Below, one piece after another: positions 1 to 64,000 of a stretch of 64,000 nt of DNA (position 1 is the first letter of the stretch; each line of letters begins with the position of its first letter). The notes below the pieces were generated by a model that saw only the letters and a list, made by a program, of their open reading frames with translations, was not told the DNA's origin and ran no database searches. The position numbers and the translations under genes are program-made. Origin of the DNA: Stutzerimonas stutzeri (GTDB lineage Bacteria; Pseudomonadota; Gammaproteobacteria; Pseudomonadales; Pseudomonadaceae); contig NZ_JAMOIC010000017.1 of the NCBI RefSeq assembly GCF_024448895.1, forward strand, positions 61,401-125,400, given 5' to 3'.

Positions 1-1314
1 GGACAACGTGCAGCACGCCTGATTGACTGCCAGCAGGCGGTAATTGGCGTCCATGATCGCCATTCCCTCGCTTGCCGCTTCGAATACAGTGGCTGCCAGC
101 CGTAGCTGCTCGGCCTGACGACGGCTTTCGCTGATGTCCCGACGGGTCCCGATCATGCGCAGCGCACGACCATCGGCGCTGCGCTCGATGACGCGACCCC
201 GATCTTCGATCCAGACAGAATTGCCGTCGTGCTGAAGCGCTCTGTATTGCACGGTATAGATTTCGGTCTCGCCCTTGAGGTGGGCGATCAGGTCATGACG
301 CACACGCGTGCCGTCCTCGGCATGCACCTCGGGGCGCTGTTGTTCGGCAAGCCGCAACCGGTCGCTCTGACCAATCCCGAAGATCACGTCCATGTCCGAG
401 TGGTGTACTTCGCCATTCACCAGATCCCAATCCCACATGCCCAGCTTGCTGGCTTCCAGCGCCAGAGTCAGCCGGGTCTCGCTTTCACGCAGTTCGGTGG
501 CGGTCGCGGCCAGCTCGGCAGTGCGTTCGTTGACCCGCCGCTCAAGCCCGTCGAATGCTTCACGCAGCTGGGTTTCAGCCTGCCGGCGCTGCTCGATCTC
601 GCGCGCCAGTTCGCCGTTCAGCTCGCTGGCTTCGCTGCGCATGCTTTCGAGCCGGCGTATCAATAGTTGGTTGTGCAGGCGCTGTTGCAGGCTGGTCGTC
701 ACCAGGCGATTGATCTGCCAGGCGATCATGCTCAGCGTGATCAGCACCATCGAAGCCAGCACGCCCCAGCCCTGCAGCTTCGCCTCCCCGCTGCTCAGCA
801 AAACCACCGCAGCGGGCAGCAGAGCGGGTATGGCGAAGGTGCCGAAAGCGCGCATCGAAACGCCGCAGGCCACACCGCCCGCGAAGATGACGGAGGCGAG
901 CGAGCCGAGCAACACGGCTTCCTGAAGAAACGAGCCGCCCACCGCCAGTTCGACGATGGCATAGCCGAATAATATGGCGCTGGCGGTGCTGGAGAGCAGA
1001 AAAGCTGTGAGCCAGCGGGGATTCGATTGTTCGTCGGCATCTGCCTGGACGAACCTGTGCGTCTGGCGCAGCCGCAGCAGCGCGAGCAGGAAGGTCAGCC
1101 CGGACCAGATCGCCAGCTCAGCCGTGAGGCCTTCGCTCCAGAGGACGGCAGGGAACACCAGGCTGGTGAGCACCATCAGCAGCAACGCGAGCCGCGATCC
1201 CTGATACAGCAGACGCGTGCGCTCCGTCCGTTGATCGACCTCGGCGAGGCTGAACGCGGCATGGTTCTCCACGGCCTTGGCAGCCGAGGGATTGGCTTGG
1301 ACGGATTCGATCAT
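1..1314 (-). CDS. PAS-domain membrane sensor protein, C-terminus beyond window
   Basis: An open frame runs leftward from ATG 1314 (preceded by AGAAAGCG) through position 1 without a stop, giving 438 codons of a longer protein. Residues about 40-190 hold five or six hydrophobic segments, so the N-terminus is a membrane sensor module. A charged coiled coil follows (about 200-280, with the stretch RRVNERTAELAATATELRE). A PAS domain with its PAC motif comes next (about 285-395, GMWDWDLVNGEVHHSD to MIGTRRDISESRRQAEQL), and a second PAS begins near residue 403 (FEAASEGMAIMDANYRLLAV). Proteins of this layout usually end in GGDEF/EAL or histidine kinase domains, but the output domain lies outside the window, so cyclic-di-GMP turnover is only a guess. 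It is divergent from uvrD across about 280 bp. Confidence 0.75.
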   Translation of the reverse strand, partial: MIESVQANPSAAKAVENHAAFSLAEVDQRTERTRLLYQGSRLALLLMVLTSLVFPAVLWSEGLTAELAIWSGLTFLLALLRLRQTHRFVQADADEQSNPRWLTAFLLSSTASAILFGYAIVELAVGGSFLQEAVLLGSLASVIFAGGVACGVSMRAFGTFAIPALLPAAVVLLSSGEAKLQGWGVLASMVLITLSMIAWQINRLVTTSLQQRLHNQLLIRRLESMRSEASELNGELAREIEQRRQAETQLREAFDGLERRVNERTAELAATATELRESETRLTLALEASKLGMWDWDLVNGEVHHSDMDVIFGIGQSDRLRLAEQQRPEVHAEDGTRVRHDLIAHLKGETEIYTVQYRALQHDGNSVWIEDRGRVIERSADGRALRMIGTRRDISESRRQAEQLRLAATVFEAASEGMAIMDANYRLLAVNQACCTLS

Positions 1315-1594
1315 CGCTTTCTAGTGATTGGTGTCTGGAACAGTACGAAGCACTGCAGCACCTCCCGATAATGGCACGTCGCTAGCGTCGGGTCATAGTC
1401 CGTCCGACCAAAGACAGGTACTGACAATACAACGGTATAGACCGAGCGGATTTCAATGGACATAGCGGGCTCTGCAAAGGCCGCCGCTTACTCTATAGCG
1501 GCTAGCCGGGGCCGATCTGAAGAGGGCGTCGGCATTGCCGGCGTCCGTCCGTTGCACGAGCGGATCGGGGAGATTTCCGGCTAGAATGGCGCCC

Positions 1595-3787
1595 ATGCAC
1601 GACGATCTCTCCTCTCTCCTAAATTCCCTCAACGATGCCCAGCGCCAGGCCGTGGCCGCGCCACTGGGTCGTCAATTGGTTCTCGCCGGTGCCGGCTCGG
1701 GTAAAACCCGCGTCCTGGTTCACCGCATCGCCTGGCTGCACCAGGTCGAGCGCGCATCATTGCACTCGATTCTTTCGGTGACCTTTACCAACAAGGCCGC
1801 CGCCGAGATGCGTCATCGCATCGAGCAGCTGATGAACGTCAACTCGCAAGGCATGTGGGTCGGCACCTTCCACGGGCTTGCACACCGGTTGCTGCGCGCT
1901 CACTGGCAGGAAGCGAAGCTGGCGCAGAACTTCCAGATTCTCGACTCCGACGACCAGCAGCGCCTAGTCAAGCGGGTGATCCGCGAGCTGGGTCTGGATG
2001 AGCAGCGCTGGCCCGCTCGTCAGGCCCAGTGGTGGATCAACGGGCAGAAGGACGAAGGCCTGCGGCCCAAGCACATCCAGCCCAGCGGCGACCTTTTCCT
2101 GGCGACCATGCTGAGCATCTATCAGGCCTACGAAGATGCCTGCGCCCGTGCCGGCGTCATCGACTTTTCCGAATTGCTGCTGCGCGCCCTGGACCTCTGG
2201 CGTGACAACCCGGGTCTGCTGGATCACTACCAGCGCCGCTTCCGCCACATTCTGGTGGACGAATTCCAGGACACCAACGCCGTCCAGTACGCCTGGCTGC
2301 GCTTCCTGGCCAAGGGCGGCGACAGCCTGATGGTGGTGGGCGACGACGATCAGTCGATCTACGGCTGGCGCGGGGCGCGGGTGGAAAACCTGCACCAGTT
2401 CAGCGAAGACTTCCAGGACGCCGAGACCATTCGCCTGGAGCAGAACTATCGCTCCACCGCCTGCATCCTCAAGGCCGCCAACGCGCTGATCGCCAATAAC
2501 CAGGGCCGCCTTGGCAAGGAACTCTGGACCGACGGCTGCGACGGCGAGCCGATCAGCCTGTATGCCGCGTTCAACGAACACGACGAAGCGCGCTATGTCG
2601 TCGAAAGCATCGAAAGCACGATCAAGAAGGACGGGCTGGCGCGCAGTGAGATCGCCATCCTCTATCGCTCCAACGCTCAGTCCCGCGTACTTGAAGAAGC
2701 GCTGTTGCGTGAGCGAATCCCGTACCGGATCTATGGTGGCCAGCGCTTCTTCGAGCGCGCCGAGATCAAGAACGCCATGGCCTACCTGCGCCTGATCCAG
2801 GCGCGTGACAACGACGCAGCGCTGGAGCGGGTGATCAACGTGCCGGCGCGCGGCATCGGCGAAAAGACTGTCGAGTGCCTGCGCCAGCTGGCCCGTCAGC
2901 AGGAAACCTCCATGTGGGCCGCGCTGCATCAGGCGGTCGGCACCAAGGTGGTCTCCGGCCGCGCGGCCAGCGCGCTGAACGGCTTCGTCGAACTGATCGA
3001 CACCCTGGCCCTGAAAGTCGAAGGCATGCAGCTGCACAACATGGCGCAGCTGGTTATCGAGCAATCCGGGCTACTCGCCTATCACCGCGACGAAAAAGGC
3101 GAGAAGGCCCAGGCACGGGTGGAAAACCTCGAGGAACTGGTCTCCGCCGCACGCGCCTTCGACCATTACAGCGAAGAAGAGGAAGACGAGCAGACCCCGC
3201 TGGCGGCGTTCCTCGATCACGCCTCGCTGGAAGCCGGCGAGCAGCAAGCAGGGGATCATGAAGACAGCGTTCAATTGATGACCCTGCACAGTGCCAAGGG
3301 CCTGGAGTTCCCGCTGGTATTCCTGGTCGGCATGGAAGAAGGTCTGTTCCCGCACAAGATGAGCCTGGAAGAACCCGGCCGTCTCGAGGAGGAACGCCGC
3401 CTGGCCTATGTCGGCATTACCCGCGCCATGCAACAGCTGATCATCACCTACGCTGAAACCCGCCGGCTCTACGGCACCGAGACCTACAACAAGGTCTCTC
3501 GCTTCGTACGCGAACTGCCGCCGGCCCTGGTCAGCGAAGTGCGTCTGAGCAACACCGTCAGCCGCAGCTTCAATACGCGCGGCATGGGCGGCGGCTCGCT
3601 GTTCGACGGCGCCAACGTGCCGGAAACCCCGTTCAACCTTGGTCAGCGGGTACGCCATTCCCTGTTCGGCGAAGGCACCATCCTCAATTTCGAGGGCTCG
3701 GGTGCTCAGGCGCGCGTGCAGGTGAACTTCGAAGACGAAGGGAGCAAGTGGTTGATGCTCAGTTATGCCAAACTGGAAGCGCTATGA
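1595..3787 (+). CDS. uvrD: DNA helicase II UvrD
   Basis: Superfamily 1 3'-5' helicase that unwinds DNA in nucleotide excision repair (removing UvrC and the cut oligonucleotide) and in methyl-directed mismatch repair. All landmark motifs are visible: Walker A AGAGSGKT at residues 31-38, VDEFQDTN (motif II), GDDDQSIYGWRGA (motif III), TLHSAKGLEF (motif V) and YVGITRAMQ (motif VI). The C-terminal tail has the UvrD Tudor-like element (GQRVRHSLFGEGTILNFEGSG). At 730 aa it has the expected length. ATG 1595 (MHDDLSSLLNSLND) is chosen because the family begins there; in-frame starts at 1535 and 1586 would add only unrelated residues. It is a single gene with a short gap to the next. Confidence 0.95.
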   Translation: MHDDLSSLLNSLNDAQRQAVAAPLGRQLVLAGAGSGKTRVLVHRIAWLHQVERASLHSILSVTFTNKAAAEMRHRIEQLMNVNSQGMWVGTFHGLAHRLLRAHWQEAKLAQNFQILDSDDQQRLVKRVIRELGLDEQRWPARQAQWWINGQKDEGLRPKHIQPSGDLFLATMLSIYQAYEDACARAGVIDFSELLLRALDLWRDNPGLLDHYQRRFRHILVDEFQDTNAVQYAWLRFLAKGGDSLMVVGDDDQSIYGWRGARVENLHQFSEDFQDAETIRLEQNYRSTACILKAANALIANNQGRLGKELWTDGCDGEPISLYAAFNEHDEARYVVESIESTIKKDGLARSEIAILYRSNAQSRVLEEALLRERIPYRIYGGQRFFERAEIKNAMAYLRLIQARDNDAALERVINVPARGIGEKTVECLRQLARQQETSMWAALHQAVGTKVVSGRAASALNGFVELIDTLALKVEGMQLHNMAQLVIEQSGLLAYHRDEKGEKAQARVENLEELVSAARAFDHYSEEEEDEQTPLAAFLDHASLEAGEQQAGDHEDSVQLMTLHSAKGLEFPLVFLVGMEEGLFPHKMSLEEPGRLEEERRLAYVGITRAMQQLIITYAETRRLYGTETYNKVSRFVRELPPALVSEVRLSNTVSRSFNTRGMGGGSLFDGANVPETPFNLGQRVRHSLFGEGTILNFEGSGAQARVQVNFEDEGSKWLMLSYAKLEAL

Positions 3788-3842
3788 CGTTTACGTCAAC
3801 TTATACCCATACTAATAAAATTCGCCAAAGGAACAGCCATTC

Positions 3843-4952
3843 ATGAAACGCCGTCACTTGTTTGGTGCCGCTACTGCCCTGCTTGCATCGCTCAGCCTTG
3901 CAGGCTGCAACGACGAGAAGAAAGTCGAATCCACCGCCGAGCCCAAGGCTGCCGCCAGCGAAGCGCCCAAGACCTACAACTGGAAGATGGTCACCGCCTG
4001 GCCGAAGAACTACCCGGGCCTGGGAACCGCTGCGCAGCGTCTGGCCGACCGGGTCAACGCCATGAGCGACGGCCGCCTGACCATCAAGGTCTATGCCGGC
4101 GGCGAGCTGGTCCCTGCCCTCGAAGTGTTCGATGCCGTCTCCCGCGGCACCGCCGAGCTAGGCCACGGCGCGGCCTACTACTGGAAGGGCAAGGTGCCCA
4201 CCGCTCAGTTCTTCACCTCAGTGCCGTTCGGCCTGTCGACCAGCGAAATGAACGCCTGGCTGACCCGTGGTGGCGGCCAGGCATTCTGGGACGAAGCCTA
4301 CGCCCCCTACGGCGTCAAACCCATGGTGGTCGGCAACACCGGCATGCAGATGGGCGGCTGGTTCAACAAGGAAATCAATTCCCTGCAGGACCTGCAGGGC
4401 CTGAAAATCCGTACACCTGGCCTGGGCGGCGAAGTGCTGACCCGTCTCGGCGCGACCACCGTCAACATGCCCGGCGGCGAAGTGTTCACCGCCCTGCAGA
4501 CGGGCGCCATCGATGCCACCGACTGGGTCAGCCCTTACAACGACCTCGCGTTCGGCCTGCACAAAGCCGCCAAGTACTACTACTACCCGGGCTGGCAGGA
4601 ACCACAGGCCGTGCTGGAAATGCTGATCAACCAGAAAGCCCTCGACAGCTTGCCTGAAGATCTTCGCGCCATCCTCACCGAAGCCGCTGGTGCCGCCAGT
4701 CGCGACATGATCGACGACTATGTCTACAACAACGCCATGGCGCTCGATCAGCTCAAGCAGCAGGGCACGCAGCTCAAGCGTTTCCCCGATGAAGTGCTGG
4801 CGGCGATGCGCGAGCAGTCCGACGTCGTGCTTGGCGAGCTGGCTCAGCAAAGCGAGCTGAACGGCCGTATCTGGGCGTCGATGAAAGCCTTCCAGGAGCA
4901 AGTGACGCCGATGCACGAGATCTCCGAGAAAGAGCTGTATAACTGGCGTTGA
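3843..4952 (+). CDS. TRAP transporter solute-binding lipoprotein, DctP family (orphan)
   Basis: Periplasmic substrate-binding subunit of a tripartite ATP-independent (TRAP) transporter, 369 aa. Residues 1-22 are a lipoprotein signal with lipobox LAGC and Cys22 as the acylation site, so it is likely anchored in a membrane. The mature part shows the DctP fold: WKMVTAWPKNYPG at the start, AQFFTSVPFGL, and the ligand-pocket segment LKIRTPGLGGEVLTRLG with the family arginine. This sequence type resembles the subgroup that binds mannitol, halobenzoate or 2-oxo acids (COG4663-like); the substrate cannot be told from sequence. A clear AAAGGAA ribosome site precedes ATG 3843. No DctQ or DctM membrane subunits are adjacent, which is unusual because they normally form one operon. 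Confidence 0.88.
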   Translation: MKRRHLFGAATALLASLSLAGCNDEKKVESTAEPKAAASEAPKTYNWKMVTAWPKNYPGLGTAAQRLADRVNAMSDGRLTIKVYAGGELVPALEVFDAVSRGTAELGHGAAYYWKGKVPTAQFFTSVPFGLSTSEMNAWLTRGGGQAFWDEAYAPYGVKPMVVGNTGMQMGGWFNKEINSLQDLQGLKIRTPGLGGEVLTRLGATTVNMPGGEVFTALQTGAIDATDWVSPYNDLAFGLHKAAKYYYYPGWQEPQAVLEMLINQKALDSLPEDLRAILTEAAGAASRDMIDDYVYNNAMALDQLKQQGTQLKRFPDEVLAAMREQSDVVLGELAQQSELNGRIWASMKAFQEQVTPMHEISEKELYNWR

Positions 4953-5085
4953 GCCCTTGCTCCGTTGCGCTTTCGATGATCAGCAAACGCAACGGGGCAA
5001 AAGCCCGAAACACTCTGCAACTAGCGCGGCCTCACCAGGCCGTGCACCATCCGCTTCGTATCTTCGTCCAATTCAGGAATACAAA

Positions 5086-5922
5086 ATGCAACGTGTGCTC
5101 AGCATTTTCATGGCGCTGTGTATCGGCCTGACCCTCAGCCTCGACGTCCACGCCAAGCGTTTCGGCGGCGGCAAGAGCTTTGGTTCGGCGCCCAGCCATC
5201 AGAGCCGCCAGGCGCCTCAGCAAACTCAGGCCGCACCCAACCAGGCTGGCCGTCAGACGCCCGCCGCTGCCAGCGGTGCTTCGCGCTGGCTCGGACCGTT
5301 GGCTGGTCTCGCTGCTGGTGGCCTGCTCGCCTCCATGTTCATGGGTGACGGTTTCGAAGGCATCCAGTTCATGGATATCCTGATCTTCGGTGCTATCGCA
5401 TTCCTGCTGTTCCGCTTCCTGGCAGCCCGTCGCCGCCAGCAGCAGCCAGCCATGGCCGGACACGCACCGATGCAGCGCGAAATGCCTGCGCAGCCTTCGA
5501 TCTTTGGTGGCAGCTCCAGCTCAGTTGCTGCCGCTCCGGTGATCAACGCCCCGGCCTGGTTCAACGAGCAGAACTTCGTATCTGCCGCCCGCGAACATTT
5601 CTTGTCCCTGCAGCAACACTGGGACGCCAATGAAATGGACAAGATTGGCGAATTCGTTACCCCGCAACTGCATGAGTTCCTGATGCGTGAACGTGCCGAG
5701 ATCGGCGATGCCTATCAGGCGACCTACATCGACAATCTGCAGATTCAGCTCGATGGCGTCGATGATCAGGCTGACAAGACCATCGCCACCCTCACCTTCG
5801 TCGGCGTGTCGAAGAACTCGCGCTTCGATCAGGGCGAGCCGTTCAGCGAAAGCTGGCGCATGGAACGTGCTCAGGGCGAAAACCAGCCGTGGCTGGTGGC
5901 GGGCATCCGCCAGAACGCCTGA
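5086..5922 (+). CDS. Tim44-like domain membrane protein
   Basis: A 278-aa protein with an N-terminal signal peptide (MQRVLSIFMALCIGLTLSL...HA, residues 1-23). A Gln/Ala/Pro-rich low-complexity linker beginning KRFGGGKSFGSAPSHQS follows, then one or two membrane segments (about 67-80 and 90-108, with MDILIFGAIAFLLFRFLAA). The C-terminal Tim44-like domain spans roughly residues 155-275 (FVSAAREHFLSLQQHWDANEMDKI...LHEFLMRERAEIGD). This family is common in proteobacteria as a small inner-membrane protein next to no fixed partner; its function is not established. ATG 5086 is chosen because it yields the signal peptide; longer in-frame starts do not. A terminator hairpin follows at 5941. Confidence 0.85.
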   Translation: MQRVLSIFMALCIGLTLSLDVHAKRFGGGKSFGSAPSHQSRQAPQQTQAAPNQAGRQTPAAASGASRWLGPLAGLAAGGLLASMFMGDGFEGIQFMDILIFGAIAFLLFRFLAARRRQQQPAMAGHAPMQREMPAQPSIFGGSSSSVAAAPVINAPAWFNEQNFVSAAREHFLSLQQHWDANEMDKIGEFVTPQLHEFLMRERAEIGDAYQATYIDNLQIQLDGVDDQADKTIATLTFVGVSKNSRFDQGEPFSESWRMERAQGENQPWLVAGIRQNA

Positions 5923-5940
5923 GTGGCGCAGACGTAAAGA

Positions 5941-5964
5941 AAACCCGGGCTTGCCCGGGTTTTT
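5941..5964 (+). terminator. Rho-independent terminator after the Tim44-like gene
   Basis: A perfect GC-rich hairpin, AAACCCGGGC-TT-GCCCGGGTTTTT, with a two-base loop and a T run, lies 18 bp past the stop at 5922. It separates the Tim44-like gene from selA. Confidence 0.9.
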
Positions 5965-6143
5965 CATATCCAGGGTGCGCGCAGGCCAACTGAACCCGAT
6001 GCCGGTTCAAGCGTCTATGTTGCTTGCGAAACACTAAAAAGAACGGAGTCCTGCGTGTCAGGCAACCTCGCCATAGGGTCCATCGCCATCAGCACGGCCC
6101 GCGCCCCCTTCCCCTTTCCGAATCGCCAGCCGGTTCGCCAAGC

Positions 6144-7553
6144 ATGAGCAGCGTTCGCCTGCCATCGGTCGACCGTCTGTTGCGTGCACCCGCTTGCGAG
6201 CCGTTGCAACAGCGTTACGGACGTGAAGCGCTTCTCGGCACCCTGCGAGACCTGCTCGACGAACTGCGCGAACCCGCTCGCCACGGCCAACTGGCTGCGC
6301 TGGAGCTGTCAGAGGCAGTGCTTGCCGGCCGCGCAGGCGAGCGTCTGGCCAACCAGCACCGCAGCCGCGTGCGCCGCGTGTTCAACCTCACTGGCACGGT
6401 GCTGCACACCAACCTCGGCCGCGCGCTGCTACCTGATGAAGCCATCGAGGCCATCACGCTGGCAGCGCGTTATCCAATGAATCTCGAGTTCGATCTGGCC
6501 AGCGGCAAACGCGGCGACCGTGACGACCTCATCGAAGGCCTGATCCGCGAGCTGACTGGCGCCGAAGCTGTCACGGTGGTCAACAACAACGCCGCCGCCG
6601 TGCTACTGGCGCTTAACAGCCTTGGCGCGCGCAAGGAAGGGATCATCTCCCGTGGTGAGCTGATCGAGATTGGCGGCGCCTTCCGCATTCCCGACATCAT
6701 GGCCCGGGCTGGCGTGAAGCTGCACGAGGTCGGCACCACCAACCGCACCCACGCCAAGGATTACGAAGCGGCGATCAATCCCCGCTCGGGCCTGTTGATG
6801 CGTGTGCACACCAGCAACTACAGCGTGCAGGGCTTCACTGCCAGCGTCGCCACGGCCGAGCTGGCATCCATCGCCCGCGCCCATGGCCTGCCGCTGCTGG
6901 AAGACCTCGGCAGTGGCAGCCTTATCGATCTATCTCGCTGGGGCCTGCCAAAAGAACCCACCGTGCAGGAAGCCCTGCGCGATGGCGCCAACATCGTGAC
7001 CTTCAGTGGCGACAAGCTGCTCGGCGGCCCCCAGGCAGGGTTGATCGTCGGCAGCCGTGAGCTGATCCAGAAGATCAAGAAGAACCCGCTCAAGCGCGCC
7101 CTGCGCGTCGACAAGCTGACCCTTGCCGCGCTTGAAGCTGTACTCAATCTCTACCGTGACCCATACCGCCTCGGCGAGCGACTGACCAGCCTGCGCCTGC
7201 TCAGCCGCCCGCAGCTGGACATCCGTACTCAGGCAGAGCGGATCGCACCCTCAGTCGCTTCGGCCATTGGCGAGCCCTGGCAGGTCGCTGTCGAGGATGC
7301 CCTCGGCATGATCGGCAGTGGCGCCCAACCGGTTGCACGACTGCCAAGCGCCGCGCTCTGCATTCGCCCGTTGCAACCCCGCCGTTTGCGCGGTCGCAGC
7401 CTGCGTCAGCTCGAAGAAGCGCTGCGCTGCATGCCGATCCCGATTCTCGGCCGGGTTGCCGACGACGCCCTCTGGCTCGATCTGCGCCAGCTGGACGACG
7501 AGCCGGCCTTCCTTGAACAGCTGCCGCATCTGCAACGGGAGCTGGCGTCATGA
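6144..7553 (+). CDS. selA: L-seryl-tRNA(Sec) selenium transferase SelA
   Basis: Pyridoxal-phosphate enzyme that converts Ser-tRNA(Sec) to Sec-tRNA(Sec) using selenophosphate; in bacteria it works as a large ring-shaped homo-oligomer. The protein is 469 aa, close to the E. coli length. The PLP lysine lies in [13 protein letters not shown] (Lys about 291), and the family segments [16 protein letters not shown] and [15 protein letters not shown] are present. ATG 6144 ([13 protein letters not shown]) is preferred over an in-frame upstream start, which adds about 40 basic residues not seen in the family. The stop overlaps the selB start by four bases (ATGA), so the two are translationally coupled. 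selC lies just downstream, completing the Sec insertion set apart from selD. Confidence 0.95.
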
Positions 7554-9466
7554 TCATCGGCACCGCCGGCCACATCGACCACGGCAAGACCGCCCTGCTC
7601 AAAGCGCTGACCGGACAGGAGGGCGACCGCCGCCGCGAAGAGCGTCTGCGCGGCATCACCATCGACCTCGGCTACCTGTACGCATCCCTTGGTGAGGCCG
7701 ACCTCACCGGATTCATCGACGTGCCCGGCCACGAGAAATTCGTCCACAACATGCTCGCCGGCGCCTGCGGCATTGACTGCGTGCTGCTGGTGGTTGCGGC
7801 GGACGACGGCGTGATGCCGCAAACCCGTGAGCACCTGGCGATCATCGAACTGCTGGGCATCCGCCGCGCGCTCGTGGCCATGACCAAGATCGACCGGGTC
7901 GAGGACGCGCGCATCGCTGAAGTGCACCTGCAGATAGAAGCGCTGTTGGAAGCCGGGCCGCTGGCAGGTGCGCCGATCCTGCCGGTCTCCAGCGTATCCG
8001 GTGAAGGCATCGACGCGCTCCGCTCGCTGTTGATCGAGCAAGCCGCCGAGGTGCAGGCGCGTCGTGAAGACGGCCATTTCCGCCTCGCCATCGACCGCGC
8101 ATTCAGCGTCACCGGTACCGGTGTGGTCGTGACTGGCACCGCCTTTGCGGGACGGGTCCAGGTTGGCGATGAGCTGGTCCTGAGCCCATCCGGTCGAAGC
8201 GTTCGTGTGCGCGGGCTGCACGCCCAGAATCAGAAAGCCGAGCAGGCACAGGCCGGCCAGCGCGTCGCCCTTAACCTCGCCGGCGACCGCCTTTCGGTAG
8301 ATGACATCAGCCGCGGCGACTGGCTGGTGAAACCTGAGCTGCAAGCCGCAACCCGGCGCATCGATATCGAATTCACCCTGTTACCCGGCGAAGCCCGCGA
8401 GCTGCGCCACTGGACGCCGGTGCACATTCATCTCGGCGCCCAGGACGTCACCGGCCGCATCGCGCTGCTTGAAGGCGAATGCCTGGCGCCCGGCGGCCAC
8501 GTGCACGCACAGTTGCTACTCAACGCGCCTGCACATGCCGTACACGGGGACCGCGTGGTGCTGCGCGACCAGTCCGCCCAGCGCACGCTTGGTGGCGGTC
8601 GCGTGCTCGACCCCTTCGCCCCGCCGCGCAACCGCCACCGTCAGGCACGTCTGGCCGTGCTGCGTGCACTGGCTGGCGAAACATTGGAAGAAATTCTGCC
8701 GGGCCTGCTGCCCAGCGCCATCAACGGCCTGGAGCCGGCGCTGCTGGAACGGCAGTTCAATCGGCCCCGACACACCTGGCGCCTGCCGGACGAAGCACTG
8801 GAAATCAACACCCGAGTGGGCCCGCGGCTGTTCGAGCGCGGTACCTGGGAATATCTCGAACAGAGTCTGGTCGCCGCCCTGCAACGCTTCCATGAAGCAC
8901 AACCGGACGAACTCGGACCGGACCGCGACCGCCTGCGCCGCTATGCGCTGCCGCAGCTGGAGCGACCGATCTATCTCGCCCTGCTCGAAGCCGTGCTGGC
9001 CGCCGGCACCATCGAAGCCAGCGGCCCATGGCTGCACCTGCCCGGCCATCGCGTTCGTCTGACCGAAGAGGAAGAAGCGCTGAAAGCTCGACTCTGGCCG
9101 CTGCTCGAAGCCGCACGCTTCGATCCGCCCTGGGTGCGGGACCTGGCCAGCGAACTGAATGTCGAGGAAGACCAGGTTCGGCACCTGTTGCGCAAACTGT
9201 CGCGCATCGGCGAGTTGCAACAGGTCGTAAAGGACCTGTTCTACACCGACTCAACCATCCGCCAGCTCGCCAGCCAGGTGCTGGACATGGAACGCCAATC
9301 CGGCGTCATCCGCGCCGCCGCCTTCCGCGACCAGATCCAGCTCGGCCGCAAACGCAGCATCCAGCTGCTCGAACACTTCGACCGCATAGGCCTCACCCGC
9401 CGCTTCGGCAACGAACGCAAGGTGCGACCCGACAGCGCCTTGGCCTCGGAGCCCGAGGTCAGGTAG
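7550..9466 (+). CDS. selB: Selenocysteine-specific elongation factor SelB
   Basis: GTPase that carries Sec-tRNA(Sec) to the ribosome and binds the SECIS hairpin of selenoprotein mRNAs, allowing UGA to be read as selenocysteine. At 638 aa it has the four-domain layout. The G domain shows G1 [17 protein letters not shown]3 [12 protein letters not shown] and G4 TKID. Beta-barrel domains II/III follow ([18 protein letters not shown]), and the C-terminal winged-helix region for SECIS binding runs about residues 400-630 ([19 protein letters not shown] and [23 protein letters not shown]). It overlaps selA by four bases. No selenoprotein gene is evident in this window, so its clients (typically formate dehydrogenases) are elsewhere. 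Confidence 0.95.
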
Positions 9467-9510
9467 GCTGCTTACCAATCTCCAGTCCAGACCTCATTCG
9501 AGGCCTCGCT

Positions 9511-9606
9511 GGAAGGCAATCGCACCCGGTGGTGCGGCCGGGCTTCAAACCCGGTTGGGGGCGGCAGCCGTTCCTGGGTGGGTTCGACTCCCACTGCCTT
9601 CCGCCA
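9511..9606 (+). tRNA. selC: tRNA-Sec (anticodon TCA)
   Basis: A 96-nt tRNA of selenocysteine type. The extended acceptor stem pairs GGAAGGCA at the 5' end with TGCCTTCC at the 3' end, followed by discriminator G and encoded CCA. The anticodon TCA is at 9545-9547 within GGGCTTCAAACCC, the variable arm is long (GGGGGCGGCAGCCGTTCC), and the T loop is GGTTCGACTCC. It follows selB by 44 bp. selC is a classic integration site for genomic islands, and the 3' end is repeated at 11195-11211. Confidence 0.95.
9588..9604 (+). repeat. attL-like direct repeat inside selC 3' end
   Basis: The 17-mer CTCCCACTGCCTTCCGC at the 3' end of tRNA-Sec recurs exactly at 11195-11211 in the same orientation. GTTC also precedes both copies at the same offset (two mismatches between). 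Tyrosine recombinases of islands commonly use the 3' end of a tRNA gene as attB, so this is read as the intact, tRNA-reconstituting attachment site. Confidence 0.65.
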
Positions 9607-9780
9607 TTTCTCGCTCTGAAAGCCCCTAACTACGCGGCCTCCAGCTACTCGACCGGAGCGGCGCCGGCTTGGGTGTCGAAGAAGTGTCGAAAACTGGCGA
9701 CTTCCCTTACTGGCAAGAGCATCATGCGACTAGATATCACTTTGATATCATATCGACATGCCAGCAAGAGGAAGCACCAA

Positions 9781-9915
9781 ATGAAGAAGATTTCTGCCGT
9801 GATCATCGCTGCTTTGATTGCAGTAACTTCCGCATCCGCTTTCGCCCACAGTGGCGGTACAGATTCCAAAGGTTGCCATCGCAATCACAAAACCGGCGAC
9901 TACCACTGTCACTAA
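9781..9915 (+). CDS. YHYH-type secreted mini-protein
   Basis: A 44-aa protein. Residues 1-22 form a signal peptide (MKKISAVIIAALIAVTSASA), leaving a mature peptide of about 22 residues, HSGGTDSKGCHRNHKTGDYHCH, that is rich in His with two Cys (32 and 43). The motif HSGGTDxxGCHxNHKTGxYHCH is the recurrent YHYH domain found in many small exported bacterial proteins and at the ends of some nucleases. The clustered His and Cys suggest metal binding, which is inference; the function is not established. It has an AGAGGAAGCACCAA ribosome site and lies 175 bp past selC, inside the presumed island remnant. Confidence 0.75.
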   Translation: MKKISAVIIAALIAVTSASAFAHSGGTDSKGCHRNHKTGDYHCH

Positions 9916-10080
9916 GCACCCTTACCTTCGCTCCGCTTTGGAGGGAATCTAAGTTTGTAGCGGGTTCGCGCGTACGTAGAAGTTCGCGAACTCTAAGATA
10001 TTGCCGGCCAGCGTAGTCTGAGCTGCTCGGCACTGGAGTAATAAGTAGGAGTTATTAGGCGAACCGAACTTTGATGATTT

Positions 10081-10983
10081 CTAGAGATTATCTGAAGCAT
10101 ATAAACTTACAGCTTCGGTCATAGCCTCAATGTAATCATCCAAATGTGGGACAGTATTTATCACGACGCTAATTGCGGGAATCTGAATATTGCCAGTCTT
10201 AAGCGATCCCTCGGTAACCTCAGAGGCAGAATCTAGAAAGCCGAGAAATTCATTAATTGCAAAGGATATAGGATCTGTCCACCCACGGGTATAGCTGTGC
10301 GCAACTTCAAACCCTTCAGGAGGAAGCACTCTATAACTTTCTAGTTCAATATTCCGAATTTCTTGGCAAAGCTCCCCTATGTAATCAAGGCGTAATTTAA
10401 ATTCAGAGAGTGTCACTCCATCTTCGAGATCCGAAATGACGGTCGGTAGCTCATTGGCGAATTGAATAATTACCGCATTCAACAGCCTCGGTATGGCAGT
10501 AGATCGAAGCGAACCCCATCGAATGTACTCTTGCACATCAAGCTTCAGGGGTCCCACATACTCTGCGCCTCGTTGAATTCTAGAAATAGAGTTCCTATGA
10601 ACCTCAATTCGTGACTTGAGCAACGAGCGAGCCATAACATACTGCCACGCAACCTTTTTCAACCTATACGCTTTCTTTACTACATCGAGCTCAGATTGGA
10701 GTTCTTCAGGGCAAAAGGTAGAGTAGGAATAAACCGCTCGATAACCAGCCACTACAAAAGAAACTATTAGACTCGGCCAAAGCACATCGATAAATGTAAT
10801 GCGATCATTGCCCTTAGTTATTACTTCTGAGACACCAAGAAGGGCAACCAATATTGTAAAAAAGGTCGGCATTTCTGAAGGGAATATAAACAAACCCATC
10901 CGCTTTGTTTTTTCCCAAAAAGTATCTTTCGAAAACTTTAAAGTATGCTCTCCGCGAAAATAGCCGGATTCAGAATCTTCCAT
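10081..10983 (-). CDS. AT-rich orphan membrane protein, unknown function
   Basis: I do not recognise this 300-aa protein. Two hydrophobic stretches near the N-terminus (about 37-53, FPSEMPTFFTILVALLGVSEV, and about 66-82, FIDVLWPSLIVSFVVAGYR) suggest a membrane hairpin with a cytoplasmic C-terminal region of about 215 residues. That region is largely helical and contains SELDVVKKAYRLKKVAWQYV and LRLDYIGELCQEIRNIELE. Codon use is strikingly AT-rich against the GC-rich neighbours, which indicates recent horizontal transfer. It stands alone between the two selC-end repeats. A defence or small-effector role is possible from location, but nothing in the sequence proves it. Confidence 0.7.
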   Translation of the reverse strand: MEDSESGYFRGEHTLKFSKDTFWEKTKRMGLFIFPSEMPTFFTILVALLGVSEVITKGNDRITFIDVLWPSLIVSFVVAGYRAVYSYSTFCPEELQSELDVVKKAYRLKKVAWQYVMARSLLKSRIEVHRNSISRIQRGAEYVGPLKLDVQEYIRWGSLRSTAIPRLLNAVIIQFANELPTVISDLEDGVTLSEFKLRLDYIGELCQEIRNIELESYRVLPPEGFEVAHSYTRGWTDPISFAINEFLGFLDSASEVTEGSLKTGNIQIPAISVVINTVPHLDDYIEAMTEAVSLYASDNL

Positions 10984-11194
10984 TCCGTTTCGTCCGATAT
11001 CGGTTACTCATCTAGCTGAGCGCCAGCAGACCGAAGAATAGCCCGCGATTGAGACCGAAAACAACACAAAGGAATGCCGATTGCCATTGTGAAAAAGCTG
11101 TCATGCCAATTCTGAGTACTCCTAGTAAGAGAGCTGCGGGTGGCATGCCGATGTCGTGGGATTGCCAATTACTGCAAGCTTGAAACGAGTTCTG

Positions 11195-11211
11195 CTCCCA
11201 CTGCCTTCCGC
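11195..11211 (+). repeat. attR-like direct repeat of selC 3' end
   Basis: Exact second copy of CTCCCACTGCCTTCCGC, with GTTC four to six bases upstream as in the tRNA T arm. The sequence after it (TATCTTCG) diverges from the tRNA flank, as expected at the distal junction of an element integrated at selC. Confidence 0.6.
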
Positions 11212-11245
11212 TATCTTCGAAGCAGCATCGGCTAAACGCGGCGCG

Positions 11246-11458
11246 TCAGCGCTCATGCCGTCGCCGCCACTCGCAAGCTACCTGTCCCATGGTTTTGGGT
11301 GTACCGTCCTTCATCCAGCCCATGAAATCACGGTCGAACTTGAAATCAGGCCCGCAAGTTTCGGTCATGAACCTGCGTACGTTTTGTGTATTTCTATAGC
11401 TGGCGGTCACCATTGTTTCGTTCGTTATCTGATCACTATGCCAGTCGAACTGGTTCAT
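11246..11458 (-). CDS. Small DUF6434-like protein
   Basis: A 70-aa protein starting MNQFDWHSDQITNETMVTAS. It contains the pattern FDWH...I...T.V...Y.NTQNVRRFM...CG..FKFDR.FM.WMK.GT.KTMG....W, which I recognise as the compact DUF6434 type, sometimes fused to SAP domains. The function is unknown. ATG 11458 with upstream GAGG is chosen; a longer in-frame version (from 11644) adds 62 residues that look non-coding. It lies just outside the distal selC repeat, on the chromosome side. Confidence 0.65.
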   Translation of the reverse strand: MNQFDWHSDQITNETMVTASYRNTQNVRRFMTETCGPDFKFDRDFMGWMKDGTPKTMGQVACEWRRRHER

Positions 11459-11713
11459 CGCATTGCCTCTTGCTGCTTGCATGACCGGTCGTGTGGTTGA
11501 GATCAGCGGTAAACCAGACAAGTTTAGTCCCCTGTCGAGCCCTATCGGCGACCGCAGCAGCTCTAGCTCAGAGCATTCGCCGACACCCGAGATCTCGCCG
11601 CTGCGCGATCGTTTAGCTAAATCTTCGCCATTGCCAAAAACCATCGTTCGATCGGCAGCAAACCCGGCTTATTGGTCTAGCCTCTTTCGGCAAGCCTGGC
11701 AAAGGAGAAGAGC

Positions 11714-12895
11714 ATGTTGACCACATTGCTTCCAGCCCTTCGAGACCTGGAGTTGCCGTTGCGCCTGCGGCTATGGGACGGCAAGGAGATTGATATCGGG
11801 CCTGCGCCCAGCGTGACGCTGGAGATCAGGGACCCCGATCTGCTTTCGAAACTCACCAATCCCAGTCTGGCCCTGCTTGGCGGTGCCTATGTTGAGGGCA
11901 AGGTCGACTTGCATGGGCCGCTTGAAGAGGTGATCCGCATTGGCGACGAGATAACCCGCGCGCTGGGCGAGGCGCACACCGCGCTGCCGCGGCGCGAAGC
12001 CCACGACAAGGCCACCGATGCCGAGGCCATTGCCTATCACTACGACCTGTCCAACGCGTTCTATCAGCTCTGGCTGGATCGGGACATGGTCTATTCATGC
12101 GCGTATTTCGAGACCGGGACAGAAGACCTCGATCAAGCCCAACAGGCCAAGCTGCGGCATCTGTGCCGCAAGCTGCGGCTAAAACCCGGCGATCGTCTGC
12201 TGGATGTCGGTTGCGGCTGGGGTGGGCTGGCGCGTTTTGCGGCGCGCGAGTATGGCGCGCAGGTATTGGGTATCACGCTCAGCCGCGAACAACTGAAGCT
12301 CGGGCGCGAGCGCGTTGCCGCCGAGGGGCTTGAGGATCGGGTGCAGCTGGAGTTGATGGACTATCGCGATCTGCCTGCCGATGGCCAGTTCGACAAGGTA
12401 GTCAGTGTTGGCATGTTCGAGCATGTGGGGCACGCCAACATGCCGCTGTACTGCAAGCAGCTGTCGGAGGTGGTGCGGCCCGGCGGGCTGGTGCTCAACC
12501 ACGGCATCACGTCGCGCTATATCGATGGTCGGCCGGTGGCCCATGGCGCAGGCGAGTTCATCGACCGCTACGTTTTCCCCCATGGCGAGCTGCCGCATCT
12601 GGTGAAGATCGGCGCGTGCATCAGTGAGTCAGGCTTGGAAATCGTCGATGTGGAAAGCCTGCGCCTGCATTACGCACGCACGCTGCACTTCTGGAGTGAG
12701 CGGCTGGAGGCGCGGCTGGACGAGGCGCGGCAGATGGTGCCCGAGCGGGCGCTGCGCATCTGGCGGGTTTATCTGGCCGGTTGTGCTTACGGGTTCCGGC
12801 GCAGCTGGATCAATCTGCATCAGATCCTGGCGAGCAAGCCGCTGCCGGATGGCTCCCACGAGCTGCCCTGGTCGCGGGCTGATATTTACCGCTAA
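11714..12895 (+). CDS. cfa: Cyclopropane-fatty-acyl-phospholipid synthase family protein
   Basis: SAM-dependent methyltransferase of the CfaS family (Mycolic_acid_cyc_syn), 393 aa, which adds a methylene bridge across the double bond of membrane phospholipid acyl chains. The N-terminal lipid-binding region covers about 1-110. The catalytic domain starts with AIAYHYDLSNAFYQLWLD and MVYSCAYF; the SAM site LLDVGCGWGGLARFAA is near residues 162-177 and VSVGMFEHVGHANMP lies at about 228-242. A strong AAAGGAGAAG ribosome site precedes ATG 11714. Pseudomonads often have more than one such paralogue, so whether this is the main Cfa is unsettled. A convergent hairpin at 12905 separates it from the Usp gene. 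Confidence 0.88.
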   Translation: MLTTLLPALRDLELPLRLRLWDGKEIDIGPAPSVTLEIRDPDLLSKLTNPSLALLGGAYVEGKVDLHGPLEEVIRIGDEITRALGEAHTALPRREAHDKATDAEAIAYHYDLSNAFYQLWLDRDMVYSCAYFETGTEDLDQAQQAKLRHLCRKLRLKPGDRLLDVGCGWGGLARFAAREYGAQVLGITLSREQLKLGRERVAAEGLEDRVQLELMDYRDLPADGQFDKVVSVGMFEHVGHANMPLYCKQLSEVVRPGGLVLNHGITSRYIDGRPVAHGAGEFIDRYVFPHGELPHLVKIGACISESGLEIVDVESLRLHYARTLHFWSERLEARLDEARQMVPERALRIWRVYLAGCAYGFRRSWINLHQILASKPLPDGSHELPWSRADIYR

Positions 12896-12904
12896 GTCGA
12901 AGCC

Positions 12905-12927
12905 ACGCGCGCCAGGCCGGCGCGCGT
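12905..12927. terminator. Convergent hairpin between cfa and usp
   Basis: A perfect 9-bp stem (ACGCGCGCC / GGCGCGCGT) with a short loop lies in the 46-bp gap between two convergent genes. The U tract is weak (TTATT), so it may act as a bidirectional terminator of modest strength. Confidence 0.6.
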
Positions 12928-12941
12928 TATTCGAGGCAGGA

Positions 12942-13793
12942 TCAGCGCAACAACAGCAACGGCGTGGTGGTCGAGCGGATCATGCTGGTGGTGGTGCTGC
13001 CGACCAGAAACTGGCGAATCCGCGAATGGCCGTAGGCGCCCATTACCAGCAGCCCAATGCCATGCTCGGCCTGATAGGCGTGCAGCGCCGGCTCGACCTC
13101 ACCGGTGCGAATCCCGATGTGCACCTCAAACCCGGCCGCGATCAACGCATCGCGCGCGGATTCCAGCAGCGTGGGGCTCTCACCCGCATCGTCGCCGACC
13201 ATCACCAGATGGATGGGGATGCCCTTGAACAACGGGCTGGAGGCCAGCATCTCTATGCCTTTGCGGGTGGTGGCGCTGCCGTCGAAGGCGAGCATGACGC
13301 TGGTGGGTGCGGTGAAACTCGCCGGGGTGACGAGGATTGGCCGGTGCATGGTGCGGATCACGCTCTCCAGCTGGCTGCCGATGAGTTGCAGATCCGTGCC
13401 GCTGTCCTCGCCCTGTTTGCCAATCACCAGTAGACGGATGTCACCTTCGAGATCACGCAGGCTTTCCACCAGATCGCCGTGACGCTGACGAATTTCCGGT
13501 TGCGCGACGCCTGCGCCGACGACGCGATGTTTGGCCGCGGCGAGCATCATCCGGCCTTCTTCGAGCGCCAGTTTGCTGCGCTTCTCATCCAGCGCGGCGA
13601 GTTCTTCGAGCAGGTATTCGCGGCTGCCAAGGCCGATGATGCCGCTGAGGTTACCCGTGGCCGGGTACTGCTGCTGGTCGAGCACGTGCAGCAGGGTCAG
13701 CGGTGCGTCGAGCTGGCGGCTGGCCCAGGCGGCGCAATCGCAGACGGCTGCGGCCTGAGGGGACCCATCGATGCAAGCCATTACATTCTTCAT
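12942..13793 (-). CDS. Tandem universal stress protein (UspA family)
   Basis: A 283-aa protein made of two Usp domains (about 1-145 and 150-283). The second carries the nucleotide-binding motif GAYGHSRIRQFLVGSTT (G-2x-G-9x-GS/T pattern). The first is more divergent (MKNVMACIDGSPQAAAV...). Usp proteins bind ATP and help cells through stress and starvation. It starts 14 bp after the stop of the SulP transporter and is almost certainly co-transcribed with it. SulP-Usp pairs recur in pseudomonads, suggesting that the Usp modulates the transporter; that link is inference. Confidence 0.88.
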   Translation of the reverse strand: MKNVMACIDGSPQAAAVCDCAAWASRQLDAPLTLLHVLDQQQYPATGNLSGIIGLGSREYLLEELAALDEKRSKLALEEGRMMLAAAKHRVVGAGVAQPEIRQRHGDLVESLRDLEGDIRLLVIGKQGEDSGTDLQLIGSQLESVIRTMHRPILVTPASFTAPTSVMLAFDGSATTRKGIEMLASSPLFKGIPIHLVMVGDDAGESPTLLESARDALIAAGFEVHIGIRTGEVEPALHAYQAEHGIGLLVMGAYGHSRIRQFLVGSTTTSMIRSTTTPLLLLR

Positions 13794-13807
13794 TGTTGTT
13801 CTCCTGG

Positions 13808-15295
13808 TCAGTGGCTCATCAGCGTGTCGGTGGCTTCGGGTTTGTCGTGTACACCGAAGCGGTCAACGATGGTCGCGCTGGCTTCGTTCAAGCCCAGCAC
13901 CTGGACCTCGGTGCCTTCGCGGCGCAGCTTGACGACGACCTTGTCGAGCGCGGCGACGGCGGTGATGTCCCAGAAATGCGCATGGGTCAGGTCGATGATG
14001 ATCGTGGCGACCGCTTCCTTGAAGTCAAAAGCAGCGGTGAATTTGTCCGAAGAGCTGAAGAACACCTGGCCCGTCACCCGGTAGGTGCGCTGGTTGCCGT
14101 CCGCGCCTAGTTCCGACCCGATGTGCAGGTAATGCCCGACCTTGTTGGCGAAGAACAATGCCGCCAGCAGCACGCCGGCCAGCACGCCGAAGGCGAGGTT
14201 ATGGGTAAAGACCACCACCACGACGGTGACCACCATGACGATGTTGGTGGAGAGCGGGTAACGCTTGAGGTTGCGCAGTGAATCCCAGCTGAAGGTGCCA
14301 ATGGACACCATGATCATCACCGCTACCAGCGCGGCCATGGGGATCTGGCCGACCCAGTCACTGAGAAACACCACCATCAGTAGCAGCACGACGCCGGCAA
14401 TCAGTGTCGATAGCCGGGTGCGGCCGCCGGATTTCACGTTGATCACCGACTGGCCGATCATCGCGCAGCCGGCCATGCCGCCGAACAGTCCGGAGACGAT
14501 ATTGGCGACGCCCTGCCCTTTGCACTCGCGGTTCTTGTCGCTGCCGGTGTCTGTCAGGTCATCGACGATGGTCGCGGTCATCAGCGATTCCAGCAGGCCG
14601 ACCACGGCCAGCGCGGCGGAGTACGGGAAGATGATCGCGAGGGTTTCGAAGGTCAGCGGCACTTCGGGCCAGAGGAAGATCGGCAGCGTGTCGGGCAGGT
14701 CGCCCATGTCGGCCACGGTACGGATATCCAGGCCGAGGTACATGGCCACGGCGGTCAGCGAGAGGATGCACACCAGCGGCGACGGAATGATGCGCCCGAT
14801 CTTTGGTACATAGGGGAACAGGTAGATGATGCCCAGCCCGGCGGCGGTCATGGCGTAGACGTGCCAGGTGACGTTCGTCAGCTCCGGCAGCTGCGCCATG
14901 AAGATCAGAATCGCCAGCGCATTGACGAAGCCGGTGACCACCGAACGCGAGACGAAGCGCATCAGCGACCCCAGACGCAGGTAGCCAGCGCCGATCTGCA
15001 GCACGCCGCACAGCAGGGTCGCGGCGAGCAGGTATTGCAGCCCGTGCTCGCGCACCAGCGTCACCATCAGCAGCGCCATGGCGCCGGTGGCCGCCGAGAT
15101 CATGCCCGGCCGGCCGCCTACGAAGGCTATCACCACGGCGATGCAGAACGAGGCATAGAGCCCGACCCGCGGATCGACGCCGGCGATGATCGAGAAGGCG
15201 ATTGCTTCCGGAATCAGCGCCAGGGCGACGACGAGGCCGGCGAGCACGTCGCCGCGGAGGTTGCAGAACCAGTTCTGTTTGATCGTGTGCAGCAT
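13808..15295 (-). CDS. SulP family anion transporter with STAS domain
   Basis: Inner-membrane SLC26/SulP permease, 495 aa from ATG 15295 ([20 protein letters not shown]). The signature region [27 protein letters not shown] lies in the first helices, and about ten further hydrophobic segments follow to residue 400. The C-terminal STAS domain (about 410-495) includes [22 protein letters not shown]. SulP proteins move sulfate, bicarbonate or dicarboxylates; the substrate is not clear here. Some relatives with a short STAS are bicarbonate transporters, but no carbonic anhydrase is adjacent. A longer in-frame start at 15355 exists but is less family-like. The usp gene follows within 14 bp. Confidence 0.88.
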
Positions 15296-15716
15296 TTTGA
15301 TTTCCAAAGCAAAGGCATCGCCGGCACGCCGGGTAACGGCAGCAGGCTTATGCAAGGCTAGTGTGTTTCAGATGAATCCGTTACCACTCGGGCAGATGGG
15401 AGGCGCATGCCGATCCCCGGACCTCTCAGGGGCGGGTTTGGGATCAGGCGAGAGGCGTTGCGCTATGGCGGAGTGGGCAGCCAGGTCATGGTTAGCTCAG
15501 CAGGGATTCGACGGGGCGAAGAGAAAAACAGGCCGCGGATGATAGCGCACCCACCGGTCACTCTGCGACTGGGATGCTCTGGCGCGCGATATCTGGAAGC
15601 AAGCCGTAGCACCGGGGAGAATCATCGAATCGATTGGGCGGTTGCGGTGCTCGGGCAGGCGTCTCCCTTCCGATGCGCTGCTGGCTTAAGATGCAGCCTC
15701 ACTGCCCGAGCCGACC
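15296..15716. other. Divergent intergenic region sulP / dctB-like
   Basis: 421 bp with no convincing gene on either strand, and no strong palindrome or REP copy. It must hold the divergent promoters of sulP-usp and the two-component operon, but I see no clear -24/-12 or -35/-10 pair. Confidence 0.4.
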
Positions 15717-17480
15717 ATGCCCGCACTGTCCAGCCGCTACCGCGTCGCCCTGATCGTTGCCCTGATCCTGCTTGGCCTTGTGCTGTGCATGTACTGGGCC
15801 GGACGGATTGCCGAGCAGCGCGCCTGGGACGAGCGCAGCCAGGAGGCACGCGGCCAGCTGCAGCTCTATGCCCAGGCCATCCACACGCAGGTCGAGCGCT
15901 TCCGTTCGGTGCCGGCGTTGCTGGCGCTGGACAGCGACATCCAGGGGTTGCTGGGCAATCCGGAAGACCAGGCCCTGCGCGAACAGCTCAACCTGCGTCT
16001 GGAAGAACAGAACCAGGCGGCGGGCTCCTCGGTGCTGTATCTGCTGGACCGTCACGGCGAAACCCTGGCCGCCAGCAACTGGCGCGACTGGAGCAGCTTC
16101 GTCGGCAACAACTACGCCTTTCGCCCCTACTTTCTCGACGCCCTGGCGAATGACTCAGGGCGATACTTCGCCGTCGGCGTGACCACCGGAATCCCCGGGT
16201 ACTTTCTCTCCAGCTCCGTCAAGAATGCCGCGGGCGAGGTGATCGGCGTGCTGGTGGTCAAGCTGGAACTGGAGGATATGCAGCGCGAGTGGGTCGGTCA
16301 GTCCGGCATTCTGCTGATTTCCGATTCGCTGCAAATCGTCATCCTGACCAACCGCCCGGCCTGGCGTTTCCGCTACCTGCGACCGTTGAGCGACGAGGTG
16401 CGCGAGCGTCTGGTGGCGGTGCGCCGATACGCCGAGCAGAACCTGCAGCCGCTGCCGAGCGAGCGACTGCAACGCATCGCCGGGGACAGCGAACGGCGTC
16501 AGGTCGACGGCCCTGATGGCCGTCGCGTCTACCTCTGGCAGCAGCTGCAATTGCCGGAAGAAGACTGGACCCTGCACCTGTTGCAGGAGCCCCAGCAGGT
16601 CGCCGCGAGCGTGCGCAGCTATCGCCTGGCGGCTGCGGGCGTGTGGATGACGCTGGCCTTTCTGCTGCTGTTTCTCGCCCAGAGGCGCAAGACCCGCCGC
16701 ATCGAACAACGCAACCGCAGCGAACTGGAGCGGCTGGTCGAGGAGCGCACCCGCGAGCTGCACACCGCCCAGGACGAACTGGTACACGCCGCGCGCATGG
16801 CCGCGCTGGGCCAGATGTCCGCGGCGCTCGCCCACGAGATCAACCAGCCGCTGACGGCGTTGCGCATGCAGCTGGCCAGTCAGCGCCTGCTACTCGACAG
16901 CGGTCGCACCGAGGCCGTGAAAGAAGGCATCGCCCAGGTCGAAGGACTGGTCGAGCGCATGGCGGCATTGACCAGCCACCTGAAGACATTCGCGCGCAAG
17001 AGCCCCGCTGGCCTGCGCCAGCGTCTGAGCTTATTGGACGTGCTGGACCAGGCGCTGCAGTTGCTGGCACCACGGATTCGCAGCGAAGCGGTCGAGGTGT
17101 CCTGCGAAGTTCAGACGCAGGCCTGGGTAAGCGGCGACGCCATCCGCCTGGAGCAGGTCCTGATCAATCTGCTGACCAATGCTCTGGACGCCATGCAGGG
17201 CGCTCAGGTGCGCCAGCTGCGCATCAGTTGCGAACAGGTTCATAACGGCTGGACGCTGCGGGTTGCCGACAGCGGCGGTGGTATCGCGGGTGAACACCTC
17301 GAGCAGGTATTCGAGCCCTTCTTCACCACCAAGCCGGTAGGCCAGGGTTTGGGCCTCGGGCTGGCGGTGTCCTACGGCATCGTCCGTGATCTGGGCGGCA
17401 CGCTGGAGGCGCACAATGATGCCCACGGCGCGGTGTTCGAACTGCACCTGCCGGCGGCCGAATCGGTTGCCGCCGAGTAG
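15717..17480 (+). CDS. DctB-like C4-dicarboxylate sensor histidine kinase
   Basis: Membrane histidine kinase, 587 aa. TM1 is at about 8-28, a periplasmic double-Cache sensor region spans about 30-300 (the segment [26 protein letters not shown] is typical of DctB), and TM2 is at about 302-322 ([17 protein letters not shown]). A coiled coil ([24 protein letters not shown]) leads to the HisKA H-box [18 protein letters not shown]. The ATPase follows with [10 protein letters not shown] (N box), DSGGGI (G1) and [14 protein letters not shown] (G2). The likely role is sensing C4-dicarboxylates and phosphorylating the regulator encoded 28 bp downstream. The target transporter is not adjacent; the orphan TRAP binding protein at 3843 is one possible but unproven client. 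Confidence 0.88.
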
Positions 17481-17508
17481 ACTGGCGTTTCGCATAGGGG
17501 AGTGAGAC

Positions 17509-18864
17509 ATGAGCGGTCAGGTGATCTTCATCGATGACGAGGCAGCGATCCGCCAGGCCGTACAGCAGTGGCTGGAGCTGTCCGGCTACAGCGTGCGCAC
17601 CTGCGCCAGCGCGAAGGAGGCACTGGGCGTCATCGACCGCGACTTCGCCGGCGTGCTGATCAGTGACGTGCGCATGCCTGACCTCGACGGCCTCGGCCTG
17701 CTGGAGCGGCTGGTGGCGCTGGACCCCGAGCTGCCGGTCATCATGGTCACCGGGCACGGCGACGTCCCGATGGCGGTGCAGGCGCTGCGCCAGGGCGCCT
17801 ACGACTTCATTGAAAAACCCTTCACCCCGGAACGCTTGCTCGACAGCGTGCGCCGAGCGCAGGACAAGCGCCGGCTGGTCTGTGAAAACCGCCAGTTGCG
17901 CGAACAGTTCACCCGCAAAGGGCGCATCGAGTCGATGCTGCTGGGCGTCTCGCGCGGCATGGAAACCCTTCGCCGCCAGGTGCTGGAGCTGGCCGGCACC
18001 AACGTCAACGTGCTGATCCGCGGCGACACCGGTAGCGGCAAGGAACAGGTCGCCTGCTGCCTGCACGACTTCAGCCCGCGCGCGCGCAATCCCTTCGTCG
18101 CGCTGAACTGCGCGGCGATCCCGGAAACCATCTTCGAGAGCGAACTTTTCGGCCATGAAAGCGGCGCCTTCACCGGTGCTCAGGGCAAGCGCATCGGCCG
18201 TATCGAGCATGCCCACGGGGGCACCCTGTTTCTCGACGAGATCGAAAGCATGCCGCTGGCGCAGCAGGTCAAGCTGCTGCGCGTGCTGCAGGAAAAGACC
18301 CTGGAGCGCCTGGGCTCCAACCGCAGCATCGAGGTCGACCTGCGAGTGATCAGCGCCGCCAAGCCGGACTTGCTCGAAGAGGTCCGCGGCGGGCGCTTTC
18401 GCGAGGATCTGCTGTACCGGCTGAATGTCGCTGAACTGCATATCCCGCCGCTGCGCTCACGCCGCGAGGACATCCCGCTGTTGTTCGATCATTTCGTCAC
18501 CCAGGCCGCGCAGCGCCATGGCCGCGACCCGGTTCCCGCCAGCCCGGCGGAACTGGCCCAGCTGCTTAGTCACGACTGGCCGGGCAACGTGCGCGAACTG
18601 ATCAACGCCGCGGAACGTCATGCTCTGGGCCTTACGCCGCCGCCTGCTGCCAGCAACCCGCTCGCCACCGCCGGCAGTTCGCTGGCCGAGCAGATGGAAG
18701 CCTTTGAGGCGCAATGCCTGAACAGCGCGCTGCAGCAGCACAAAGGCAACATCAGCGAAGTCATGACGCAACTGCAACTGCCCCGCCGCACCCTTAACGA
18801 AAAGATGCAACGCCACGGCCTCAGCCGCAGCGACTACCTCCCCGCCGGCACCACCGATACTTGA
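17509..18864 (+). CDS. DctD-like sigma-54-dependent response regulator
   Basis: NtrC-family activator, 451 aa, that drives sigma-54 promoters after phosphorylation by the upstream kinase. The receiver domain (about 1-120) has FIDDEAA, phospho-acceptor Asp in LISDVRMPDLDG, and Lys in DFIEKPF. The AAA+ domain (about 140-375) has Walker A RGDTGSGKEQVA, the sigma-54 contact loop ESGAFTGAQ and Walker B GGTLFLDEIESM. The C-terminus holds a Fis-type helix-turn-helix (GNISEVMTQLQLPRRTLNEKMQRHGL). It has a GGGGAGTGAGAC ribosome site and is in operon with the DctB-like kinase. Confidence 0.9.
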   Translation: MSGQVIFIDDEAAIRQAVQQWLELSGYSVRTCASAKEALGVIDRDFAGVLISDVRMPDLDGLGLLERLVALDPELPVIMVTGHGDVPMAVQALRQGAYDFIEKPFTPERLLDSVRRAQDKRRLVCENRQLREQFTRKGRIESMLLGVSRGMETLRRQVLELAGTNVNVLIRGDTGSGKEQVACCLHDFSPRARNPFVALNCAAIPETIFESELFGHESGAFTGAQGKRIGRIEHAHGGTLFLDEIESMPLAQQVKLLRVLQEKTLERLGSNRSIEVDLRVISAAKPDLLEEVRGGRFREDLLYRLNVAELHIPPLRSRREDIPLLFDHFVTQAAQRHGRDPVPASPAELAQLLSHDWPGNVRELINAAERHALGLTPPPAASNPLATAGSSLAEQMEAFEAQCLNSALQQHKGNISEVMTQLQLPRRTLNEKMQRHGLSRSDYLPAGTTDT

Positions 18865-18951
18865 TATCCGGTCGCAGACCCGGTGTGGGGGATGGGATGG
18901 GGGTGAGCGTAGTCCGATCAAAAAGGGCTAGCTCCGGCATCCAGCCCATCC

Positions 18952-19418
18952 TGTAGGAGCCAGCTTGCTGGCGATCGCTTCGGCACCGCGGAGGCCTGGA
19001 TCGCCAGCAAGCTGGCTCCTACAAAAAGCACGATCCGCGGTTTGCCGCTGAGTTGGGTGCAGGATGCTGGCCCGCTAGAGCGGATCGTAGACGGCCACCG
19101 ATGGATCAGCCGGTGCAGGCACCGCGCTCCTGTAGGAGCCAGCTTGCTGGCGATCGCTTCGGCGCCGCGGAGGTCTGGATCGCCAGCAAGCTGGCTCCTA
19201 CGAAAGCGTGATTCGCGGTTTGCCACTTAGCTGGGTGTAGGATGCTGGCCCGCTAGAGCGGTGATCGTGGACAGCCACCGATGAATCAGCCGGTGCAGGC
19301 ACCGCACCCCTGTAGGAGCCAGCTTGCTGGCGATCACTTCGGCACCGCGGGGGTCTCGATCGCCAGCAAGCTGGCTCCTATGAAAGCGTGATCCGCGGTT
19401 GCCGCTGAGTTGGGTGCT
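18952..19418. repeat. Tandem array of about 180-bp REP-based units (2.6 copies)
   Basis: Three copies start at 18952, 19131 and 19311 (periods 179 and 180 bp); the third is partial. Each unit begins with a pair of inverted REP arms (core GGAGCCAGCTTGCTGGC ... GCCAGCAAGCTGGCTCC, about 70 bp apart, able to form a long hairpin). Unique spacer then follows: GTTTGCCGCTGAGTTGGGTG, a segment with GGATGCTGGCCCGCTAGAGCGG, and CAGCCGGTGCAGGCACCGC. Copies differ by scattered point changes. The array fills the 578-bp gap between the DctD-like gene and the convergent sigma factor gene, and no protein gene is supported there. Confidence 0.85.
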
Positions 19419-19442
19419 GCACGATACCTTCTCAACGATGCC

Positions 19443-20690
19443 TCAATCGGCAACGTTCAGCTCCTCCAGCCGCTGCTGCAAGAAGCGTTTTTCAGGCTCC
19501 AGCTGGGCCAGTGCCAAGGCGATCCGGTACGCCTCGCGAGCCTCGGGCAGGCGGCCAAGGCGGCGGCAGAAGTCCGCGCGGGCCGAGTGCAGCAAGTGGT
19601 AATCACGCAATTCGCCACGATCCAGCAGTTCGTCGATCACTTCCAGCCCTGCTTCGGGACCGTCGCGCATGGCCAGCGCAACGCCGCGGTTCAGCTCGAT
19701 CACCGGAGACGGGCTGATGCGCAGCAGAAGGTCATAGAGCCCGACGATCTGCGCCCAATCGGTCGCCGCCGCGCTCGGCGCCTCGGCGTGCACGGCGACG
19801 ATGGCCGCCTGCAAGGTATAGGGACCTATGCGCCGCGAAGCCAGCGCGCGCTGCACAAGTACCGAGCCTTCGGCGATCTGCGACTGGTTCCAGCGGCTGC
19901 GATCCTGTTCGTCGAGTCGCACCAGTTCACCGGCATCATCGGTGCGCGCGGCGCGGCGGGAGTCGTGTAACAGCATCAGCGCCAACAGGCCCATCGCTTC
20001 GGTGTCGGGCAGCAATTCGAGTAACAATCGACCCAGCCGGATCGCCTCGGTGCAGAGGTCGGCACGGGTCAGCTCAGTACCGGCCGACGCGCTGTAACCT
20101 TCGTTGAACACTAGATAGATCACCCGCAGCACACTCTCCAGCCGCGCCGGCAGCTCGTCACGCTCCGGCACCCGATACGGCAGCTGTGCGTCACGGATCT
20201 TCGCTTTGGCGCGCACGATGCGCTGGGCGATGGTCGCCGGCGGAGCAAGAAACGCGCGGGCGATCTCTTCGGTAGTGAGGTCGCAAACTTCACGCAGGGT
20301 CAGCGCCACCCGCCCATCGGCCGGCAACGCCGGATGGCAGCAGGTGAAGATCAGCCGCAGACGATCGTCTTCCATCTCGTCGACCTCCACTGCCTGCGCC
20401 GCGTCTTCCAGCTGTTCGGCCAGCAGCCGTAGCGAGGCATCGAAGCGCGCACGGCGGCGCAGGGCGTCGATCGCCTTGAAGCGGCCAGCAGAAACCAGCC
20501 AGGCGCGTGGATTGTCCGGAACGCCATCGCGCGGCCACTGCTGAAGCGCGGCGGCAAAGGCGTCCTGCAAGGCTTCCTCGGCGCGATCAAAATCGCCCAG
20601 CAGACGAATCAGCGTGGCCAGCACTCGGCGCGACTCGCTTCGGTAGATTGCCTCGATCCGCGCCGCGCTAGCGGGTCCCGTCAGCGGCAT
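19443..20690 (-). CDS. ECF42-type RNA polymerase sigma factor with C-terminal TPR-like extension
   Basis: Extracytoplasmic-function sigma factor of 415 aa, about twice the usual ECF length. Regions 2 and 4 occupy the first 180 residues (LIRLLGDFDRAEEALQDAFAA; RVALTLREVCDLTTEEIARAFL). The long C-terminal part (about 190-415, RVIYLVFNEGYSASAGTELTRADLC...) is the helical extension typical of the ECF42 group (DUF6596/TPR-like). ECF42 members are co-encoded with a DGPF (YCII-like) protein rather than an anti-sigma factor, and that partner lies directly upstream here (one-base gap). The C-terminal extension is thought to replace anti-sigma control. The signal and regulon are not evident from sequence. 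Confidence 0.9.
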   Translation of the reverse strand: MPLTGPASAARIEAIYRSESRRVLATLIRLLGDFDRAEEALQDAFAAALQQWPRDGVPDNPRAWLVSAGRFKAIDALRRRARFDASLRLLAEQLEDAAQAVEVDEMEDDRLRLIFTCCHPALPADGRVALTLREVCDLTTEEIARAFLAPPATIAQRIVRAKAKIRDAQLPYRVPERDELPARLESVLRVIYLVFNEGYSASAGTELTRADLCTEAIRLGRLLLELLPDTEAMGLLALMLLHDSRRAARTDDAGELVRLDEQDRSRWNQSQIAEGSVLVQRALASRRIGPYTLQAAIVAVHAEAPSAAATDWAQIVGLYDLLLRISPSPVIELNRGVALAMRDGPEAGLEVIDELLDRGELRDYHLLHSARADFCRRLGRLPEAREAYRIALALAQLEPEKRFLQQRLEELNVAD

Positions 20691-20691
20691 C

Positions 20692-21048
20692 TCAGCGCTG
20701 CGGCAGCTGGCGCAGCGGCCGAACCTCGACGCAGCCGAGGCTGGCCGGCGGGATCTTCGCTGCGATGGCTTCCGCCTCCTGCTGGTCAGCCGCCTCGATC
20801 AGGTAGAAACCCGCCAGCTGCTCGCGGGTTTCGGCGAAGGGGCCGTCGACCACCGAGGTGACGCCATCACGCACGCGCACCGTGCGCGCAGTGCGCACCG
20901 ACTGCAACGGTTCACCGGCGAGCATGTGGCCGCTGGCGCGCAGCTCCTCGCCGCAACTCAGGCAACGCGCGACCAGCGCATGCCACTGCTCGTCGGTCAT
21001 CTCATCCACACGCTGTTCATCGTAATAAATCAGGCACAGGTAGTTCAT
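20692..21048 (-). CDS. DGPF / YCII-related protein, partner of the ECF42 sigma factor
   Basis: A 118-aa protein of the DGPF (YCII-like) family. It starts MNYLCLIYYDEQRVDEM and holds the signature VVDGPFAETREQLAGFYLIEA at about 66-86, ending in EVRPLRQL. The fold is a ferredoxin-like barrel. Its biochemical role is not settled, but the family is the conserved genomic partner of ECF42 sigma factors and is usually their regulon target. It is one base upstream of the sigma gene, so they form one transcript. Confidence 0.9.
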   Translation of the reverse strand: MNYLCLIYYDEQRVDEMTDEQWHALVARCLSCGEELRASGHMLAGEPLQSVRTARTVRVRDGVTSVVDGPFAETREQLAGFYLIEAADQQEAEAIAAKIPPASLGCVEVRPLRQLPQR

Positions 21049-21136
21049 GGCGGGGCTCCGTCTGCCGGCAACGCAGAAAAGCTAGCAGCCGGTGACGAAC
21101 CTCGCCTGCTCGCGCGACGAAGGTCGCGAGAGTGCC

Positions 21137-21595
21137 TCAACCAACCTGCTGCTGCGACGGTGCCTGATCCATGCACACCTGCCCGGTCTGCATATCGAAG
21201 GGCATCGAGAAATGCTCGTGAATCACCTTCCACTCCCCGTCTCGCCGAGCCCAGACCCGCGTGCCGCGCATCCAGGCCGTTTGCATCTCGCCTTCAGCAT
21301 TGGGGCCACCGCAGTGGGTAAGCATGCGGCTGCAGGCCAGCTCGCCGCCTACATCCACATGCAGCTCATGGGTCTCGAAGAAGCCTTCGCCCTGGCAAAA
21401 CTCGAAGCAGCGCTGCCAGTGCGCGCGGTACGCGTCTACGCCCTTGAATTGCAGTGCGCCAACCGCATCGAAGGCGACTATGTCGTTGGCGTACTGCGCC
21501 ATGATCCGGTCGAGATCCTTGGTCTTGGTGGCTTGTTCGAAGGCCTCGTGCAATTGGCGAATGGCGCTCTCGTCCTGGCGGTTCTGGTCGTTCAT
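21137..21595 (-). CDS. SnoaL-like / NTF2-fold protein
   Basis: A 152-aa protein of the SnoaL-like (DUF4440-type) NTF2 fold. It starts with MNDQNRQDESAIRQLHEAFE and has the conserved features YANDIVAFDAVGALQFKGVDAYRAHWQ and WARRDGEWKVIHEHFSMPF. Many such proteins are small-molecule-binding or isomerase-like with unknown substrates. An AGGAGACGGAC ribosome site precedes ATG 21595, so that start is taken over an upstream one at 21673. It lies 88 bp upstream of the DGPF-ECF42 pair in the same direction; such SnoaL/NTF2 proteins often belong to ECF42 loci, so it is probably part of that regulon. Confidence 0.8.
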   Translation of the reverse strand: MNDQNRQDESAIRQLHEAFEQATKTKDLDRIMAQYANDIVAFDAVGALQFKGVDAYRAHWQRCFEFCQGEGFFETHELHVDVGGELACSRMLTHCGGPNAEGEMQTAWMRGTRVWARRDGEWKVIHEHFSMPFDMQTGQVCMDQAPSQQQVG

Positions 21596-21785
21596 GTCCG
21601 TCTCCTGTCGTCGTGGTTGAACGGGGTGTTCACCAGCTAGTCGTCTGGTGTATTCCCGGATCGACAGACCCAACCAGTTTTTTTACGAAGGTGCGGAAGT
21701 CGCGCAAGCGCGCGCCAGACTCGCCGCGCCGCCAAGATGGCTGATTAGAGGCAACGCCGCCGGACAGAATACGGTTGCGAACTGT

Positions 21786-21798
21786 TATCTTTTAGATA
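21786..21798. promoter_or_regulatory. Dyad TATCTTTTAGATA upstream of the TonB receptor
   Basis: A perfect 5-bp inverted repeat (TATCT / AGATA, 3-bp centre) sits about 90 bp before the receptor start, within an AT-richer patch. It could be part of an operator or overlap a -10 box. It is only partly like a Fur box, so Fur control is a guess from gene function. Confidence 0.3.
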
Positions 21799-21888
21799 CG
21801 ATAGTGGCTCTCGGATGGCACAGGCTCTCAACTGCTCTTCGCGCCATCATCCGCCATCCTCACAGTTCAACGTCCGGTCAGGTCCGCC

Positions 21889-24099
21889 ATGTCTACTCTT
21901 CGCTTTTCGCGTAAATCTGCACTGCTGCCCGTTTGCCTTGCCGCCAGTTTCTCTGGCTCGCCGCTCATGGCTCAAGAAGTCGAAAGCCAAGCTCAGGGGG
22001 CAGCAGCTGAACCGGTTGAATTGCAATCGGTGGAGATCACCGCCAGCGCCGACGCCTCGGCCGACGGTCTGACCCAACCCTACGCAGGCGAGCAGGTGGC
22101 CCGTGGTGGGCGAGTAGGGATTCTGGGCAACCGTGACTACATGGAAACCCCGTTCACCTCGACGTCCTACACCTCGCAGCTGATCCAGGATCAGCAGGCG
22201 CGTAGTGTGTCGGACGTGCTCCAGAACGACCCGTCGGTGCGCGTCGCACGCGGCTTCGGCAACTTCCAGGAGGTGTACGTGGTACGGGGCTTCCCGGTGT
22301 ATTCCGACGACATCTCCTACAACGGGCTCTACGGCCTGCTGCCGCGCCAGTACGTGGCTGCCGAGTTCATCGAGCGCGTGGAAGTGTTCCGCGGTGCGAA
22401 CACTTTCCTCAATGGCGCCGCGCCAGGTGGCAGTGGCATTGGCGGTGCGATCAACATCCTGCCCAAGCGCGCGCCGAACGAGCCGCTGACGCGCCTGACG
22501 CTTGGCGCCGAGAACGGTGGCCAGGCGATGACCCATGCCGACATCGCCCGCCGTTTCGGCGAAGAGGATCGCTTCGGCGTGCGCCTGAACGCGGCCAAGC
22601 GCGCCGGCGAGACCACGGTCGAAGACGAGGACCGCACGCTCGACATGTTCGCCCTCGGCCTCGATTACCAGGGCGAAAATTTCCGCCTCTCCAGTGACAT
22701 CGGTCACCAGTACCACTTCATCGACCAGCCACGGCCGAACGTCACGCCCAGCGGTGGCGTGCCCAGCGCACCAGATGCCGACGACAATTTCGCCCAATCC
22801 TGGACCTACTCGAAGGAAAAGCAGACCTTCGGCACCTTCCGCGCCGAATACGACTTCTCGGACGCCGTGACGGGCTGGCTGGCGGCCGGCATACGTGAAG
22901 GCGAAGAGCAGAACCGGTTGGCCAACCCGAGGGCTACAGCTTCGGGCGTTACCTCGGCCTACCGCTTCGACAACATCCGTGAGGAAGAGGTGTTCACGAG
23001 CGAAGTGGGCGTTCGGGCGCGCACCTTTACCGGCCCGGTATCCCACGAGCTGGTGATGTCGGCGGCGATGTTCGATATCGAGGCTCGCAATGCTTATGCA
23101 TTTTCCAGCTTCGCCGGTTTCGCTGGTGACTTGAACGATCCCTACGATGCAGCCATGCCCGCGGCCGATGCCCTTATAGGCGGCTCGATGTCCGATCCCC
23201 ATGTGACCGAGCGTACCCACACGCAAAGCCTGGCGATTGCCGACACGCTCGGTTTCATGGACGACCGCCTCTTGGTAACCCTCGGCGCCCGTCGTCAGGG
23301 CATTGAAGCCAAGGCCTATGATTACAACAGCGGCAATCGCCTGTCCTCCTACAACCGCTACAAGACCAGCCCGGTCGCTGGCGTGGTGTATCAGCTGTCC
23401 GACGATCTGTCGGTCTATGCCAATTACATTGAAGGATTGGTCAAGGGCGACATCGCCCCAGCCAACAGCGGCGGCGTTGCGATCAGCAATCCCGGCGACG
23501 CTCTGCAGCCCTACGTCTCTGAACAGACCGAGGTAGGCATCAAGTACGACGGGGGCCACCTGGGCGGAAGCTTGGCGTTGTTCACCACCGACCGGCCATT
23601 CAGCACTGTGGAAAACGCCGTATTCACCGACGGCGGCGAACAGCGCAATCGCGGTATAGAGCTTTCGGTGTTCGGCGAGCCGACCTATGGTGTGCGACTG
23701 CTCGGCGGTCTGACCCTACTCGATGGCGAGCTGGCCAGTACCGAGAATGGCGTCAACGAGGGTAATCGTGCGATCGGCGTCCCACGCACCCAGGCCAATG
23801 TGGGCGGCGAATGGGATGTGCCGGGCCTGGACGGTCTCACCCTGACCAGCCGGGTGATCTATACCGGCCGGCAGTACGCCGACGCTGCGAATGATCTGGA
23901 AGTGCCCGCCTGGACCCGCTTCGACCTAGGCGCCCGCTACCGCATGGTCGTCGAGGATCGCGACGTGACCTTGCGCGCGCGACTGGACAACGTTACCGGC
24001 CGCGACTACTGGGCCTCGGCCGGCGGCTACGCTGATCAGGGCTACCTCGTCCTTGGCACCCCACGCACGCTCTCGGTCAGCGCCACGGTCGACTTCTGA
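21889..24099 (+). CDS. TonB-dependent siderophore receptor
   Basis: Outer-membrane ferric-siderophore receptor, 736 aa. A signal peptide covers about residues 1-28 (ending PLMA-QE). The plug domain runs from about 70 to 210 and includes SVSDVLQNDPSVRVARGFG, YVVRGFPVY and ERVEVFRGANTFLNGAAPGG, which are typical FhuA/FhuE-like siderophore plug motifs. A 22-strand barrel follows to the terminal Phe (TPRTLSVSATVDF), the usual outer-membrane sorting residue. No N-terminal STN signalling domain is present, so it should not itself drive a FecI-type system. Its stop overlaps the next start (TGATG), placing it in one operon with the PepSY membrane protein. The siderophore is not known. Confidence 0.92.
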   Translation: MSTLRFSRKSALLPVCLAASFSGSPLMAQEVESQAQGAAAEPVELQSVEITASADASADGLTQPYAGEQVARGGRVGILGNRDYMETPFTSTSYTSQLIQDQQARSVSDVLQNDPSVRVARGFGNFQEVYVVRGFPVYSDDISYNGLYGLLPRQYVAAEFIERVEVFRGANTFLNGAAPGGSGIGGAINILPKRAPNEPLTRLTLGAENGGQAMTHADIARRFGEEDRFGVRLNAAKRAGETTVEDEDRTLDMFALGLDYQGENFRLSSDIGHQYHFIDQPRPNVTPSGGVPSAPDADDNFAQSWTYSKEKQTFGTFRAEYDFSDAVTGWLAAGIREGEEQNRLANPRATASGVTSAYRFDNIREEEVFTSEVGVRARTFTGPVSHELVMSAAMFDIEARNAYAFSSFAGFAGDLNDPYDAAMPAADALIGGSMSDPHVTERTHTQSLAIADTLGFMDDRLLVTLGARRQGIEAKAYDYNSGNRLSSYNRYKTSPVAGVVYQLSDDLSVYANYIEGLVKGDIAPANSGGVAISNPGDALQPYVSEQTEVGIKYDGGHLGGSLALFTTDRPFSTVENAVFTDGGEQRNRGIELSVFGEPTYGVRLLGGLTLLDGELASTENGVNEGNRAIGVPRTQANVGGEWDVPGLDGLTLTSRVIYTGRQYADAANDLEVPAWTRFDLGARYRMVVEDRDVTLRARLDNVTGRDYWASAGGYADQGYLVLGTPRTLSVSATVDF

Positions 24100-25226
24100 T
24101 GCAGGCAGTCAACCTGCGGCGGTGGGGCTGGGTCCACAAGTGGTCCAGCCTCGTCTCTACGCTGTTCATCCTAATGTTGTGCCTGACCGGTCTGCCGCTG
24201 GTGTTTTCGCATGAGATCGAGCACTTGGCCGGCGACGAGATCGAAGCGCCGGCGATGCCCGAAGGCACACCGCGCGCTTCAGTGGACCAGGTCGCCGCCA
24301 AGGCGGTCGAGGCCTATCAGGGGCTGGTGCCGCTGTATTTCTTCGCTGAAGAAGACGAGCCGGACGTCTGGTACGTCAAGCTCGATACCCGAGTTGATAC
24401 GGACGAGAGTGAATCGACGCTAATCCTCTCCGATGCCCGCACCGCCGAGGTACTCGGCGCGCCGAACTTCGACGAAGGCTTCATGAGCGTGATGTACCGC
24501 CTGCACGTCGACCTCTACGCGGGGCTGGCCGGCAAGCTGTTTCTCGGAGCCATGGGGCTGCTGCTGATGGTGGCGATCATCTCCGGCGTGGTGCTCTACG
24601 CGCCGTTCATGCGCAAGCTGCGCTTCGGCGAGGTGCGTCAGGAACGCACTGCACGCACCCGCTGGTTGGATCTGCACAACCTGCTCGGCATCGTCACCCT
24701 GGTGTGGGCCTTGGCGGTTGGTTTCACCGGGGTGATCAATACCTGGGCGGATCTGATTTTTGAGGCCTGGCAGGCCGAACAGGTCGCCGCGCTGCAGGCC
24801 GGTGAAACGCGGGTACTGCTGGCCACCGATGCCAGTGACGCGCCAGCCGCTGATGGCTCCTTGCAGACTGCGGTCGATCGCGTGCTGGCTGCGGCGCCGG
24901 ACATGGCTGTGTCGATGATTGCCTACCCCGGCACACTGCGCGCCACGCCGGAGCACGTCGCGGTGATCCTGCGCGGCGACACGCCGCTGACTTCCCGCCT
25001 GACCCAGGCGCTGCTGGTCGATCCGGCCAATGGCGAGGTGCTCGAAGCCGGCGCCCGGCCCTGGTACGTCACTGCGCTGCAGCTCTCAGAACCGTTGCAC
25101 TTCGGTGACTACGGCGGCCTGCCGCTCAAGTTCCTGTGGGGACTGCTGGATATCCTCACTATCGTCGTGCTGGGCAGCGGCCTGTACTTGTGGATCAAGC
25201 GCGGCACGACGGAGGTACGCTCATGA
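24099..25226 (+). CDS. PepSY-associated inner-membrane protein (putative siderophore-iron reductase)
   Basis: A 375-aa PepSY_TM protein. TM1 is at about 14-36 (LVSTLFILMLCLTGLPLVF), with two central TMs at about 146-170 (LFLGAMGLLLMVAIISGVVLY) and 195-215 (GIVTLVWALAVGFTGVINTW), and a final TM at about 345-366 (LLDILTIVVLGSGLYLW). Conserved His residues occur in WVHKW, RLHVDLYAG and LDLHNLLG. Relatives (FoxB, FsrB-like, PiuB) reduce ferric siderophores in the periplasm or inner membrane to release iron, probably with bound haem. Translational coupling to the receptor and to the next small gene supports that role; the exact reaction is inference. Confidence 0.88.
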   Translation: MQAVNLRRWGWVHKWSSLVSTLFILMLCLTGLPLVFSHEIEHLAGDEIEAPAMPEGTPRASVDQVAAKAVEAYQGLVPLYFFAEEDEPDVWYVKLDTRVDTDESESTLILSDARTAEVLGAPNFDEGFMSVMYRLHVDLYAGLAGKLFLGAMGLLLMVAIISGVVLYAPFMRKLRFGEVRQERTARTRWLDLHNLLGIVTLVWALAVGFTGVINTWADLIFEAWQAEQVAALQAGETRVLLATDASDAPAADGSLQTAVDRVLAAAPDMAVSMIAYPGTLRATPEHVAVILRGDTPLTSRLTQALLVDPANGEVLEAGARPWYVTALQLSEPLHFGDYGGLPLKFLWGLLDILTIVVLGSGLYLWIKRGTTEVRS

Positions 25227-25444
25227 TGCGCATCTGGCTGTGGCCGGTGCTGATCGGCGTGGTGTCCACCTTCGGGCTGATCGCCGGACTGGTGTCCGAA
25301 GGCGCGGGCGACTGGCTGAGCTGGCTGGCCCTGGCGGCGCCTATCGCCATCGGCCTGCATGGGTTATCACGCAGCGGCGCCCGCCCACAGGCGCACGGCG
25401 GCAATCTTACGGCTGTAGGATCTCGGCGAGCTGGTCGAAGCTGA
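25223..25444 (+). CDS. Small inner-membrane protein of the siderophore operon
   Basis: A 73-aa protein with two hydrophobic segments (LWPVLIGVVSTFGLIAGLV, about 5-23, and WLSWLALAAPIAIGLHGL, about 31-48) and a basic tail. It starts at ATG 25223 behind a strong GGAGG and overlaps the PepSY gene stop by four bases (ATGA). Tiny two-TM proteins often close such receptor-PepSY operons; their function is unknown. The last 38 bases overlap the end of the convergent hybrid kinase gene, so the true C-terminus is confidently set only by the stop codon. Confidence 0.75.
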   Translation: MMRIWLWPVLIGVVSTFGLIAGLVSEGAGDWLSWLALAAPIAIGLHGLSRSGARPQAHGGNLTAVGSRRAGRS

Positions 25445-28316
25445 ACGGCTTGGGCAGAGAGCGGGCGGACAGCTCGCTCTCGATCACGCCATCACCCGAG
25501 ACGAACACCACGCGCAGTTCTGGCTGCGCCTGAAGTGCCAGCGCGGCGAACTCGCGGCCGGACATGCCGGGCAAGTTCAGGTCCACCAGCAAGTAGTCGA
25601 AGTGTGCTTGTTCCAGCGCGCCAGCCGCTTCTTCGGCGCTGGGAAAACCAACCGCGACGACGCCCAGTTCCTCGAGCATTTCGCAGGTCAGCGAGAGCAA
25701 TTGCAGCTGATCCTCGATGACCAACGCGCTGCGTCGGGACGGCACGCCGCTACCTTCGGGCTCGGCGTCCGGGAGCATCGGCCGCTCACGCTCACCCAGC
25801 AATTGGCGGATCTTGCGCGCCAGGTCTTCCTGACGATAAGGCTTGCTCAGCAACTCCACGCCGGCATCCAGTTTGCCGCCATGGACGATGGCGTTGCGGG
25901 TGTAGCCCGAGGTAAACAGTACGGCGATGTCCGGCAACAGCAGCTTCGCCTGGCGTACCAGCTCTGTGCTGCTGAGCTTGCCGGGCATGACCACGTCGGT
26001 GAACAGCAGGTCGATGGCCATGCCGCTCTGCAGGATGCTCAACGCACTCTGCGCATCGTTGGCCCTCAGCACGCGATAGCCCAGGCCGGACAGCAGTTCG
26101 ATGACGGTTGCCTGTACCGCCAGGTCGTCCTCGACCACCAGGATCGTCTCGGTGCCACCTACCGCGGGTCCAACGGGAAGCGTCACGGCGACCACTTCCG
26201 GTTGGTCAGTGCGCGGCAGGTAGAGCTTGACCGTGGTGCCGCTGCCTAACTCGCTGTAGAGCCGGATATGCCCGCCGCTCTGCTTGGCGAACCCGTAGGC
26301 CATGCTCAGCCCGAGCCCGGTGCCCTCGCCCTCCGGCTTGGTGGTGTAGAAAGGTTCGAAGGCGCGCTCGGCGGTCTGATCGGTCATGCCAGTGCCGGTG
26401 TCCGATACTGCCAACATCACGTACTGGCCGGGTTCGACGTCAATCTGGGTTTGCGCATAAAACTCGTCGAGCATGGCATTGCTCAGTTCGAGGGTCAGCT
26501 TGCCGCCATTGCCCATGGCGTCGCGGGCGTTGATGGCCAGGTTCAGCAGCACGTTTTCCAGCTGATTGGGATCGACCATGGTGGTCCAGAGACCGCCGGC
26601 CACGATGGTCTCGATTTCCACCATTTCGCCCAGCGCCTGGCGCAACAGCTCGTCCATGTTGCGCAGCAAACGGCCGAGGTTGGTAGGCATCGGCCGCAAC
26701 GGTTGCCGGCGCGCAAAGGCGAGCAATTCGGCCGCCAGTTTGGCCCCGCGATCAACGGCATGGGCCGCGGCGTCCAGCCGGTTCGCCGGGACTTGCGCCT
26801 GGAACAGCATCGGACGCAATAGCTGCAGGTTGCCAGCGATAACCTGCAACACGTTGTTGAAGTCGTGAGCGACGCCGCCGGTGAGCTTGCCGATGGCTTC
26901 GAGTTTCTGCGACTGGTACAGCGCCTGCCGGCTCTGCTCGAGTTCGCGGGTGCGCTCGTTGACCAGTTGCAGCAGATTGTCCTGCGACTGTTGCAGCGCC
27001 TGCTGGGCGAGGATCTGCTGGGTGACATCGTGGCCCTGGCAGAAGATGCCGGTGAGCTGGCCGTGCTCGGTCAGCACGGGCTGGAAAATGAAATCGACGA
27101 ATCGTCGCTCGGTCTGCTCATCCTTACGCCGGCTGACCAGCACCGGCGTGCTGCGTCCCACGTAGGGCCGCCGGGTGATATAGACCTGCTGCAGCAGCAG
27201 GGCCAGATCCTGGCCTTCGATCCGAGGGAACGCCTGGGTGGCCGGCTTGCCGACGACGTCGCGCTGCCCGATCAGTTGATGAAAGGCCCGGTTGGCAATC
27301 TCCACCACATGATCGGCGCCCTGGGTGATCACGATGAAGCCCGGCGCCTGATCGAACAGCCGGTGCAGGTGCTGGCGCTCTTCGGTCAGTGCCCGGCCGC
27401 GCTCAGCCGTTGCACGCCGCTCGGCAGTCTGAGCGGTGATGTCGCGTATGTTCAGCGACACCCCGATGATCTGCTGTTCACCATCGCGCACGGCCGAACC
27501 GATCAGTTCCAGCATCAGCTCGGTGTCATCGATTGTGCAGCCATGCTCGAGCGACAGTGGGCCCGCGCCGTCGAGAACCCGCTCCATCTCGGTCTGCAAT
27601 TGCTGCGACCAGAACGGCAACTGTCGCACCGTGAGCCTTACAGCATCGCGTATGGGCAGCTGGAACAACTCCTTGGCGCCTGCGCTCCAGTAGAGCACCG
27701 CCAGGCTTGCGTCGAGCCCGACGATGGCATCCGGTGCGGCATCGATGAAGTGGTGGAGGTAGTAGTCGGCATCCAGCCGGCGCCGTGCGCGACCTGTGTG
27801 CAAGCCGTGCGGCGCGCTGATGGTGGCATTGGCCTGATCCAGCGTCGTGCGCAGACGTTGCCGCCGCCGGGTCGCGGCGAGGGCCTGAATGACGTCTCGC
27901 TCGAGCAGCGCCGGCTCCATCTCGACGATGGACCAGTGCGAACCGATGAGCAGCGCGATGCCCAGATCGCGGCGCAACTGTTCGAGCTCACCGACGCGGC
28001 AGAGAAACATCAGTTCGCAATCGCGCCAATAGCTCCGTATGGCCCTGGCAGTCGCCAGGGGCCGGTGCACGCCGGGCGCCAGCAGCAGGAGCGCGGGCTC
28101 GGCGTAAGCGTTGAGTGCGGCAACCGAGCCGGCGAGCACGGTCTCGCTGATAACCTCAAGCTCCAGCCCTCGCTCCATGGCAAGGTCTTGCAGCAACTGC
28201 TGCGGCTCGTCTGCCTGAGCGCCGTCCGCATCTATGGCGGCGATCAGAACAATCGAGTCGATGTTCACAGGCAGGCTCAAAGCAGCGGCAAACCGAGCAA
28301 GCTGCGCCCGGTCCAC
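25407..28316 (-). CDS. Hybrid sensor histidine kinase with two PAS and two receiver domains
   Basis: A 969-aa soluble kinase without membrane segments. In order: an N-terminal region (about 1-165) resembling a degenerate receiver; PAS 1 (about 185-300, DAAPDAIVGLDASLAVLYWS); PAS 2 (about 318-440, FDQAPGFIVITQGADHVVEIA); a coiled coil; HisKA with H-box GGVAHDFNNVLQVIAGNL; an ATPase with NLAINARDAM, DTGTGM and GEGTGLGLSMAYGF; then receiver 1 (VVEDDLAV, Asp in LLFTDVVMPG) and receiver 2 (VIEDQLQL, Asp in LLVDLNLPGMSG). Phosphorelay from His to Asp is expected; no Hpt domain or DNA-binding output is attached. The start is uncertain: GTG 28316 overlaps the upstream gene by 40 bases, while GTG 28268 would follow its stop. 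The input signal is unknown. Confidence 0.85.
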   Translation of the reverse strand: MDRAQLARFAAALSLPVNIDSIVLIAAIDADGAQADEPQQLLQDLAMERGLELEVISETVLAGSVAALNAYAEPALLLLAPGVHRPLATARAIRSYWRDCELMFLCRVGELEQLRRDLGIALLIGSHWSIVEMEPALLERDVIQALAATRRRQRLRTTLDQANATISAPHGLHTGRARRRLDADYYLHHFIDAAPDAIVGLDASLAVLYWSAGAKELFQLPIRDAVRLTVRQLPFWSQQLQTEMERVLDGAGPLSLEHGCTIDDTELMLELIGSAVRDGEQQIIGVSLNIRDITAQTAERRATAERGRALTEERQHLHRLFDQAPGFIVITQGADHVVEIANRAFHQLIGQRDVVGKPATQAFPRIEGQDLALLLQQVYITRRPYVGRSTPVLVSRRKDEQTERRFVDFIFQPVLTEHGQLTGIFCQGHDVTQQILAQQALQQSQDNLLQLVNERTRELEQSRQALYQSQKLEAIGKLTGGVAHDFNNVLQVIAGNLQLLRPMLFQAQVPANRLDAAAHAVDRGAKLAAELLAFARRQPLRPMPTNLGRLLRNMDELLRQALGEMVEIETIVAGGLWTTMVDPNQLENVLLNLAINARDAMGNGGKLTLELSNAMLDEFYAQTQIDVEPGQYVMLAVSDTGTGMTDQTAERAFEPFYTTKPEGEGTGLGLSMAYGFAKQSGGHIRLYSELGSGTTVKLYLPRTDQPEVVAVTLPVGPAVGGTETILVVEDDLAVQATVIELLSGLGYRVLRANDAQSALSILQSGMAIDLLFTDVVMPGKLSSTELVRQAKLLLPDIAVLFTSGYTRNAIVHGGKLDAGVELLSKPYRQEDLARKIRQLLGERERPMLPDAEPEGSGVPSRRSALVIEDQLQLLSLTCEMLEELGVVAVGFPSAEEAAGALEQAHFDYLLVDLNLPGMSGREFAALALQAQPELRVVFVSGDGVIESELSARSLPKPFSFDQLAEILQP

Positions 28317-29440
28317 TGCTTCAGCAAATCGGTGGTCGGGCTCATGACGTGAGCGGCACGTGCGTCGCGCAGCACCTGCGCGATCCGGCTGTTGTCGCGG
28401 TAAGCGGCACCGCCGCAGATGGTCATCGTCTCATTGGCGAGCCACACGGCCGTTTCGCCGGCGTCCGCCTTGCACGAGAGTATCCAGGGCAGCGCATCGG
28501 GATGGCCCGTGTCGCCGCGACGGCCGGCCTCGCGTATCAGCGCGCGGGTTTTCTCCACCGCCGTCCACATCTCGGCGTAGCGCACCTGCAGGCTCTCCAC
28601 ATCCCGCAGCGATTCGCCGGAATGGCTATAGCGTCGAGCACGAAGGTGTTCACCGGCGGCGTCCAGCGCGGCCTGAGCGAGGCCCAGGTAGGTGCCGGCC
28701 ATGGCCATGAGGAAGAACGGCGCCACCACTTCGAACACGTACCAGACCTGATCGCCCTTCTCGCCCAGCAGGTTCTCCTGGGGCACGCGGGTCTGCTCCA
28801 GGCGCATCGGCCGGGACGAGTTGCCGCGCATGCCGAAACCTTTCCAGTGATCGAGCCAGGTCACGCCATGTGCATCCCGGTCGACGATCACGCAGCTGAA
28901 GTCGCCGGAATCGCCCTGATCATCGCGAGCCACGGTCGAAACGACGTAGGAATCGGCCTGTCCGCCATTGGTCACGAACTGCTTGGTGCCACTGAGTCGA
29001 AAGCCGTCGGCCTCAATATCGAGAGTGGTTTCTGGCAGGTAGAAATGCGCGCCGGAGCCGTGCTCGGACAGCGCCAGCGTCGTGATGTGGCGGCCTTCAG
29101 CGATCTCGCGCAGATACCGCTGCTGCTGAAACTCGGTGGCCTTGGCGGCAATGACCGCGGTGCCCACGCAATGCATGCCGAAACACAGCGCCGAGGACGG
29201 GCAGGCAGCGGCAATGGTTTCAGTGATGACACTCAATCCGAGCAGCCCCTGGCCGTGACCGCCGAGCGCTTCGGGCACCATCAATCCCAACAGACCGGCT
29301 TCGCCCAATGCTTTCATGGAATGCGCAGGCCATTGGCTGGTCTCATCGACAAGCGAGGCCTGGGGCGCGATTCGCGCCTCAACCAGAGCGGCGGTGATTT
29401 CCTGCAGCGATCTGAGTCGAGCGGGTAACTGGTGATCCAT
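28277..29440 (-). CDS. Acyl-CoA dehydrogenase family protein
   Basis: FAD-dependent acyl-CoA dehydrogenase, 387 aa from ATG 29440 (MDHQLPARLRSLQEITAA). The N-terminal helical domain has LGEAGLLGLMVPEALGGHGQGLLG; the middle beta domain has LALSEHGSGAHFYLPETT and GTKQFVTNGGQADSYVV; the C-terminal domain has YLGLAQAALDAAGEHLRARRYSHSG and the end signature TICGGAAYRDNSRIAQVLRDARAAHVMSPTTD. The substrate is unknown; the family includes both beta-oxidation enzymes and sulfur-compound oxygenases. It is upstream of and overlapping the hybrid kinase gene by up to 40 bases, so the two are probably co-transcribed. Confidence 0.88.
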   Translation of the reverse strand: MDHQLPARLRSLQEITAALVEARIAPQASLVDETSQWPAHSMKALGEAGLLGLMVPEALGGHGQGLLGLSVITETIAAACPSSALCFGMHCVGTAVIAAKATEFQQQRYLREIAEGRHITTLALSEHGSGAHFYLPETTLDIEADGFRLSGTKQFVTNGGQADSYVVSTVARDDQGDSGDFSCVIVDRDAHGVTWLDHWKGFGMRGNSSRPMRLEQTRVPQENLLGEKGDQVWYVFEVVAPFFLMAMAGTYLGLAQAALDAAGEHLRARRYSHSGESLRDVESLQVRYAEMWTAVEKTRALIREAGRRGDTGHPDALPWILSCKADAGETAVWLANETMTICGGAAYRDNSRIAQVLRDARAAHVMSPTTDLLKQWTGRSLLGLPLL

Positions 29441-29634
29441 GTCGAGCAGCCACGCTAATGAACGGTGAGAAAAATGACGCTGACGCGGTGCATCCGTCTT
29501 GATGGTAGACAGGCAGATGAAGGAATGCGGCAGTTCGACGCAGTGTATGCGCAATTCACCAAAGCATGGGGAACCGGAACCGGGCCAGACCATTCAGCAC
29601 AAACAAGAACAGCAGCCCACGGAGCAACAAGGCC

Positions 29635-30813
29635 ATGCGCCACCTATTACGAGTTCGTCACGGCATCGCCGCGGCCCTATTGGCATTCAGCACCACGGGA
29701 GCAGCAGCACCCATGTATCAAGTACTGATCGGCAGCTACACCAGCGAAGGCGATAGCGAAGGCATCTACCGCATGCAGTTCGACGCCGAACGCGGCTACC
29801 TCGAACCACAGCCGCTGCAGGTGATGCGCACCCACAATCCGTCCTGGCTGACGCTGGACCTCACCCGTAACCGGCTCTATGCGGCGAACGAGAACGGTCC
29901 CGGTCACCCCGACCCGGTGGGCCGCGTCAGCGCATTCATGATTGCAGCGGCCAGCGGCAAGCTTTCGGCGCTGGCCCAGCAGGTCACCCTCGGCGACGAA
30001 CCTACGCACCTGACCATGAGCCACGACGGCCGCTACCTGTTCGTCTCCAACTACGGCTCGCGGGCCAACCCCGGCGGCAGCCTTGCGGTAGTTCCGCTGG
30101 GCAAGGACGGCACGCTCTCGCCGGTGACCCAGATCGCCACACACAAGGCCAGCGAGAAACACCCGGAGCGTCAGCAATCAGCCCACGTCCATTCAGCGGT
30201 GATGTCGCCCGACGGCAAGACGCTGTTCGTCAGTGACCTGGGGGCGGACAAGATATTCGTCTACCGCTACGACCCGGGCAATGCCGAGCGCCCGCTGTCG
30301 CCCGCCGAGCCGGCCGCCATCAACCTGCCGGACGGCAGCGGCCCACGCCATCTGGCGTTCAGCCCGGACGGGCGCCAGGCATACGCGACATTGGAGTTGA
30401 GCGCGCAAGTGGCCCGCTTCGATCATGTCGACGGCACGCTGGTGCAGCGACAACTGGTGGATCTAGCTGCCGGCGGCGACACCAGCCAGCATTCGCCAGG
30501 CGCGATTCGTCCCTCGGCGGATGGCCGCTTCCTTTATGTGAGTGATCGCGCCGAGAAGAACCGCATCCTGGTGTACGCCATCGAGGAAAACGACAACCTG
30601 AGCGAGATCCAGGACCGGGCCAGCGAAGGTCGTGAGCCACGTGAATTCGCCATCGACCCGAGCGGGCGCTTCATGCTCATCGCCAACCAGAAGAGCGATG
30701 CCCTGGTGGTGCTGCAGCGCGACCCGGACAGCGGGCTGCTGGGCGAAACCCTGCAGACCCTGCCGATGGGCCGACCTTCGGATGTGAAGTTCATCGACCG
30801 CAGCGGGCTTTAG
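29635..30813 (+). CDS. Secreted lactonase-family beta-propeller (6-phosphogluconolactonase-like)
   Basis: A 392-aa protein of the lactonase (Pgl / muconate cycloisomerase-like) seven-bladed propeller family. A signal peptide spans about 1-24 (MRHLLRVRHGIAAALLAFST). Propeller signatures recur: YQVLIGSYTSEGDSEGIYR, NPSWLTLDLTRNRLYAANE, GDEPTHLTMSHDGRYLFVSNYG, DGSGPRHLAFSPDGRQAYA, SAIRPSADGRFLYVSDR-like repeats, and EPREFAIDPSGRFMLIANQKS near the end. Cytoplasmic relatives hydrolyse 6-phosphogluconolactone; an exported one more likely acts on another lactone, which is inference. ATG 29635 gives the signal peptide. It converges on the flagellar gene ending at 30838. Confidence 0.85.
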   Translation: MRHLLRVRHGIAAALLAFSTTGAAAPMYQVLIGSYTSEGDSEGIYRMQFDAERGYLEPQPLQVMRTHNPSWLTLDLTRNRLYAANENGPGHPDPVGRVSAFMIAAASGKLSALAQQVTLGDEPTHLTMSHDGRYLFVSNYGSRANPGGSLAVVPLGKDGTLSPVTQIATHKASEKHPERQQSAHVHSAVMSPDGKTLFVSDLGADKIFVYRYDPGNAERPLSPAEPAAINLPDGSGPRHLAFSPDGRQAYATLELSAQVARFDHVDGTLVQRQLVDLAAGGDTSQHSPGAIRPSADGRFLYVSDRAEKNRILVYAIEENDNLSEIQDRASEGREPREFAIDPSGRFMLIANQKSDALVVLQRDPDSGLLGETLQTLPMGRPSDVKFIDRSGL

Positions 30814-30837
30814 AAACCGCAGCCGCTGCGGGATGAA

Positions 30838-31869
30838 TCAGGAAAGCAGGCTTACCACCGCGAAACGACTGATGGTGGCCTGCGCCACCACGGTCTGGGT
30901 GACCGCGGCGTAGCTGGTGGGGCTGCGCTGCATCAGATTGAAGACCGAGCGCGAGAAATCCATGGCCCATTGCTTCTCATCGGCATGCGCCTGGCGCGCC
31001 AGGAATTCGCGGATTTCCTTTTGCCGATTGCTCAGCTGTTCGCGCAGGGAGGTGACCTTGTCGAGCCCCGCTACCACCGAGTCGAGCAGTCGACGCAGCT
31101 CGCGGAACGAGTCCAGTTGCAGCTCTTCGGGAAAGCTCAGCAACTGATCTTCCTGGCTCTGCACGCGAACGTAACGGCCCTTGTCGAACAGCTTGCCCTC
31201 ACCCTGCACGGCCAACTGATCCTTGAGCTTCTGCCAGTCGCCTTCACGCGCGGAGAAGCGGAGTTCGCCGTTGGCGTCCAGCTCAGCCCGAATGCCAGCC
31301 TGGCCCAGACTGCCATTGAAGCGCCGCAGGATCTGCTCGTCACTCATGTCATCGTCGAGCACCACGGCAACCGGCTCTGCCAGTTGACGTCCGCCGCTGA
31401 ACAACAGGGTTTCGCGGCCCGACTGACGAATATTCTCCAGCGACTCCAGCCCCTGCAGACTGAAGCGGCTACGCACCGGCTCGGTCAGGCGCAGCTTGAG
31501 ATTGGCGTCCAGTGAGTTGCCCGAGCGCAGGCTGCGCTCCTTGAGCAGCTCACCCACTTGCTGCACGGCCTGGCGGATGCTGTCCTCGCCATCAGGCTGC
31601 GGCGTGCTGATCTGCCGGCTGAGGCTGAGCTTGAGTTGCGACAGTCGGGTTTGCAGATCGCCGAGGTAGCTGTCCGCGGACTGCATGGACGACAGCTGCT
31701 GGTTGAGCTGCAGGCTGAAGCTGGTGCTCTTGCTGGTGGCCGTTTCGGTGTGTGGTGTTTCGGCCGGCGCACCGGCACGCAGCGACGCGGGTGCATCCCG
31801 CAGCAGCGCCTCGCGACGCTCCTGCGGGTTGATTGCGGAAACAGCGGGGAGCTGCTTGCCAATCTTCAT
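30838..31869 (-). CDS. LafW-like lateral flagellar operon protein (putative hook-associated)
   Basis: A 343-aa protein encoded 14 bp after flgL, last in the flgB-L operon. It is helical at both ends, with an N-terminal heptad-like region (FSLQLNQQLSSMQSADSYLGDLQTRLSQLKLSLSRQ) and a C-terminal helix ending SRFAVVSLLS. The middle (about 165-215) reads like a flagellin hook-IN unit: MSDEQILRRFNGSLGQAGIRAELDANGELRFSA. That places it with axial or hook-associated proteins rather than regulators. In E. coli Flag-2 and other lateral loci the gene after flgL is lafW, annotated as hook-associated; the equation is by position and motif, not by proven homology. No standard polar flagellar counterpart is evident. 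Confidence 0.6.
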   Translation of the reverse strand: MKIGKQLPAVSAINPQERREALLRDAPASLRAGAPAETPHTETATSKSTSFSLQLNQQLSSMQSADSYLGDLQTRLSQLKLSLSRQISTPQPDGEDSIRQAVQQVGELLKERSLRSGNSLDANLKLRLTEPVRSRFSLQGLESLENIRQSGRETLLFSGGRQLAEPVAVVLDDDMSDEQILRRFNGSLGQAGIRAELDANGELRFSAREGDWQKLKDQLAVQGEGKLFDKGRYVRVQSQEDQLLSFPEELQLDSFRELRRLLDSVVAGLDKVTSLREQLSNRQKEIREFLARQAHADEKQWAMDFSRSVFNLMQRSPTSYAAVTQTVVAQATISRFAVVSLLS

Positions 31870-31883
31870 TCACGCTACCTCGG

Positions 31884-32798
31884 TCAGAGCATGCCGAACA
31901 GCGACAGCCCGTTGATCTTCAAATAGGTTTTCTGCGTCGCCTGCAGCGACAGCTGATAGTTGTTCAGGTCGATACTGGCGGTCGCGTAATCGAGTTGCGA
32001 AAGCTCGCCCTCGATCTTCTTGTTCACCAGCGAGACATCTTCGTTGCTGTTCGACAGCAGCGTCAGGGTGTTCTGCCGCCCGCCCAGCTCCGAGACGGCG
32101 CCCAGCAGGTCGCCGTGGGTCTTGTCGAGGCTGGTCAGCGTAGCGGTGATCGATGCCTGTACCGCAGGATCGTTGGCGTCCAGTGCCGGGTCGGCGAGCA
32201 TTTTCACCAACGCGTTGAGGTCGTTGAGCATGCCAACGCCGCCACCGAAGACCTGCGCGGCGGTGACATTCTCCTCGACCAGTACGCCATTGGCGACTGC
32301 CGCCTGGCGGTATTGATCGTTGCCGGTCAACTGGTAGCTCTCGGTCGCGGCATCGAAGGTGATCGCCGGACGATCACTAAGGGTGCCGGAGAACAGGTAG
32401 CGGCCTTCTTCATCGCGCACGTTGGCAAAGCTGAGGATGGTTCGTTCCAGATTGCCCATCTCGTTGGCAATGGCCGCCAGGTCTTCGCTGGTGTTGCTGC
32501 CGTTGGCCGCCCACAGCAGCAGGTCGCGCACGTTGAGCATGGTGTCCGAGGCGGCCTTGAGGTTGGCCTCCTGCTTGGAGAGGTTGCCGGAGACGTTGGC
32601 GATGCTGGTGCGGTACTGGGTCAGGGTCGCTTCTTCGCGCTCAATGCGCAGCACACGCACGGCGGAAATCGGGTCGTCGGAGGGCAGCAGCATGCGCTCG
32701 CCGGTGGCCATCTGCTGCATCAGCTTGCCGAGCTTTTCGGAGCTGGTATTCATCGAGCCGTGCATCATGGCGGTGATCTGGGCGTTGGAGATGCGCAT
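31884..32798 (-). CDS. flgL: Flagellar hook-filament junction protein FlgL (HAP3)
   Basis: 304-aa hook-associated protein 3, joining FlgK to the filament. The N-terminal flagellin-like coiled coil MRISNAQITAMMHGSMNTSSEKLGKLMQQ and the LLLPSDDPISAVRVLRIEREE segment are typical. The C-terminal flagellin helix ends DYATASIDLNNYQLSLQATQKTYLKINGLSLFGML. It lies 38 bp after flgK and ahead of the LafW-like gene in the leftward hook-basal-body operon. It should be secreted through the flagellar export apparatus with the help of FlgN. Confidence 0.92.
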   Translation of the reverse strand: MRISNAQITAMMHGSMNTSSEKLGKLMQQMATGERMLLPSDDPISAVRVLRIEREEATLTQYRTSIANVSGNLSKQEANLKAASDTMLNVRDLLLWAANGSNTSEDLAAIANEMGNLERTILSFANVRDEEGRYLFSGTLSDRPAITFDAATESYQLTGNDQYRQAAVANGVLVEENVTAAQVFGGGVGMLNDLNALVKMLADPALDANDPAVQASITATLTSLDKTHGDLLGAVSELGGRQNTLTLLSNSNEDVSLVNKKIEGELSQLDYATASIDLNNYQLSLQATQKTYLKINGLSLFGML

Positions 32799-32836
32799 GG
32801 TGTCTTTTCTCGTCAGTCGAGCCGGTAGTGACCGGC

Positions 32837-34204
32837 TCAGAACATCGCCAATACGGCGTTGAACAGATCGTTGGAAGTGCTGATGACCTTCATGTTGGCC
32901 TGATAGGCCTGCTCGTAGGCCATCAGGTTGACGGCTTCCTCGTCCAGATTCACCGCGCTGACGCTGTCACGCTGGGCCTGGGCTTGCGCCGTGACGGTGG
33001 TCGCTGCGCCGAGGTCGGCCTGATTCTGGCGGCTGGCGCTGGCAACACGACCGACCAGACCGGCGTAGGCGTCGTTGAGTGGCACGGTGTTGCCGGCAAC
33101 CTGAATGCCGGCTGATTTCATTTCGAGCAGCGAAAGCAGCACCTTGTTGTTACCGACCTCTCCCGGCGCGGCGGAAAACGCCAGCTCCGATGCGCCGAGC
33201 GCGTTCACCGCAAGCATGCCGCTGGTACTGCCGGCGTTGTAGCTGAAGAGCGGTTGGCCGGGATTGCCATTGAGGTCGAAGCCACCGGCCAGCGTGTCGT
33301 TGACCAAGGTTGCGACGGCGGCCGCCATGTCATGCAGGTCCTGCTGAGCCGGGCGCAACGCGCCGTATTCCGTGTCGTAGAGGCCGCCCAGCGAACCGCC
33401 GAGGCCCTGATGATTCAACGGGAAGGTGGTCTTGGCGAAGACCAGAGTCATCTCCTGCTCACCGGCAACGTTTTCATTGACCTTCAGCTGTCCGGCGGTC
33501 GCACCGGCCACCAGCGGCTGACCATTGGCCAAGGACACACTGAGTGTCCCATCCGAGGCTTCCTGAACGCGGATGCCAACGCACTGGCTGAGGTCCTTCA
33601 CCAAATTTTCGCGCGTATCGCGCAGGGTCGCGGTATCGCGTCCGGCCGATTCCATTTCGCGGATCTTGGCATTGAGCTCGGCAATGTTGCCGGACAGCCC
33701 GTTGATCTCGCTGGTCATCGCGACCCGCTGGCCCTGCAGGGCATTGAGCTGCGTACCGATGTTGCTGTTCAGCCCATTGAAGCGCTGGGCCAGCTGCTTG
33801 GCCTCGCCAATGATCTGCTGGCGCAGGGCGATGGATTCGGGGGTCGAGCTGGCTTCGCTGAGGGCGGCGAAGAAGTTGTCCAGGCCGACGCTGACGCTTG
33901 AGCCTTCGCTGTCGATCAGGCCTTCGAGGGCGGTCAGATACTGCTGGTTGGTATTGAAGTAGCTCTTGTCAGTAGTGGCGCGCCAGAGTTGCTGATTCTG
34001 GAAGTCGTTGGACAGCCGACGGATGCTGCTGACCTGCACGCCCCCACCGATGCTGACTGACGTCTGCCCGCCAAGTGACTTGAGGTCCGGCGTCAGACGG
34101 CTGAAGCCCGGCGTGTTGACGTTGGCAATGTTCTGCCCGGTCGCCGACAGGGCGATCTGCGAGGCGCGAACGCCGCTGTAGCCAATTTGACCAAGAATAC
34201 TCAC
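32837..34204 (-). CDS. flgK: Flagellar hook-associated protein FlgK (HAP1)
   Basis: 455-aa first hook-filament junction protein. Both conserved ends are present: MSILGQIGYSGVRASQIALSATGQNIANVNTPGFSR at the N-terminus and DEEAVNLMAYEQAYQANMKVISTSNDLFNAVLAMF at the C-terminus. It is shorter than many polar FlgK proteins, as lateral versions often are. The start codon is GTG, overlapping the flgJ stop (GTGA), so translation is coupled to flgJ. Confidence 0.93.
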   Translation of the reverse strand: MSILGQIGYSGVRASQIALSATGQNIANVNTPGFSRLTPDLKSLGGQTSVSIGGGVQVSSIRRLSNDFQNQQLWRATTDKSYFNTNQQYLTALEGLIDSEGSSVSVGLDNFFAALSEASSTPESIALRQQIIGEAKQLAQRFNGLNSNIGTQLNALQGQRVAMTSEINGLSGNIAELNAKIREMESAGRDTATLRDTRENLVKDLSQCVGIRVQEASDGTLSVSLANGQPLVAGATAGQLKVNENVAGEQEMTLVFAKTTFPLNHQGLGGSLGGLYDTEYGALRPAQQDLHDMAAAVATLVNDTLAGGFDLNGNPGQPLFSYNAGSTSGMLAVNALGASELAFSAAPGEVGNNKVLLSLLEMKSAGIQVAGNTVPLNDAYAGLVGRVASASRQNQADLGAATTVTAQAQAQRDSVSAVNLDEEAVNLMAYEQAYQANMKVISTSNDLFNAVLAMF

Positions 34205-35229
34205 GACACGACTTCCTTCGGCTCGATCCGGATCGGTTGCGCGAACGCCACCGAGAGGCGGGCGCCAGAGACAACACTGCGCCCAGTAGAAAGAGCGACC
34301 GGATCGCCACTGGAATTAAGCGTCGTCGGCATGACAGGCGGAAAGGCCTGCAACTGGGCCCGCGGTTCGCTCGGCACCGGCGAGGCGGCACTGAGATCGT
34401 TGAGGATGTTGCGGGTGTAATTACGCGTCTCCGTAAAGGGGATCTTCTGCACCCACGCGCCGGTGCCGATTTCGCCCTTGCGCGGATCGCCATGGCTCTT
34501 CAGCCACTCATCCACCCGGCCGGGGCCGGCGTTATAGGCCGCCAGCGCCAGGGCCTGATGGCCGTCGTAGCGATCGAGCATCTTGTTCAGGTAGGCGCTG
34601 CCGAGGCGCTTGTTGTACTCGGCATCTGTGGTCAGCCGCGCTTCGCTGAACGGCAGACCCAATTCGGCGGCCATGTCCCGAGCCGTGCCGGGCATCAGCT
34701 GCATCAGGCCGCGAGCGCCTTTTGGCGAGACGGCGGCGATGTTGCCACTCGACTCATGCTTGATGACGCTGTCGACCAACGACTTGAAGCCCGCCTTGCC
34801 ACTTTCCCAAGCGCTGTCCAGCGCATCGACGCCACGCTGCCAGGTGCCGCGAAGTGAGTGCTGTCCGCCACCTTGAATACCACTGCCCGAGTGCCCTGCC
34901 AGCGCAGTTGGCACCGGGGCGGTATTTACCGCGCCGCCACTGAGCTGCTGCACCAGCATGTCCGCAATCCCGGTCTGACGCTTGCCGGCCAGGGTATCGG
35001 CGAGCACTTCGTCGTAGAAATCGCGCATGGTGTCCAGCTCGCGGCTGCGCATGGGGTTGCCAGCGCCCAGCACATCGCCGGCTTTGCGCATCTGCTTGAG
35101 GATCTGCTGCAGGAACATCGCCTCGAACTGTTCGGCGACGACTTCCAGCTGCTGGCGCCGTGCCGCGGTCGGGCCATCGGCGCGGTTGCGCATGGAAGCG
35201 AGGTGTTGCGGAAGGGATACGATGCTCAT
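34201..35229 (-). CDS. flgJ: FlgJ with lytic transglycosylase domain
   Basis: Rod-cap and muralytic protein, 342 aa. The N-terminal rod-binding domain (about 20-100) has EVVAEQFEAMFLQQILKQMRKAG and LDTMRDFYDEVLADTLAGK. The enzyme half is not the glucosaminidase usual in enteric FlgJ but an Slt/GEWL-type lytic transglycosylase: VIKHESSGN with putative catalytic Glu159, GARGLMQLMPGTA (171-183) and AYNAGPGRVDEW (231-242). It would open peptidoglycan for rod growth. It sits between flgI (68-bp gap) and flgK (overlap). The C-terminal 70 residues are proline-rich and of unknown role. Confidence 0.9.
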   Translation of the reverse strand: MSIVSLPQHLASMRNRADGPTAARRQQLEVVAEQFEAMFLQQILKQMRKAGDVLGAGNPMRSRELDTMRDFYDEVLADTLAGKRQTGIADMLVQQLSGGAVNTAPVPTALAGHSGSGIQGGGQHSLRGTWQRGVDALDSAWESGKAGFKSLVDSVIKHESSGNIAAVSPKGARGLMQLMPGTARDMAAELGLPFSEARLTTDAEYNKRLGSAYLNKMLDRYDGHQALALAAYNAGPGRVDEWLKSHGDPRKGEIGTGAWVQKIPFTETRNYTRNILNDLSAASPVPSEPRAQLQAFPPVMPTTLNSSGDPVALSTGRSVVSGARLSVAFAQPIRIEPKEVVS

Positions 35230-35297
35230 GCGCCAAAACCTATTCAGAATCTGCTGCGGGTCCGACCTGCCGGCGGGCGGCCGGTACCGGTCCCTTG

Positions 35298-36419
35298 TTA
35301 CATCACGATCAGTTCAGCGTTGAGCGCGCCAGCACGCTCCAGCGACTGCAGGATGCTCATCACGTCGTCAGGCGTGGCGCCAAGACTGTTGATGGTGTTG
35401 ATGATGCTTTCCAGGCTCGCGCCTTCCGGCCACTTGAACATCGCCTTGCGATCCTGCTCGATGGCGACGTCCGACTGCGGCGTGACAACGGTTTCGCCAC
35501 CCGCAAATGCATTCGGCTGACTGACCTGCGGCCGCTCGCTGATGGTCACGGTCAGGCTGCCATGGGCAACCGCTGCCGCTTTCACCCGCACACCCTGGCC
35601 GACCACCACCGTACCGGTGCGGCTGTTGAACACCACTTTTGGCCGGCTGCGTCCTTCCTCGACTTCCAAACGTTCGAGCATGGCCATGAAGCTCATGCGC
35701 TGGGTGCTGGTAACCGGCGCGCGGATCGAGACCTTGGTGGCGTTCAGTGCCGTAGCGGTGCCGGGACCGAAGTAGGCGTCAACGGCGTCGACGACACGGG
35801 TGACGGTCTGGAAGCTCGGCTGACGGACGTTGAGCATCACTTCGGCGCGTTCGGTGAAGTCGCTCGGGATCATCCGCTCGACCGTCGCTCCATTAGGAAT
35901 CAGGCCGCTGTTAGACGTGTTGATCGCGACTTTGGAGCCGCTAGCGCCTTCGGCGTTGACGCCACCGACGATCACCGCGCCCTGGGCCAGCGCATAGATT
36001 TCGCCGTCGACACCCTGCAGCGGGGTCATCAGCAACTGGCCGCCGCGCAGGCTCTTGGCGTCGCCCAGCGAAGAAACCGTGACATCAACGGTCTGGCCGG
36101 CGCTGTAGGACGGCGGCACCGTGGCGGTGATGGTCACCGCAGCGACGTTCTTCAGCTTCGGGTCGACGTTCGGCGGCAGATTCACGCCGAACTGCTTGAT
36201 CATGTTCGTCACCGACTGGCTGGTGAACTTGACCTGGTTCTTGTCGCCGGTGCCGTCGAGGCCCACGACCAGACCGTAGCCGATCAGCTGGTTGCCACGA
36301 ATGCCCTCGACATCCACCAGGTCCATCAGCGGCACGGCCTGGGCCGGGAGTTGCCACAGCGCGACGGCGGCGAGAAACAGCTTGAGGGATCGCATCGGGC
36401 TAGTCATTCCAAGGGCCAT
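35298..36419 (-). CDS. flgI: Flagellar P-ring protein FlgI
   Basis: 373-aa periplasmic P-ring protein that assembles around the rod in the peptidoglycan layer. An N-terminal Sec signal (about 10-30, SLKLFLAAVALWQLPAQA) is followed by the invariant VDVEGIRGNQLIGYGLVVGLDGTGDK. The C-terminus ends TINSLGATPDDVMSILQSLERAGALNAELIVM, as in the family. ATG 36419 is three bases past the flgH stop region; nearby in-frame starts at 36407 and 36395 would only shorten the signal peptide. Confidence 0.94.
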   Translation of the reverse strand: MALGMTSPMRSLKLFLAAVALWQLPAQAVPLMDLVDVEGIRGNQLIGYGLVVGLDGTGDKNQVKFTSQSVTNMIKQFGVNLPPNVDPKLKNVAAVTITATVPPSYSAGQTVDVTVSSLGDAKSLRGGQLLMTPLQGVDGEIYALAQGAVIVGGVNAEGASGSKVAINTSNSGLIPNGATVERMIPSDFTERAEVMLNVRQPSFQTVTRVVDAVDAYFGPGTATALNATKVSIRAPVTSTQRMSFMAMLERLEVEEGRSRPKVVFNSRTGTVVVGQGVRVKAAAVAHGSLTVTISERPQVSQPNAFAGGETVVTPQSDVAIEQDRKAMFKWPEGASLESIINTINSLGATPDDVMSILQSLERAGALNAELIVM

Positions 36420-36422
36420 CAC

Positions 36423-37085
36423 TTAAAGAGGGAACAGTGGCGACGCGAAGAACCGCGTCAGCCAGCCGGCCGAATTGCTGTCGTTGAGCACACCACGACC
36501 CGCGTAAGAAATCTTCGCGTTGGCCACGCTCTGGGAGGACACCTGGTTGTAGCGGTTGATGTCATCGATGCGCACCAGCCCGGTCAGGCGGATGTACTCG
36601 TCGCCCTGGTTCAGGCGCAGGGCCTTTTCGCCCTTGATCTGCAAGGTGCCGTTGGGCAACACGCGATGCACGCTGACGGCAATGGAGCCGCGCAGGGTGT
36701 TCTGCTGCGAACTCTTGGCCGAGCCCTTGAACTCGCGTTCGCCGGAGGCCGAGGTTTCGACGTCCGGGTAGGTCTTGCCGAGAATGGTCGGCACGCCGAT
36801 CCCAACGCTCGACTCCTTGCCGAAGCTGGTACCGGCGCTCTTGCTCGACTGGGTGGATTCGTCCAGCACCACGGTGAGGATGTCGCCGACCCGCACTGCG
36901 CGCTTGTCGCTGATCAGCGAGCCACTGTAACCGGAGCGGAACAGACCGCCACCGGTAGTCGGCGGCAGGCTGTAGTCCAGCTCCAGCGGCTCGTATTCGC
37001 TGGACGGCTCTTCCGGCAGCATCTCGTTGAAGCTGGCGCAGCCGCCAAGCAAGGCCAGCACGACGAGCAGAATGGGCGTACGCAT
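36423..37085 (-). CDS. flgH: Flagellar L-ring lipoprotein FlgH
   Basis: 220-aa outer-membrane L-ring lipoprotein. The signal peptide ends with lipobox LGGC (MRTPILLVVLALLGGCASF). The conserved block SLISDKRAVRVGDILTVVLDESTQSSKSAGTSF and the C-terminal NRYNQVSSQSVANAKISYAGRG are present. Start ATG 37085 follows the flgG stop by 8 bases; a GTG one codon upstream is also possible. It is encoded between flgG and flgI in the usual order. Confidence 0.94.
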   Translation of the reverse strand: MRTPILLVVLALLGGCASFNEMLPEEPSSEYEPLELDYSLPPTTGGGLFRSGYSGSLISDKRAVRVGDILTVVLDESTQSSKSAGTSFGKESSVGIGVPTILGKTYPDVETSASGEREFKGSAKSSQQNTLRGSIAVSVHRVLPNGTLQIKGEKALRLNQGDEYIRLTGLVRIDDINRYNQVSSQSVANAKISYAGRGVLNDSNSAGWLTRFFASPLFPL

Positions 37086-37093
37086 CACTATTC

Positions 37094-37879
37094 TCAGACG
37101 GTCTGGTTGAGGAACTGCTGCATGCCGCTGGCGGCATCGAGCACCTTGGCGTTGGCCTCGTAGGCACGCTGGATGGCGATCATCGCCACCATGGCCTCGA
37201 CAACCTGCACATTCGAGCCTTCAAGCACGCCCTGCTTGAGCTGGCCGAGGCCCTCTTCGCCCGGCACGCCTTCGACGGCTTCACCGCTGGCAACGCTTTC
37301 GCGATAGAGATTGCCGCCCAGCGCTTCCAGGCCACCCGGGTTGGTGAAGTTGACCAGCGTGATCTGACCCAGCTCGGACGGCAGGGTGTCACCCGGCAGA
37401 ACAGCCGTAACGATGCCATCAGCGCCGACGGTGAAGCCGGTGCTGCCTTGCGGCACTTCGATGGCTGGCGTCAGCGGCAGGCCCTGTGCGTTGACCATCA
37501 CGCCTTCGGCGTTGAGCTGAAACTGACCGTTCTCGGTGTAGAGAATGTCACCGTTGGGCGACTCGACCTGAAAGAAGCCACGCCCGACGATCGCCAGATC
37601 CATCGGCTGGCCGGTGGTCTGGATGCTGCCTTCGGTGAATACCTTCTGGGTGCCGGCGACGCGCACGCCGCTGCCCAGCTGAATGCCGGACGGCACGGTG
37701 TTGATCTCATCCGCCTGCGCGCCGGGCTGCTTTTCGATGCTGTAGAACAAGTCTTCGAAGACCGCGCGATCAGCCTTGAAGCCGTTGGTGTTGACGTTGG
37801 CCAGGTTGTTGGCGACGGTCGCCATGGCGGTGTCTTGTGCAGCCAGGCCGGTCTTGCTGACCCAAAGTGCGGAATTCAT
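37094..37879 (-). CDS. flgG: Flagellar distal rod protein FlgG
   Basis: 261-aa distal rod subunit. The N-terminus MNSALWVSKTGLAAQDTAMATVANNLANVNTNGFK and the C-terminus SNVQVVEAMVAMIAIQRAYEANAKVLDAASGMQQFLNQTV match the rod/hook family ends. The central GILQVTGRGLDLAI-type segment reads QTTGQPMDLAIVGRGFFQV. It lies 14 bp after flgF. Confidence 0.95.
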   Translation of the reverse strand: MNSALWVSKTGLAAQDTAMATVANNLANVNTNGFKADRAVFEDLFYSIEKQPGAQADEINTVPSGIQLGSGVRVAGTQKVFTEGSIQTTGQPMDLAIVGRGFFQVESPNGDILYTENGQFQLNAEGVMVNAQGLPLTPAIEVPQGSTGFTVGADGIVTAVLPGDTLPSELGQITLVNFTNPGGLEALGGNLYRESVASGEAVEGVPGEEGLGQLKQGVLEGSNVQVVEAMVAMIAIQRAYEANAKVLDAASGMQQFLNQTV

Positions 37880-37893
37880 GCGTTATCTCCCGA

Positions 37894-38619
37894 TCAGCTG
37901 CCGCGGATCATTCGGTTGCCGGCGTCGGAAAGGTCCTCGGCGGCTTTCATCATCTTTACCTGGGTTTCGAACAGGCGGTTGAGGCTCATCGTCGAGGCCA
38001 GCTCGTCGATGGCCGACACGTTGCTCGACTCCAGAAAGCCGCTGGCCAGGCGCACGTCTTCGCTCGGCGCGGCGGGCTCACCGTTGCGCGTGACCAGCAA
38101 GCCGGCCTCGTTCTTCATCAGGTCCGCAGCCGCGACGTCGACCAGGCGGATGCGGTCCACTTCGGCCATCATCCAGTCGCCCGGCGCCATGATCGACACG
38201 GTGCCGTCATTGCCGATCTCGACACGATCATGCTCGGGCAGCTCGATAGGCCCGCCTTCGCCCATGACAGCGCGACCGTTGAGGGTCAGGCCTTCGGCAT
38301 CGATCTGCATGCTGCCCTGGCGCGTATAGGCCTCGCCGTCGCCATCCTGCAGGACGATCAGACCGGTGCCCTTGACCGCAAAATCCAGCTCGCGGCCGGT
38401 GGCCATCAGCGGCCCCGCAGCCATGCTCACGCCGTTGTTCTCGACCACCGCCATATGCCGGCTGTCGTAGCCGTGACCTTCCACCGCCACCGCCTGAGCA
38501 CGTTCGAGGTCGGCACGAAAGCCCGGTGTGTTGACGTTGGCGAGGTTGTTGGAGCGCACCTGCAGCGACATCATCGTGCGGCTGGCAGCGGTCATCGCCG
38601 TGTATCCCAAACGATCCAT
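37894..38619 (-). CDS. flgF: Flagellar proximal rod protein FlgF
   Basis: 241-aa rod subunit. It starts MDRLGYTAMTAASRTMMSLQVRSNNLANVNTPGFRADL and ends with a helix containing IDELASTMSLNRLFETQVKMMKAAEDLSDAGNRMIRGS. The internal MATGRELDFAVKGTGLIVLQ is typical. It is encoded between flgE (9-bp gap) and flgG. Confidence 0.94.
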   Translation of the reverse strand: MDRLGYTAMTAASRTMMSLQVRSNNLANVNTPGFRADLERAQAVAVEGHGYDSRHMAVVENNGVSMAAGPLMATGRELDFAVKGTGLIVLQDGDGEAYTRQGSMQIDAEGLTLNGRAVMGEGGPIELPEHDRVEIGNDGTVSIMAPGDWMMAEVDRIRLVDVAAADLMKNEAGLLVTRNGEPAAPSEDVRLASGFLESSNVSAIDELASTMSLNRLFETQVKMMKAAEDLSDAGNRMIRGS

Positions 38620-38628
38620 GGATCAGCC

Positions 38629-39816
38629 TCAGAGCGCGTTGAACAGGACCTGGGTCAGTTCTTTGTTGGTGGAGATCACCTGGGTGTTGGCCTGGTAGTT
38701 ACGCTGGCCTTCCATCAGGCCCACCAACTGCTGGGTGAGGTCCACGTTGGAGCTTTCCAGCGCGCCGCTGGCCAGGTTGCCGTACTGGCCGACACCCGGA
38801 GCACCGAGCATGGCCGCGCCGGAGGCGGCGGTTTCGGTCCAGGCGGTGCCGCTGATGTTCTTCAGGCCTTCAGCATTGACGAAATTGGCCAGCACGACCT
38901 GGCCCTGGAGCAGGCGCTCACCGTTGGAGTAGCTGGCGTAGACCTTGCCGTCCTTCTCGACGCTCATGCCGGTCTGCTCACCGGCCGAATAGCCGGTGGC
39001 GCGGTTGCTGGTCACGCTGAATTCGGAGCCGTACTGGCTGGTGCCGCTGTAATCGAGCTGGATGGCCAACGGGTCTACGCCGCCAGCCAGAGCAGCATTT
39101 ATTGCCACCTTGCCGATGGGCGCGGCAAGTGTGCCGGCGCCGTCAAAGGTCAACGCTTGCGGGCCGGCAACGGCTGCACCGTCTACGTAGTAATGGGCGT
39201 TCCAGCTGTTGTCCGCCGTTTTGGCGAAGTACTGGGTCAGGGTGTGTTCCTTGCCCTGAGAGTCGTACAGCTTGGTGGTGTAAGTGGAGTTGTAGCTGTC
39301 GGCGACCAGCGGATCGAAAGCGACCGCTGGGACTTCCTGGTTGGCGTCGAGGTTGGCAACGAAGCTCAGCGCGTCGGTGGCCTTGGCAGGCAGGCCGCCG
39401 GCCTTCATCTGTAGGTCGCTGACCACGCCGGTCTGCAGGTTGCCAGTTGCATCGGCCGGATAACCTTGCAGGCGTTGGCCGAGGCTGTTGGTCAGGTAGC
39501 TGTCCCTGTCCGTGCCGAACACGCCGGCGCGGGTGTAGGCCACGTCACCATTGCTCGCGCGGGTTACGAAGAAGCCGCCGCCGGAAATGGCCAGGTCGAG
39601 GTTACGGTTGGTGGTGGTCAGGGCACCGCCCTGGCTGATGCTCTGGCTAGTGCCGGTGACTTCAACGCCCATGGCCTGGCTTTCGGCATAGAGGCTGCCG
39701 AAGTTAGTCCGCGAAGACTTGAAGCCGACGGTGCCGGAGTTGGCGATGTTGTTGCCGATGGTGTTGAGTTGTTCGTTGACGGCGGAGAGGCCGGTCAGGG
39801 CGATGTTGAAGCTCAT
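38629..39816 (-). CDS. flgE: Flagellar hook protein FlgE
   Basis: 395-aa hook subunit. The N-terminus MSFNIALTGLSAVNEQLNTIGNNIANSGTVGFK, the central NRNLDLAISGGGFFVT and the C-terminus SNVDLTQQLVGLMEGQRNYQANTQVISTNKELTQVLFNAL are diagnostic. Its length is at the compact end of the family. Hook length would be set by the FliK encoded at 49269-50456. The gap to flgD is 50 bp. Confidence 0.95.
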   Translation of the reverse strand: MSFNIALTGLSAVNEQLNTIGNNIANSGTVGFKSSRTNFGSLYAESQAMGVEVTGTSQSISQGGALTTTNRNLDLAISGGGFFVTRASNGDVAYTRAGVFGTDRDSYLTNSLGQRLQGYPADATGNLQTGVVSDLQMKAGGLPAKATDALSFVANLDANQEVPAVAFDPLVADSYNSTYTTKLYDSQGKEHTLTQYFAKTADNSWNAHYYVDGAAVAGPQALTFDGAGTLAAPIGKVAINAALAGGVDPLAIQLDYSGTSQYGSEFSVTSNRATGYSAGEQTGMSVEKDGKVYASYSNGERLLQGQVVLANFVNAEGLKNISGTAWTETAASGAAMLGAPGVGQYGNLASGALESSNVDLTQQLVGLMEGQRNYQANTQVISTNKELTQVLFNAL

Positions 39817-39866
39817 GGGCTGATCTCGATACTTAAAGGGAAAAGAAAACTGGCGAGCCCTGGGGC

Positions 39867-40550
39867 TCAGCCGCCGAGCAGCCCGGCATCGGCCTGGGCG
39901 AATTCGAGGATGTTGTAGAACGGCACCGAACCGACGCCATTGACCTGAAGCACCGGACCTTCAGCGCTGACGCGCACGTTGGAGACCTGACCGGCAACTT
40001 CCACCTGCGGGAACTCGCCGTTTTCCGATTCGATGCTGACGCTGTATTTGCCGTCGCGCAGGCCGTGCTTGGCCGGATCGATAACGAAGGGCACCTTGCC
40101 AGCCGACTGCGCGCCCAGCTCGATGCGAGTCTGCGCGCCGTTGGAGTCGGTCAGCAGCACGGCGGTACGGGTCGAGGCATGGCTCAGGTCGAAGCCGCCG
40201 CTCACGGCCTGCCCGCTGAGATCCAGCGACTCGACCGCCACACTCACCTGCTGGCCGACCAGGCCGGCTGCGGTGAGGGTCTGCAGGTTGTCAGTCAGCA
40301 CCAGATTGTTCTGCGCGAGAGTCGCCAGGTTTTCCATGCTCTTGACCTGGGACATCGCCGAGAACTGATTGAGGAACTCGGTGCTGTCGACCGGCTTGGT
40401 CGGATCCTGGTACTTGATCTGCGCGACCATCAGGCTGATGAAGTTGTTCTCCATCTGCGTGGAATCGCTGACGTTCACCGCCTGCTTCGGCAGATCGCTC
40501 GCTGCAGCGCCGGACAAACCGCTGCCCTGCAGGTTATTGGTCACCGCCAT
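39867..40550 (-). CDS. flgD: Hook cap / hook assembly protein FlgD
   Basis: 227-aa scaffolding protein that caps the growing hook. The N-terminal secretion and cap region includes NFISLMVAQIKYQDPTKPVDSTEFLNQFSAMSQVKSMENL, followed by the FLG/FN3-like beta domain (about 80-227). The start overlaps the flgC stop by one base (TGATG), indicating coupled translation. Confidence 0.94.
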   Translation of the reverse strand: MAVTNNLQGSGLSGAAASDLPKQAVNVSDSTQMENNFISLMVAQIKYQDPTKPVDSTEFLNQFSAMSQVKSMENLATLAQNNLVLTDNLQTLTAAGLVGQQVSVAVESLDLSGQAVSGGFDLSHASTRTAVLLTDSNGAQTRIELGAQSAGKVPFVIDPAKHGLRDGKYSVSIESENGEFPQVEVAGQVSNVRVSAEGPVLQVNGVGSVPFYNILEFAQADAGLLGG

Positions 40551-40978
40551 CAGGACTCTCCCAGCCGCAACAGGCTCTGCTGCATGCTTTTCACGCGGTT
40601 GAGCACCTCGACGCCGGTCTCGAAACTGCGGGTGGCCGACATCATGTCGGTCATCTCTTCAATCTCGTTGATGTCGGGGTAGTAGACGTAGCCGCTGCCG
40701 TCGGCCAGCGGATTGCCCGGCTCGTAGCGGCGCTTGGGCTCGGCGCCGGAGGTGACCACGTCGAGTACCTGTACATGTGCGCCACCGAGGCCTACGCCGC
40801 GGGTCAGCGAGTTGTTCTCGTACACGGCGGCGAACATCGGCTTGCGCGCCTGGTAGACATCGGCAGCGTTGTTGGCGGCCGAGTCGGTGTTGGCCAGGTT
40901 GCTCGCCACGGTGTTAAGCCGCACGGTCTGGGCGTTCATCGCCGAGCCGGCGATGCGATAGATGGAATCGAATGACAT
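40550..40978 (-). CDS. flgC: Flagellar proximal rod protein FlgC
   Basis: 142-aa rod subunit. MSFDSIYRIAGSAMNAQTVRLNTVASNLANTDSA at the N-terminus and YVYYPDINEIEEMTDMMSATRSFETGVEVLNRVKSMQQSLLRLG at the C-terminus fit FlgC. It is 4 bp downstream of flgB and overlaps flgD by one base. Confidence 0.94.
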   Translation of the reverse strand: MSFDSIYRIAGSAMNAQTVRLNTVASNLANTDSAANNAADVYQARKPMFAAVYENNSLTRGVGLGGAHVQVLDVVTSGAEPKRRYEPGNPLADGSGYVYYPDINEIEEMTDMMSATRSFETGVEVLNRVKSMQQSLLRLGES

Positions 40979-40982
40979 GGCT

Positions 40983-41348
40983 TCAACGGCCCTCGATGGC
41001 TTGCTTCAAGCCACGAAATTTCATCGTGACGAAGGTCAGGCTGGTCTGAAAATCCATGGAGTTGCGCGAGAACTGCGCCTGCTCGGTCGACAGCTCGACG
41101 GTATTTCCGTCCTGCGAGGCCTGGCCCGGCATCCGGAACAGCAGGTGCGGGTCGCTACCGGCCATGCTGGCGCGCGGTGCTGTGCTGCTTTCCAGCCGGC
41201 GCATCTCCTTGTTGAAGTCGATGTCCCGCGCCTGAAAGCCCGGGGTGTCTTCGTTGGCCAGGTTCGCCGCCAGAATCTCGCTGCGCTGCATGCGCAAACC
41301 GAGGGCCCGCTCGTGGACGCCCAGGGCGTCATCAATCCGTATACTCAT
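40983..41348 (-). CDS. flgB: Flagellar proximal rod protein FlgB
   Basis: 121-aa rod subunit and first gene of the leftward flgBCDEFGHIJKL operon. Family hallmarks are LGLRMQRSEILAANLANEDTPGFQARDIDF and the C-terminal NSMDFQTSLTFVTMKFRGLKQAIEG. A sigma-54 promoter lies 65-80 bp upstream at 41413-41428, so the operon is probably activated by LafK. It is divergent from flgA. Confidence 0.94.
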   Translation of the reverse strand: MSIRIDDALGVHERALGLRMQRSEILAANLANEDTPGFQARDIDFNKEMRRLESSTAPRASMAGSDPHLLFRMPGQASQDGNTVELSTEQAQFSRNSMDFQTSLTFVTMKFRGLKQAIEGR

Positions 41349-41412
41349 TCACCGATACCCTTTGCAGCCTGGGCGGGCCGAACGACAGCCCGCAGCTATG
41401 TGCGAGGGTGTT

Positions 41413-41428
41413 TGCAGAATGCGTGCCG
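41413..41428 (-). promoter_or_regulatory. Sigma-54 promoter for the flgB operon
   Basis: Read on the minus strand: CGGCACGCATTCTGCA. It matches TGGCACG-N4-TTGCW with GG and GC exactly 12 bases apart; the first base and one base of TTGC differ. The start point would be near 41402, leaving a leader of about 55 nt before flgB. A sigma-54-dependent activator (LafK) is encoded in the same locus. Confidence 0.75.
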
Positions 41429-41481
41429 AACCATCACGAGAAGGTAAGTGATTGATTTACTTAGTTGAAAATCTCAGCAAC

Positions 41482-42249
41482 ATGGACAAGCAAGAGCGGT
41501 TTTTTCCGCATGGACCGGCTGTACGCAAGAGAAGCGGAAAAGCCGCTTCCGCCTGCTTCCTCGTCGCATTGCTTTTGGTGACTATCAGCCCCCAAGTACG
41601 CGCCGATGCCGCCGCGCAGGTAAGGCAGGCGGTCGAACAACATCTGCGCGTGATGCTCGAGGGCCAGGCGGCGCGCCAGGGTTGGCAAGGGATGCAACTG
41701 CGCTACGACATCAACGTGCCAGCCGCTTCGACTGAGCTTGCCCAATGCAGCAGCACGCCGCAGATCCAGGCCACAGGCGACGCGCCGTCGGCGATGGACC
41801 GGCAGCAACTGCGCGTCAGCTGCCCGGACGGCTGGTCGCTCAATGCCACCGGTCAAGCCCATGTTTTTCTCCCGGTGGTGCACGCCGAAGGCATCATCGA
41901 TCGCGGTCAGACGCTGACCACCAACGACCTCAAGCTGCAACGCATCAACATCGCCAAGGCACGCCGCGGCTACTACAACCGCATCGAAGAGGTCGCCGGC
42001 CTGGCCGCCAAACGTCGCATCCGGGCGGGCCAGACCATCACCCCTGCCCTGCTTGAGCAGGCGATGGCGGTCAAACGTGGACAACCGGTGAAGATCGTTG
42101 CCAGCCACGACGGCATTGAAGCCTCCACCTCCGGTGAAGCCCTGGCTGACGGCCAGCCAAACGACGTTATCCGCGTGCGCAATATGGGCAGCGGCAAGGT
42201 GATCGACGCGAAGGTAATAGAAGCAGGAGTGGTGACCAGTACTTTTTGA
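41482..42249 (+). CDS. flgA: P-ring assembly chaperone FlgA
   Basis: Periplasmic chaperone for P-ring formation. From ATG 41482 it is 255 aa, with signal sequence ASACFLVALLLVTISPQVRA after a basic N-terminus. The C-terminal SAF and ChapFlgA domains show HAEGIIDRGQTLTTNDLKLQRI, RIRAGQTITPALLEQAMAVKRGQPV and DVIRVRNMGSGKVIDAKV. A TTG at 41452, ten codons upstream, has a better ribosome site (GAGAAGG) and may be the real start. The gene is divergent from flgB. flgM and flgN, which usually accompany flgA, are not here but at 53.1-53.8 kb. Confidence 0.9.
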   Translation: MDKQERFFPHGPAVRKRSGKAASACFLVALLLVTISPQVRADAAAQVRQAVEQHLRVMLEGQAARQGWQGMQLRYDINVPAASTELAQCSSTPQIQATGDAPSAMDRQQLRVSCPDGWSLNATGQAHVFLPVVHAEGIIDRGQTLTTNDLKLQRINIAKARRGYYNRIEEVAGLAAKRRIRAGQTITPALLEQAMAVKRGQPVKIVASHDGIEASTSGEALADGQPNDVIRVRNMGSGKVIDAKVIEAGVVTSTF

Positions 42250-42274
42250 GGGAAGCTCGGACGCTGTCGCTCTC

Positions 42275-42356
42275 GTAGGATGGCGTTGAGCGCAGCGATA
42301 CCCATCGGAACGATTCAGTGGCGCTCATGGGTATCGCAAGCTCAACCCATCCTACG
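42275..42356. repeat. Long imperfect inverted repeat after flgA
   Basis: Arms CGTAGGATGG...GTTGAGC...GCGATACCCAT (42275-42305) and ATGGGTATCGCAAGCTCAACC...CATCCTACG (42327-42356) can form a hairpin of about 28 bp with a 21-base loop. This GTAGGATGGGTTGAGC type is a recurrent intergenic element in pseudomonads. It may also stop transcription from flgA. Confidence 0.75.
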
Positions 42357-42402
42357 ACCGACCGCAACTGCCCGGCGGCTGCCGTAAAGACTGTCGGCGG
42401 AC

Positions 42403-42427
42403 TGTAGGAGCCAGCTTGCTGGCGATC
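42403..42427 (+). repeat. Single REP element upstream of lafA
   Basis: One copy of the Pseudomonas REP palindrome (core GGAGCCAGCTTGCTGGC followed by GATC), about 190 bp before the flagellin start. The same element recurs at 18.95-19.4, 45.35-45.9, 52.8-52.9 and 53.97 kb. Confidence 0.85.
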
Positions 42428-42501
42428 CGAGCGGCCCGAAGCGTTGACGGCGAGAGTCAATCCAATAGTCCAGAGCGCCCTTCCTGACGCGCCGAAAGAA
42501 T

Positions 42502-42529
42502 CTAAAAAAAAATTGACGTCAGGATTTAA
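42502..42529 (+). promoter_or_regulatory. Candidate sigma-28 promoter of lafA
   Basis: CTAAA at 42502-42506, 15 bases, then GGATTTAA at 42522-42529. It fits the FliA pattern TAAA-N15-GCCGATAA in the -35 and spacing, and 4-5 of 8 bases in the -10. It would give a leader of about 80 nt. A dedicated FliA is encoded at 47981-48760. The -10 is poor, so confidence is limited. Confidence 0.45.
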
Positions 42530-42614
42530 TCCTCCTGCACGGGCTGTCGCCTTACCTTTTCAGCAGGCAGTCAAGCCAGCTCCTAACAGCCCAATCGCAC
42601 GAAGGATCATCATC

Positions 42615-43496
42615 ATGGCACTGTCCATTCACACCAACTACTCCGCCCTTACCACTAACACCGCTCTGAACAAGTCCAACAACGCGCTGAGCACTAACCA
42701 GCAGCGCCTGGGCACCGGTCTGCGCATCAACTCCGCTGCCGACGACGCCGCCGGCCTGCAGATCGCTACTCGCCTGAACGCACAGAGCCGCGGTATGGGT
42801 GTTGCCATGCGTAACACTGGCGATGCCACCTCTATGCTGCAGACAGCAGAAGGCGCGTTCAGCGAACTGACTGACATTGTTCAGCGCATGAAAGATCTGT
42901 CGACCCAAGCAGCGAACGATACTAACAGCGCTGACGACCGCAAATCCTTGTCGGCCGAATTTAATGAACTAGGCAAAGAGCTGACCAACATCGTCAGCAA
43001 TACTAAGTACGCTGGCGACGCTCTTTTCGGTGTCGATGGAGCGTCGGGCAAGTTCGGCACAGCAGGGGGTATGAAGTTCCAGATCGGCTCCAGCGCGGCT
43101 GAGACAATGACCCTAGATGCCACTGTTCAGCTCAAGGCTGTAACTGATGCGCTGACCGCCCTTAACGGCCAGTTCAACGCTACGCCAGCGGCAGATACCA
43201 AGCTTGAAGCTCAGGGTACGGCAAACGGCGCTATCACACTGGCTGCCACCGCTCTCGACAAAATTGGAAGCATGCGCGCTACCCTCGGCTCCAATATCAA
43301 CCGTCTGAGCCACGTTAACAACAACCTGGCGAACATGAAGGACAACACCGAGATGGCCAAAGGCCGAATCATGGATGCCGACTTCGCTATCGAAAGCGCC
43401 AACATGAGCAAGAACTCCATGCTCATGCAGTCGGGCATCTCCATGCTCAAGCAAGCTGGTCAGATGCCAGGCATGGTCATGGGCCTGCTGGGCTAA
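42615..43496 (+). CDS. lafA: Lateral-type flagellin LafA
   Basis: Filament subunit, 293 aa, with both conserved flagellin ends: MALSIHTNYSALTTNTALNKSNNALSTNQQRLGTGLRINSAADDAAGLQIATRLNAQ and MADADF-type MDADFAIESANMSKNSMLMQSGISMLKQAGQMPGMVMGLLG. Only about 100 residues lie between the coiled-coil ends, so the D2/D3 surface domains are essentially missing, as in lateral flagellins of Vibrio and Aeromonas. ATG 42615 with GAAGGA upstream is chosen; an in-frame start at 42444 adds 57 non-flagellin residues. It is the only flagellin in the window. A terminator follows at 43536. Confidence 0.93.
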   Translation: MALSIHTNYSALTTNTALNKSNNALSTNQQRLGTGLRINSAADDAAGLQIATRLNAQSRGMGVAMRNTGDATSMLQTAEGAFSELTDIVQRMKDLSTQAANDTNSADDRKSLSAEFNELGKELTNIVSNTKYAGDALFGVDGASGKFGTAGGMKFQIGSSAAETMTLDATVQLKAVTDALTALNGQFNATPAADTKLEAQGTANGAITLAATALDKIGSMRATLGSNINRLSHVNNNLANMKDNTEMAKGRIMDADFAIESANMSKNSMLMQSGISMLKQAGQMPGMVMGLLG

Positions 43497-43535
43497 GCGG
43501 TACGCAACATCGCCGGTCGCCATTGACCGGCAACG

Positions 43536-43561
43536 AAAAGCCCCGACTCGTCGGGGCTTTT
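43536..43561 (+). terminator. Rho-independent terminator after lafA
   Basis: A perfect stem AAAAGCCCCGA / TCGGGGCTTTT with loop CTCG, 40 bp past the flagellin stop. The stem runs into T residues. It isolates lafA as a single-gene transcript. Confidence 0.92.
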
Positions 43562-43848
43562 GCGTTCTGGAATACCTAAATGGCCTGCTCCGACAAACGG
43601 CTGTGATGATTGAGCGAGCGCACACATCACAAGATATGCCGAATTAAGCCGCTGACCGCAGCTTTAGCACCTATATCTGCCCTGTTGCATTCAAGTATTT
43701 GCTCTCGAGGCTCGATGGCCGTTCGGCGCCTTTTTGGTGCCATCAGCTTGTGAGATCAAAAAAACGACGCCAATATGCCGCCGTCCAGTTTTGCCAAGGT
43801 GATCACACCGGTAAAACCATCCATTCGCAAAACCTAACCCAGGCGCTC

Positions 43849-44718
43849 ATGACCTCATCTCTGACCCCTTCGGCCACCGATGGCTTCGTCTGCCCCCTGT
43901 TGAAAACCGGCCGAGACGGTTGCATCGCCCGCTTCGATCGCGCGCTTTACCAACTGGTGATCACGCATGAAGAGCTTGAGGAGACACTGGATCTCGGCTT
44001 TTCCGGCAGCCGTGTGTTGGAGCGGCTGCTGCAGGTGCCGGGTGAAGTGGTGTCACGCGATGAGCTGATGACCCACGCCTGGGAAGGGCGTGTCGTAGGA
44101 CAGGGCAGCCTGAACCAGCAGATCTATACGCTGCGCCAGGCACTGTTCGACGGTCGCAACCAGATTATTCAGACGCTGCCGCGAAGAGGTTATCTGTTCA
44201 ATCCGCAGTATCTGATCATTGATAAGTCAGAGCCTGCGATCGACACGTCGGAATCGGCGATCAATGAAGAAGCCGAGCCGTTGACGGTCGAGCTGCCTGT
44301 AACAAGCACCCCAGCAACAACGGAGCCGCTCACACCAAAACCTCGGCGCCGTTCATGGCAGACCCTGGCACTGGTCGGCTCAGGGATGATGGTGTTGCTG
44401 GGACTGGCAACTCTTGGCTTTCGCTTGGCCAGCACGTCGGCTCCGTCGTTCACCCAGACGGTCGAGGCCGGGCCACTGGAGGTGCTCTACGTAGAGGAAA
44501 GCCAGCGCCAGCTCGATGCACTGATTAAGGAAACGCGACATCTGGTCGATACCTTGGCCGACGTGAGTGCCAAACCGGCGCGCCTGATCGTCAACATGTC
44601 TCCAGGCTTCTACGAGATCCGCTGCCTGCAGGGCGACGGAAGAGTCAATTGGCTCAAGGTTCACAAAAGCAAGATCCAGACGATCCCCAGCGACCATTTA
44701 CGAGAGTGCCTGCAATGA
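43849..44718 (+). CDS. ToxR-like transmembrane transcriptional regulator (LafZ-like)
   Basis: A 289-aa one-protein regulator. The cytoplasmic OmpR/PhoB-type winged helix covers about 45-118 (GSRVLERLLQVPGEVVSRDELMTHAWEG; GSLNQQIYTLRQAL; IIQTLPRRGYLF). An acidic Thr/Pro/Glu-rich linker (about 125-168) leads to one TM helix (about 171-192, TLALVGSGMMVLLGLATLGF) and a periplasmic domain of about 95 residues with Cys259 and Cys287. This is the ToxR/CadC layout. Lateral loci of E. coli (Flag-2) carry a transmembrane regulator, lafZ, next to lafA, so that identity is likely. ATG 43849 is used; an in-frame 43699 start adds 50 atypical residues. The stop overlaps the next gene (ATGA). Confidence 0.8.
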   Translation: MTSSLTPSATDGFVCPLLKTGRDGCIARFDRALYQLVITHEELEETLDLGFSGSRVLERLLQVPGEVVSRDELMTHAWEGRVVGQGSLNQQIYTLRQALFDGRNQIIQTLPRRGYLFNPQYLIIDKSEPAIDTSESAINEEAEPLTVELPVTSTPATTEPLTPKPRRRSWQTLALVGSGMMVLLGLATLGFRLASTSAPSFTQTVEAGPLEVLYVEESQRQLDALIKETRHLVDTLADVSAKPARLIVNMSPGFYEIRCLQGDGRVNWLKVHKSKIQTIPSDHLRECLQ

Positions 44719-45197
44719 ACAGCCAGAACGAAACCGGAGCGGTGGGCAAGCGCATGCTGCTGGTAATGGCACCAGCCGCCCTGCTGTTGTGGGCATTCGT
44801 GGCCATGGGCACTACCGGCAGCGCATCGTCCAAATTCGACGGTCGCTACAGCTCCAGCGGCCACGTGGTGCTGAGCGATGGCAGCACCGTCAAGGTCAGC
44901 CAGAGCCTGGTCTTCAACAAGGGCCGCTTCTATTCGATGACCCGCAACGCGCCGGCTATCGTCGAGGCGTCGGGTCGACTGGAGACGGATCTGCTAGGTC
45001 GCGCGTCGCTGGTCGTGGAAGAAGGCCAGGTTCACGGTCTGGGGCCGCAAGACCAGATGGACGATGAACTGATGTTCAATCTGTTCTATGGCTCTCACAA
45101 GGGTGCCCGAATCACCCTTGAACAGGTCGGCGCCTGTCTGTACGGCGTGCAGACCCAACAGGTCTATTGCGCAGACGATCACCCTCATCGCGGTTGA
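44715..45197 (+). CDS. Small membrane-anchored partner of the ToxR-like regulator
   Basis: I do not recognise this 160-aa protein. It has a short cytoplasmic N-terminus, one TM segment (about 14-31, MLLVMAPAALLLWAFVAM), and a periplasmic domain of about 125 residues with two Cys (141 and 152) near the end (GACLYGVQTQQVYCADD). Four-base overlap (ATGA) with the ToxR-like gene shows tight coupling. The arrangement recalls ToxR-ToxS or TcpP-TcpH, where a single-span partner stabilises or senses for the regulator. Functional pairing is inference from gene order and topology. Confidence 0.7.
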   Translation: MNSQNETGAVGKRMLLVMAPAALLLWAFVAMGTTGSASSKFDGRYSSSGHVVLSDGSTVKVSQSLVFNKGRFYSMTRNAPAIVEASGRLETDLLGRASLVVEEGQVHGLGPQDQMDDELMFNLFYGSHKGARITLEQVGACLYGVQTQQVYCADDHPHRG

Positions 45198-45349
45198 AAT
45201 ACACGCCTGCCAGCGGTTGCGGTGCGCCTGATAGAGGCCCCTATCGGAATCACGATATAGGCGCTGCAACCCATCCCATGCCTAGCAGTGAACACCAGCG
45301 CCTGAACCAGTAACGGCGCTCACATGATCCAGCCTCCACGCCGCCCATT

Positions 45350-45945
45350 TGCAGCAAGCTGGCTCCTACAAACGGCATGTCGCAGAACCAAACCGAAGCG
45401 TTCTTCCTGTTGCCGGGCCCATCGCCCGCCCTGCAGAAGCGAGATTGCTCGCGATCAAGGCGCAGCGAATTCCAACGAGCCGGTCTCTGCAAATACCCCA
45501 TCGCCAGCAAGCTGGCTCCTACGAACGGCCTGTCTGCTAGATTCAGGCCCGAAAGATTGTTCCGTATGCCGGGCCAGCCATCGGCCGATTCTGTCGGAGC
45601 GAACTTGAGCGCGAACAAGGCGCCGCGAATTCCAACGAACCGGTCTCTGCAAATACCCCATCGCCAGCAAGCTGGCTCCTACGAACGGCCTGTCTGCTAG
45701 ATTCAAACCCGAAAGATTGTTCCGTTGCCGGGCCAGCCATCGGCCGATTCTGTAGGAGCGAGCTTGCTCGCGATCAAGGCGCTGCGAATCCCGACGATCC
45801 GGTCTCTGCAAATACCCCATTGCCAGCAACCTGGCTCCTACGAACGGCCTGTCTGCTAGATTCAAACCCGAAATATTGTTCCGTTGCCGGGCCAGCCATC
45901 GGCCGACTCCGCAGGAGCGAGCTTGCTCGCGATCCAAGCTTAAGT
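45350..45945. repeat. Tandem array of about 160-bp units with two REP types
   Basis: The anchor CTACGAACGGCCTGTCTGCTA recurs at about 45519, 45679 and 45838, with a diverged first copy at 45366 (periods 153-160 bp). Each unit joins a GCCAGCAAGCTGGCTCC half-element, a spacer with CCCGAAAGATTGTTCCG and GCCGGGCCAGCCATCGGCC, a second REP type (GAGCGAGCTTGCTCGCGATC), and the stretch CGGTCTCTGCAAATACCCCA. It fills most of the 795-bp gap between the membrane partner gene and motB. Open frames inside the array are by-products of the repetition and are not called as genes. Confidence 0.85.
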
Positions 45946-45992
45946 GGCTCGCTCTATAGCGCGATCATTACCGCCAACCGCCCCCAAGCTGA

Positions 45993-46907
45993 TTAATCCG
46001 CGGAAGCTCCGCTATAGCTCGCGCCGCTTTCGGAGAAGCGCACCTTGCCGTAGCTGTCGCCGAACAGCTCTTTGTACAGCGCCTCGGCCGAGGCGGTCAG
46101 CAGCAGGATTTCAACCCGGCGATTGGCGCCGCTATGAGGGTCCTCGGGGTCCAATGGCATGACGTCCGCCTGGGCGGTTACCTGCAGCACCGAGCGCTCG
46201 CTCAGTCCGGCAGCGACCAGGGCGTTGCGAGCCCGCAGGGCGCGATCACCGGACAGGTTCCAATTGTCGTAGCCATTATTCTGCCGATAGGGCGTGGCAT
46301 CCGTGTGGCCGCTGATGATCAGCTTGTTGTCGACCTTCGCCAGCACGCCGGACAGCACACCGAGCAGCTTCTGGAAATGTGGATTAAGCGTGGCACTGCC
46401 GCGCTGGAACATGAAGCGTTGCTGGTCGTCCTTGATCAGGATGCGCAGGCCCTGGGGCACCACATCCACTTCCAGGTTGGCCAGCGCATCGACCTCACTG
46501 GCGACTTGCCGCATCAGCGCGGCGAGCTTTTGAAGTTCTTCGGTCGAGCCGTAGTTGCGGCTACCGTCCTGTTCGTTACTCGACTCGCGGGCAGTTTTTT
46601 CATCGGCCTGGGGTGGGCGCACCGGCATGCCGTCAAGTTCCAGGGGCGAACGGCTGGTGCCATCGAAGATACCCGCGCCGCCATCGACCAGCGGATTGCT
46701 CTCCATCTCTCCGTAGGATGGGTTGGACTGATCTATCTGCGGCTGGATGATCCACAGCACCATGAACAGCGCCATCATCGCCAGCGTGAAGTCGGCAAAG
46801 GCTACCTTCCAGGCACCGCCGTGCGCATCGTCATGGCCTTTCTTGCTGCGGCGCTTGATGATGATCTCGTGCTCGCCACCGGACCCGCCCTTGCCCCTGT
46901 TTCTCAT
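45993..46907 (-). CDS. motB: Flagellar stator protein MotB (LafU type)
   Basis: 304-aa stator subunit. A basic N-terminus precedes a single TM helix with the proton-binding Asp: WKVAFADFTLAMMALFMVLWII (about 33-54). The plug/linker follows, then a C-terminal OmpA-like peptidoglycan-binding domain (about 155-290: LIISGHTDATPYRQNNGYDNWNLSGDRALRARNALVAAGL; GANRRVEI). The sequence suggests a proton-driven stator, as in lateral systems. It overlaps the motA stop (ATGA). Confidence 0.93.
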   Translation of the reverse strand: MRNRGKGGSGGEHEIIIKRRSKKGHDDAHGGAWKVAFADFTLAMMALFMVLWIIQPQIDQSNPSYGEMESNPLVDGGAGIFDGTSRSPLELDGMPVRPPQADEKTARESSNEQDGSRNYGSTEELQKLAALMRQVASEVDALANLEVDVVPQGLRILIKDDQQRFMFQRGSATLNPHFQKLLGVLSGVLAKVDNKLIISGHTDATPYRQNNGYDNWNLSGDRALRARNALVAAGLSERSVLQVTAQADVMPLDPEDPHSGANRRVEILLLTASAEALYKELFGDSYGKVRFSESGASYSGASAD

Positions 46908-47776
46908 GCGGCGTCCCTTTCTTCCTCATACTGCGTCACCCATTTTTCCAACTGGCGGAAGGCGGGTTTCACGTCCTGCTCGATCAGCTTGCGCCCGGCG
47001 TCGACCGCCAGCAGCGTGGGCTTGCCGGCCACATGGGCGACCAGGGTGGTCCGCACGCATTCAAGGGCGGAAAGTTCTGTCTTGATGCGCTGACTCATGG
47101 CATTGGACAGCGGGTCCATCAGGCAGTAGCAGAAGAAGATACCGAGGAAAGTGCCCACCAGCGCGGCGGCCACGTGGGCACCGATCTCGGCGACGCTGCC
47201 GCCGATGCTGCCCATGGTGATGATGATGCCCATGATCGCCGCGAGAATGCCGAAGCCTGGCATCGCTTCACCGATCTTGTGCAGCGAACGCGCCGGCTGC
47301 AGCAAGGCGTGCTCCATGGCTTCGAGTTCCTGTTCAAGGAAGCCTTCCAGCTCGTGAGCGCTGATTTTGCCCATGGCCATCAGGCGGAAGTTGTCGGCGA
47401 TGAAGGCCATCAGGTTCTTTTCCTGGAGGATCAGCGGATAGCGAACGAACAGGTCGCTCTGCTCCGGTTCCTCGATATGCGAGTCGAGCACCTTCAGGCC
47501 GCCCACGTCGACCATCTCGAGCAGTTCATAAAGCAGCATCAGCAACTGGCGCTGAAACTCCTCGCCCCGACGCTGGTAGGAAAAGACGTCCTTGATCTGA
47601 TGCAGCATCTCGATCAGAACTTCCTTGGGATTACCCACGACCAGACTGCCGAGCGCCGCGCCGAGAATGATCACCACCTCGGCCGGCTGCCAGAGCACTC
47701 GCATGTCGCCGTTGGCCATGGCGTAGCCGCCCAGCACGCAACCGATGATGATGAAGGCACCTATTACTTTTTGCAT
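46904..47776 (-). CDS. motA: Flagellar stator protein MotA (LafT type)
   Basis: 290-aa four-TM stator subunit. TM1 MQKVIGAFIIIGCVLGGYAMANGD and TM2 VVIILGAALGSLVVGNP open the protein; the cytoplasmic loop carries the FliG-contact helices; TM3-TM4 with PGFGILAAIMGIIITMGSIGG and LVGTFLGIFFCYCLMDPLSNAM include the conserved prolines. ATG 47776 is the family start; a longer frame to 47887 runs into a repeat and is rejected. The gene is separated from fliA by a repeat-filled gap of about 200 bp, so motAB may have its own promoter or be affected by the insertion. Confidence 0.93.
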   Translation of the reverse strand: MQKVIGAFIIIGCVLGGYAMANGDMRVLWQPAEVVIILGAALGSLVVGNPKEVLIEMLHQIKDVFSYQRRGEEFQRQLLMLLYELLEMVDVGGLKVLDSHIEEPEQSDLFVRYPLILQEKNLMAFIADNFRLMAMGKISAHELEGFLEQELEAMEHALLQPARSLHKIGEAMPGFGILAAIMGIIITMGSIGGSVAEIGAHVAAALVGTFLGIFFCYCLMDPLSNAMSQRIKTELSALECVRTTLVAHVAGKPTLLAVDAGRKLIEQDVKPAFRQLEKWVTQYEEERDAA

Positions 47777-47784
47777 GACTACTG

Positions 47785-47985
47785 ACTTCTTTCGGTTAAG
47801 GGGCTGCTGACGCTTCGGCGCGAGCCGCGTTGCTGCGCCAAATGACGGCAGGCCGGGCGGCGCTCCGCAAGGCGCGGGACGCCGCATGGCGTCATTTGCC
47901 GCGCAACCCGAAGGGCCGGGCCTGTTTTTGCGCGGTTCAGCGTTATTCGTCGTTCATTTGGAGTAACCAAACTTCTCTCCTCATG
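47785..47985. repeat. Palindrome-rich interspersed element between fliA and motA
   Basis: The gap is filled by sequence with nested inverted repeats, chiefly AAATGACGGCAGGC...GCATGGCGTCATTT (arms at about 47840-47897), flanked by TTTTTGCGCGG and CCGCGCAAAAACAGG arms at about 47930 and 47993, the latter reaching the fliA stop. It looks like a non-coding intergenic repeat rather than native promoter DNA. No protein gene or transposase is present. Confidence 0.55.
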
Positions 47986-48760
47986 CCTTGCCCCGCGCAA
48001 AAACAGGCTCCGGCGCGGCCGCGATCGAAGCGTCAGAAGCCCCTAAAAACCGGCAAGCCTTGCCGATAGCCTGCTTGCTCAACTGACAGACCCGGGCATC
48101 GCTGACTTCCAGCACCAGGGCAATTTCTTTCAGGCTCAGCTCGTGCTGGTAGTAAAGCGTCAGCACCAGGCGTTCGCGCTCGTCCAGCCGCGCGAGTGCC
48201 TGTGCCAGCACGCGCTCCTTGATCAGGCGCTCCTCGAACAACTCAGTGGTGTCGGGAAAATGCTCATGGCCGCTCTGCAGCAGTTCATCGAGGCTTTCGA
48301 TCGCCTCGGATGAGTCGGCACAGAGAAAGTCCTGGTATTCCTTTTCGTCTAGGCCGGTATGGGCCTTGATCTCTTCGTCGCTAGGCTCGTGACCCAGCTG
48401 TCGCGACAGGTCGCGGATCGCATCGCGAACCTTGTGAGCCTGCTGGCGAACCTGACGCGGGCGCCAGTCCTGGCGGCGCAACTCATCGAGAATGGCGCCG
48501 CGGATACGCAGCGAGGCGAACTTGCCGAACTGCTCATCGGGTTCGCCGTAACGGCGCAGCCCTTCGAGCAGGCCCATCATGCCGATCTGCTCCATGTCCT
48601 CACGATCAAGTACTTGGTTGGCCTGCAGCGACAGCTGCCGGACGATGCGCTTGACCAGTGGCAAGTACTGCATCAGCCAGCGCTGCTCGACCGCCGGTGC
48701 GAATACCGATGGGCCGGCCGGCGTAGCGCCGTAGACGTCGATGGGGCAAGTAGCGGTCAT
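47981..48760 (-). CDS. fliA: Flagellar sigma factor FliA (sigma-28, LafS type)
   Basis: 259-aa sigma-28 for late flagellar promoters. Regions seen: sigma 2 ([71 protein letters not shown]), sigma 3 (VRQQAHKVRDAIRDLSRQLGHEPSDEEIKAHTGL) and sigma 4 (ALARLDERERLVLTLYYQHELSLKEIALVLEVSDARVCQLSKQAI). It would be held by FlgM (53500-53775) until the hook is complete. It lies 10 bp after fliL, ending the fliD-S-T-K-L-A operon. A stretch of about 15 residues at the C-terminus is encoded at the border of a repeat. Confidence 0.94.
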   Translation of the reverse strand: MTATCPIDVYGATPAGPSVFAPAVEQRWLMQYLPLVKRIVRQLSLQANQVLDREDMEQIGMMGLLEGLRRYGEPDEQFGKFASLRIRGAILDELRRQDWRPRQVRQQAHKVRDAIRDLSRQLGHEPSDEEIKAHTGLDEKEYQDFLCADSSEAIESLDELLQSGHEHFPDTTELFEERLIKERVLAQALARLDERERLVLTLYYQHELSLKEIALVLEVSDARVCQLSKQAIGKACRFLGASDASIAAAPEPVFARGKA

Positions 48761-48770
48761 GGCGCGGCCT

Positions 48771-49232
48771 TTACTGCACGATCAGCTTGTTGACCAGCAC
48801 GTGCTTGAACGGCACGGCTGCGTTCTTGCTGGCGAAGTCGGCGAACAGGACGGTTTCGAGACGCTCCTGCAGCTCGCTGATCTTCAGCCCGCGCAATTCG
48901 GCAAATGGCAGTGAAGACAGGTAGCCCACCACCGAGTTACGCACGATGGGTTCCACCTGCTCGAATTTCTTCGGCTCGTCCGAGGCGTCCGCCTGCAGCA
49001 CCAGGTCGAGCACGAAGTAGTGCTCACGCCCTTCACCGCGCACGCTGACGATGACTTTCTCGACCGGGAAGAACTCGTACTCGGACGGCTCCGCCGGCTC
49101 GGCCGCAGCGACCTGTTCGGAACTGCTCCCTTCAAGGCCGGGCTTGAGCAGCCAGTAGCTGACGCCAACCCCACCGGCAACGGTCAGGACGTTGAGCAGC
49201 AGCATCAGCAGAACGAGACGGGACGTGGACAT
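48771..49232 (-). CDS. fliL: Flagellar basal-body-associated protein FliL (LafF type)
   Basis: 153-aa single-span protein. The TM helix lies at about 5-26 (RLVLLMLLLNVLTVAGGVGVSYWLL), followed by the periplasmic FliL domain (FFPVEKVIVSVRGEGREHYFVLDLVLQA...LQERLETVLFADFASKNAAVPFKHVLVNKLIVQ). FliL rings support the stator, important for swarming load. It is encoded between fliK (36-bp gap) and fliA. Confidence 0.88.
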   Translation of the reverse strand: MSTSRLVLLMLLLNVLTVAGGVGVSYWLLKPGLEGSSSEQVAAAEPAEPSEYEFFPVEKVIVSVRGEGREHYFVLDLVLQADASDEPKKFEQVEPIVRNSVVGYLSSLPFAELRGLKISELQERLETVLFADFASKNAAVPFKHVLVNKLIVQ

Positions 49233-49268
49233 AACACACTCACAATTGGCTAATTAGGTTGAAACCGG

Positions 49269-50456
49269 TCAAACCGTGATCAATACATCCTGGGCGCGAC
49301 CACTCTCCCGGCTCTGTTGCTGTTCCTGCTGTCGAGCCGCAGTGGGCAACTCTTCGGCTGCCAGCGCCGCACGCTGACGCTGCTGGCCTTGCTGGCCGCC
49401 GCTGTCGGCACCGACCTGCACGTTGACCTGTACGAAGTGCTGGCCCACCAGTTCGTGGCGCAAGCGCTCGCTGGTCTGCTGGAGCAGCCGCGCCACGTCG
49501 GCATTCGCTGCGGACAGATGCACGTTCAGACGCCCAGACTCATGGCTGAGCATGATTTCCATGCTGCCCAGCTCCGGCGGATCGAGGCGGATGGTGGCGC
49601 TCTGGATCTTCTGCTGGATCTGCAAGTCGACGTTCTCACGCAGCGCATGCAGCATCTGCTCGCCCCACTTGGCCTCCGGCGCCTGCAGCTTCAAGGCACG
49701 ATCGGCCGCCTGGGCGGGTGTCGTCTGTCCGCGCTCGACCGTGCTGGTGAGCGGCTCGCCGGCATCCAGTGCCTCGACGGCTTCCAGCAGTGGTTCCAGC
49801 GATGCAGCCGCCATGGTGTCGGCCAATGCGGGCGCCGCTACAGGCTGATTAAGGGACATATCGACGACCGGCTTCGTGACCGCCGGGGTCAATGAATTCA
49901 GCTCGGCCGCGCGGCGTTGAAAGCCAGCCGCCGCGAGCACATCCAGCGGATCGGTCGTATCGGCATTCGCTTGCTGCTCGCCAGACGGGGCTTGCCCCGG
50001 CAGCCAGGTGAACAGGTCAGCGGGTGCTGGAGCGGCCTCTGGCAACGCTTGCGCTTGCGATAACGGCACCGGCGCAGCGCTAGCGTGCCCTGCGTCGCGC
50101 GCCTGAATAGCGGTTTGCTGCTGATCGATCATCCCCAGCAGCCACTGCTCAGGGGTCAGTTCCTGAGGTGCTTCGCTACCCTGAGCAGCACTGCCGCCAA
50201 GCTGCAGCACCTGCCCCTGTTCGGCAGCCGGTACCGGTACTGCGCCTTGCAATAAAGCCGCCGCAAGTTCTGAGGGCAGGCCTTCGGTCTCGGTCGATAC
50301 AGACTGCATGCGTTCGCCGAAGCCACGTAACACATCGTCGGCCAACCGACGGCCAGCAGGAGGTTGTCCAGAAGCAGTCGCCCGTGCAGCTGTGGGCGCC
50401 ACTGACTCCGCGCTTGCAGCTGCAGCACGCGTATCTGATATCGACTGGATGTTCAT
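49269..50456 (-). CDS. fliK: Hook-length control protein FliK (LafE type)
   Basis: 395-aa secreted ruler protein that switches export from hook to filament substrates. The long Ala/Pro/Gln-rich N-terminal part is poorly conserved. The C-terminal Flg_hook domain (about 275-370) has KWGEQMLHALRENVDLQIQQKIQSATIRLDPPELGSMEIMLSHESGRLNVHLSAAN. ATG 50456 (MNIQSISDTR) overlaps the fliT stop by four bases, supporting it over longer frames. Confidence 0.9.
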   Translation of the reverse strand: MNIQSISDTRAAAASAESVAPTAARATASGQPPAGRRLADDVLRGFGERMQSVSTETEGLPSELAAALLQGAVPVPAAEQGQVLQLGGSAAQGSEAPQELTPEQWLLGMIDQQQTAIQARDAGHASAAPVPLSQAQALPEAAPAPADLFTWLPGQAPSGEQQANADTTDPLDVLAAAGFQRRAAELNSLTPAVTKPVVDMSLNQPVAAPALADTMAAASLEPLLEAVEALDAGEPLTSTVERGQTTPAQAADRALKLQAPEAKWGEQMLHALRENVDLQIQQKIQSATIRLDPPELGSMEIMLSHESGRLNVHLSAANADVARLLQQTSERLRHELVGQHFVQVNVQVGADSGGQQGQQRQRAALAAEELPTAARQQEQQQSRESGRAQDVLITV

Positions 50457-50776
50457 CCTCTGTCTCCGGCCTGGAACATGTCCACGCGCTGATAGGCGGC
50501 TCGCCCTTCGGCGTACTCGAGGTGGTTCAAGAGGAGCAGGCGCAAGCGCTCGCACTCATCGGCACAGGCTTTCAGGCCTTCATCGTGTAGCTGCTTGAGT
50601 CGGTGCTTCGCGGCACGCGCAGGCTCGTCCAGCTCAGCACGCGAGGCCAGTGTTTCGAGGCAATGGCGGATCGCGTTGTCAGCCGCTGCGACGGCATGCC
50701 AGTCGCTGCCTTCCAGCGCCTGTTTCAGCTGAGCATGCAGCGCCATCAGGCGCTCGCTATCACTTACGCGCGGCAC
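50453..50776 (-). CDS. fliT: FliT-like flagellar chaperone (LafD type)
   Basis: 107-aa small helical protein between fliS and fliK. Heptad-rich sequence (ERLMALHAQLKQALEGSDWHAVAAADNAIRHCLETL and KHRLKQLHDEGLKACADECERLRLLLLNHLEYAEG) resembles FliT/LafD, chaperone of the cap protein FliD. It starts at GTG and overlaps fliS by 17 bases. The assignment rests on position and helical character, since FliT sequences diverge widely. Confidence 0.75.
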   Translation of the reverse strand: MPRVSDSERLMALHAQLKQALEGSDWHAVAAADNAIRHCLETLASRAELDEPARAAKHRLKQLHDEGLKACADECERLRLLLLNHLEYAEGRAAYQRVDMFQAGDRG

Positions 50777-51158
50777 TGACGCCCTCCCAGCCTTCGCGCA
50801 ATACGCCGAGCAGGTTGATCACTTCGTCCAGACCTTCGAGCGACAGCGTCACGCTGACATCCGAGATCCGGTAGATGCAGTACTCGTAAAGGCGGGACAG
50901 CCCCTGAACCACCTCACCACCGCCCTCTTCATCGAGGGCGCCATTGAGGCCGTTCAGGATGTTCATGCACTTTTCCAGGGAAGCGCCCTTCTGCTGATAG
51001 CGCTTGTGCTCGATATGCCCACGGGCACGGGCCAGCTCGTCGAGCAGCCCATCCATGAGAACCAGCACCAGCTCGTAGGGAGAAGCCGAAGCCGCACGGG
51101 CTTCGAGATCTACCGAGCGGTAACTGTCGTAACTTTCGTTAGGGAAATAGGAGCTCAT
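50760..51158 (-). CDS. fliS: Flagellin export chaperone FliS (LafC type)
   Basis: 132-aa chaperone that binds the C-terminus of flagellin to prevent early polymerisation. The conserved start SYFPNESYDSYRSVDLEARAASASPYELVLVLMDGLLDELARARGHIEHKRYQQKGASLEKCMNIL and C-terminal LYEYCIYRISDVSVTLSLEGLDEVINLLGVLREGW are clear. It overlaps the fliD stop (ATGA). Confidence 0.93.
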   Translation of the reverse strand: MSSYFPNESYDSYRSVDLEARAASASPYELVLVLMDGLLDELARARGHIEHKRYQQKGASLEKCMNILNGLNGALDEEGGGEVVQGLSRLYEYCIYRISDVSVTLSLEGLDEVINLLGVLREGWEGVSAARK

Positions 51159-52462
51159 AAGAACGATCCCGAGGCTTGCTGTGTGTTTTGCATGGCGAAC
51201 AATCCGCTGGTCTGCTCCATGCCCTGCATGGTCTGCATCATGGTCGTGAACTGCCTGAGGTAACGGCTGTAATGGGTGTCGTACTGCTGCTGGAGGTTCT
51301 CGAACTGCTCGTCGATGCGGCGCAGGCTCATGTCCAGGGTGTCCATGCGGTTCTTCAGCAGGCCGTTGGTGGTGCTGGTGTAGCTGGAGACCGTCTTGTC
51401 GATGCTGTCGAGCAGCTTGTCCGTACCGGTAAACAGCTCCTCGAAGCCGGCGGGATCGTTGGCCACGGCTGCCTCGAAACGCTTGGCGTCGATGGTCAGC
51501 TTGCCGTTACGGTCGGCACTGATGCCGAACTCGATCAGGCTTTTGCCGCCGAAGTCGCTCCGCAGCAACCCGTTGAGGCGGCTTTCGATGGAGCGCACGC
51601 TGGAATCGCCCGCCAATGCGCCGCGCTTGGCGCTGTCGCTGCCACTGGCGGTCAGCGAGTCGAAGCTGGTCATCAGCGCGTTGAAGGCGTCGATAAAGGT
51701 TTGCGCCTTGGCCTGGGTGCCGGCCTTGTCCTGGCCAACCGTGACGGTCAACGGGGTGTCAGTGGCCGCATGGGTCTTGCTGACGGTCATGCTGACGCCG
51801 TCGATGACATTGGCGAAGGTGTTGGTGCCACTGGTCAGCTCGATGCCGCCCGCGCCATAACTGCCGCCCAGACGCATCAATGCATCCTGGGCGGTGGAAA
51901 GCGTGGTCGTGGTCGCCGCCGCGTTACCCATGATCGCAGCGCTGAACGCGTTGGCTGCGCCGGATTCGGCGCTCGTTACCACAAGACTGACTGCGCCGTT
52001 GCTGCGAACCAGCGTCGCTTGTACACCGAGGCCCGCGTCATTGATGGCTGTGGCGGCTTCGTCCAGGGTCGCGTAGCCGCTCAGGTCGAAGGCTTGAGTA
52101 TTCAACGTCAACGTGCCGCTCAGGCTGCCGTCGACCAGTCCCTGCACCGCGACCTGCTGCTTGCTTGCCAAGCGCTCGACGAAGAAGTCGTAGGTTCCGG
52201 CTTTTGCCGTGGTACCCACCGTCGCCGTCGCAAAACCCTCCTGACTGAAGGTTGCGCTATTAGTCAGCATGCTCGTTGTGGTGCTGTTCAGCTTGGTGAT
52301 GGCCGACTTGAAAGTCGTCATCGACGTGCGCAGCGAACTCAGTGCATCGCGCTGAGCCTTGTAGCGTGTTTCGTTGCGATTAAGCCGGTCCAGCGAAGAC
52401 TGAACTTCGTAGGTGGCCAACTGCGTCGACATCTGCTTTACGTAATCGGAATTTATAGCCAT
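51155..52462 (-). CDS. fliD: Flagellar filament cap protein FliD (LafB type)
   Basis: 435-aa cap protein (HAP2). N-terminal coiled coil YVKQMSTQLATYEVQSSLDRLNRNETRYKAQRDALSSLRTSM; hook-IN motif ATAINDAGLGVQATLVRSNGAVSLVVTSAESG; C-terminal coiled coil SMDLSLRRIDEQFENLQQQYDTHYSRYLRQFTTMMQTMQGM-like helix. ATG 52462 is chosen because AAGAGGGG lies at a proper distance; an ATG two codons upstream is too close. It is the first gene of the fliD-S-T-K-L-A operon with a sigma-54 promoter directly ahead. Confidence 0.92.
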   Translation of the reverse strand: MAINSDYVKQMSTQLATYEVQSSLDRLNRNETRYKAQRDALSSLRTSMTTFKSAITKLNSTTTSMLTNSATFSQEGFATATVGTTAKAGTYDFFVERLASKQQVAVQGLVDGSLSGTLTLNTQAFDLSGYATLDEAATAINDAGLGVQATLVRSNGAVSLVVTSAESGAANAFSAAIMGNAAATTTTLSTAQDALMRLGGSYGAGGIELTSGTNTFANVIDGVSMTVSKTHAATDTPLTVTVGQDKAGTQAKAQTFIDAFNALMTSFDSLTASGSDSAKRGALAGDSSVRSIESRLNGLLRSDFGGKSLIEFGISADRNGKLTIDAKRFEAAVANDPAGFEELFTGTDKLLDSIDKTVSSYTSTTNGLLKNRMDTLDMSLRRIDEQFENLQQQYDTHYSRYLRQFTTMMQTMQGMEQTSGLFAMQNTQQASGSFL

Positions 52463-52487
52463 CACCATCCCCTCTTGAAGCAAGTAG

Positions 52488-52503
52488 AGCAAGTTGGATG
52501 CCA
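52488..52503 (-). promoter_or_regulatory. Sigma-54 promoter for the fliD operon
   Basis: On the minus strand: TGGCATCCAACTTGCT, matching TGGCA-N6-TTGCW with GG and GC exactly 12 bases apart. The start point would be near 52478, only about 16 nt before ATG 52462, leaving just room for the AAGAGGGG ribosome site. A very short leader is unusual but workable. Confidence 0.8.
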
Positions 52504-52806
52504 GTTCTGTAATGCCCGAATTACGGGCGCTTCAGGACCAGTCATGCAGAAAAAAGGCTTCCGCTAGACGACGCGACGAGGAAACGGGGAAACGCCGTTT
52601 CCGCCTGTGCGACGCGCGGAACATCTTTCTGTAAAGGCGACGTTGGAGGTGAGGTAGTTAAAGCAGGCACCGAAAAGGATTAATCCATGCGGAACGAGCG
52701 CGGCAATACGCCAGGGCAGTCGCGGGTGGACGTCACAGAGGGTATGAAATGATTAGCTGGGGAGGGTGCGGGCGACGAAGCCCTCGGTGAAGCGCCCGCA
52801 GACTTT

Positions 52807-52905
52807 GATCGCCAGCAAGCTGGCTCCTACCAAAAGCGATGCGTAGAGATTGAGCGTGTCACGACAGACGATCCTGCCGCTGTAGGAGCCAGCTTGCTGG
52901 CGATC
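52807..52905. repeat. Inverted pair of REP elements
   Basis: Two REP copies in opposite orientation (52807-52830 and 52881-52905, core GCCAGCAAGCTGGCTCC and its complement) about 50 bp apart. They form a classic REP doublet hairpin in the 600-bp gap between flgN and fliD. The rest of that gap shows no gene; the fliD promoter is at its left end. Confidence 0.85.
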
Positions 52906-53062
52906 GGCGGGACTATAGGAGACTTCAAGCGCCACTGGATGCAGTGGCGGATGCTCCTTTCCCATTCAACATTCGCGGTGGATATGCGGGCGGGTTACCC
53001 CAACTTGAGGCCAGCGCGGCGCGCTTGCCTAACGGAAGGCGCAGGGAGTCGAACGTTGCGCC

Positions 53063-53503
53063 TCAGTAGGCCTGGGGCGAATAGAGCCGCGCGTCCTGCC
53101 CACTGGCGAGCAGTTGCTGAAGGATGTCGTGGTGCATAGCGAGCAGCTTGCCGTTGTGCTCGTTGAACTGCTGGCACTGCACGGCAAGATCACCGACCTG
53201 TCGCCAGTGCTGTTGCAATGATTCACCGCGCTCGCCGGCGCAGCTGGACAGCAGACGGCGCATCCCCACGCCCGACGTTTCCAGGCGGAAAGCCGCCAGC
53301 ACCTTGCTGCGACGCTGAGCACGCGCGGCAATGGCTTCGACACGCACGGTGATCTGCAGGTTGATGCGATCGATCTCGGGCACGTCGCGTTCCAGCAGAC
53401 GCCCGTAAAGCTCCTGCATCAGCTCGCGCAGGACGAGGTAATCACCGCAATCCTGCTGAAGGTCGTCATCTACGACTGCGAGCAGTTTTTCGCGCTGGCT
53501 CAC
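53063..53503 (-). CDS. flgN: FlgN-like chaperone for FlgK/FlgL
   Basis: 146-aa helical protein that overlaps flgM (GTGA; start codon GTG). Sequence such as CGDYLVLRELMQELYGRLLERDVPEIDRINLQITVRVEAIAARAQRRSKVLAAF fits FlgN, the export chaperone of the hook-filament junction proteins FlgK and FlgL. Recognition is by the flgM-flgN pairing plus an LxEL-type FlgN start region. It normally sits with flgA, but here it lies between fliJ and fliD. Confidence 0.8.
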   Translation of the reverse strand: MSQREKLLAVVDDDLQQDCGDYLVLRELMQELYGRLLERDVPEIDRINLQITVRVEAIAARAQRRSKVLAAFRLETSGVGMRRLLSSCAGERGESLQQHWRQVGDLAVQCQQFNEHNGKLLAMHHDILQQLLASGQDARLYSPQAY

Positions 53504-53775
53504 GCATCGTTTCCGCGGTGATAGCTCAGCATGCTGCTCGCCAGCTCGCCCACGTCGGTGGAGATCTCACCACGCTGCAGGGCTTGCTTGATCGCGGCGA
53601 CGCGGTCGAGGTCGACCTCGGGCATGGCGCGCAGGGCTTCGTGCATCTGTTCCAACGGCAGGCTCTCGGCTTGACGTGCGGCTGGCTGAGCAGCCGGGCG
53701 AGCGGCGACCTGACGGGCCGTGGAAAGCTCGGTAGGTGTGACGGAGGCGGGCTTGAAGTGCCGGCTGATTTCCAT
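53500..53775 (-). CDS. flgM: Anti-sigma-28 factor FlgM
   Basis: 91-aa exported anti-sigma factor. It starts MEISRHFKPASVTPTELS and has the C-terminal sigma-28 binding region VDLDRVAAIKQALQRGEISTDVGELASSMLSYHRG, the FlgM signature. The N-terminal half is Ala/Pro-rich, as expected for a disordered secretion signal. ATG 53775 is used; the in-frame start at 53811 is less likely. It is coupled to flgN. A sigma-28-like promoter upstream would give negative autoregulation with FliA. Confidence 0.88.
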   Translation of the reverse strand: MEISRHFKPASVTPTELSTARQVAARPAAQPAARQAESLPLEQMHEALRAMPEVDLDRVAAIKQALQRGEISTDVGELASSMLSYHRGNDA

Positions 53776-53809
53776 GATTTTCGTTCCAACTCGGTGGTTA
53801 CTGCCTAAC

Positions 53810-53840
53810 AAGCGACCGCTCGGGCGAAAACCTTAAATGT
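53810..53840 (-). promoter_or_regulatory. Candidate sigma-28 promoter of flgM
   Basis: On the minus strand: TAAGGTTT, 11 bases, then GTCGCTTG, about 40 bp before flgM. The -35 matches TAAAGTTT at 7 of 8 and the spacing is ideal, but the -10 matches GCCGATAA at only 4 of 8. Coordinates are approximate to a few bases. Confidence 0.45.
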
Positions 53841-53967
53841 TTTTTGCAAACACAGGACGAGTGGCGTTGGGCTAGCCCCGGTCGACTATCGACTCCGCGC
53901 CATCTGAAACCCGTAGGCGCCAGAAGCGCCTGGGTATTGCTGACAATTCCACGTGGCGCAAGCCCAT

Positions 53968-53991
53968 GATCGCCAGCAAGCTGGCTCCTAC
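53968..53991. repeat. Single REP element between fliJ and flgM
   Basis: One REP copy (core GCCAGCAAGCTGGCTCC) lies just after the fliJ stop at 54013 in the leftward direction. It may stabilise the end of the lafK-fliE-J transcript. Confidence 0.85.
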
Positions 53992-54012
53992 ACGACGAGG
54001 CGACCACGCTGG

Positions 54013-54438
54013 CTACGCAATCTGGCTACGCCACCAAGTCTGTGCCGCCAGACCATCCTGAATCTTCTGTTCCTGCGCCGTCAGGATCTGCTGCCACTGC
54101 TGCATCTTGGCCTCGATCACGTGCTCGACCACCTTCTCGCTGCGCATGGCCTGCAGCAACTCCTGCTGAATGCGCACCAGCGCCTGTTCGGCCACGGCCA
54201 GTTCGCGCCGCTGCAGCTCGACCATCTTGTACAGCGTAGCCTTGTAGCGCTGCTGATTGTCGCGCTGCAGCGGCGTGCTCATCGGCACGCTGAAGCCGCA
54301 CAGACGGCTCAGGCCAGTGATGTTGTTGCGATAGCGCTGACAGAGGTTCTGCTGAAATTGAACCTGCCCGAGCATCTGCTTGACCCGGTTGCCGCGCAGG
54401 CTGGCCAGGCGCGTGAGCGTTTCGATCTGCTGTTTCAT
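54013..54438 (-). CDS. fliJ: Flagellar export chaperone FliJ
   Basis: 141-aa coiled-coil protein of the export ATPase complex. It starts MKQQIETLTRLASLRGNRVKQML and is helical throughout (YKMVELQRRELAVAEQALVRIQQELLQAMRSEKVVEHVIEAKMQQWQQI). ATG 54438 overlaps the fliI stop (ATGA). FliJ resembles the gamma subunit of F-ATPase and inserts in the FliI ring. It is the last gene of the leftward lafK-fliEFGHIJ block. Confidence 0.85.
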   Translation of the reverse strand: MKQQIETLTRLASLRGNRVKQMLGQVQFQQNLCQRYRNNITGLSRLCGFSVPMSTPLQRDNQQRYKATLYKMVELQRRELAVAEQALVRIQQELLQAMRSEKVVEHVIEAKMQQWQQILTAQEQKIQDGLAAQTWWRSQIA

Positions 54439-55766
54439 GGCTGTTTGATGATGCTCTGCAGGATGGCAAGACTGGTTTCCAGCTCCGCGGCCTCGCCCAC
54501 TTCCTGGCGCAGAAAGCGCTCGATGGTGGGTGCCAGCTTCACGGCGCGATCGGTTTTGAGATCCGCGCCCGGGCTGTAGCCGCCTAGTGGGATCAGCTCC
54601 TTGATCTTCTCGTAGGTGCTGTAGAACTCCTTGAGTTGGCGGGCCGCGCCCAGGTGCGGCGGCTGGCCAACCTGGCTCATGCAGCGGCTGACCGAGGCGC
54701 AGACGTCGATGGCCGGGTAGTGCCCGGCATCGGCCAAGCGGCGCGACAGCACGATGTGCCCGTCGAGAATCGCCCGTGCGCAATCGACGATCGGGTCCTG
54801 CTGGTCATCGCCTTCGGCCAGCACCGTGTACAGCGCGCTCAGGCTGCCGTTGTCGTTGGCACCGTTGCCGGCGCTCTCCACCAGCTCCGGCAGCATGCCG
54901 AATACCGACGGCGGATAACCCTTGGTAGCCGGCGGTTCACCCAGGGCCAGGGCGATTTCACGCTGGGCCATGGCGTAACGGGTCAGGGAATCGACCAGCA
55001 ACAGCACGTCGTTGCCCTGGTCGCGAAAATAGGCAGCAATGCTGTGGCACAGCTCGGTGGCCTTGAGACGCATCAAGGGCGACTCGTTGGCTGGCGCGAC
55101 GACGACCACGGCCTTCTTCAGGCCTTCCTCGCCCAGCGAATGCAGCAGAAACTCCTGCACCTCGCGACCCCGCTCGCCGATCAACCCGACCACTACCACA
55201 TCGGCCTTGGTCTGCCGGGTGATCATGCCCAGCAGCACGCTTTTGCCGACACCAGAGCCGGCGAACAGCCCGACGCGCTGGCCCTTGCCGAGGGTGAGCA
55301 TGGCGTTGATCGCCCGTACGCCGACGTCCAGCGGCTCGCTGACCGGTTTGCGTTTGAGCGGGTTCACCGATGGCAGCTCGGTGGGCAGCGGATCACGTCC
55401 GCTGAGCTTGCCCATTTCATCCAGCGGCTCGCCGAGGCCGTTGACCACCCGGCCCAGCCAGGATTCGTCGATATGCAACTTGGCGTCATCCGGCGCCGGA
55501 AACACGCGCGAGCCGGAGGTCAGCCCGACCGGCTTCTTGAATGGCATCAGATAGGTGATATCGCGGTTGAAGCCCACCACCTGCGCTTCGAGCATGCTGC
55601 CGTCGCCCTGCTCGACAAAGCAGCGCTGGCCGGTCATGCGCTGGCAACCGAGGCTTTCCAGCAGCATGCCGGAGACGCGCACCAGCCGGCCGCTGACTTT
55701 CGCCAGCTGCACGGTATCCAGCGAGCGCAGCGCCTCGTCGAGCCGGAAGCTCTCGCGCAGGGACAT
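54435..55766 (-). CDS. fliI: Flagellum-specific export ATPase FliI
   Basis: 443-aa F1-beta-like ATPase that powers export. The nucleotide site is GLFAGSGVGKSVLLGMI (Walker A), with VVVGLIGERGREVQEF and the Walker B region DVLLLVDSLTRYAMAQREIALALGEPPATKGYPPSVF. The N-terminal domain (about 1-100) is typical. It is encoded one base after fliH and overlaps fliJ. Confidence 0.95.
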   Translation of the reverse strand: MSLRESFRLDEALRSLDTVQLAKVSGRLVRVSGMLLESLGCQRMTGQRCFVEQGDGSMLEAQVVGFNRDITYLMPFKKPVGLTSGSRVFPAPDDAKLHIDESWLGRVVNGLGEPLDEMGKLSGRDPLPTELPSVNPLKRKPVSEPLDVGVRAINAMLTLGKGQRVGLFAGSGVGKSVLLGMITRQTKADVVVVGLIGERGREVQEFLLHSLGEEGLKKAVVVVAPANESPLMRLKATELCHSIAAYFRDQGNDVLLLVDSLTRYAMAQREIALALGEPPATKGYPPSVFGMLPELVESAGNGANDNGSLSALYTVLAEGDDQQDPIVDCARAILDGHIVLSRRLADAGHYPAIDVCASVSRCMSQVGQPPHLGAARQLKEFYSTYEKIKELIPLGGYSPGADLKTDRAVKLAPTIERFLRQEVGEAAELETSLAILQSIIKQP

Positions 55767-55767
55767 C

Positions 55768-56466
55768 TCAGGCTTCCGCCCTGATGTGTTCGCCCAGCGT
55801 GTCCATGCATGAATCCAGGCGCTGCTGACAGCCGATGTCGGCTTCGGCCTGTGCCGTGATCACGCGACATTCGCCGAGCGCCAGCTTTTCATCCGGCACC
55901 AGCCGCCAGTTCGCCGCGCGCTCGGGCGCCAGCTCCTTGATGCGGGTGCATTCCTCGGGGTTGAGCAGAATGCGCACGTCTTCCTGATCCCCCGGCATAC
56001 CCGCCAGGGCTTCCTCAGCCAGGGTCAGCAGTTGGGTTGGGTGCAGGGTCAGCTCGCAGCGGATCACTTGCTTGGAGACCTTTTGCACCAGCTCCAGCAC
56101 CTGCTCTCGGCGCGCCTGCTCGAACTCCTGACGAAAGCCGTCGAAACGCTCGACCAGCGCATCCATGGGCCGCGCCGCTTCGTCGAATGCGCGACGGCCC
56201 TGAACGCGGCCTTCTTCACGGCCGATGGCCTTGCCGTCCTCTATGCCACGCTCGAAGCCTTCGCGATGCCCGGCCTCGCGGCCCTGCTCCAGACCCTGCT
56301 CGTAGCCCTTGTCGATGCCTTCCTGAAAGCCATCGGCCACGGCGCGTTGCATCGCCGCCGGGTCTCCGGCCAGGCTGTCGGCCAATTCCGCTGCACTGCG
56401 CACGCGCGGCGGGAAGCGGAACGGGCGCCACGAGCGGCCTTCACCCTTGATGATCTTGATGCTCAT
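55768..56466 (-). CDS. fliH: Flagellar export regulator FliH
   Basis: 232-aa stator-like regulator of FliI. A long glycine-repeat helix is visible (about 55-95: GFQEGIDKGYEQGLEQGREAGHREGFERGIEDGKAIGREEGRVQGR), with the G-x3-G pattern typical of FliH. A C-terminal V-ATPase-E-like domain follows (LELVQKVSKQVIRCELTLHPTQLLTLAEEALAGM). It links FliI to the C-ring via FliN and the gate. One base separates it from fliI; the gap to fliG is 6 bases. Confidence 0.92.
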   Translation of the reverse strand: MSIKIIKGEGRSWRPFRFPPRVRSAAELADSLAGDPAAMQRAVADGFQEGIDKGYEQGLEQGREAGHREGFERGIEDGKAIGREEGRVQGRRAFDEAARPMDALVERFDGFRQEFEQARREQVLELVQKVSKQVIRCELTLHPTQLLTLAEEALAGMPGDQEDVRILLNPEECTRIKELAPERAANWRLVPDEKLALGECRVITAQAEADIGCQQRLDSCMDTLGEHIRAEA

Positions 56467-56472
56467 CGGCGC

Positions 56473-57540
56473 TTACTCGACCGTCTGTTCGCGGAACAGC
56501 TGAACCTGCAGATCGCCTTCGTTGGACATGTCACGGACCACGGCCATGATGTCCTTGCGCACCTGCTCTACACGACTCAGCGGCACTGGGCCCTGACGGC
56601 GGTTGATCGATTCCATCTGCTGCGCCTGACGCTTGGGCATCGCAGCCTGGACGGCCTTGACCAACGCAGGCTCAGCGCCTTTGAGCGCGACGACCCATTC
56701 CTCCAGCGGGATCACTTCCAGCAGGGTCTGCAGCACGTCCGGGTTCTGCCGCGAAAGGATGAAGAAGTCATACATTTCATCCTCGATCTTGCCGACCAGC
56801 TCTTCGTTGTGCGCGCGCAGCAACTCGAACATCTGGTCACGGTTGCCCTTGAAGCGGTTCATGATGTCCGCCGCCTGCTTCACGCCACGCACCTGCGAGC
56901 CCTGATTGGAGAGCACCTGCAGGCTGCGATCGATGAGCTGTTCCAACTCGGCGATGACGTCGCTGTTGACCTCGTTTAGGTTGGCGATGCGGTAGAGCAA
57001 TTCGTCCTGGCGCTCGGGCGGCATGCACTCGAGCACGTCGGTGGCCATGCCCGGCGGCAGGAAGGCAAGGAACACGGCCTGCATCTGCGCATGCTCTTTG
57101 GCAATCAATGCAGCGAACTGTTTGGGATCGAGCCATTCCATCTTCGCCATCTTGGCGCGGATCTCCTCGCCATAGATGGAATCGAGCAGCGAACGGGTGA
57201 TGTCGCCGCCCAGCGCCTTGCCGAGCATGCCTGACAGGTAGGTGCGCGAGGCGCCCTTGATGCTGCTCTGCTCCTTGTAGTCGTCGAAGAAGCGGCTGAT
57301 GACATCGGAAACCATCGGCTGCTTGACGTTGGACAAACGCGCCATCGCCTGGCTGATGCTGATGATTTCTTCGCGCGTGAAATTGCGCAGGATGCCCGCG
57401 GAGATGTCATCGCCCATGCTCAGCATGAGGATCGCCGCCTGGTCCAGCGAACTCACCGAGCGCAGTTGCACCGGGCGCGCCTTGATTTCCTTGCTCGAGC
57501 CGGTAACCGACTCAGCTGGCTGGGTTGAGGTCTCTTTCAT
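56473..57540 (-). CDS. fliG: Flagellar motor switch protein FliG
   Basis: 355-aa rotor torque protein. The N-terminal part binds FliF (SLDQAAILMLSMGDDISAGILRNFTREEIISISQAMARL), the middle has the EHAQ-like FAALIAKEHAQMQAVFLAFLPPGMA motif, and the C-terminal stator-contacting domain has PDVLQTLLEVIPLEEWVVALKGAEPALVKAVQAAMPKRQAQQME with charged residues. It overlaps the fliF end by 29 bases. It starts ATG 57540 with a 25-residue extension compared with many FliG proteins. Confidence 0.95.
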   Translation of the reverse strand: MKETSTQPAESVTGSSKEIKARPVQLRSVSSLDQAAILMLSMGDDISAGILRNFTREEIISISQAMARLSNVKQPMVSDVISRFFDDYKEQSSIKGASRTYLSGMLGKALGGDITRSLLDSIYGEEIRAKMAKMEWLDPKQFAALIAKEHAQMQAVFLAFLPPGMATDVLECMPPERQDELLYRIANLNEVNSDVIAELEQLIDRSLQVLSNQGSQVRGVKQAADIMNRFKGNRDQMFELLRAHNEELVGKIEDEMYDFFILSRQNPDVLQTLLEVIPLEEWVVALKGAEPALVKAVQAAMPKRQAQQMESINRRQGPVPLSRVEQVRKDIMAVVRDMSNEGDLQVQLFREQTVE

Positions 57541-59197
57541 TGCGGCCTATCCAATGCTTGATGACTTCCGAAACGCGCTCCGGGTCGTTCTTGGCGAGCA
57601 TCTGCAAATGCTCGATCTGTAGCTCCAGCCCTGAACCCGGCGCCGGCAAACGGATTTCCGAGAGCGGATTGAGCTCGCCGAAAATATGGATGCCGTCGCC
57701 GGTTGCACGCGGGCTGGCCAATGCTGCCCGCGCCTCGGCTTCAATTGCCGTCGGCACCGGCACCGAAGCGGCTGCCAGGGTGCCTTCGAGTGGAACAGCG
57801 TCCGCTTCTGCCGGTGCATTGCGCCGGGTCAGGCTGCGCACGGCCGGGCGGACCACGATCAGCAACAGCAGCAGCGCGATCACCCCAGCCAGGGCAAGTT
57901 TGGCCAGCGCATGCACCTGGGTGTTTTCCCACCAGGGCACTTCCTGCGTGACTGTTTCCACCGAGGCGAAAGGCAGCACGCTGAGGGTGATCAGATCGCC
58001 GCGCTCCAGCTTGAAGCCAACGGCGCTGCGCACCATTGCTTCCAGCTGGGCACGGGCTTCGTCGCTCCAGCCGCCTTCCGGCGCAGCTCCGGCGTTGACG
58101 ACCACCGCCACGCTCTGCTGACGCAGCGCAAAACCGGCGTGTTTGACGTGCACCACGCTCTGGTCGTAATCCATCTGACGGGTCGACTCTTCACGCAGGG
58201 AGGTCGCGCCCTTGGTTTCATTCTTTGCCGCCGCAGCCTCCTCGCCCTCTTTAGGCGGCGCCACTGGCCTATTGGCAAGCGAGCCGGGAATGCCCAGGGC
58301 CAACTGGTCCAGTGCACTTTCATTGCTCAGGACTTCACGGCGCAGGCGCGGCGTCTCGCCGTAGGACTGGAAGGTCTCTTCTTTCTGGCTGAAGTCGATG
58401 TCCGCAGCCACGCTGATGCGGTAGTTGCCGCTGCCCAGTACCGGCGCCAGGACCTGTTCGATATTGGCGACCGCCTTCTGCTGGTAGTCCTCGACCGCGC
58501 CCCAGTTCTGCGCCGGACCGCCGCCAACGTTGAGGCCGCGCGACAGCAGTGCGCCGTACTGGTCGACCACGCCAACATCCTCGGGCTTGAGATTGGGCAC
58601 ACTGCCAGCCACCAGATTGACGATTGCGCCGACCTGATCGGCGCCGAGCTTGTAACCAGGCTCGAGCTGGAGCATCACGGATGCCTTGGTCGGCGCACGC
58701 TTGCTGATGACGAAGGAACTGTTCTCCTCCTGCGCAAGGTGCACCCGAGCATGCTGCACACCCTTGAGCGACATCACGGTGCGCGCCAGCTCGCCTTCCA
58801 AGCTGCGCTTGAGGCGCACGTCCTGCACGAATTGGCTGGTGCCCAGCGGCTCCTCCTTGTCGAACAGTTCGTAGCCTGCCGGCAGGGCCACTTTCACGCC
58901 TTTGGCGGCCAGCAGCATGCGCGCACGGGACAGCTGATCCTCACGGACCAGAATCTGCCCGCTCTGCGGATGAATGCGGTATTGCACGACTTCGGCGTCA
59001 AGGACCTGCATGACCTCGGCAACCGGAAAGGCTTCGCCCGCGCCATGCAGCGGCCGGAACGAGCCGTTGTCACGCCACAGGTAGAAGGCCACGGCAACCG
59101 CCAGCGCAGCAGCGATCACCGCCATGCCGGCCAGGGTCACCCGCGGATCGAGTTGCAGGCCACCAGCGGGCAGCTTGTTTTTTAGTTTTTCGAACAC
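57512..59197 (-). CDS. fliF: Flagellar MS-ring protein FliF
   Basis: 561-aa MS-ring subunit. TM1 is at about 24-44 (VTLAGMAVIAAALAVAVAFYLW); the periplasmic ring-building motifs follow (EDQLSRARMLLAAKGVKVALPAGYELFD; VQHARVHLAQEENSSFVISKRAPTKASVMLQL; GAIVNLVAGSVPNLKPEDVGVVDQYG); TM2 is at about 438-458 (ALAKLALAGVIALLLLLIVV); and the cytoplasmic tail for FliG ends IEHLQMLAKNDPERVSEVIKHWIGRNERD. The start codon is GTG (MFEKLKNKL). The gap to fliE is 20 bases. Confidence 0.95.
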   Translation of the reverse strand: MFEKLKNKLPAGGLQLDPRVTLAGMAVIAAALAVAVAFYLWRDNGSFRPLHGAGEAFPVAEVMQVLDAEVVQYRIHPQSGQILVREDQLSRARMLLAAKGVKVALPAGYELFDKEEPLGTSQFVQDVRLKRSLEGELARTVMSLKGVQHARVHLAQEENSSFVISKRAPTKASVMLQLEPGYKLGADQVGAIVNLVAGSVPNLKPEDVGVVDQYGALLSRGLNVGGGPAQNWGAVEDYQQKAVANIEQVLAPVLGSGNYRISVAADIDFSQKEETFQSYGETPRLRREVLSNESALDQLALGIPGSLANRPVAPPKEGEEAAAAKNETKGATSLREESTRQMDYDQSVVHVKHAGFALRQQSVAVVVNAGAAPEGGWSDEARAQLEAMVRSAVGFKLERGDLITLSVLPFASVETVTQEVPWWENTQVHALAKLALAGVIALLLLLIVVRPAVRSLTRRNAPAEADAVPLEGTLAAASVPVPTAIEAEARAALASPRATGDGIHIFGELNPLSEIRLPAPGSGLELQIEHLQMLAKNDPERVSEVIKHWIGRNERDLNPAS

Positions 59198-59217
59198 GTC
59201 TTAGCTCTCACGCTCTG

Positions 59218-59538
59218 TCACAGCGGCATTCTCATGACGTCATCGAACGCCGTGGTCAGTTTGTTGCGCACCTGCAGCAGGGCGGAGAACGACACGCTGG
59301 CCTTCTGGCTGTCGATCATGGCGCCAACCAGGTCGTCACTCTTGCCGCTGTCCACCGCAGCCATGGCCGCGCTGGACTGATGCTGCTGGGTATCGACCGA
59401 GCGCATCGCGGCCATGAACAGGCCACCTGCATCGGGCGCCGCCTGGCTTGCAGGCTTGATTGCCGGGCTGCCCGCGACATCCGCGAGCTGCTGCATCCGG
59501 CCCAGCATCTCCTGCTGCACTTGAGTGATTGAACTCAT
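59218..59538 (-). CDS. fliE: MS-ring/rod junction protein FliE
   Basis: 106-aa rod adaptor. The C-terminal helix [24 protein letters not shown] is the FliE signature, preceded by [18 protein letters not shown] 59538 ([15 protein letters not shown]) with AGGGGAAAG upstream is used; a longer in-frame extension toward 59724 overlaps lafK and is rejected. It lies 38 bp after lafK, so lafK and fliEFGHIJ probably share a transcript. Confidence 0.92.
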
Positions 59539-59576
59539 CGCTGGCTTTCCCCTGTTCGGCAATAAAAGTGTCTGGA

Positions 59577-60962
59577 TCAGAAATTCAGCTCGATGCCCTG
59601 CTCGCGCATGGCATTGAGGCGATAGCGCAAGGCGCGCGATGTCATCCCGAGGCTGGCAGCGGCCTTGGTCTTGTGCCCGTCGAACCTGCGAATGGTGTCG
59701 ATCACGTGCTGGTACTCGGCCCACTTGCCACTGGCGCGCAGGGCAGCTTTTCCGCTTTCGGCGAACAGGGGCTGCGGTTTTTCCATGCGCACTTCGGCCT
59801 GCGCCGGCACTGCGAGTCCCAGATCCTGCGGCTGGATGAACAGGCCGTTGCGCAGTACCAGCGCGCGCTGCACGGTGTTTTCCAATTCGCGTGCATTGCC
59901 CGGCCAGTCGTGGAGCATCAGCGCGCGGCAGGCATCGGCGGTGAACAGCTCCTCGCCAGCCTCCTGCGGTGCGTACTTGGCAACGAAGCGACGCGCCAAC
60001 GGCAGGACATCTTCCTTGCGCTCACGCAGTGGGCTGATATGCAGCGGCAGCACGTCGAGGCGGAACATCAGGTCGGCGCGGAAACGCCCTTCGGCCACTT
60101 CCACCTGAAGATCGCGGTTGGTGGCGGCGATGATCCGCACGTTGAGTTCGATTTCCTTGCGACCACCGAGGCGCTCAACGCGTTGCTCCTGCAATACCCG
60201 CAGCAGCTTGGCCTGCAGGGCCAGCGGCAGTTCGCCGATTTCGTCGAGCAGCAAGGTGCCGCCATTGGCCAGTTCGAATTTGCCAGGCTGCGCAGTAACC
60301 GCACCGGTGAAGGCGCCCTTCTCATGGCCGAACAGGATGGATTCGAGCATCTGTTCAGGGATCGCCGCGCAGTTCACCGCGATGAAGGGCGCCTCGGCGC
60401 TGGCCGAAAAGCGATGGATGTAGCGCGCCATCAGTTCCTTGCCGGTGCCGGTCTCGCCAGTGATCAGGATCGGCGCACGGGTCAGCGAAACACGCTGTGC
60501 CATGGCCAGCAGCCGGCGACCGGCCTGGGAACATGAGACGAAGCTTTCCTGCGCGGCGCCGGCATATTCCTGCCGGCGCAACAGGGCACTGAGCTGACTT
60601 TCACTGAAGGGTGAAAGCAGGTAATCGACACAACCCAGTTCAAGTAAGGCTGCCGCTTTTTCCTGATCGGCATATTGCACAACCGGCACTACGCTTATAT
60701 TACGAACGCGACGCACCAAGGCATCGACCTGCGCATAAAGGTTATGCGCGGCGACCGTTCCAATGAGTACGAAAACCAGCGAAACACCTTTTAGTGAGTG
60801 AGTGTCCAGCTCGTTGAAATCGGCATAAGCCGATACTGTGCACCCTTCTTTTCGCAAGCCTTCGCTGAGGAAATTGGCGCCCGACTCGGCGTTGTTTCCA
60901 ACAATAAGAATCTTCTTGCGCGCCGGCGTGGGAGCGAATAACGCCTCGCACGAGTAGTTCAT
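59577..60962 (-). CDS. lafK: Sigma-54-dependent lateral flagellar master regulator LafK
   Basis: 461-aa NtrC/FlrA-family activator. The N-terminal domain (about 15-130) has a receiver-like fold but without the phospho-acceptor set: LIVGNNAE in place of the acidic pair, VFVLIG in place of the Asp strand, and DYLLSPFS in place of the Lys. The AAA+ domain has Walker [17 protein letters not shown] (near 165), the sigma-54 loop [11 protein letters not shown] (near 214) and [13 protein letters not shown]. The C-terminal Fis-type helix-turn-helix is [24 protein letters not shown]. LafK activates sigma-54 promoters of lateral loci, and two such promoters occur here. Start ATG 60962 is taken; GTG 60992 is possible. 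Confidence 0.9.
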
Positions 60963-61198
60963 TGCATGACTGACACTGTTCAATGGGACCACCTTGCCGA
61001 AGGTACGTGTGCCAGTTGGCCTGAACGCAACGCCGGACTTCGCTGAAGAAAAATTTATTTAACTCGTTCGGAACTTTGGTCGCCCTGTCTGTCCAACTAG
61101 CCGATCGAGACAACTACCGACAGCCGATCACTCCGAAACAACTGCGCGCACGGTAACCATTGCGCTCAGCCCTGCCCAATCAGTTCCGCTAAATTAAA

Positions 61199-61236
61199 AT
61201 CAATTGCCCATCAGTGATCTCAAAAAAGATCAATTG
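61199..61236. promoter_or_regulatory. Direct repeat ATCAATTG x2, 30-bp spacing, lafK-fliM region
   Basis: Two exact copies of ATCAATTG (61199-61206 and 61229-61236) lie start-to-start 30 bp apart, about three helical turns, in an AT-rich patch between the divergent lafK and fliM genes. A paired regulator site is possible. Confidence 0.4.
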
Positions 61237-61281
61237 ATACCTAATGATTTAATTATCCCTCGCGCCCAAGCCTAGAGTGGC

Positions 61282-61300
61282 GGCACGCTAGAGCCGTGCC
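61282..61300. promoter_or_regulatory. Inverted repeat GGCAC-N9-GTGCC upstream of fliM
   Basis: A 5-bp dyad with a 9-base centre, about 110 bp before fliM, in the divergent control region 60963-61406. It resembles a sigma-54 element but the spacing of GG and GC is off by one, so a protein-binding operator is the more cautious reading. The rest of the 444-bp region holds no gene. Confidence 0.3.
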
Positions 61301-61406
61301 TGTGACCTAAGGCCCGCAAATCCCGCCCTGGCCAAACGACCTTCTGCTTATACCCGCGCTGCCGGCGTCGCCGACCGCGCAAGAACCAGGAAATACAGTT
61401 CACAAC

Positions 61407-62246
61407 ATGTCTGGCAATTCAAAAGTCCACCATGGCGTGCCCGCCCAAAGCCTGACTGTATTGAAACCGCAGAAGCTTGGGCGGCATCACCACAAGATTC
61501 CTCAGTTTATTAAGGAAACCACCAACAAGAATCCCCGTTTGATGGGCGATTACTTCCTGCGCAATTACCGGATCAGCCTTGAGTTGAGCAAGGTCGATGT
61601 GCAGGAACCCAACAAACAGGCGCCGGACTGCATTTACCGTTCGCCCATGGGGAAAGTTGGATTCTCGATTGACCGAGCGTTATTGACCGAAGCACTGGAG
61701 TGTTATTACGGTGGCACTATTGTGCCCAATCAGGACACGCCGCCGCTCAGCACTTCCGAACAACGGATGCGTAATCGCCTGGGTCTTGACCTGACCTATA
61801 TATTCGCGCGCTCGATATTGTCCGGCGAGACGTTTGGCGAACTCGAGCGCTATGAAAACGATTACGAAGAAACCACCTGGGAATATGTGGCCGAGTTCGA
61901 ATACATCAGCCACCTGACCAATAGCCGGTCGTCGATTTTCATTCATCTCGATACTGAACTGGTCGATGAACTCACCATGCGCCTGGCCGGGCCACTGCCG
62001 ACGCGACTGACAGGCAATCCGGTCGACCACATCAAGCATCTCCCGGTCCGCCTCGATTGCGTGGTCGCCTCGGTGCAGATGCCGCTGTCGCAGGTGCTCG
62101 GTTTGCAGCTCAACGACATCCTCATGGTGCGCCCGCTGGACCGCTACGAAGTGCGCATCAACCAACAGAAGCTATTCCGGGGGACTGTCTTCGAAGAAGA
62201 CGGCGCCTTGTACCTCACTTCACTTGAAAGCGTGAAATCCCAATGA
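61407..62246 (+). CDS. fliM: Flagellar motor switch protein FliM, short lateral form
   Basis: 279-aa C-ring protein, about 40-60 residues shorter than usual FliM. The N-terminus (MSGNSKVHHGVPAQSLTVLKP) lacks the LSQxEIDALL helix that binds CheY-P. The middle domain retains DRALLTEALECYYGGTI and LSTSEQRMRNRLG, which correspond to the FGGDG...TEQRVI region. The C-terminal SpoA domain is clear (LDCVVASVQMPLSQVLGLQLNDILMVRPLDRYEVRINQQKLFRG). It overlaps fliN by four bases (ATGA). No good ribosome site precedes ATG 61407. Without CheY binding the motor may not be switched by chemotaxis, which is inference. Confidence 0.9.
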   Translation: MSGNSKVHHGVPAQSLTVLKPQKLGRHHHKIPQFIKETTNKNPRLMGDYFLRNYRISLELSKVDVQEPNKQAPDCIYRSPMGKVGFSIDRALLTEALECYYGGTIVPNQDTPPLSTSEQRMRNRLGLDLTYIFARSILSGETFGELERYENDYEETTWEYVAEFEYISHLTNSRSSIFIHLDTELVDELTMRLAGPLPTRLTGNPVDHIKHLPVRLDCVVASVQMPLSQVLGLQLNDILMVRPLDRYEVRINQQKLFRGTVFEEDGALYLTSLESVKSQ

Positions 62247-62614
62247 CCGGTCAACTGTCCGACAACGAATTCGAGAACCTCATCAACGAGGGTGATCTGA
62301 GCCTCGACACCACCGACGAGCCAGCCGCTGCACCCGCACCCCAGCCCCAGGCGCCACGCCAGGACCTGAGCTTTTTCGGCAAGATCCCGGTGAACGTCAC
62401 CCTGGAAGTGGCCTCGGCGGAAATCTCGCTGAAGGAACTGATGGAGTGCGACACCAGCAGCGTCATCGTCCTCGACAAAGTGGCCGGTGAGCCGCTGGAT
62501 GTGAAGGTCAACGGCACCCTGTTCGCCAAGGCCGAAGTGGTCGTAATGAATGGTAGCTATGGCCTGCGCATCGTCGAACTCTCCGGCGCCGGCCTGGATG
62601 CGCTGACGCAATGA
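62243..62614 (+). CDS. fliN: Flagellar motor switch protein FliN
   Basis: 123-aa C-ring protein. An acidic, Pro/Ala-rich N-terminus (about 1-40) leads to the SpoA domain (FFGKIPVNVTLEVASAEISLKELMECDTSSVIVLDKVAGEPLDVKVNGTLFAKAEVVVMNGSYGLRIVEL). It overlaps fliM and fliP by ATGA junctions on both sides. Confidence 0.92.
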   Translation: MTGQLSDNEFENLINEGDLSLDTTDEPAAAPAPQPQAPRQDLSFFGKIPVNVTLEVASAEISLKELMECDTSSVIVLDKVAGEPLDVKVNGTLFAKAEVVVMNGSYGLRIVELSGAGLDALTQ

Positions 62615-63366
62615 AGCTGCGCCGCGGGCTGTCACTGCTGTGCCTGATGCTGGCCAGCCTGTTTCCGCTGATGGCCCAGGCGGCCGGTGGCGAGATCACC
62701 CTGTTCAATCTGAACGATACCGAGAACGGACAGGAATTCAGCGTCAAGCTGCAGATCCTGATCATCATGACGCTGCTGGGCTTTCTGCCGGCGATGCTGA
62801 TGATGATGACCTGCTTTACTCGCTTCATCATCGTGCTGGCCATCCTGCGCCAGGCCATCGGCCTGCAGCAGAGCCCGCCGAATCAGGTGCTGATCGGCAT
62901 TGCGCTGATCGTCACGCTGCTGGTAATGCGCCCGGTGTGGCAGGAGATTCATAGCGCCGCCTTCGAGCCCTTCCAGAACGACGAGATCAGCCTGGAGCAG
63001 GCACTGGAAGTCTCCAAGGGCAGCCTCTCGGGCTTCATGCTGGCGCAGACCAACAAGACCTCGCTGGAAACCATGGTTGCCCTGGCGGGCGAGGAAGTGC
63101 CGGAGAACCTTGAAGACCTGGACTTTTCCCTGCTGCTGCCGGCATTCGTGCTGAGCGAGCTGAAGACCGCGTTTCAGCTGGGTTTCATGATCTTCGTGCC
63201 GTTTCTGGTAATCGACCTGGTGGTCGCCAGCGTGTTGATGGCGATGGGCATGATGATGTTGTCGCCGATGATGATCTCGCTGCCGTTCAAGCTGATGATT
63301 TTTGTGCTGGTGGATGGGTGGGCGCTTTTGATCGGCACCCTGACCACCAGTATTCAGCCGTTTTAG
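62611..63366 (+). CDS. fliP: Flagellar export gate protein FliP
   Basis: 251-aa gate subunit. A cleavable signal (MKLRRGLSLLCLMLASLFPLMAQA) precedes four TM segments: LQILIIMTLLGFLPAMLMMMTCFTRFIIVLAILRQAIGLQQSPPNQVLIGIALIVTLLVM, then LPAFVLSELKTAFQLGFMIFVPFLVIDLVVASVLMAMGMMMLSP. Family signatures are intact. It is coupled to fliN. fliQ, fliR, flhB and flhA, which normally follow, do not: the next 634 bp contain no gene. Confidence 0.95.
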   Translation: MKLRRGLSLLCLMLASLFPLMAQAAGGEITLFNLNDTENGQEFSVKLQILIIMTLLGFLPAMLMMMTCFTRFIIVLAILRQAIGLQQSPPNQVLIGIALIVTLLVMRPVWQEIHSAAFEPFQNDEISLEQALEVSKGSLSGFMLAQTNKTSLETMVALAGEEVPENLEDLDFSLLLPAFVLSELKTAFQLGFMIFVPFLVIDLVVASVLMAMGMMMLSPMMISLPFKLMIFVLVDGWALLIGTLTTSIQPF

Positions 63367-64000
63367 GGGGCGCCGTGGACAGTCGTCGCTCACCCTATGC
63401 CATAACCGTTGAACGGTCTTTCGCTTTTCGTAGGAGTGTAGGGGGACGCCCAGTCTTTGCTCGCGATCCGGCGGAGCTGCCGCAACCTGATAACGACGAC
63501 GCCGCTCTGCTGGTGGGTCCAGCCTCAGGTTTCGCCCTGCACGGCGAGTCACTTTTTCCAAACGCCGAAAAAGTAACCAAAAACGCTTGCCCCTCCATCC
63601 GGGTCTCGCTTCGCTCGACTTCCCTCATTCCATCCGCGCTTCGGGGGCCGGCGTACAAGGGCCATCCATGGCCCTTTACGCCTCTCGCGGCATCCATGCC
63701 GCTCGCTCCCCTCCGCGCGGATTCCATTCGGCCTCCTGAAAGGGGCGTTCGGCGTCGTCTGGCAGGCCGTGCAATGGAAAAGCAAGAAGCCGTGTCGAGC
63801 CAGGGTCAATTAATCAATGACCTTCAGAAGTTCGTAGGGTGGAAAATTGCGGAGCATTTTCCACCGAGATCGGCGCTTGAGTCGTCTGCGCACGACCTTC
63901 CCGAAAACCGGTGGGTAAGCTTCGCGTTACCCACCCTACGTTTAGCTCCTACAACCGCTTCGCTATACGGCCCAACAGACACCACCGAATCGCCCCTTTC
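63367..64000. repeat. Gene-free repeat region after fliP
   Basis: 634 bp without a supportable gene. It starts with filler, then a palindrome ACTTTTTCC...GAAAAAGT (about 63549-63573) and a long stretch with TCGCTTCGCTCGACTTCCC and GGCATCCATGCCGCTCGC that I recognise as a common pseudomonad intergenic repeat; open frames in it look spurious. It ends with another inverted pair, CGTAGGGTGG (63833-63842) and CCACCCTACG (63931-63940). The region continues beyond the window. Confidence 0.7.

Follow-up and report, generated by a model that had tools for sequence, protein, structure and literature searches.

Does the block of flagellar genes at 30838–63366 of the window, the 64,000-nucleotide stretch of Stutzerimonas DNA analysed here, belong to a complete and maintained second flagellum, and is it old or recently acquired?

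Gene content and relation to the polar set

The first-pass annotation proposed a nearly complete lateral-type (Laf/Flag-2) locus in a single block. NCBIfam and Pfam profile matches agree on the type and identify 35 flagellar genes in this interval (Table 1), with LafA above the NF038071 cut-off. Matched roles comprise rod, hook, rings, filament, cap, chaperones, export ATPase, switch, stator, sigma-28, anti-sigma and the sigma-54 activator. The single block holds for these 35 genes only; fliQ, fliR, flhB and flhA are at positions 212–4509 of another contig (C14), at its start, which brings the total to 39. The window's contig (C17) stops 634 bases past fliP, and a dispersed repeat is present at the C17 end and the C14 start. 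We infer from relatives that the two contigs, which are not joined by sequence, would be neighbours. All 39 genes are open frames in this genome, and the set codes for its own stator, sigma-28 and export gate, the gate genes fliQ–flhA being those on C14. The LafK, LafA, LafZ-like and LafW-like genes expected from the earlier reading are present, lafW being recognised by place and by 26% identity to its E. coli Flag-2 counterpart. No family match was found for lafW (NCBIfam and Pfam) or lafD (Pfam).

A search for a second, polar flagellar locus, suggested at first pass, located one elsewhere in the genome: flg genes on C10, fli/flh genes on C1 together with FleQ and FlhF, and fliC/fliD/fliS on C6. 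This set also has a MinD-like neighbour, and its flagellin is larger (a 494-aa frame vs 293 aa for LafA). FleQ and FlhF, which together with proteins of polar type characterise the polar Pseudomonas flagellum, are thus on C1 and not with the window locus, and the window FliI is not of polar type. As 30 of the 39 lateral proteins have a polar tblastn partner at E≤1e-4, the lateral set might be thought a copy of the polar one or a substitute for it; however, the polar set exists elsewhere, and an AU test rejects forcing the window FliI into the polar clade (p=0.00036), so that such an origin has virtually no probability. FliI trees group the window protein with that of E. coli Flag-2. The tree comparison first proposed also named FliF and FlgE, and these were compared by score rather than by tree: FliF gives 386 bits to E. 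coli Flag-2 vs 259 to its own polar counterpart, and FlgE 416 vs 293. In all, E. coli Flag-2 gives a better score than polar loci L105–L109 for 36 of 39 lateral proteins, a comparison that is unfair to LafK, LafT and LafU because those loci are without FleQ and perhaps some polar stators.

It is highly probable that the 35 window genes and the four on C14 form a complete, selected 39-gene Laf/Flag-2 system, in a Stutzerimonas host equipped with a FleQ/FlhF polar flagellum as well.

Table 1. Lateral flagellar genes and associated elements (window coordinates)
Feature	Position	Strand	Evidence or remark
lafW-like, downstream of flgL	30838..31869	-	Same-place E. coli Flag-2 gene, pairwise E 2.7e-19
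flgL	31884..32798	-	TIGR02550 213 bits, above cut-off
flgK	32837..34204	-	TIGR02492 342 bits, above cut-off
flgJ, rod-binding and SLT transglycosylase domains	34201..35229	-	PF10135, PF01464
flgI	35298..36422	-	NF003676 452 bits, above cut-off
flgH	36423..37088	-	NF009072 above cut-off
flgG	37094..37879	-	TIGR02488 above cut-off
flgF	37894..38619	-	NF009280 above cut-off
flgE	38629..39816	-	NF005286 518 bits, above cut-off
flgD	39867..40550	-	NF007198 248 bits, below cut-off 267
flgC	40550..40978	-	TIGR01395 above cut-off
flgB	40983..41348	-	TIGR01396 above cut-off
Candidate sigma-54 (-24/-12) promoter of flgB	41413..41428	-	2 mismatches to pattern; GG-N10-GC in 15/15 rows (by eye)
flgA	41452..42249	+	TIGR03170 above cut-off
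Promoter-like block pair upstream of lafA, GGATTTAATCC - 12 bases - TGTCGCCTTAC	42522..42555	+	Near-invariant blocks, variable spacer, 16 rows
lafA, lateral flagellin, 293 aa	42615..43496	+	NF038071 'lateral flagellin LafA' 367.9 bits, narrowly above cut-off 365
lafZ-like regulator with winged helix, hydrophobic segment and outer part	43849..44718	+	PF00486; 31% to E. coli Flag-2 winged-helix gene; frame open from 43699, with 43849 chosen as start in analysis
REP-like array, 159-nt units, intergenic	45344..45939	.	
lafU, MotB-type stator	45993..46907	-	NF005273 LafU 278 bits, below cut-off 383
lafT, MotA-type stator	46904..47887	-	TIGR03818 above cut-off
lafS, FliA-type sigma-28	47981..48760	-	TIGR02479 above cut-off
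lafF (FliL)	48771..49232	-	NF005435 39 bits, weak
lafE, FliK hook-length control	49269..50555	-	PF02120
lafD, FliT-like by position only	50453..50776	-	No Pfam match; kept in relatives
lafC (FliS)	50760..51158	-	TIGR00208 above cut-off
lafB (FliD cap)	51155..52492	-	NF005955 142 bits, below cut-off
Candidate sigma-54 promoter of lafB	52488..52503	-	1 mismatch; GG-N10-GC in 15/15 rows (by eye)
flgN	53063..53503	-	PF05130
flgM	53500..53811	-	TIGR03824 above cut-off
fliJ, ORF exceeds gene	54013..54783	-	TIGR02473 40 bits, below cut-off
fliI	54435..55766	-	NF005535 741 bits, above cut-off; trees
fliH	55768..56466	-	NF009925 above cut-off
fliG	56473..57540	-	TIGR00207 185 bits, below cut-off 227
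fliF	57512..59197	-	TIGR00206 above cut-off
fliE, ORF exceeds gene	59218..59724	-	TIGR00205 above cut-off
lafK, sigma-54 activator	59577..60992	-	PF00158 + HTH_8; 51% to E. coli Flag-2 activator
Inverted repeat GGCACG-N7-CGTGCC, candidate operator upstream of fliM	61282..61300	.	Exact in 9/16 rows
fliM, without polar FliM N-terminal motif	61407..62246	+	PF01052; N-termini compared
fliN, residues 5-16 a conserved EIDAL-like peptide, then variable linker	62243..62614	+	TIGR02480 above cut-off
fliP	62611..63366	+	TIGR01103 above cut-off
Dispersed repeat after fliP, arm of inverted-repeat element	63420..64000	.	Ends with contig

Ancestry, loss and maintenance

The gene lafA was found in 16 of 37 genomes of the genus and not found in the other 21. 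In 14 of the 16 carriers the locus adjoins the same lactonase gene; relatives keep the same gene order at the same site, and three of 18 inspected non-carriers hold remnants. A lateral tree of 15 carriers and the polar-region tree show no conflict by eye. Given the shared lactonase site, the remnants and the lack of conflict between the trees, the locus looks ancestral in the P. stutzeri group, with later loss in a sizeable share of the species; most gaps in its distribution would reflect loss and not gain.

The patchiness itself, with carriers scattered on the tree, could also be read as the mark of a recent genomic island. P. fluorescens F113 offers a parallel, its second flagellum of FlhDC type being called a genetic island in PMC5031763. 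On the polar-region tree, lafA presence is no more clustered than chance allows (in 78 and in 86 of 500 shuffles the value was as low). The neighbour shared by most carriers, the remnants and the trees speak against an island, as does a GC content of 61.7% in the locus vs 63.0% to its left, and a profile search for FlhC (PF05280) found none in the genome, the E. coli control being positive. A recent island is thus quite improbable, and the ancestral locus with frequent loss is preferred. A recent allele swap at lafA was also considered, since LafA is 96% identical to that of G011/G028 vs 72–75% to that of the nearest genome, G016; a mid-gene DNA identity of only 80% led to its rejection as a recent event.

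Is the locus then maintained, or is it a relic that has fallen silent and is decaying, the apparent state of Flag-2 in many E. coli? There, a shortened flhA beside lafU is the match in 22 of 30 rows sampled at even steps. Other species of the present genus have remnants and deletions, and a palindromic element sits between fliP and fliQ. Decay is nevertheless hard to reconcile with 39 open genes and with dN/dS values below 0.15 in 40 of 52 cases (14 genes, all from the lateral set; range 0.00–0.52). Moreover, the FliI protein is identical to that of S. zhaodongensis (L023) at a dS of 0.33. A relic must therefore be considered very unlikely. The fliP–fliQ gap in S. zhaodongensis equals that of G016.

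The P. stutzeri group has been described as forming lateral flagella; a paper on this phenotype was not found in the literature searched. On sequence grounds it is plausible that the locus is the genetic basis of these flagella, and it would provide a concrete, knock-out-ready target. In Stutzerimonas, a machine of about 40 kb that is suggested to be old and repeatedly discarded makes it possible to compare close species with and without it.

Candidate control elements and the switch peptide

Across the window the sigma-54 pattern shows no excess (33 matches vs 42.9 expected), and the candidate promoters of flgB and lafB therefore rest on conservation and position. The GG-N10-GC rows at the lafB candidate include P. 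indica and P. nitroreducens. This candidate overlaps the listed ORF start, and the lafB gene probably starts further in. The blocks upstream of lafA may be a sigma-28 element; a sigma-28 consensus scan gave two sites, none of them at lafA. Among the 16 rows compared, the inverted repeat upstream of fliM has one mismatch in two and is absent from G029, G031 and three Pseudomonas rows. REP arrays had been said to cut the locus, and REP-like repeats do occur at four places (~42.4, 45.3–45.9, 52.8–52.9 and 53.97 kb), each time between genes.

As to expression, regulatory order, lateral placement and surface role, we infer the following. LafK and sigma-54 would switch on the rod, hook and cap operons via the conserved -24/-12 elements; with the hook complete, FlgM would exit and LafS (sigma-28) would transcribe lafA. 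LafT/LafU would drive the rotor, and since the lateral locus brings no polar placement factors, flagella may form along the cell side.

Comparison of N-termini shows that the lateral FliM has no LSQDEIDALL motif, which is at the N-terminus of polar FliM. In Pseudomonadaceae and neighbours, FliN residues 5–16 (LSDNEFENLINE) are conserved and are followed by a hypervariable linker. It is conceivable, though doubtful, that the docking peptide for CheY or FlhG left the lateral FliM and has its only copy on FliN; Bacillus FliY offers a parallel in that it carries an EIDAL part. The window FliN peptide has a moderate score of 19 against the polar FliM motif, which 21 of 53,406 background windows equal or exceed, and 67 distinct lateral FliN rows have a median of 22 (range 8–27). 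A stretch scoring at least as high occurs in six other lateral proteins (31 in FlgL), and the best stretch of polar FliN, at 33, also exceeds that of the window FliN. In a class-wide survey, 36 of 369 genomes, the own genome included, match the lateral FliM at E≤0.001; beyond the own genome, only G331, in which fliN was not identified, matches past the C-terminal part. According to PMC12826062, it is unclear which of the C-ring proteins is the partner of FlhG in lateral systems. If the proposal is true, CheY would steer the lateral rotor, or FlhG would meet it, via FliN. The two rotors of one cell differ in the FliM motif, present in the polar and missing from the lateral one, and this contrast makes it testable how the cell steers and counts two flagellar types.

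Comparison with known systems

The E. coli Flag-2 locus (NZ_CP159875.1, ~1088161–1125641) has counterparts, by place or score, for all 39 genes. Strain 12089 served as reference because E. coli 042 (NZ_CP042934.2) retains only a partial flhA and lafU. Of the named pairs, 38 of 39 align at pairwise E≤2e-6, LafD being paired only by position, and FliI is 71% identical. Both loci have a sigma-54 activator, LafA, a winged-helix gene and the lafB–U module. The order was described at first pass as reshuffled from the enteric one, and the main difference is indeed a swap of two blocks, lafBCDEFSTU and flgB–L–lafW. The E. coli locus has three extra genes without a partner here; its FlgJ is 99 aa, whereas FlgJ here has a transglycosylase domain, and its FliN is without the N-terminal peptide present here.

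LafK-like loci of Shewanella/Aeromonas (L092–L101) have a LafK 51–55% identical to that of the window, with fliN nearby in nine of 10. In the FliI trees, in which long branches were flagged, their FliI (rows used) falls outside the clade of the window and E. coli Flag-2, and their FliN differs at the N-terminus.

P. fluorescens/ogarae F113 is another pseudomonad with a further flagellar set, but PMC5031763 describes that set as FlhDC-controlled, forming a polar tuft and having Azotobacter-like genes, whereas the present genome has no FlhC. For Pseudomonas sp. M1, PMC13111069 names polar and lateral sets in one pseudomonad, as here, and reports LafA, lateral MotA/B, FlgE, FlhA, FliA and FliK in the proteomes; section 3.4 of that paper does not give the M1 gene order. 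Lateral flagella are an established type, and proteins of a Pseudomonas lateral system have already been published (PMC13111069).

Lateral locus and polar counterpart

The window carries a flagellar block which the first-pass annotation took to hold a nearly complete lateral set within 32.5 kb. Thirty-five lateral genes do lie in that block, but four others, fliQ, fliR, flhB and flhA, are on a separate contig, C14. The window's own contig (C17) terminates at window base 64000, and both contig ends have pieces of a dispersed repeat found at 10 places in the genome with scores above 100 bits. In the loci of relatives, fliP and fliQ adjoin (84 rows with both genes placed); their spacing is at least 500 bases in 20 rows, and 19 of these 20 gaps contain a long inverted repeat (G016 and L023 are equal, thus one gap is entered twice). 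The fliP-fliQ element, about 0.8–1.1 kb of two imperfect inverted arms, is present in many Stutzerimonas and absent from G017, L024, L041 and L042. Since genes 3′ of the element are still open, an internal promoter or read-through would be likely.

Features and their locations (C14 and C20, other contigs of the same genome; G014, G025 and G033, genus genomes)
Feature	Location	Content
Flagellar block	window 30838–63366	35 genes
Lateral export genes	C14:212–4509	fliQ, fliR, flhB, flhA
Dispersed element	window 63420–64000; C14:11–109	
FlgJ	window 34201–35229	
LafA	window 42615–43496	
selA, selB	window 6024–9466	adjacent; selenocysteine system
Type III secretion-like genes	C20:20265–29545	ATPase, export gate
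G014 remnants		bits of flgK and flgL
G025 remnants		part of flgL and lafW
G033 remnants		flhA, flhB (part), flgJ (part), flgK, flgL, lafW

A second, polar set is present: contigs C1, C6 and C10 supply partners for 30 of the 39 lateral proteins at E≤1e-4. C1 encodes FleQ, FlhF, FliA and proteins resembling CheZ, CheA and MotC/MotD, together with a MinD-like neighbour (below the MinD cut-off) read as a putative FlhG; polar FliM was identified from position and sequence rather than by family scan. Flagellin_N matches comprise a long flagellin (C6), an FlgL-like protein (C10), LafA and lateral FlgL. A third FlhA-like protein, on C20, is accompanied by an ATPase of FliI type that shares 41% identity with lateral FliI, and the pair is read as probable type III secretion. 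An ATPase of comparable identity to polar FliI also occurs in G016, G034 and G035.

Window FliI clusters with E. coli Flag-2 and Pseudomonas loci (SH-aLRT 100, 45 rows picked from 118; 100/100 in a 19-row tree), polar FliI forming a separate clade in trees whose long branches were flagged by the program. Forcing window FliI together with polar FliI is 49 log units worse (AU p=0.00036), and the polar placement that would have refuted the first-pass reading is rejected for FliI. E. coli Flag-2 outscores the polar loci (L105–L109) for 36 of 39 proteins, the exceptions being FliQ, FlgM and LafD; these scores are only roughly comparable, as blastp had a single protein as its target and tblastn had loci, and L105–L109 are without FleQ.

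Distribution and history

Among the best 80 of 473 relatives in a LafK scan of genome contigs, 64 are named Stutzerimonas or Pseudomonas, 10 are Shewanella or Aeromonas and six are other records. Within the genus, lafA (at least 69% identity) is found in 16 of 37 genomes, and the same 16 have lateral-type FliI (53–55% to polar FliI). A lactonase-like gene adjoins lafW in 14 of the 16 carriers and has no match in G029 and G031. In G031 (C21 and C11), lateral flgE and lafA are on separate contigs; the contig with lafA and the fli block continues beyond lafA with flgE elsewhere, and the locus therefore seems to be split.

The lactonase site was inspected in 18 of the 21 genomes that have no lafA (all except G005, G008 and G009). 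Three of the 18 (G014, G025, G033) have laf remnants there. In G004, which is 71% complete, the sequence stops within lafW at a contig edge, and this genome may be a carrier. LafK-like stretches aside, the other 14 show no laf match at the site at E≤1e-3; such stretches, at 37–47% in four of the 14, are read as probable other sigma-54 activators.

When mapped onto a tree built from the polar fliI region (4.4 kb; 36 genomes, G004 omitted), which represents one region and not a species tree, lateral presence requires at least 10 changes, eight forced by well-supported branches. Presence is not clustered beyond chance (78 or 86 of 500 shuffles as clustered). The lateral lafK-fliI tree (15 carriers, G012 omitted) shows no conflict with it by eye. 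Parsimony by itself cannot separate loss from gain; the reading favoured by the shared site, the concordant trees and the remnants is that the locus is ancestral and would have been deleted repeatedly.

LafA has 96% protein identity to G011/G028 vs 72–75% to the nearest genome, G016, and the middle part of lafA has just 80% DNA identity to G011/G028. The gene is perhaps an old allele common to several species.

Selection, upstream elements and rotor proteins

For 14 genes compared with as many as four relatives, 40 of the 52 dN/dS values are below 0.15 (certain dS values are close to or over 1). Higher values are mostly in LafE, LafZ, LafB and LafA, with a maximum of 0.52. A GG-N10-GC element lies 5′ of both flgB and lafB, in 15/15 rows each; lafA is preceded by two near-invariant blocks flanking a variable spacer (16 rows), and fliM by an inverted repeat with no mismatch in 9 of the 16 rows. 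Sigma-factor assignments of these candidate elements are inferred.

CheY is bound by the FliM tail, and Shewanella lateral FliM is not known to bind CheY. FlhG is reported to contact the N-terminus of FliM, or FliY in Bacillus (PMC12826062). Lateral fliN was located in 79 of 81 sources, and its product has conserved residues 5–19, mostly variable residues 22–36 and then the core. The FliN start fits a pattern in 64 of 70 sources outside Shewanella/Aeromonas (window counted), a pattern derived from the very rows on which it was scored; it matches 64 times across 1.81 million residues of these sources. That this peptide docks CheY or FlhG in place of FliM is doubtful, as its scores are only moderate, and it could as well be a partner of FliH or FliM.

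Comparison with known systems

Lateral flagella have been described for P. stutzeri. Among the open-licence papers listed for lateral flagella in Pseudomonas stutzeri or Stutzerimonas, none concerns this locus. Lateral flagellar proteins are reported from Pseudomonas sp. M1 (PMC13111069), and the second set of P. fluorescens F113 is the sole one named in the passages considered from PMC8036289. The polar FliM N-terminus reads MAVQDLLSQDEIDALL; lateral FliM begins with a conserved stretch unrelated to this motif in the rows listed, and the motif is likewise missing from the FliM of E. coli Flag-2 and from three candidate FliM proteins of Shewanella. The lateral FlgJ described here has an SLT transglycosylase domain, whereas that of E. 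coli Flag-2 is 99 aa in length.
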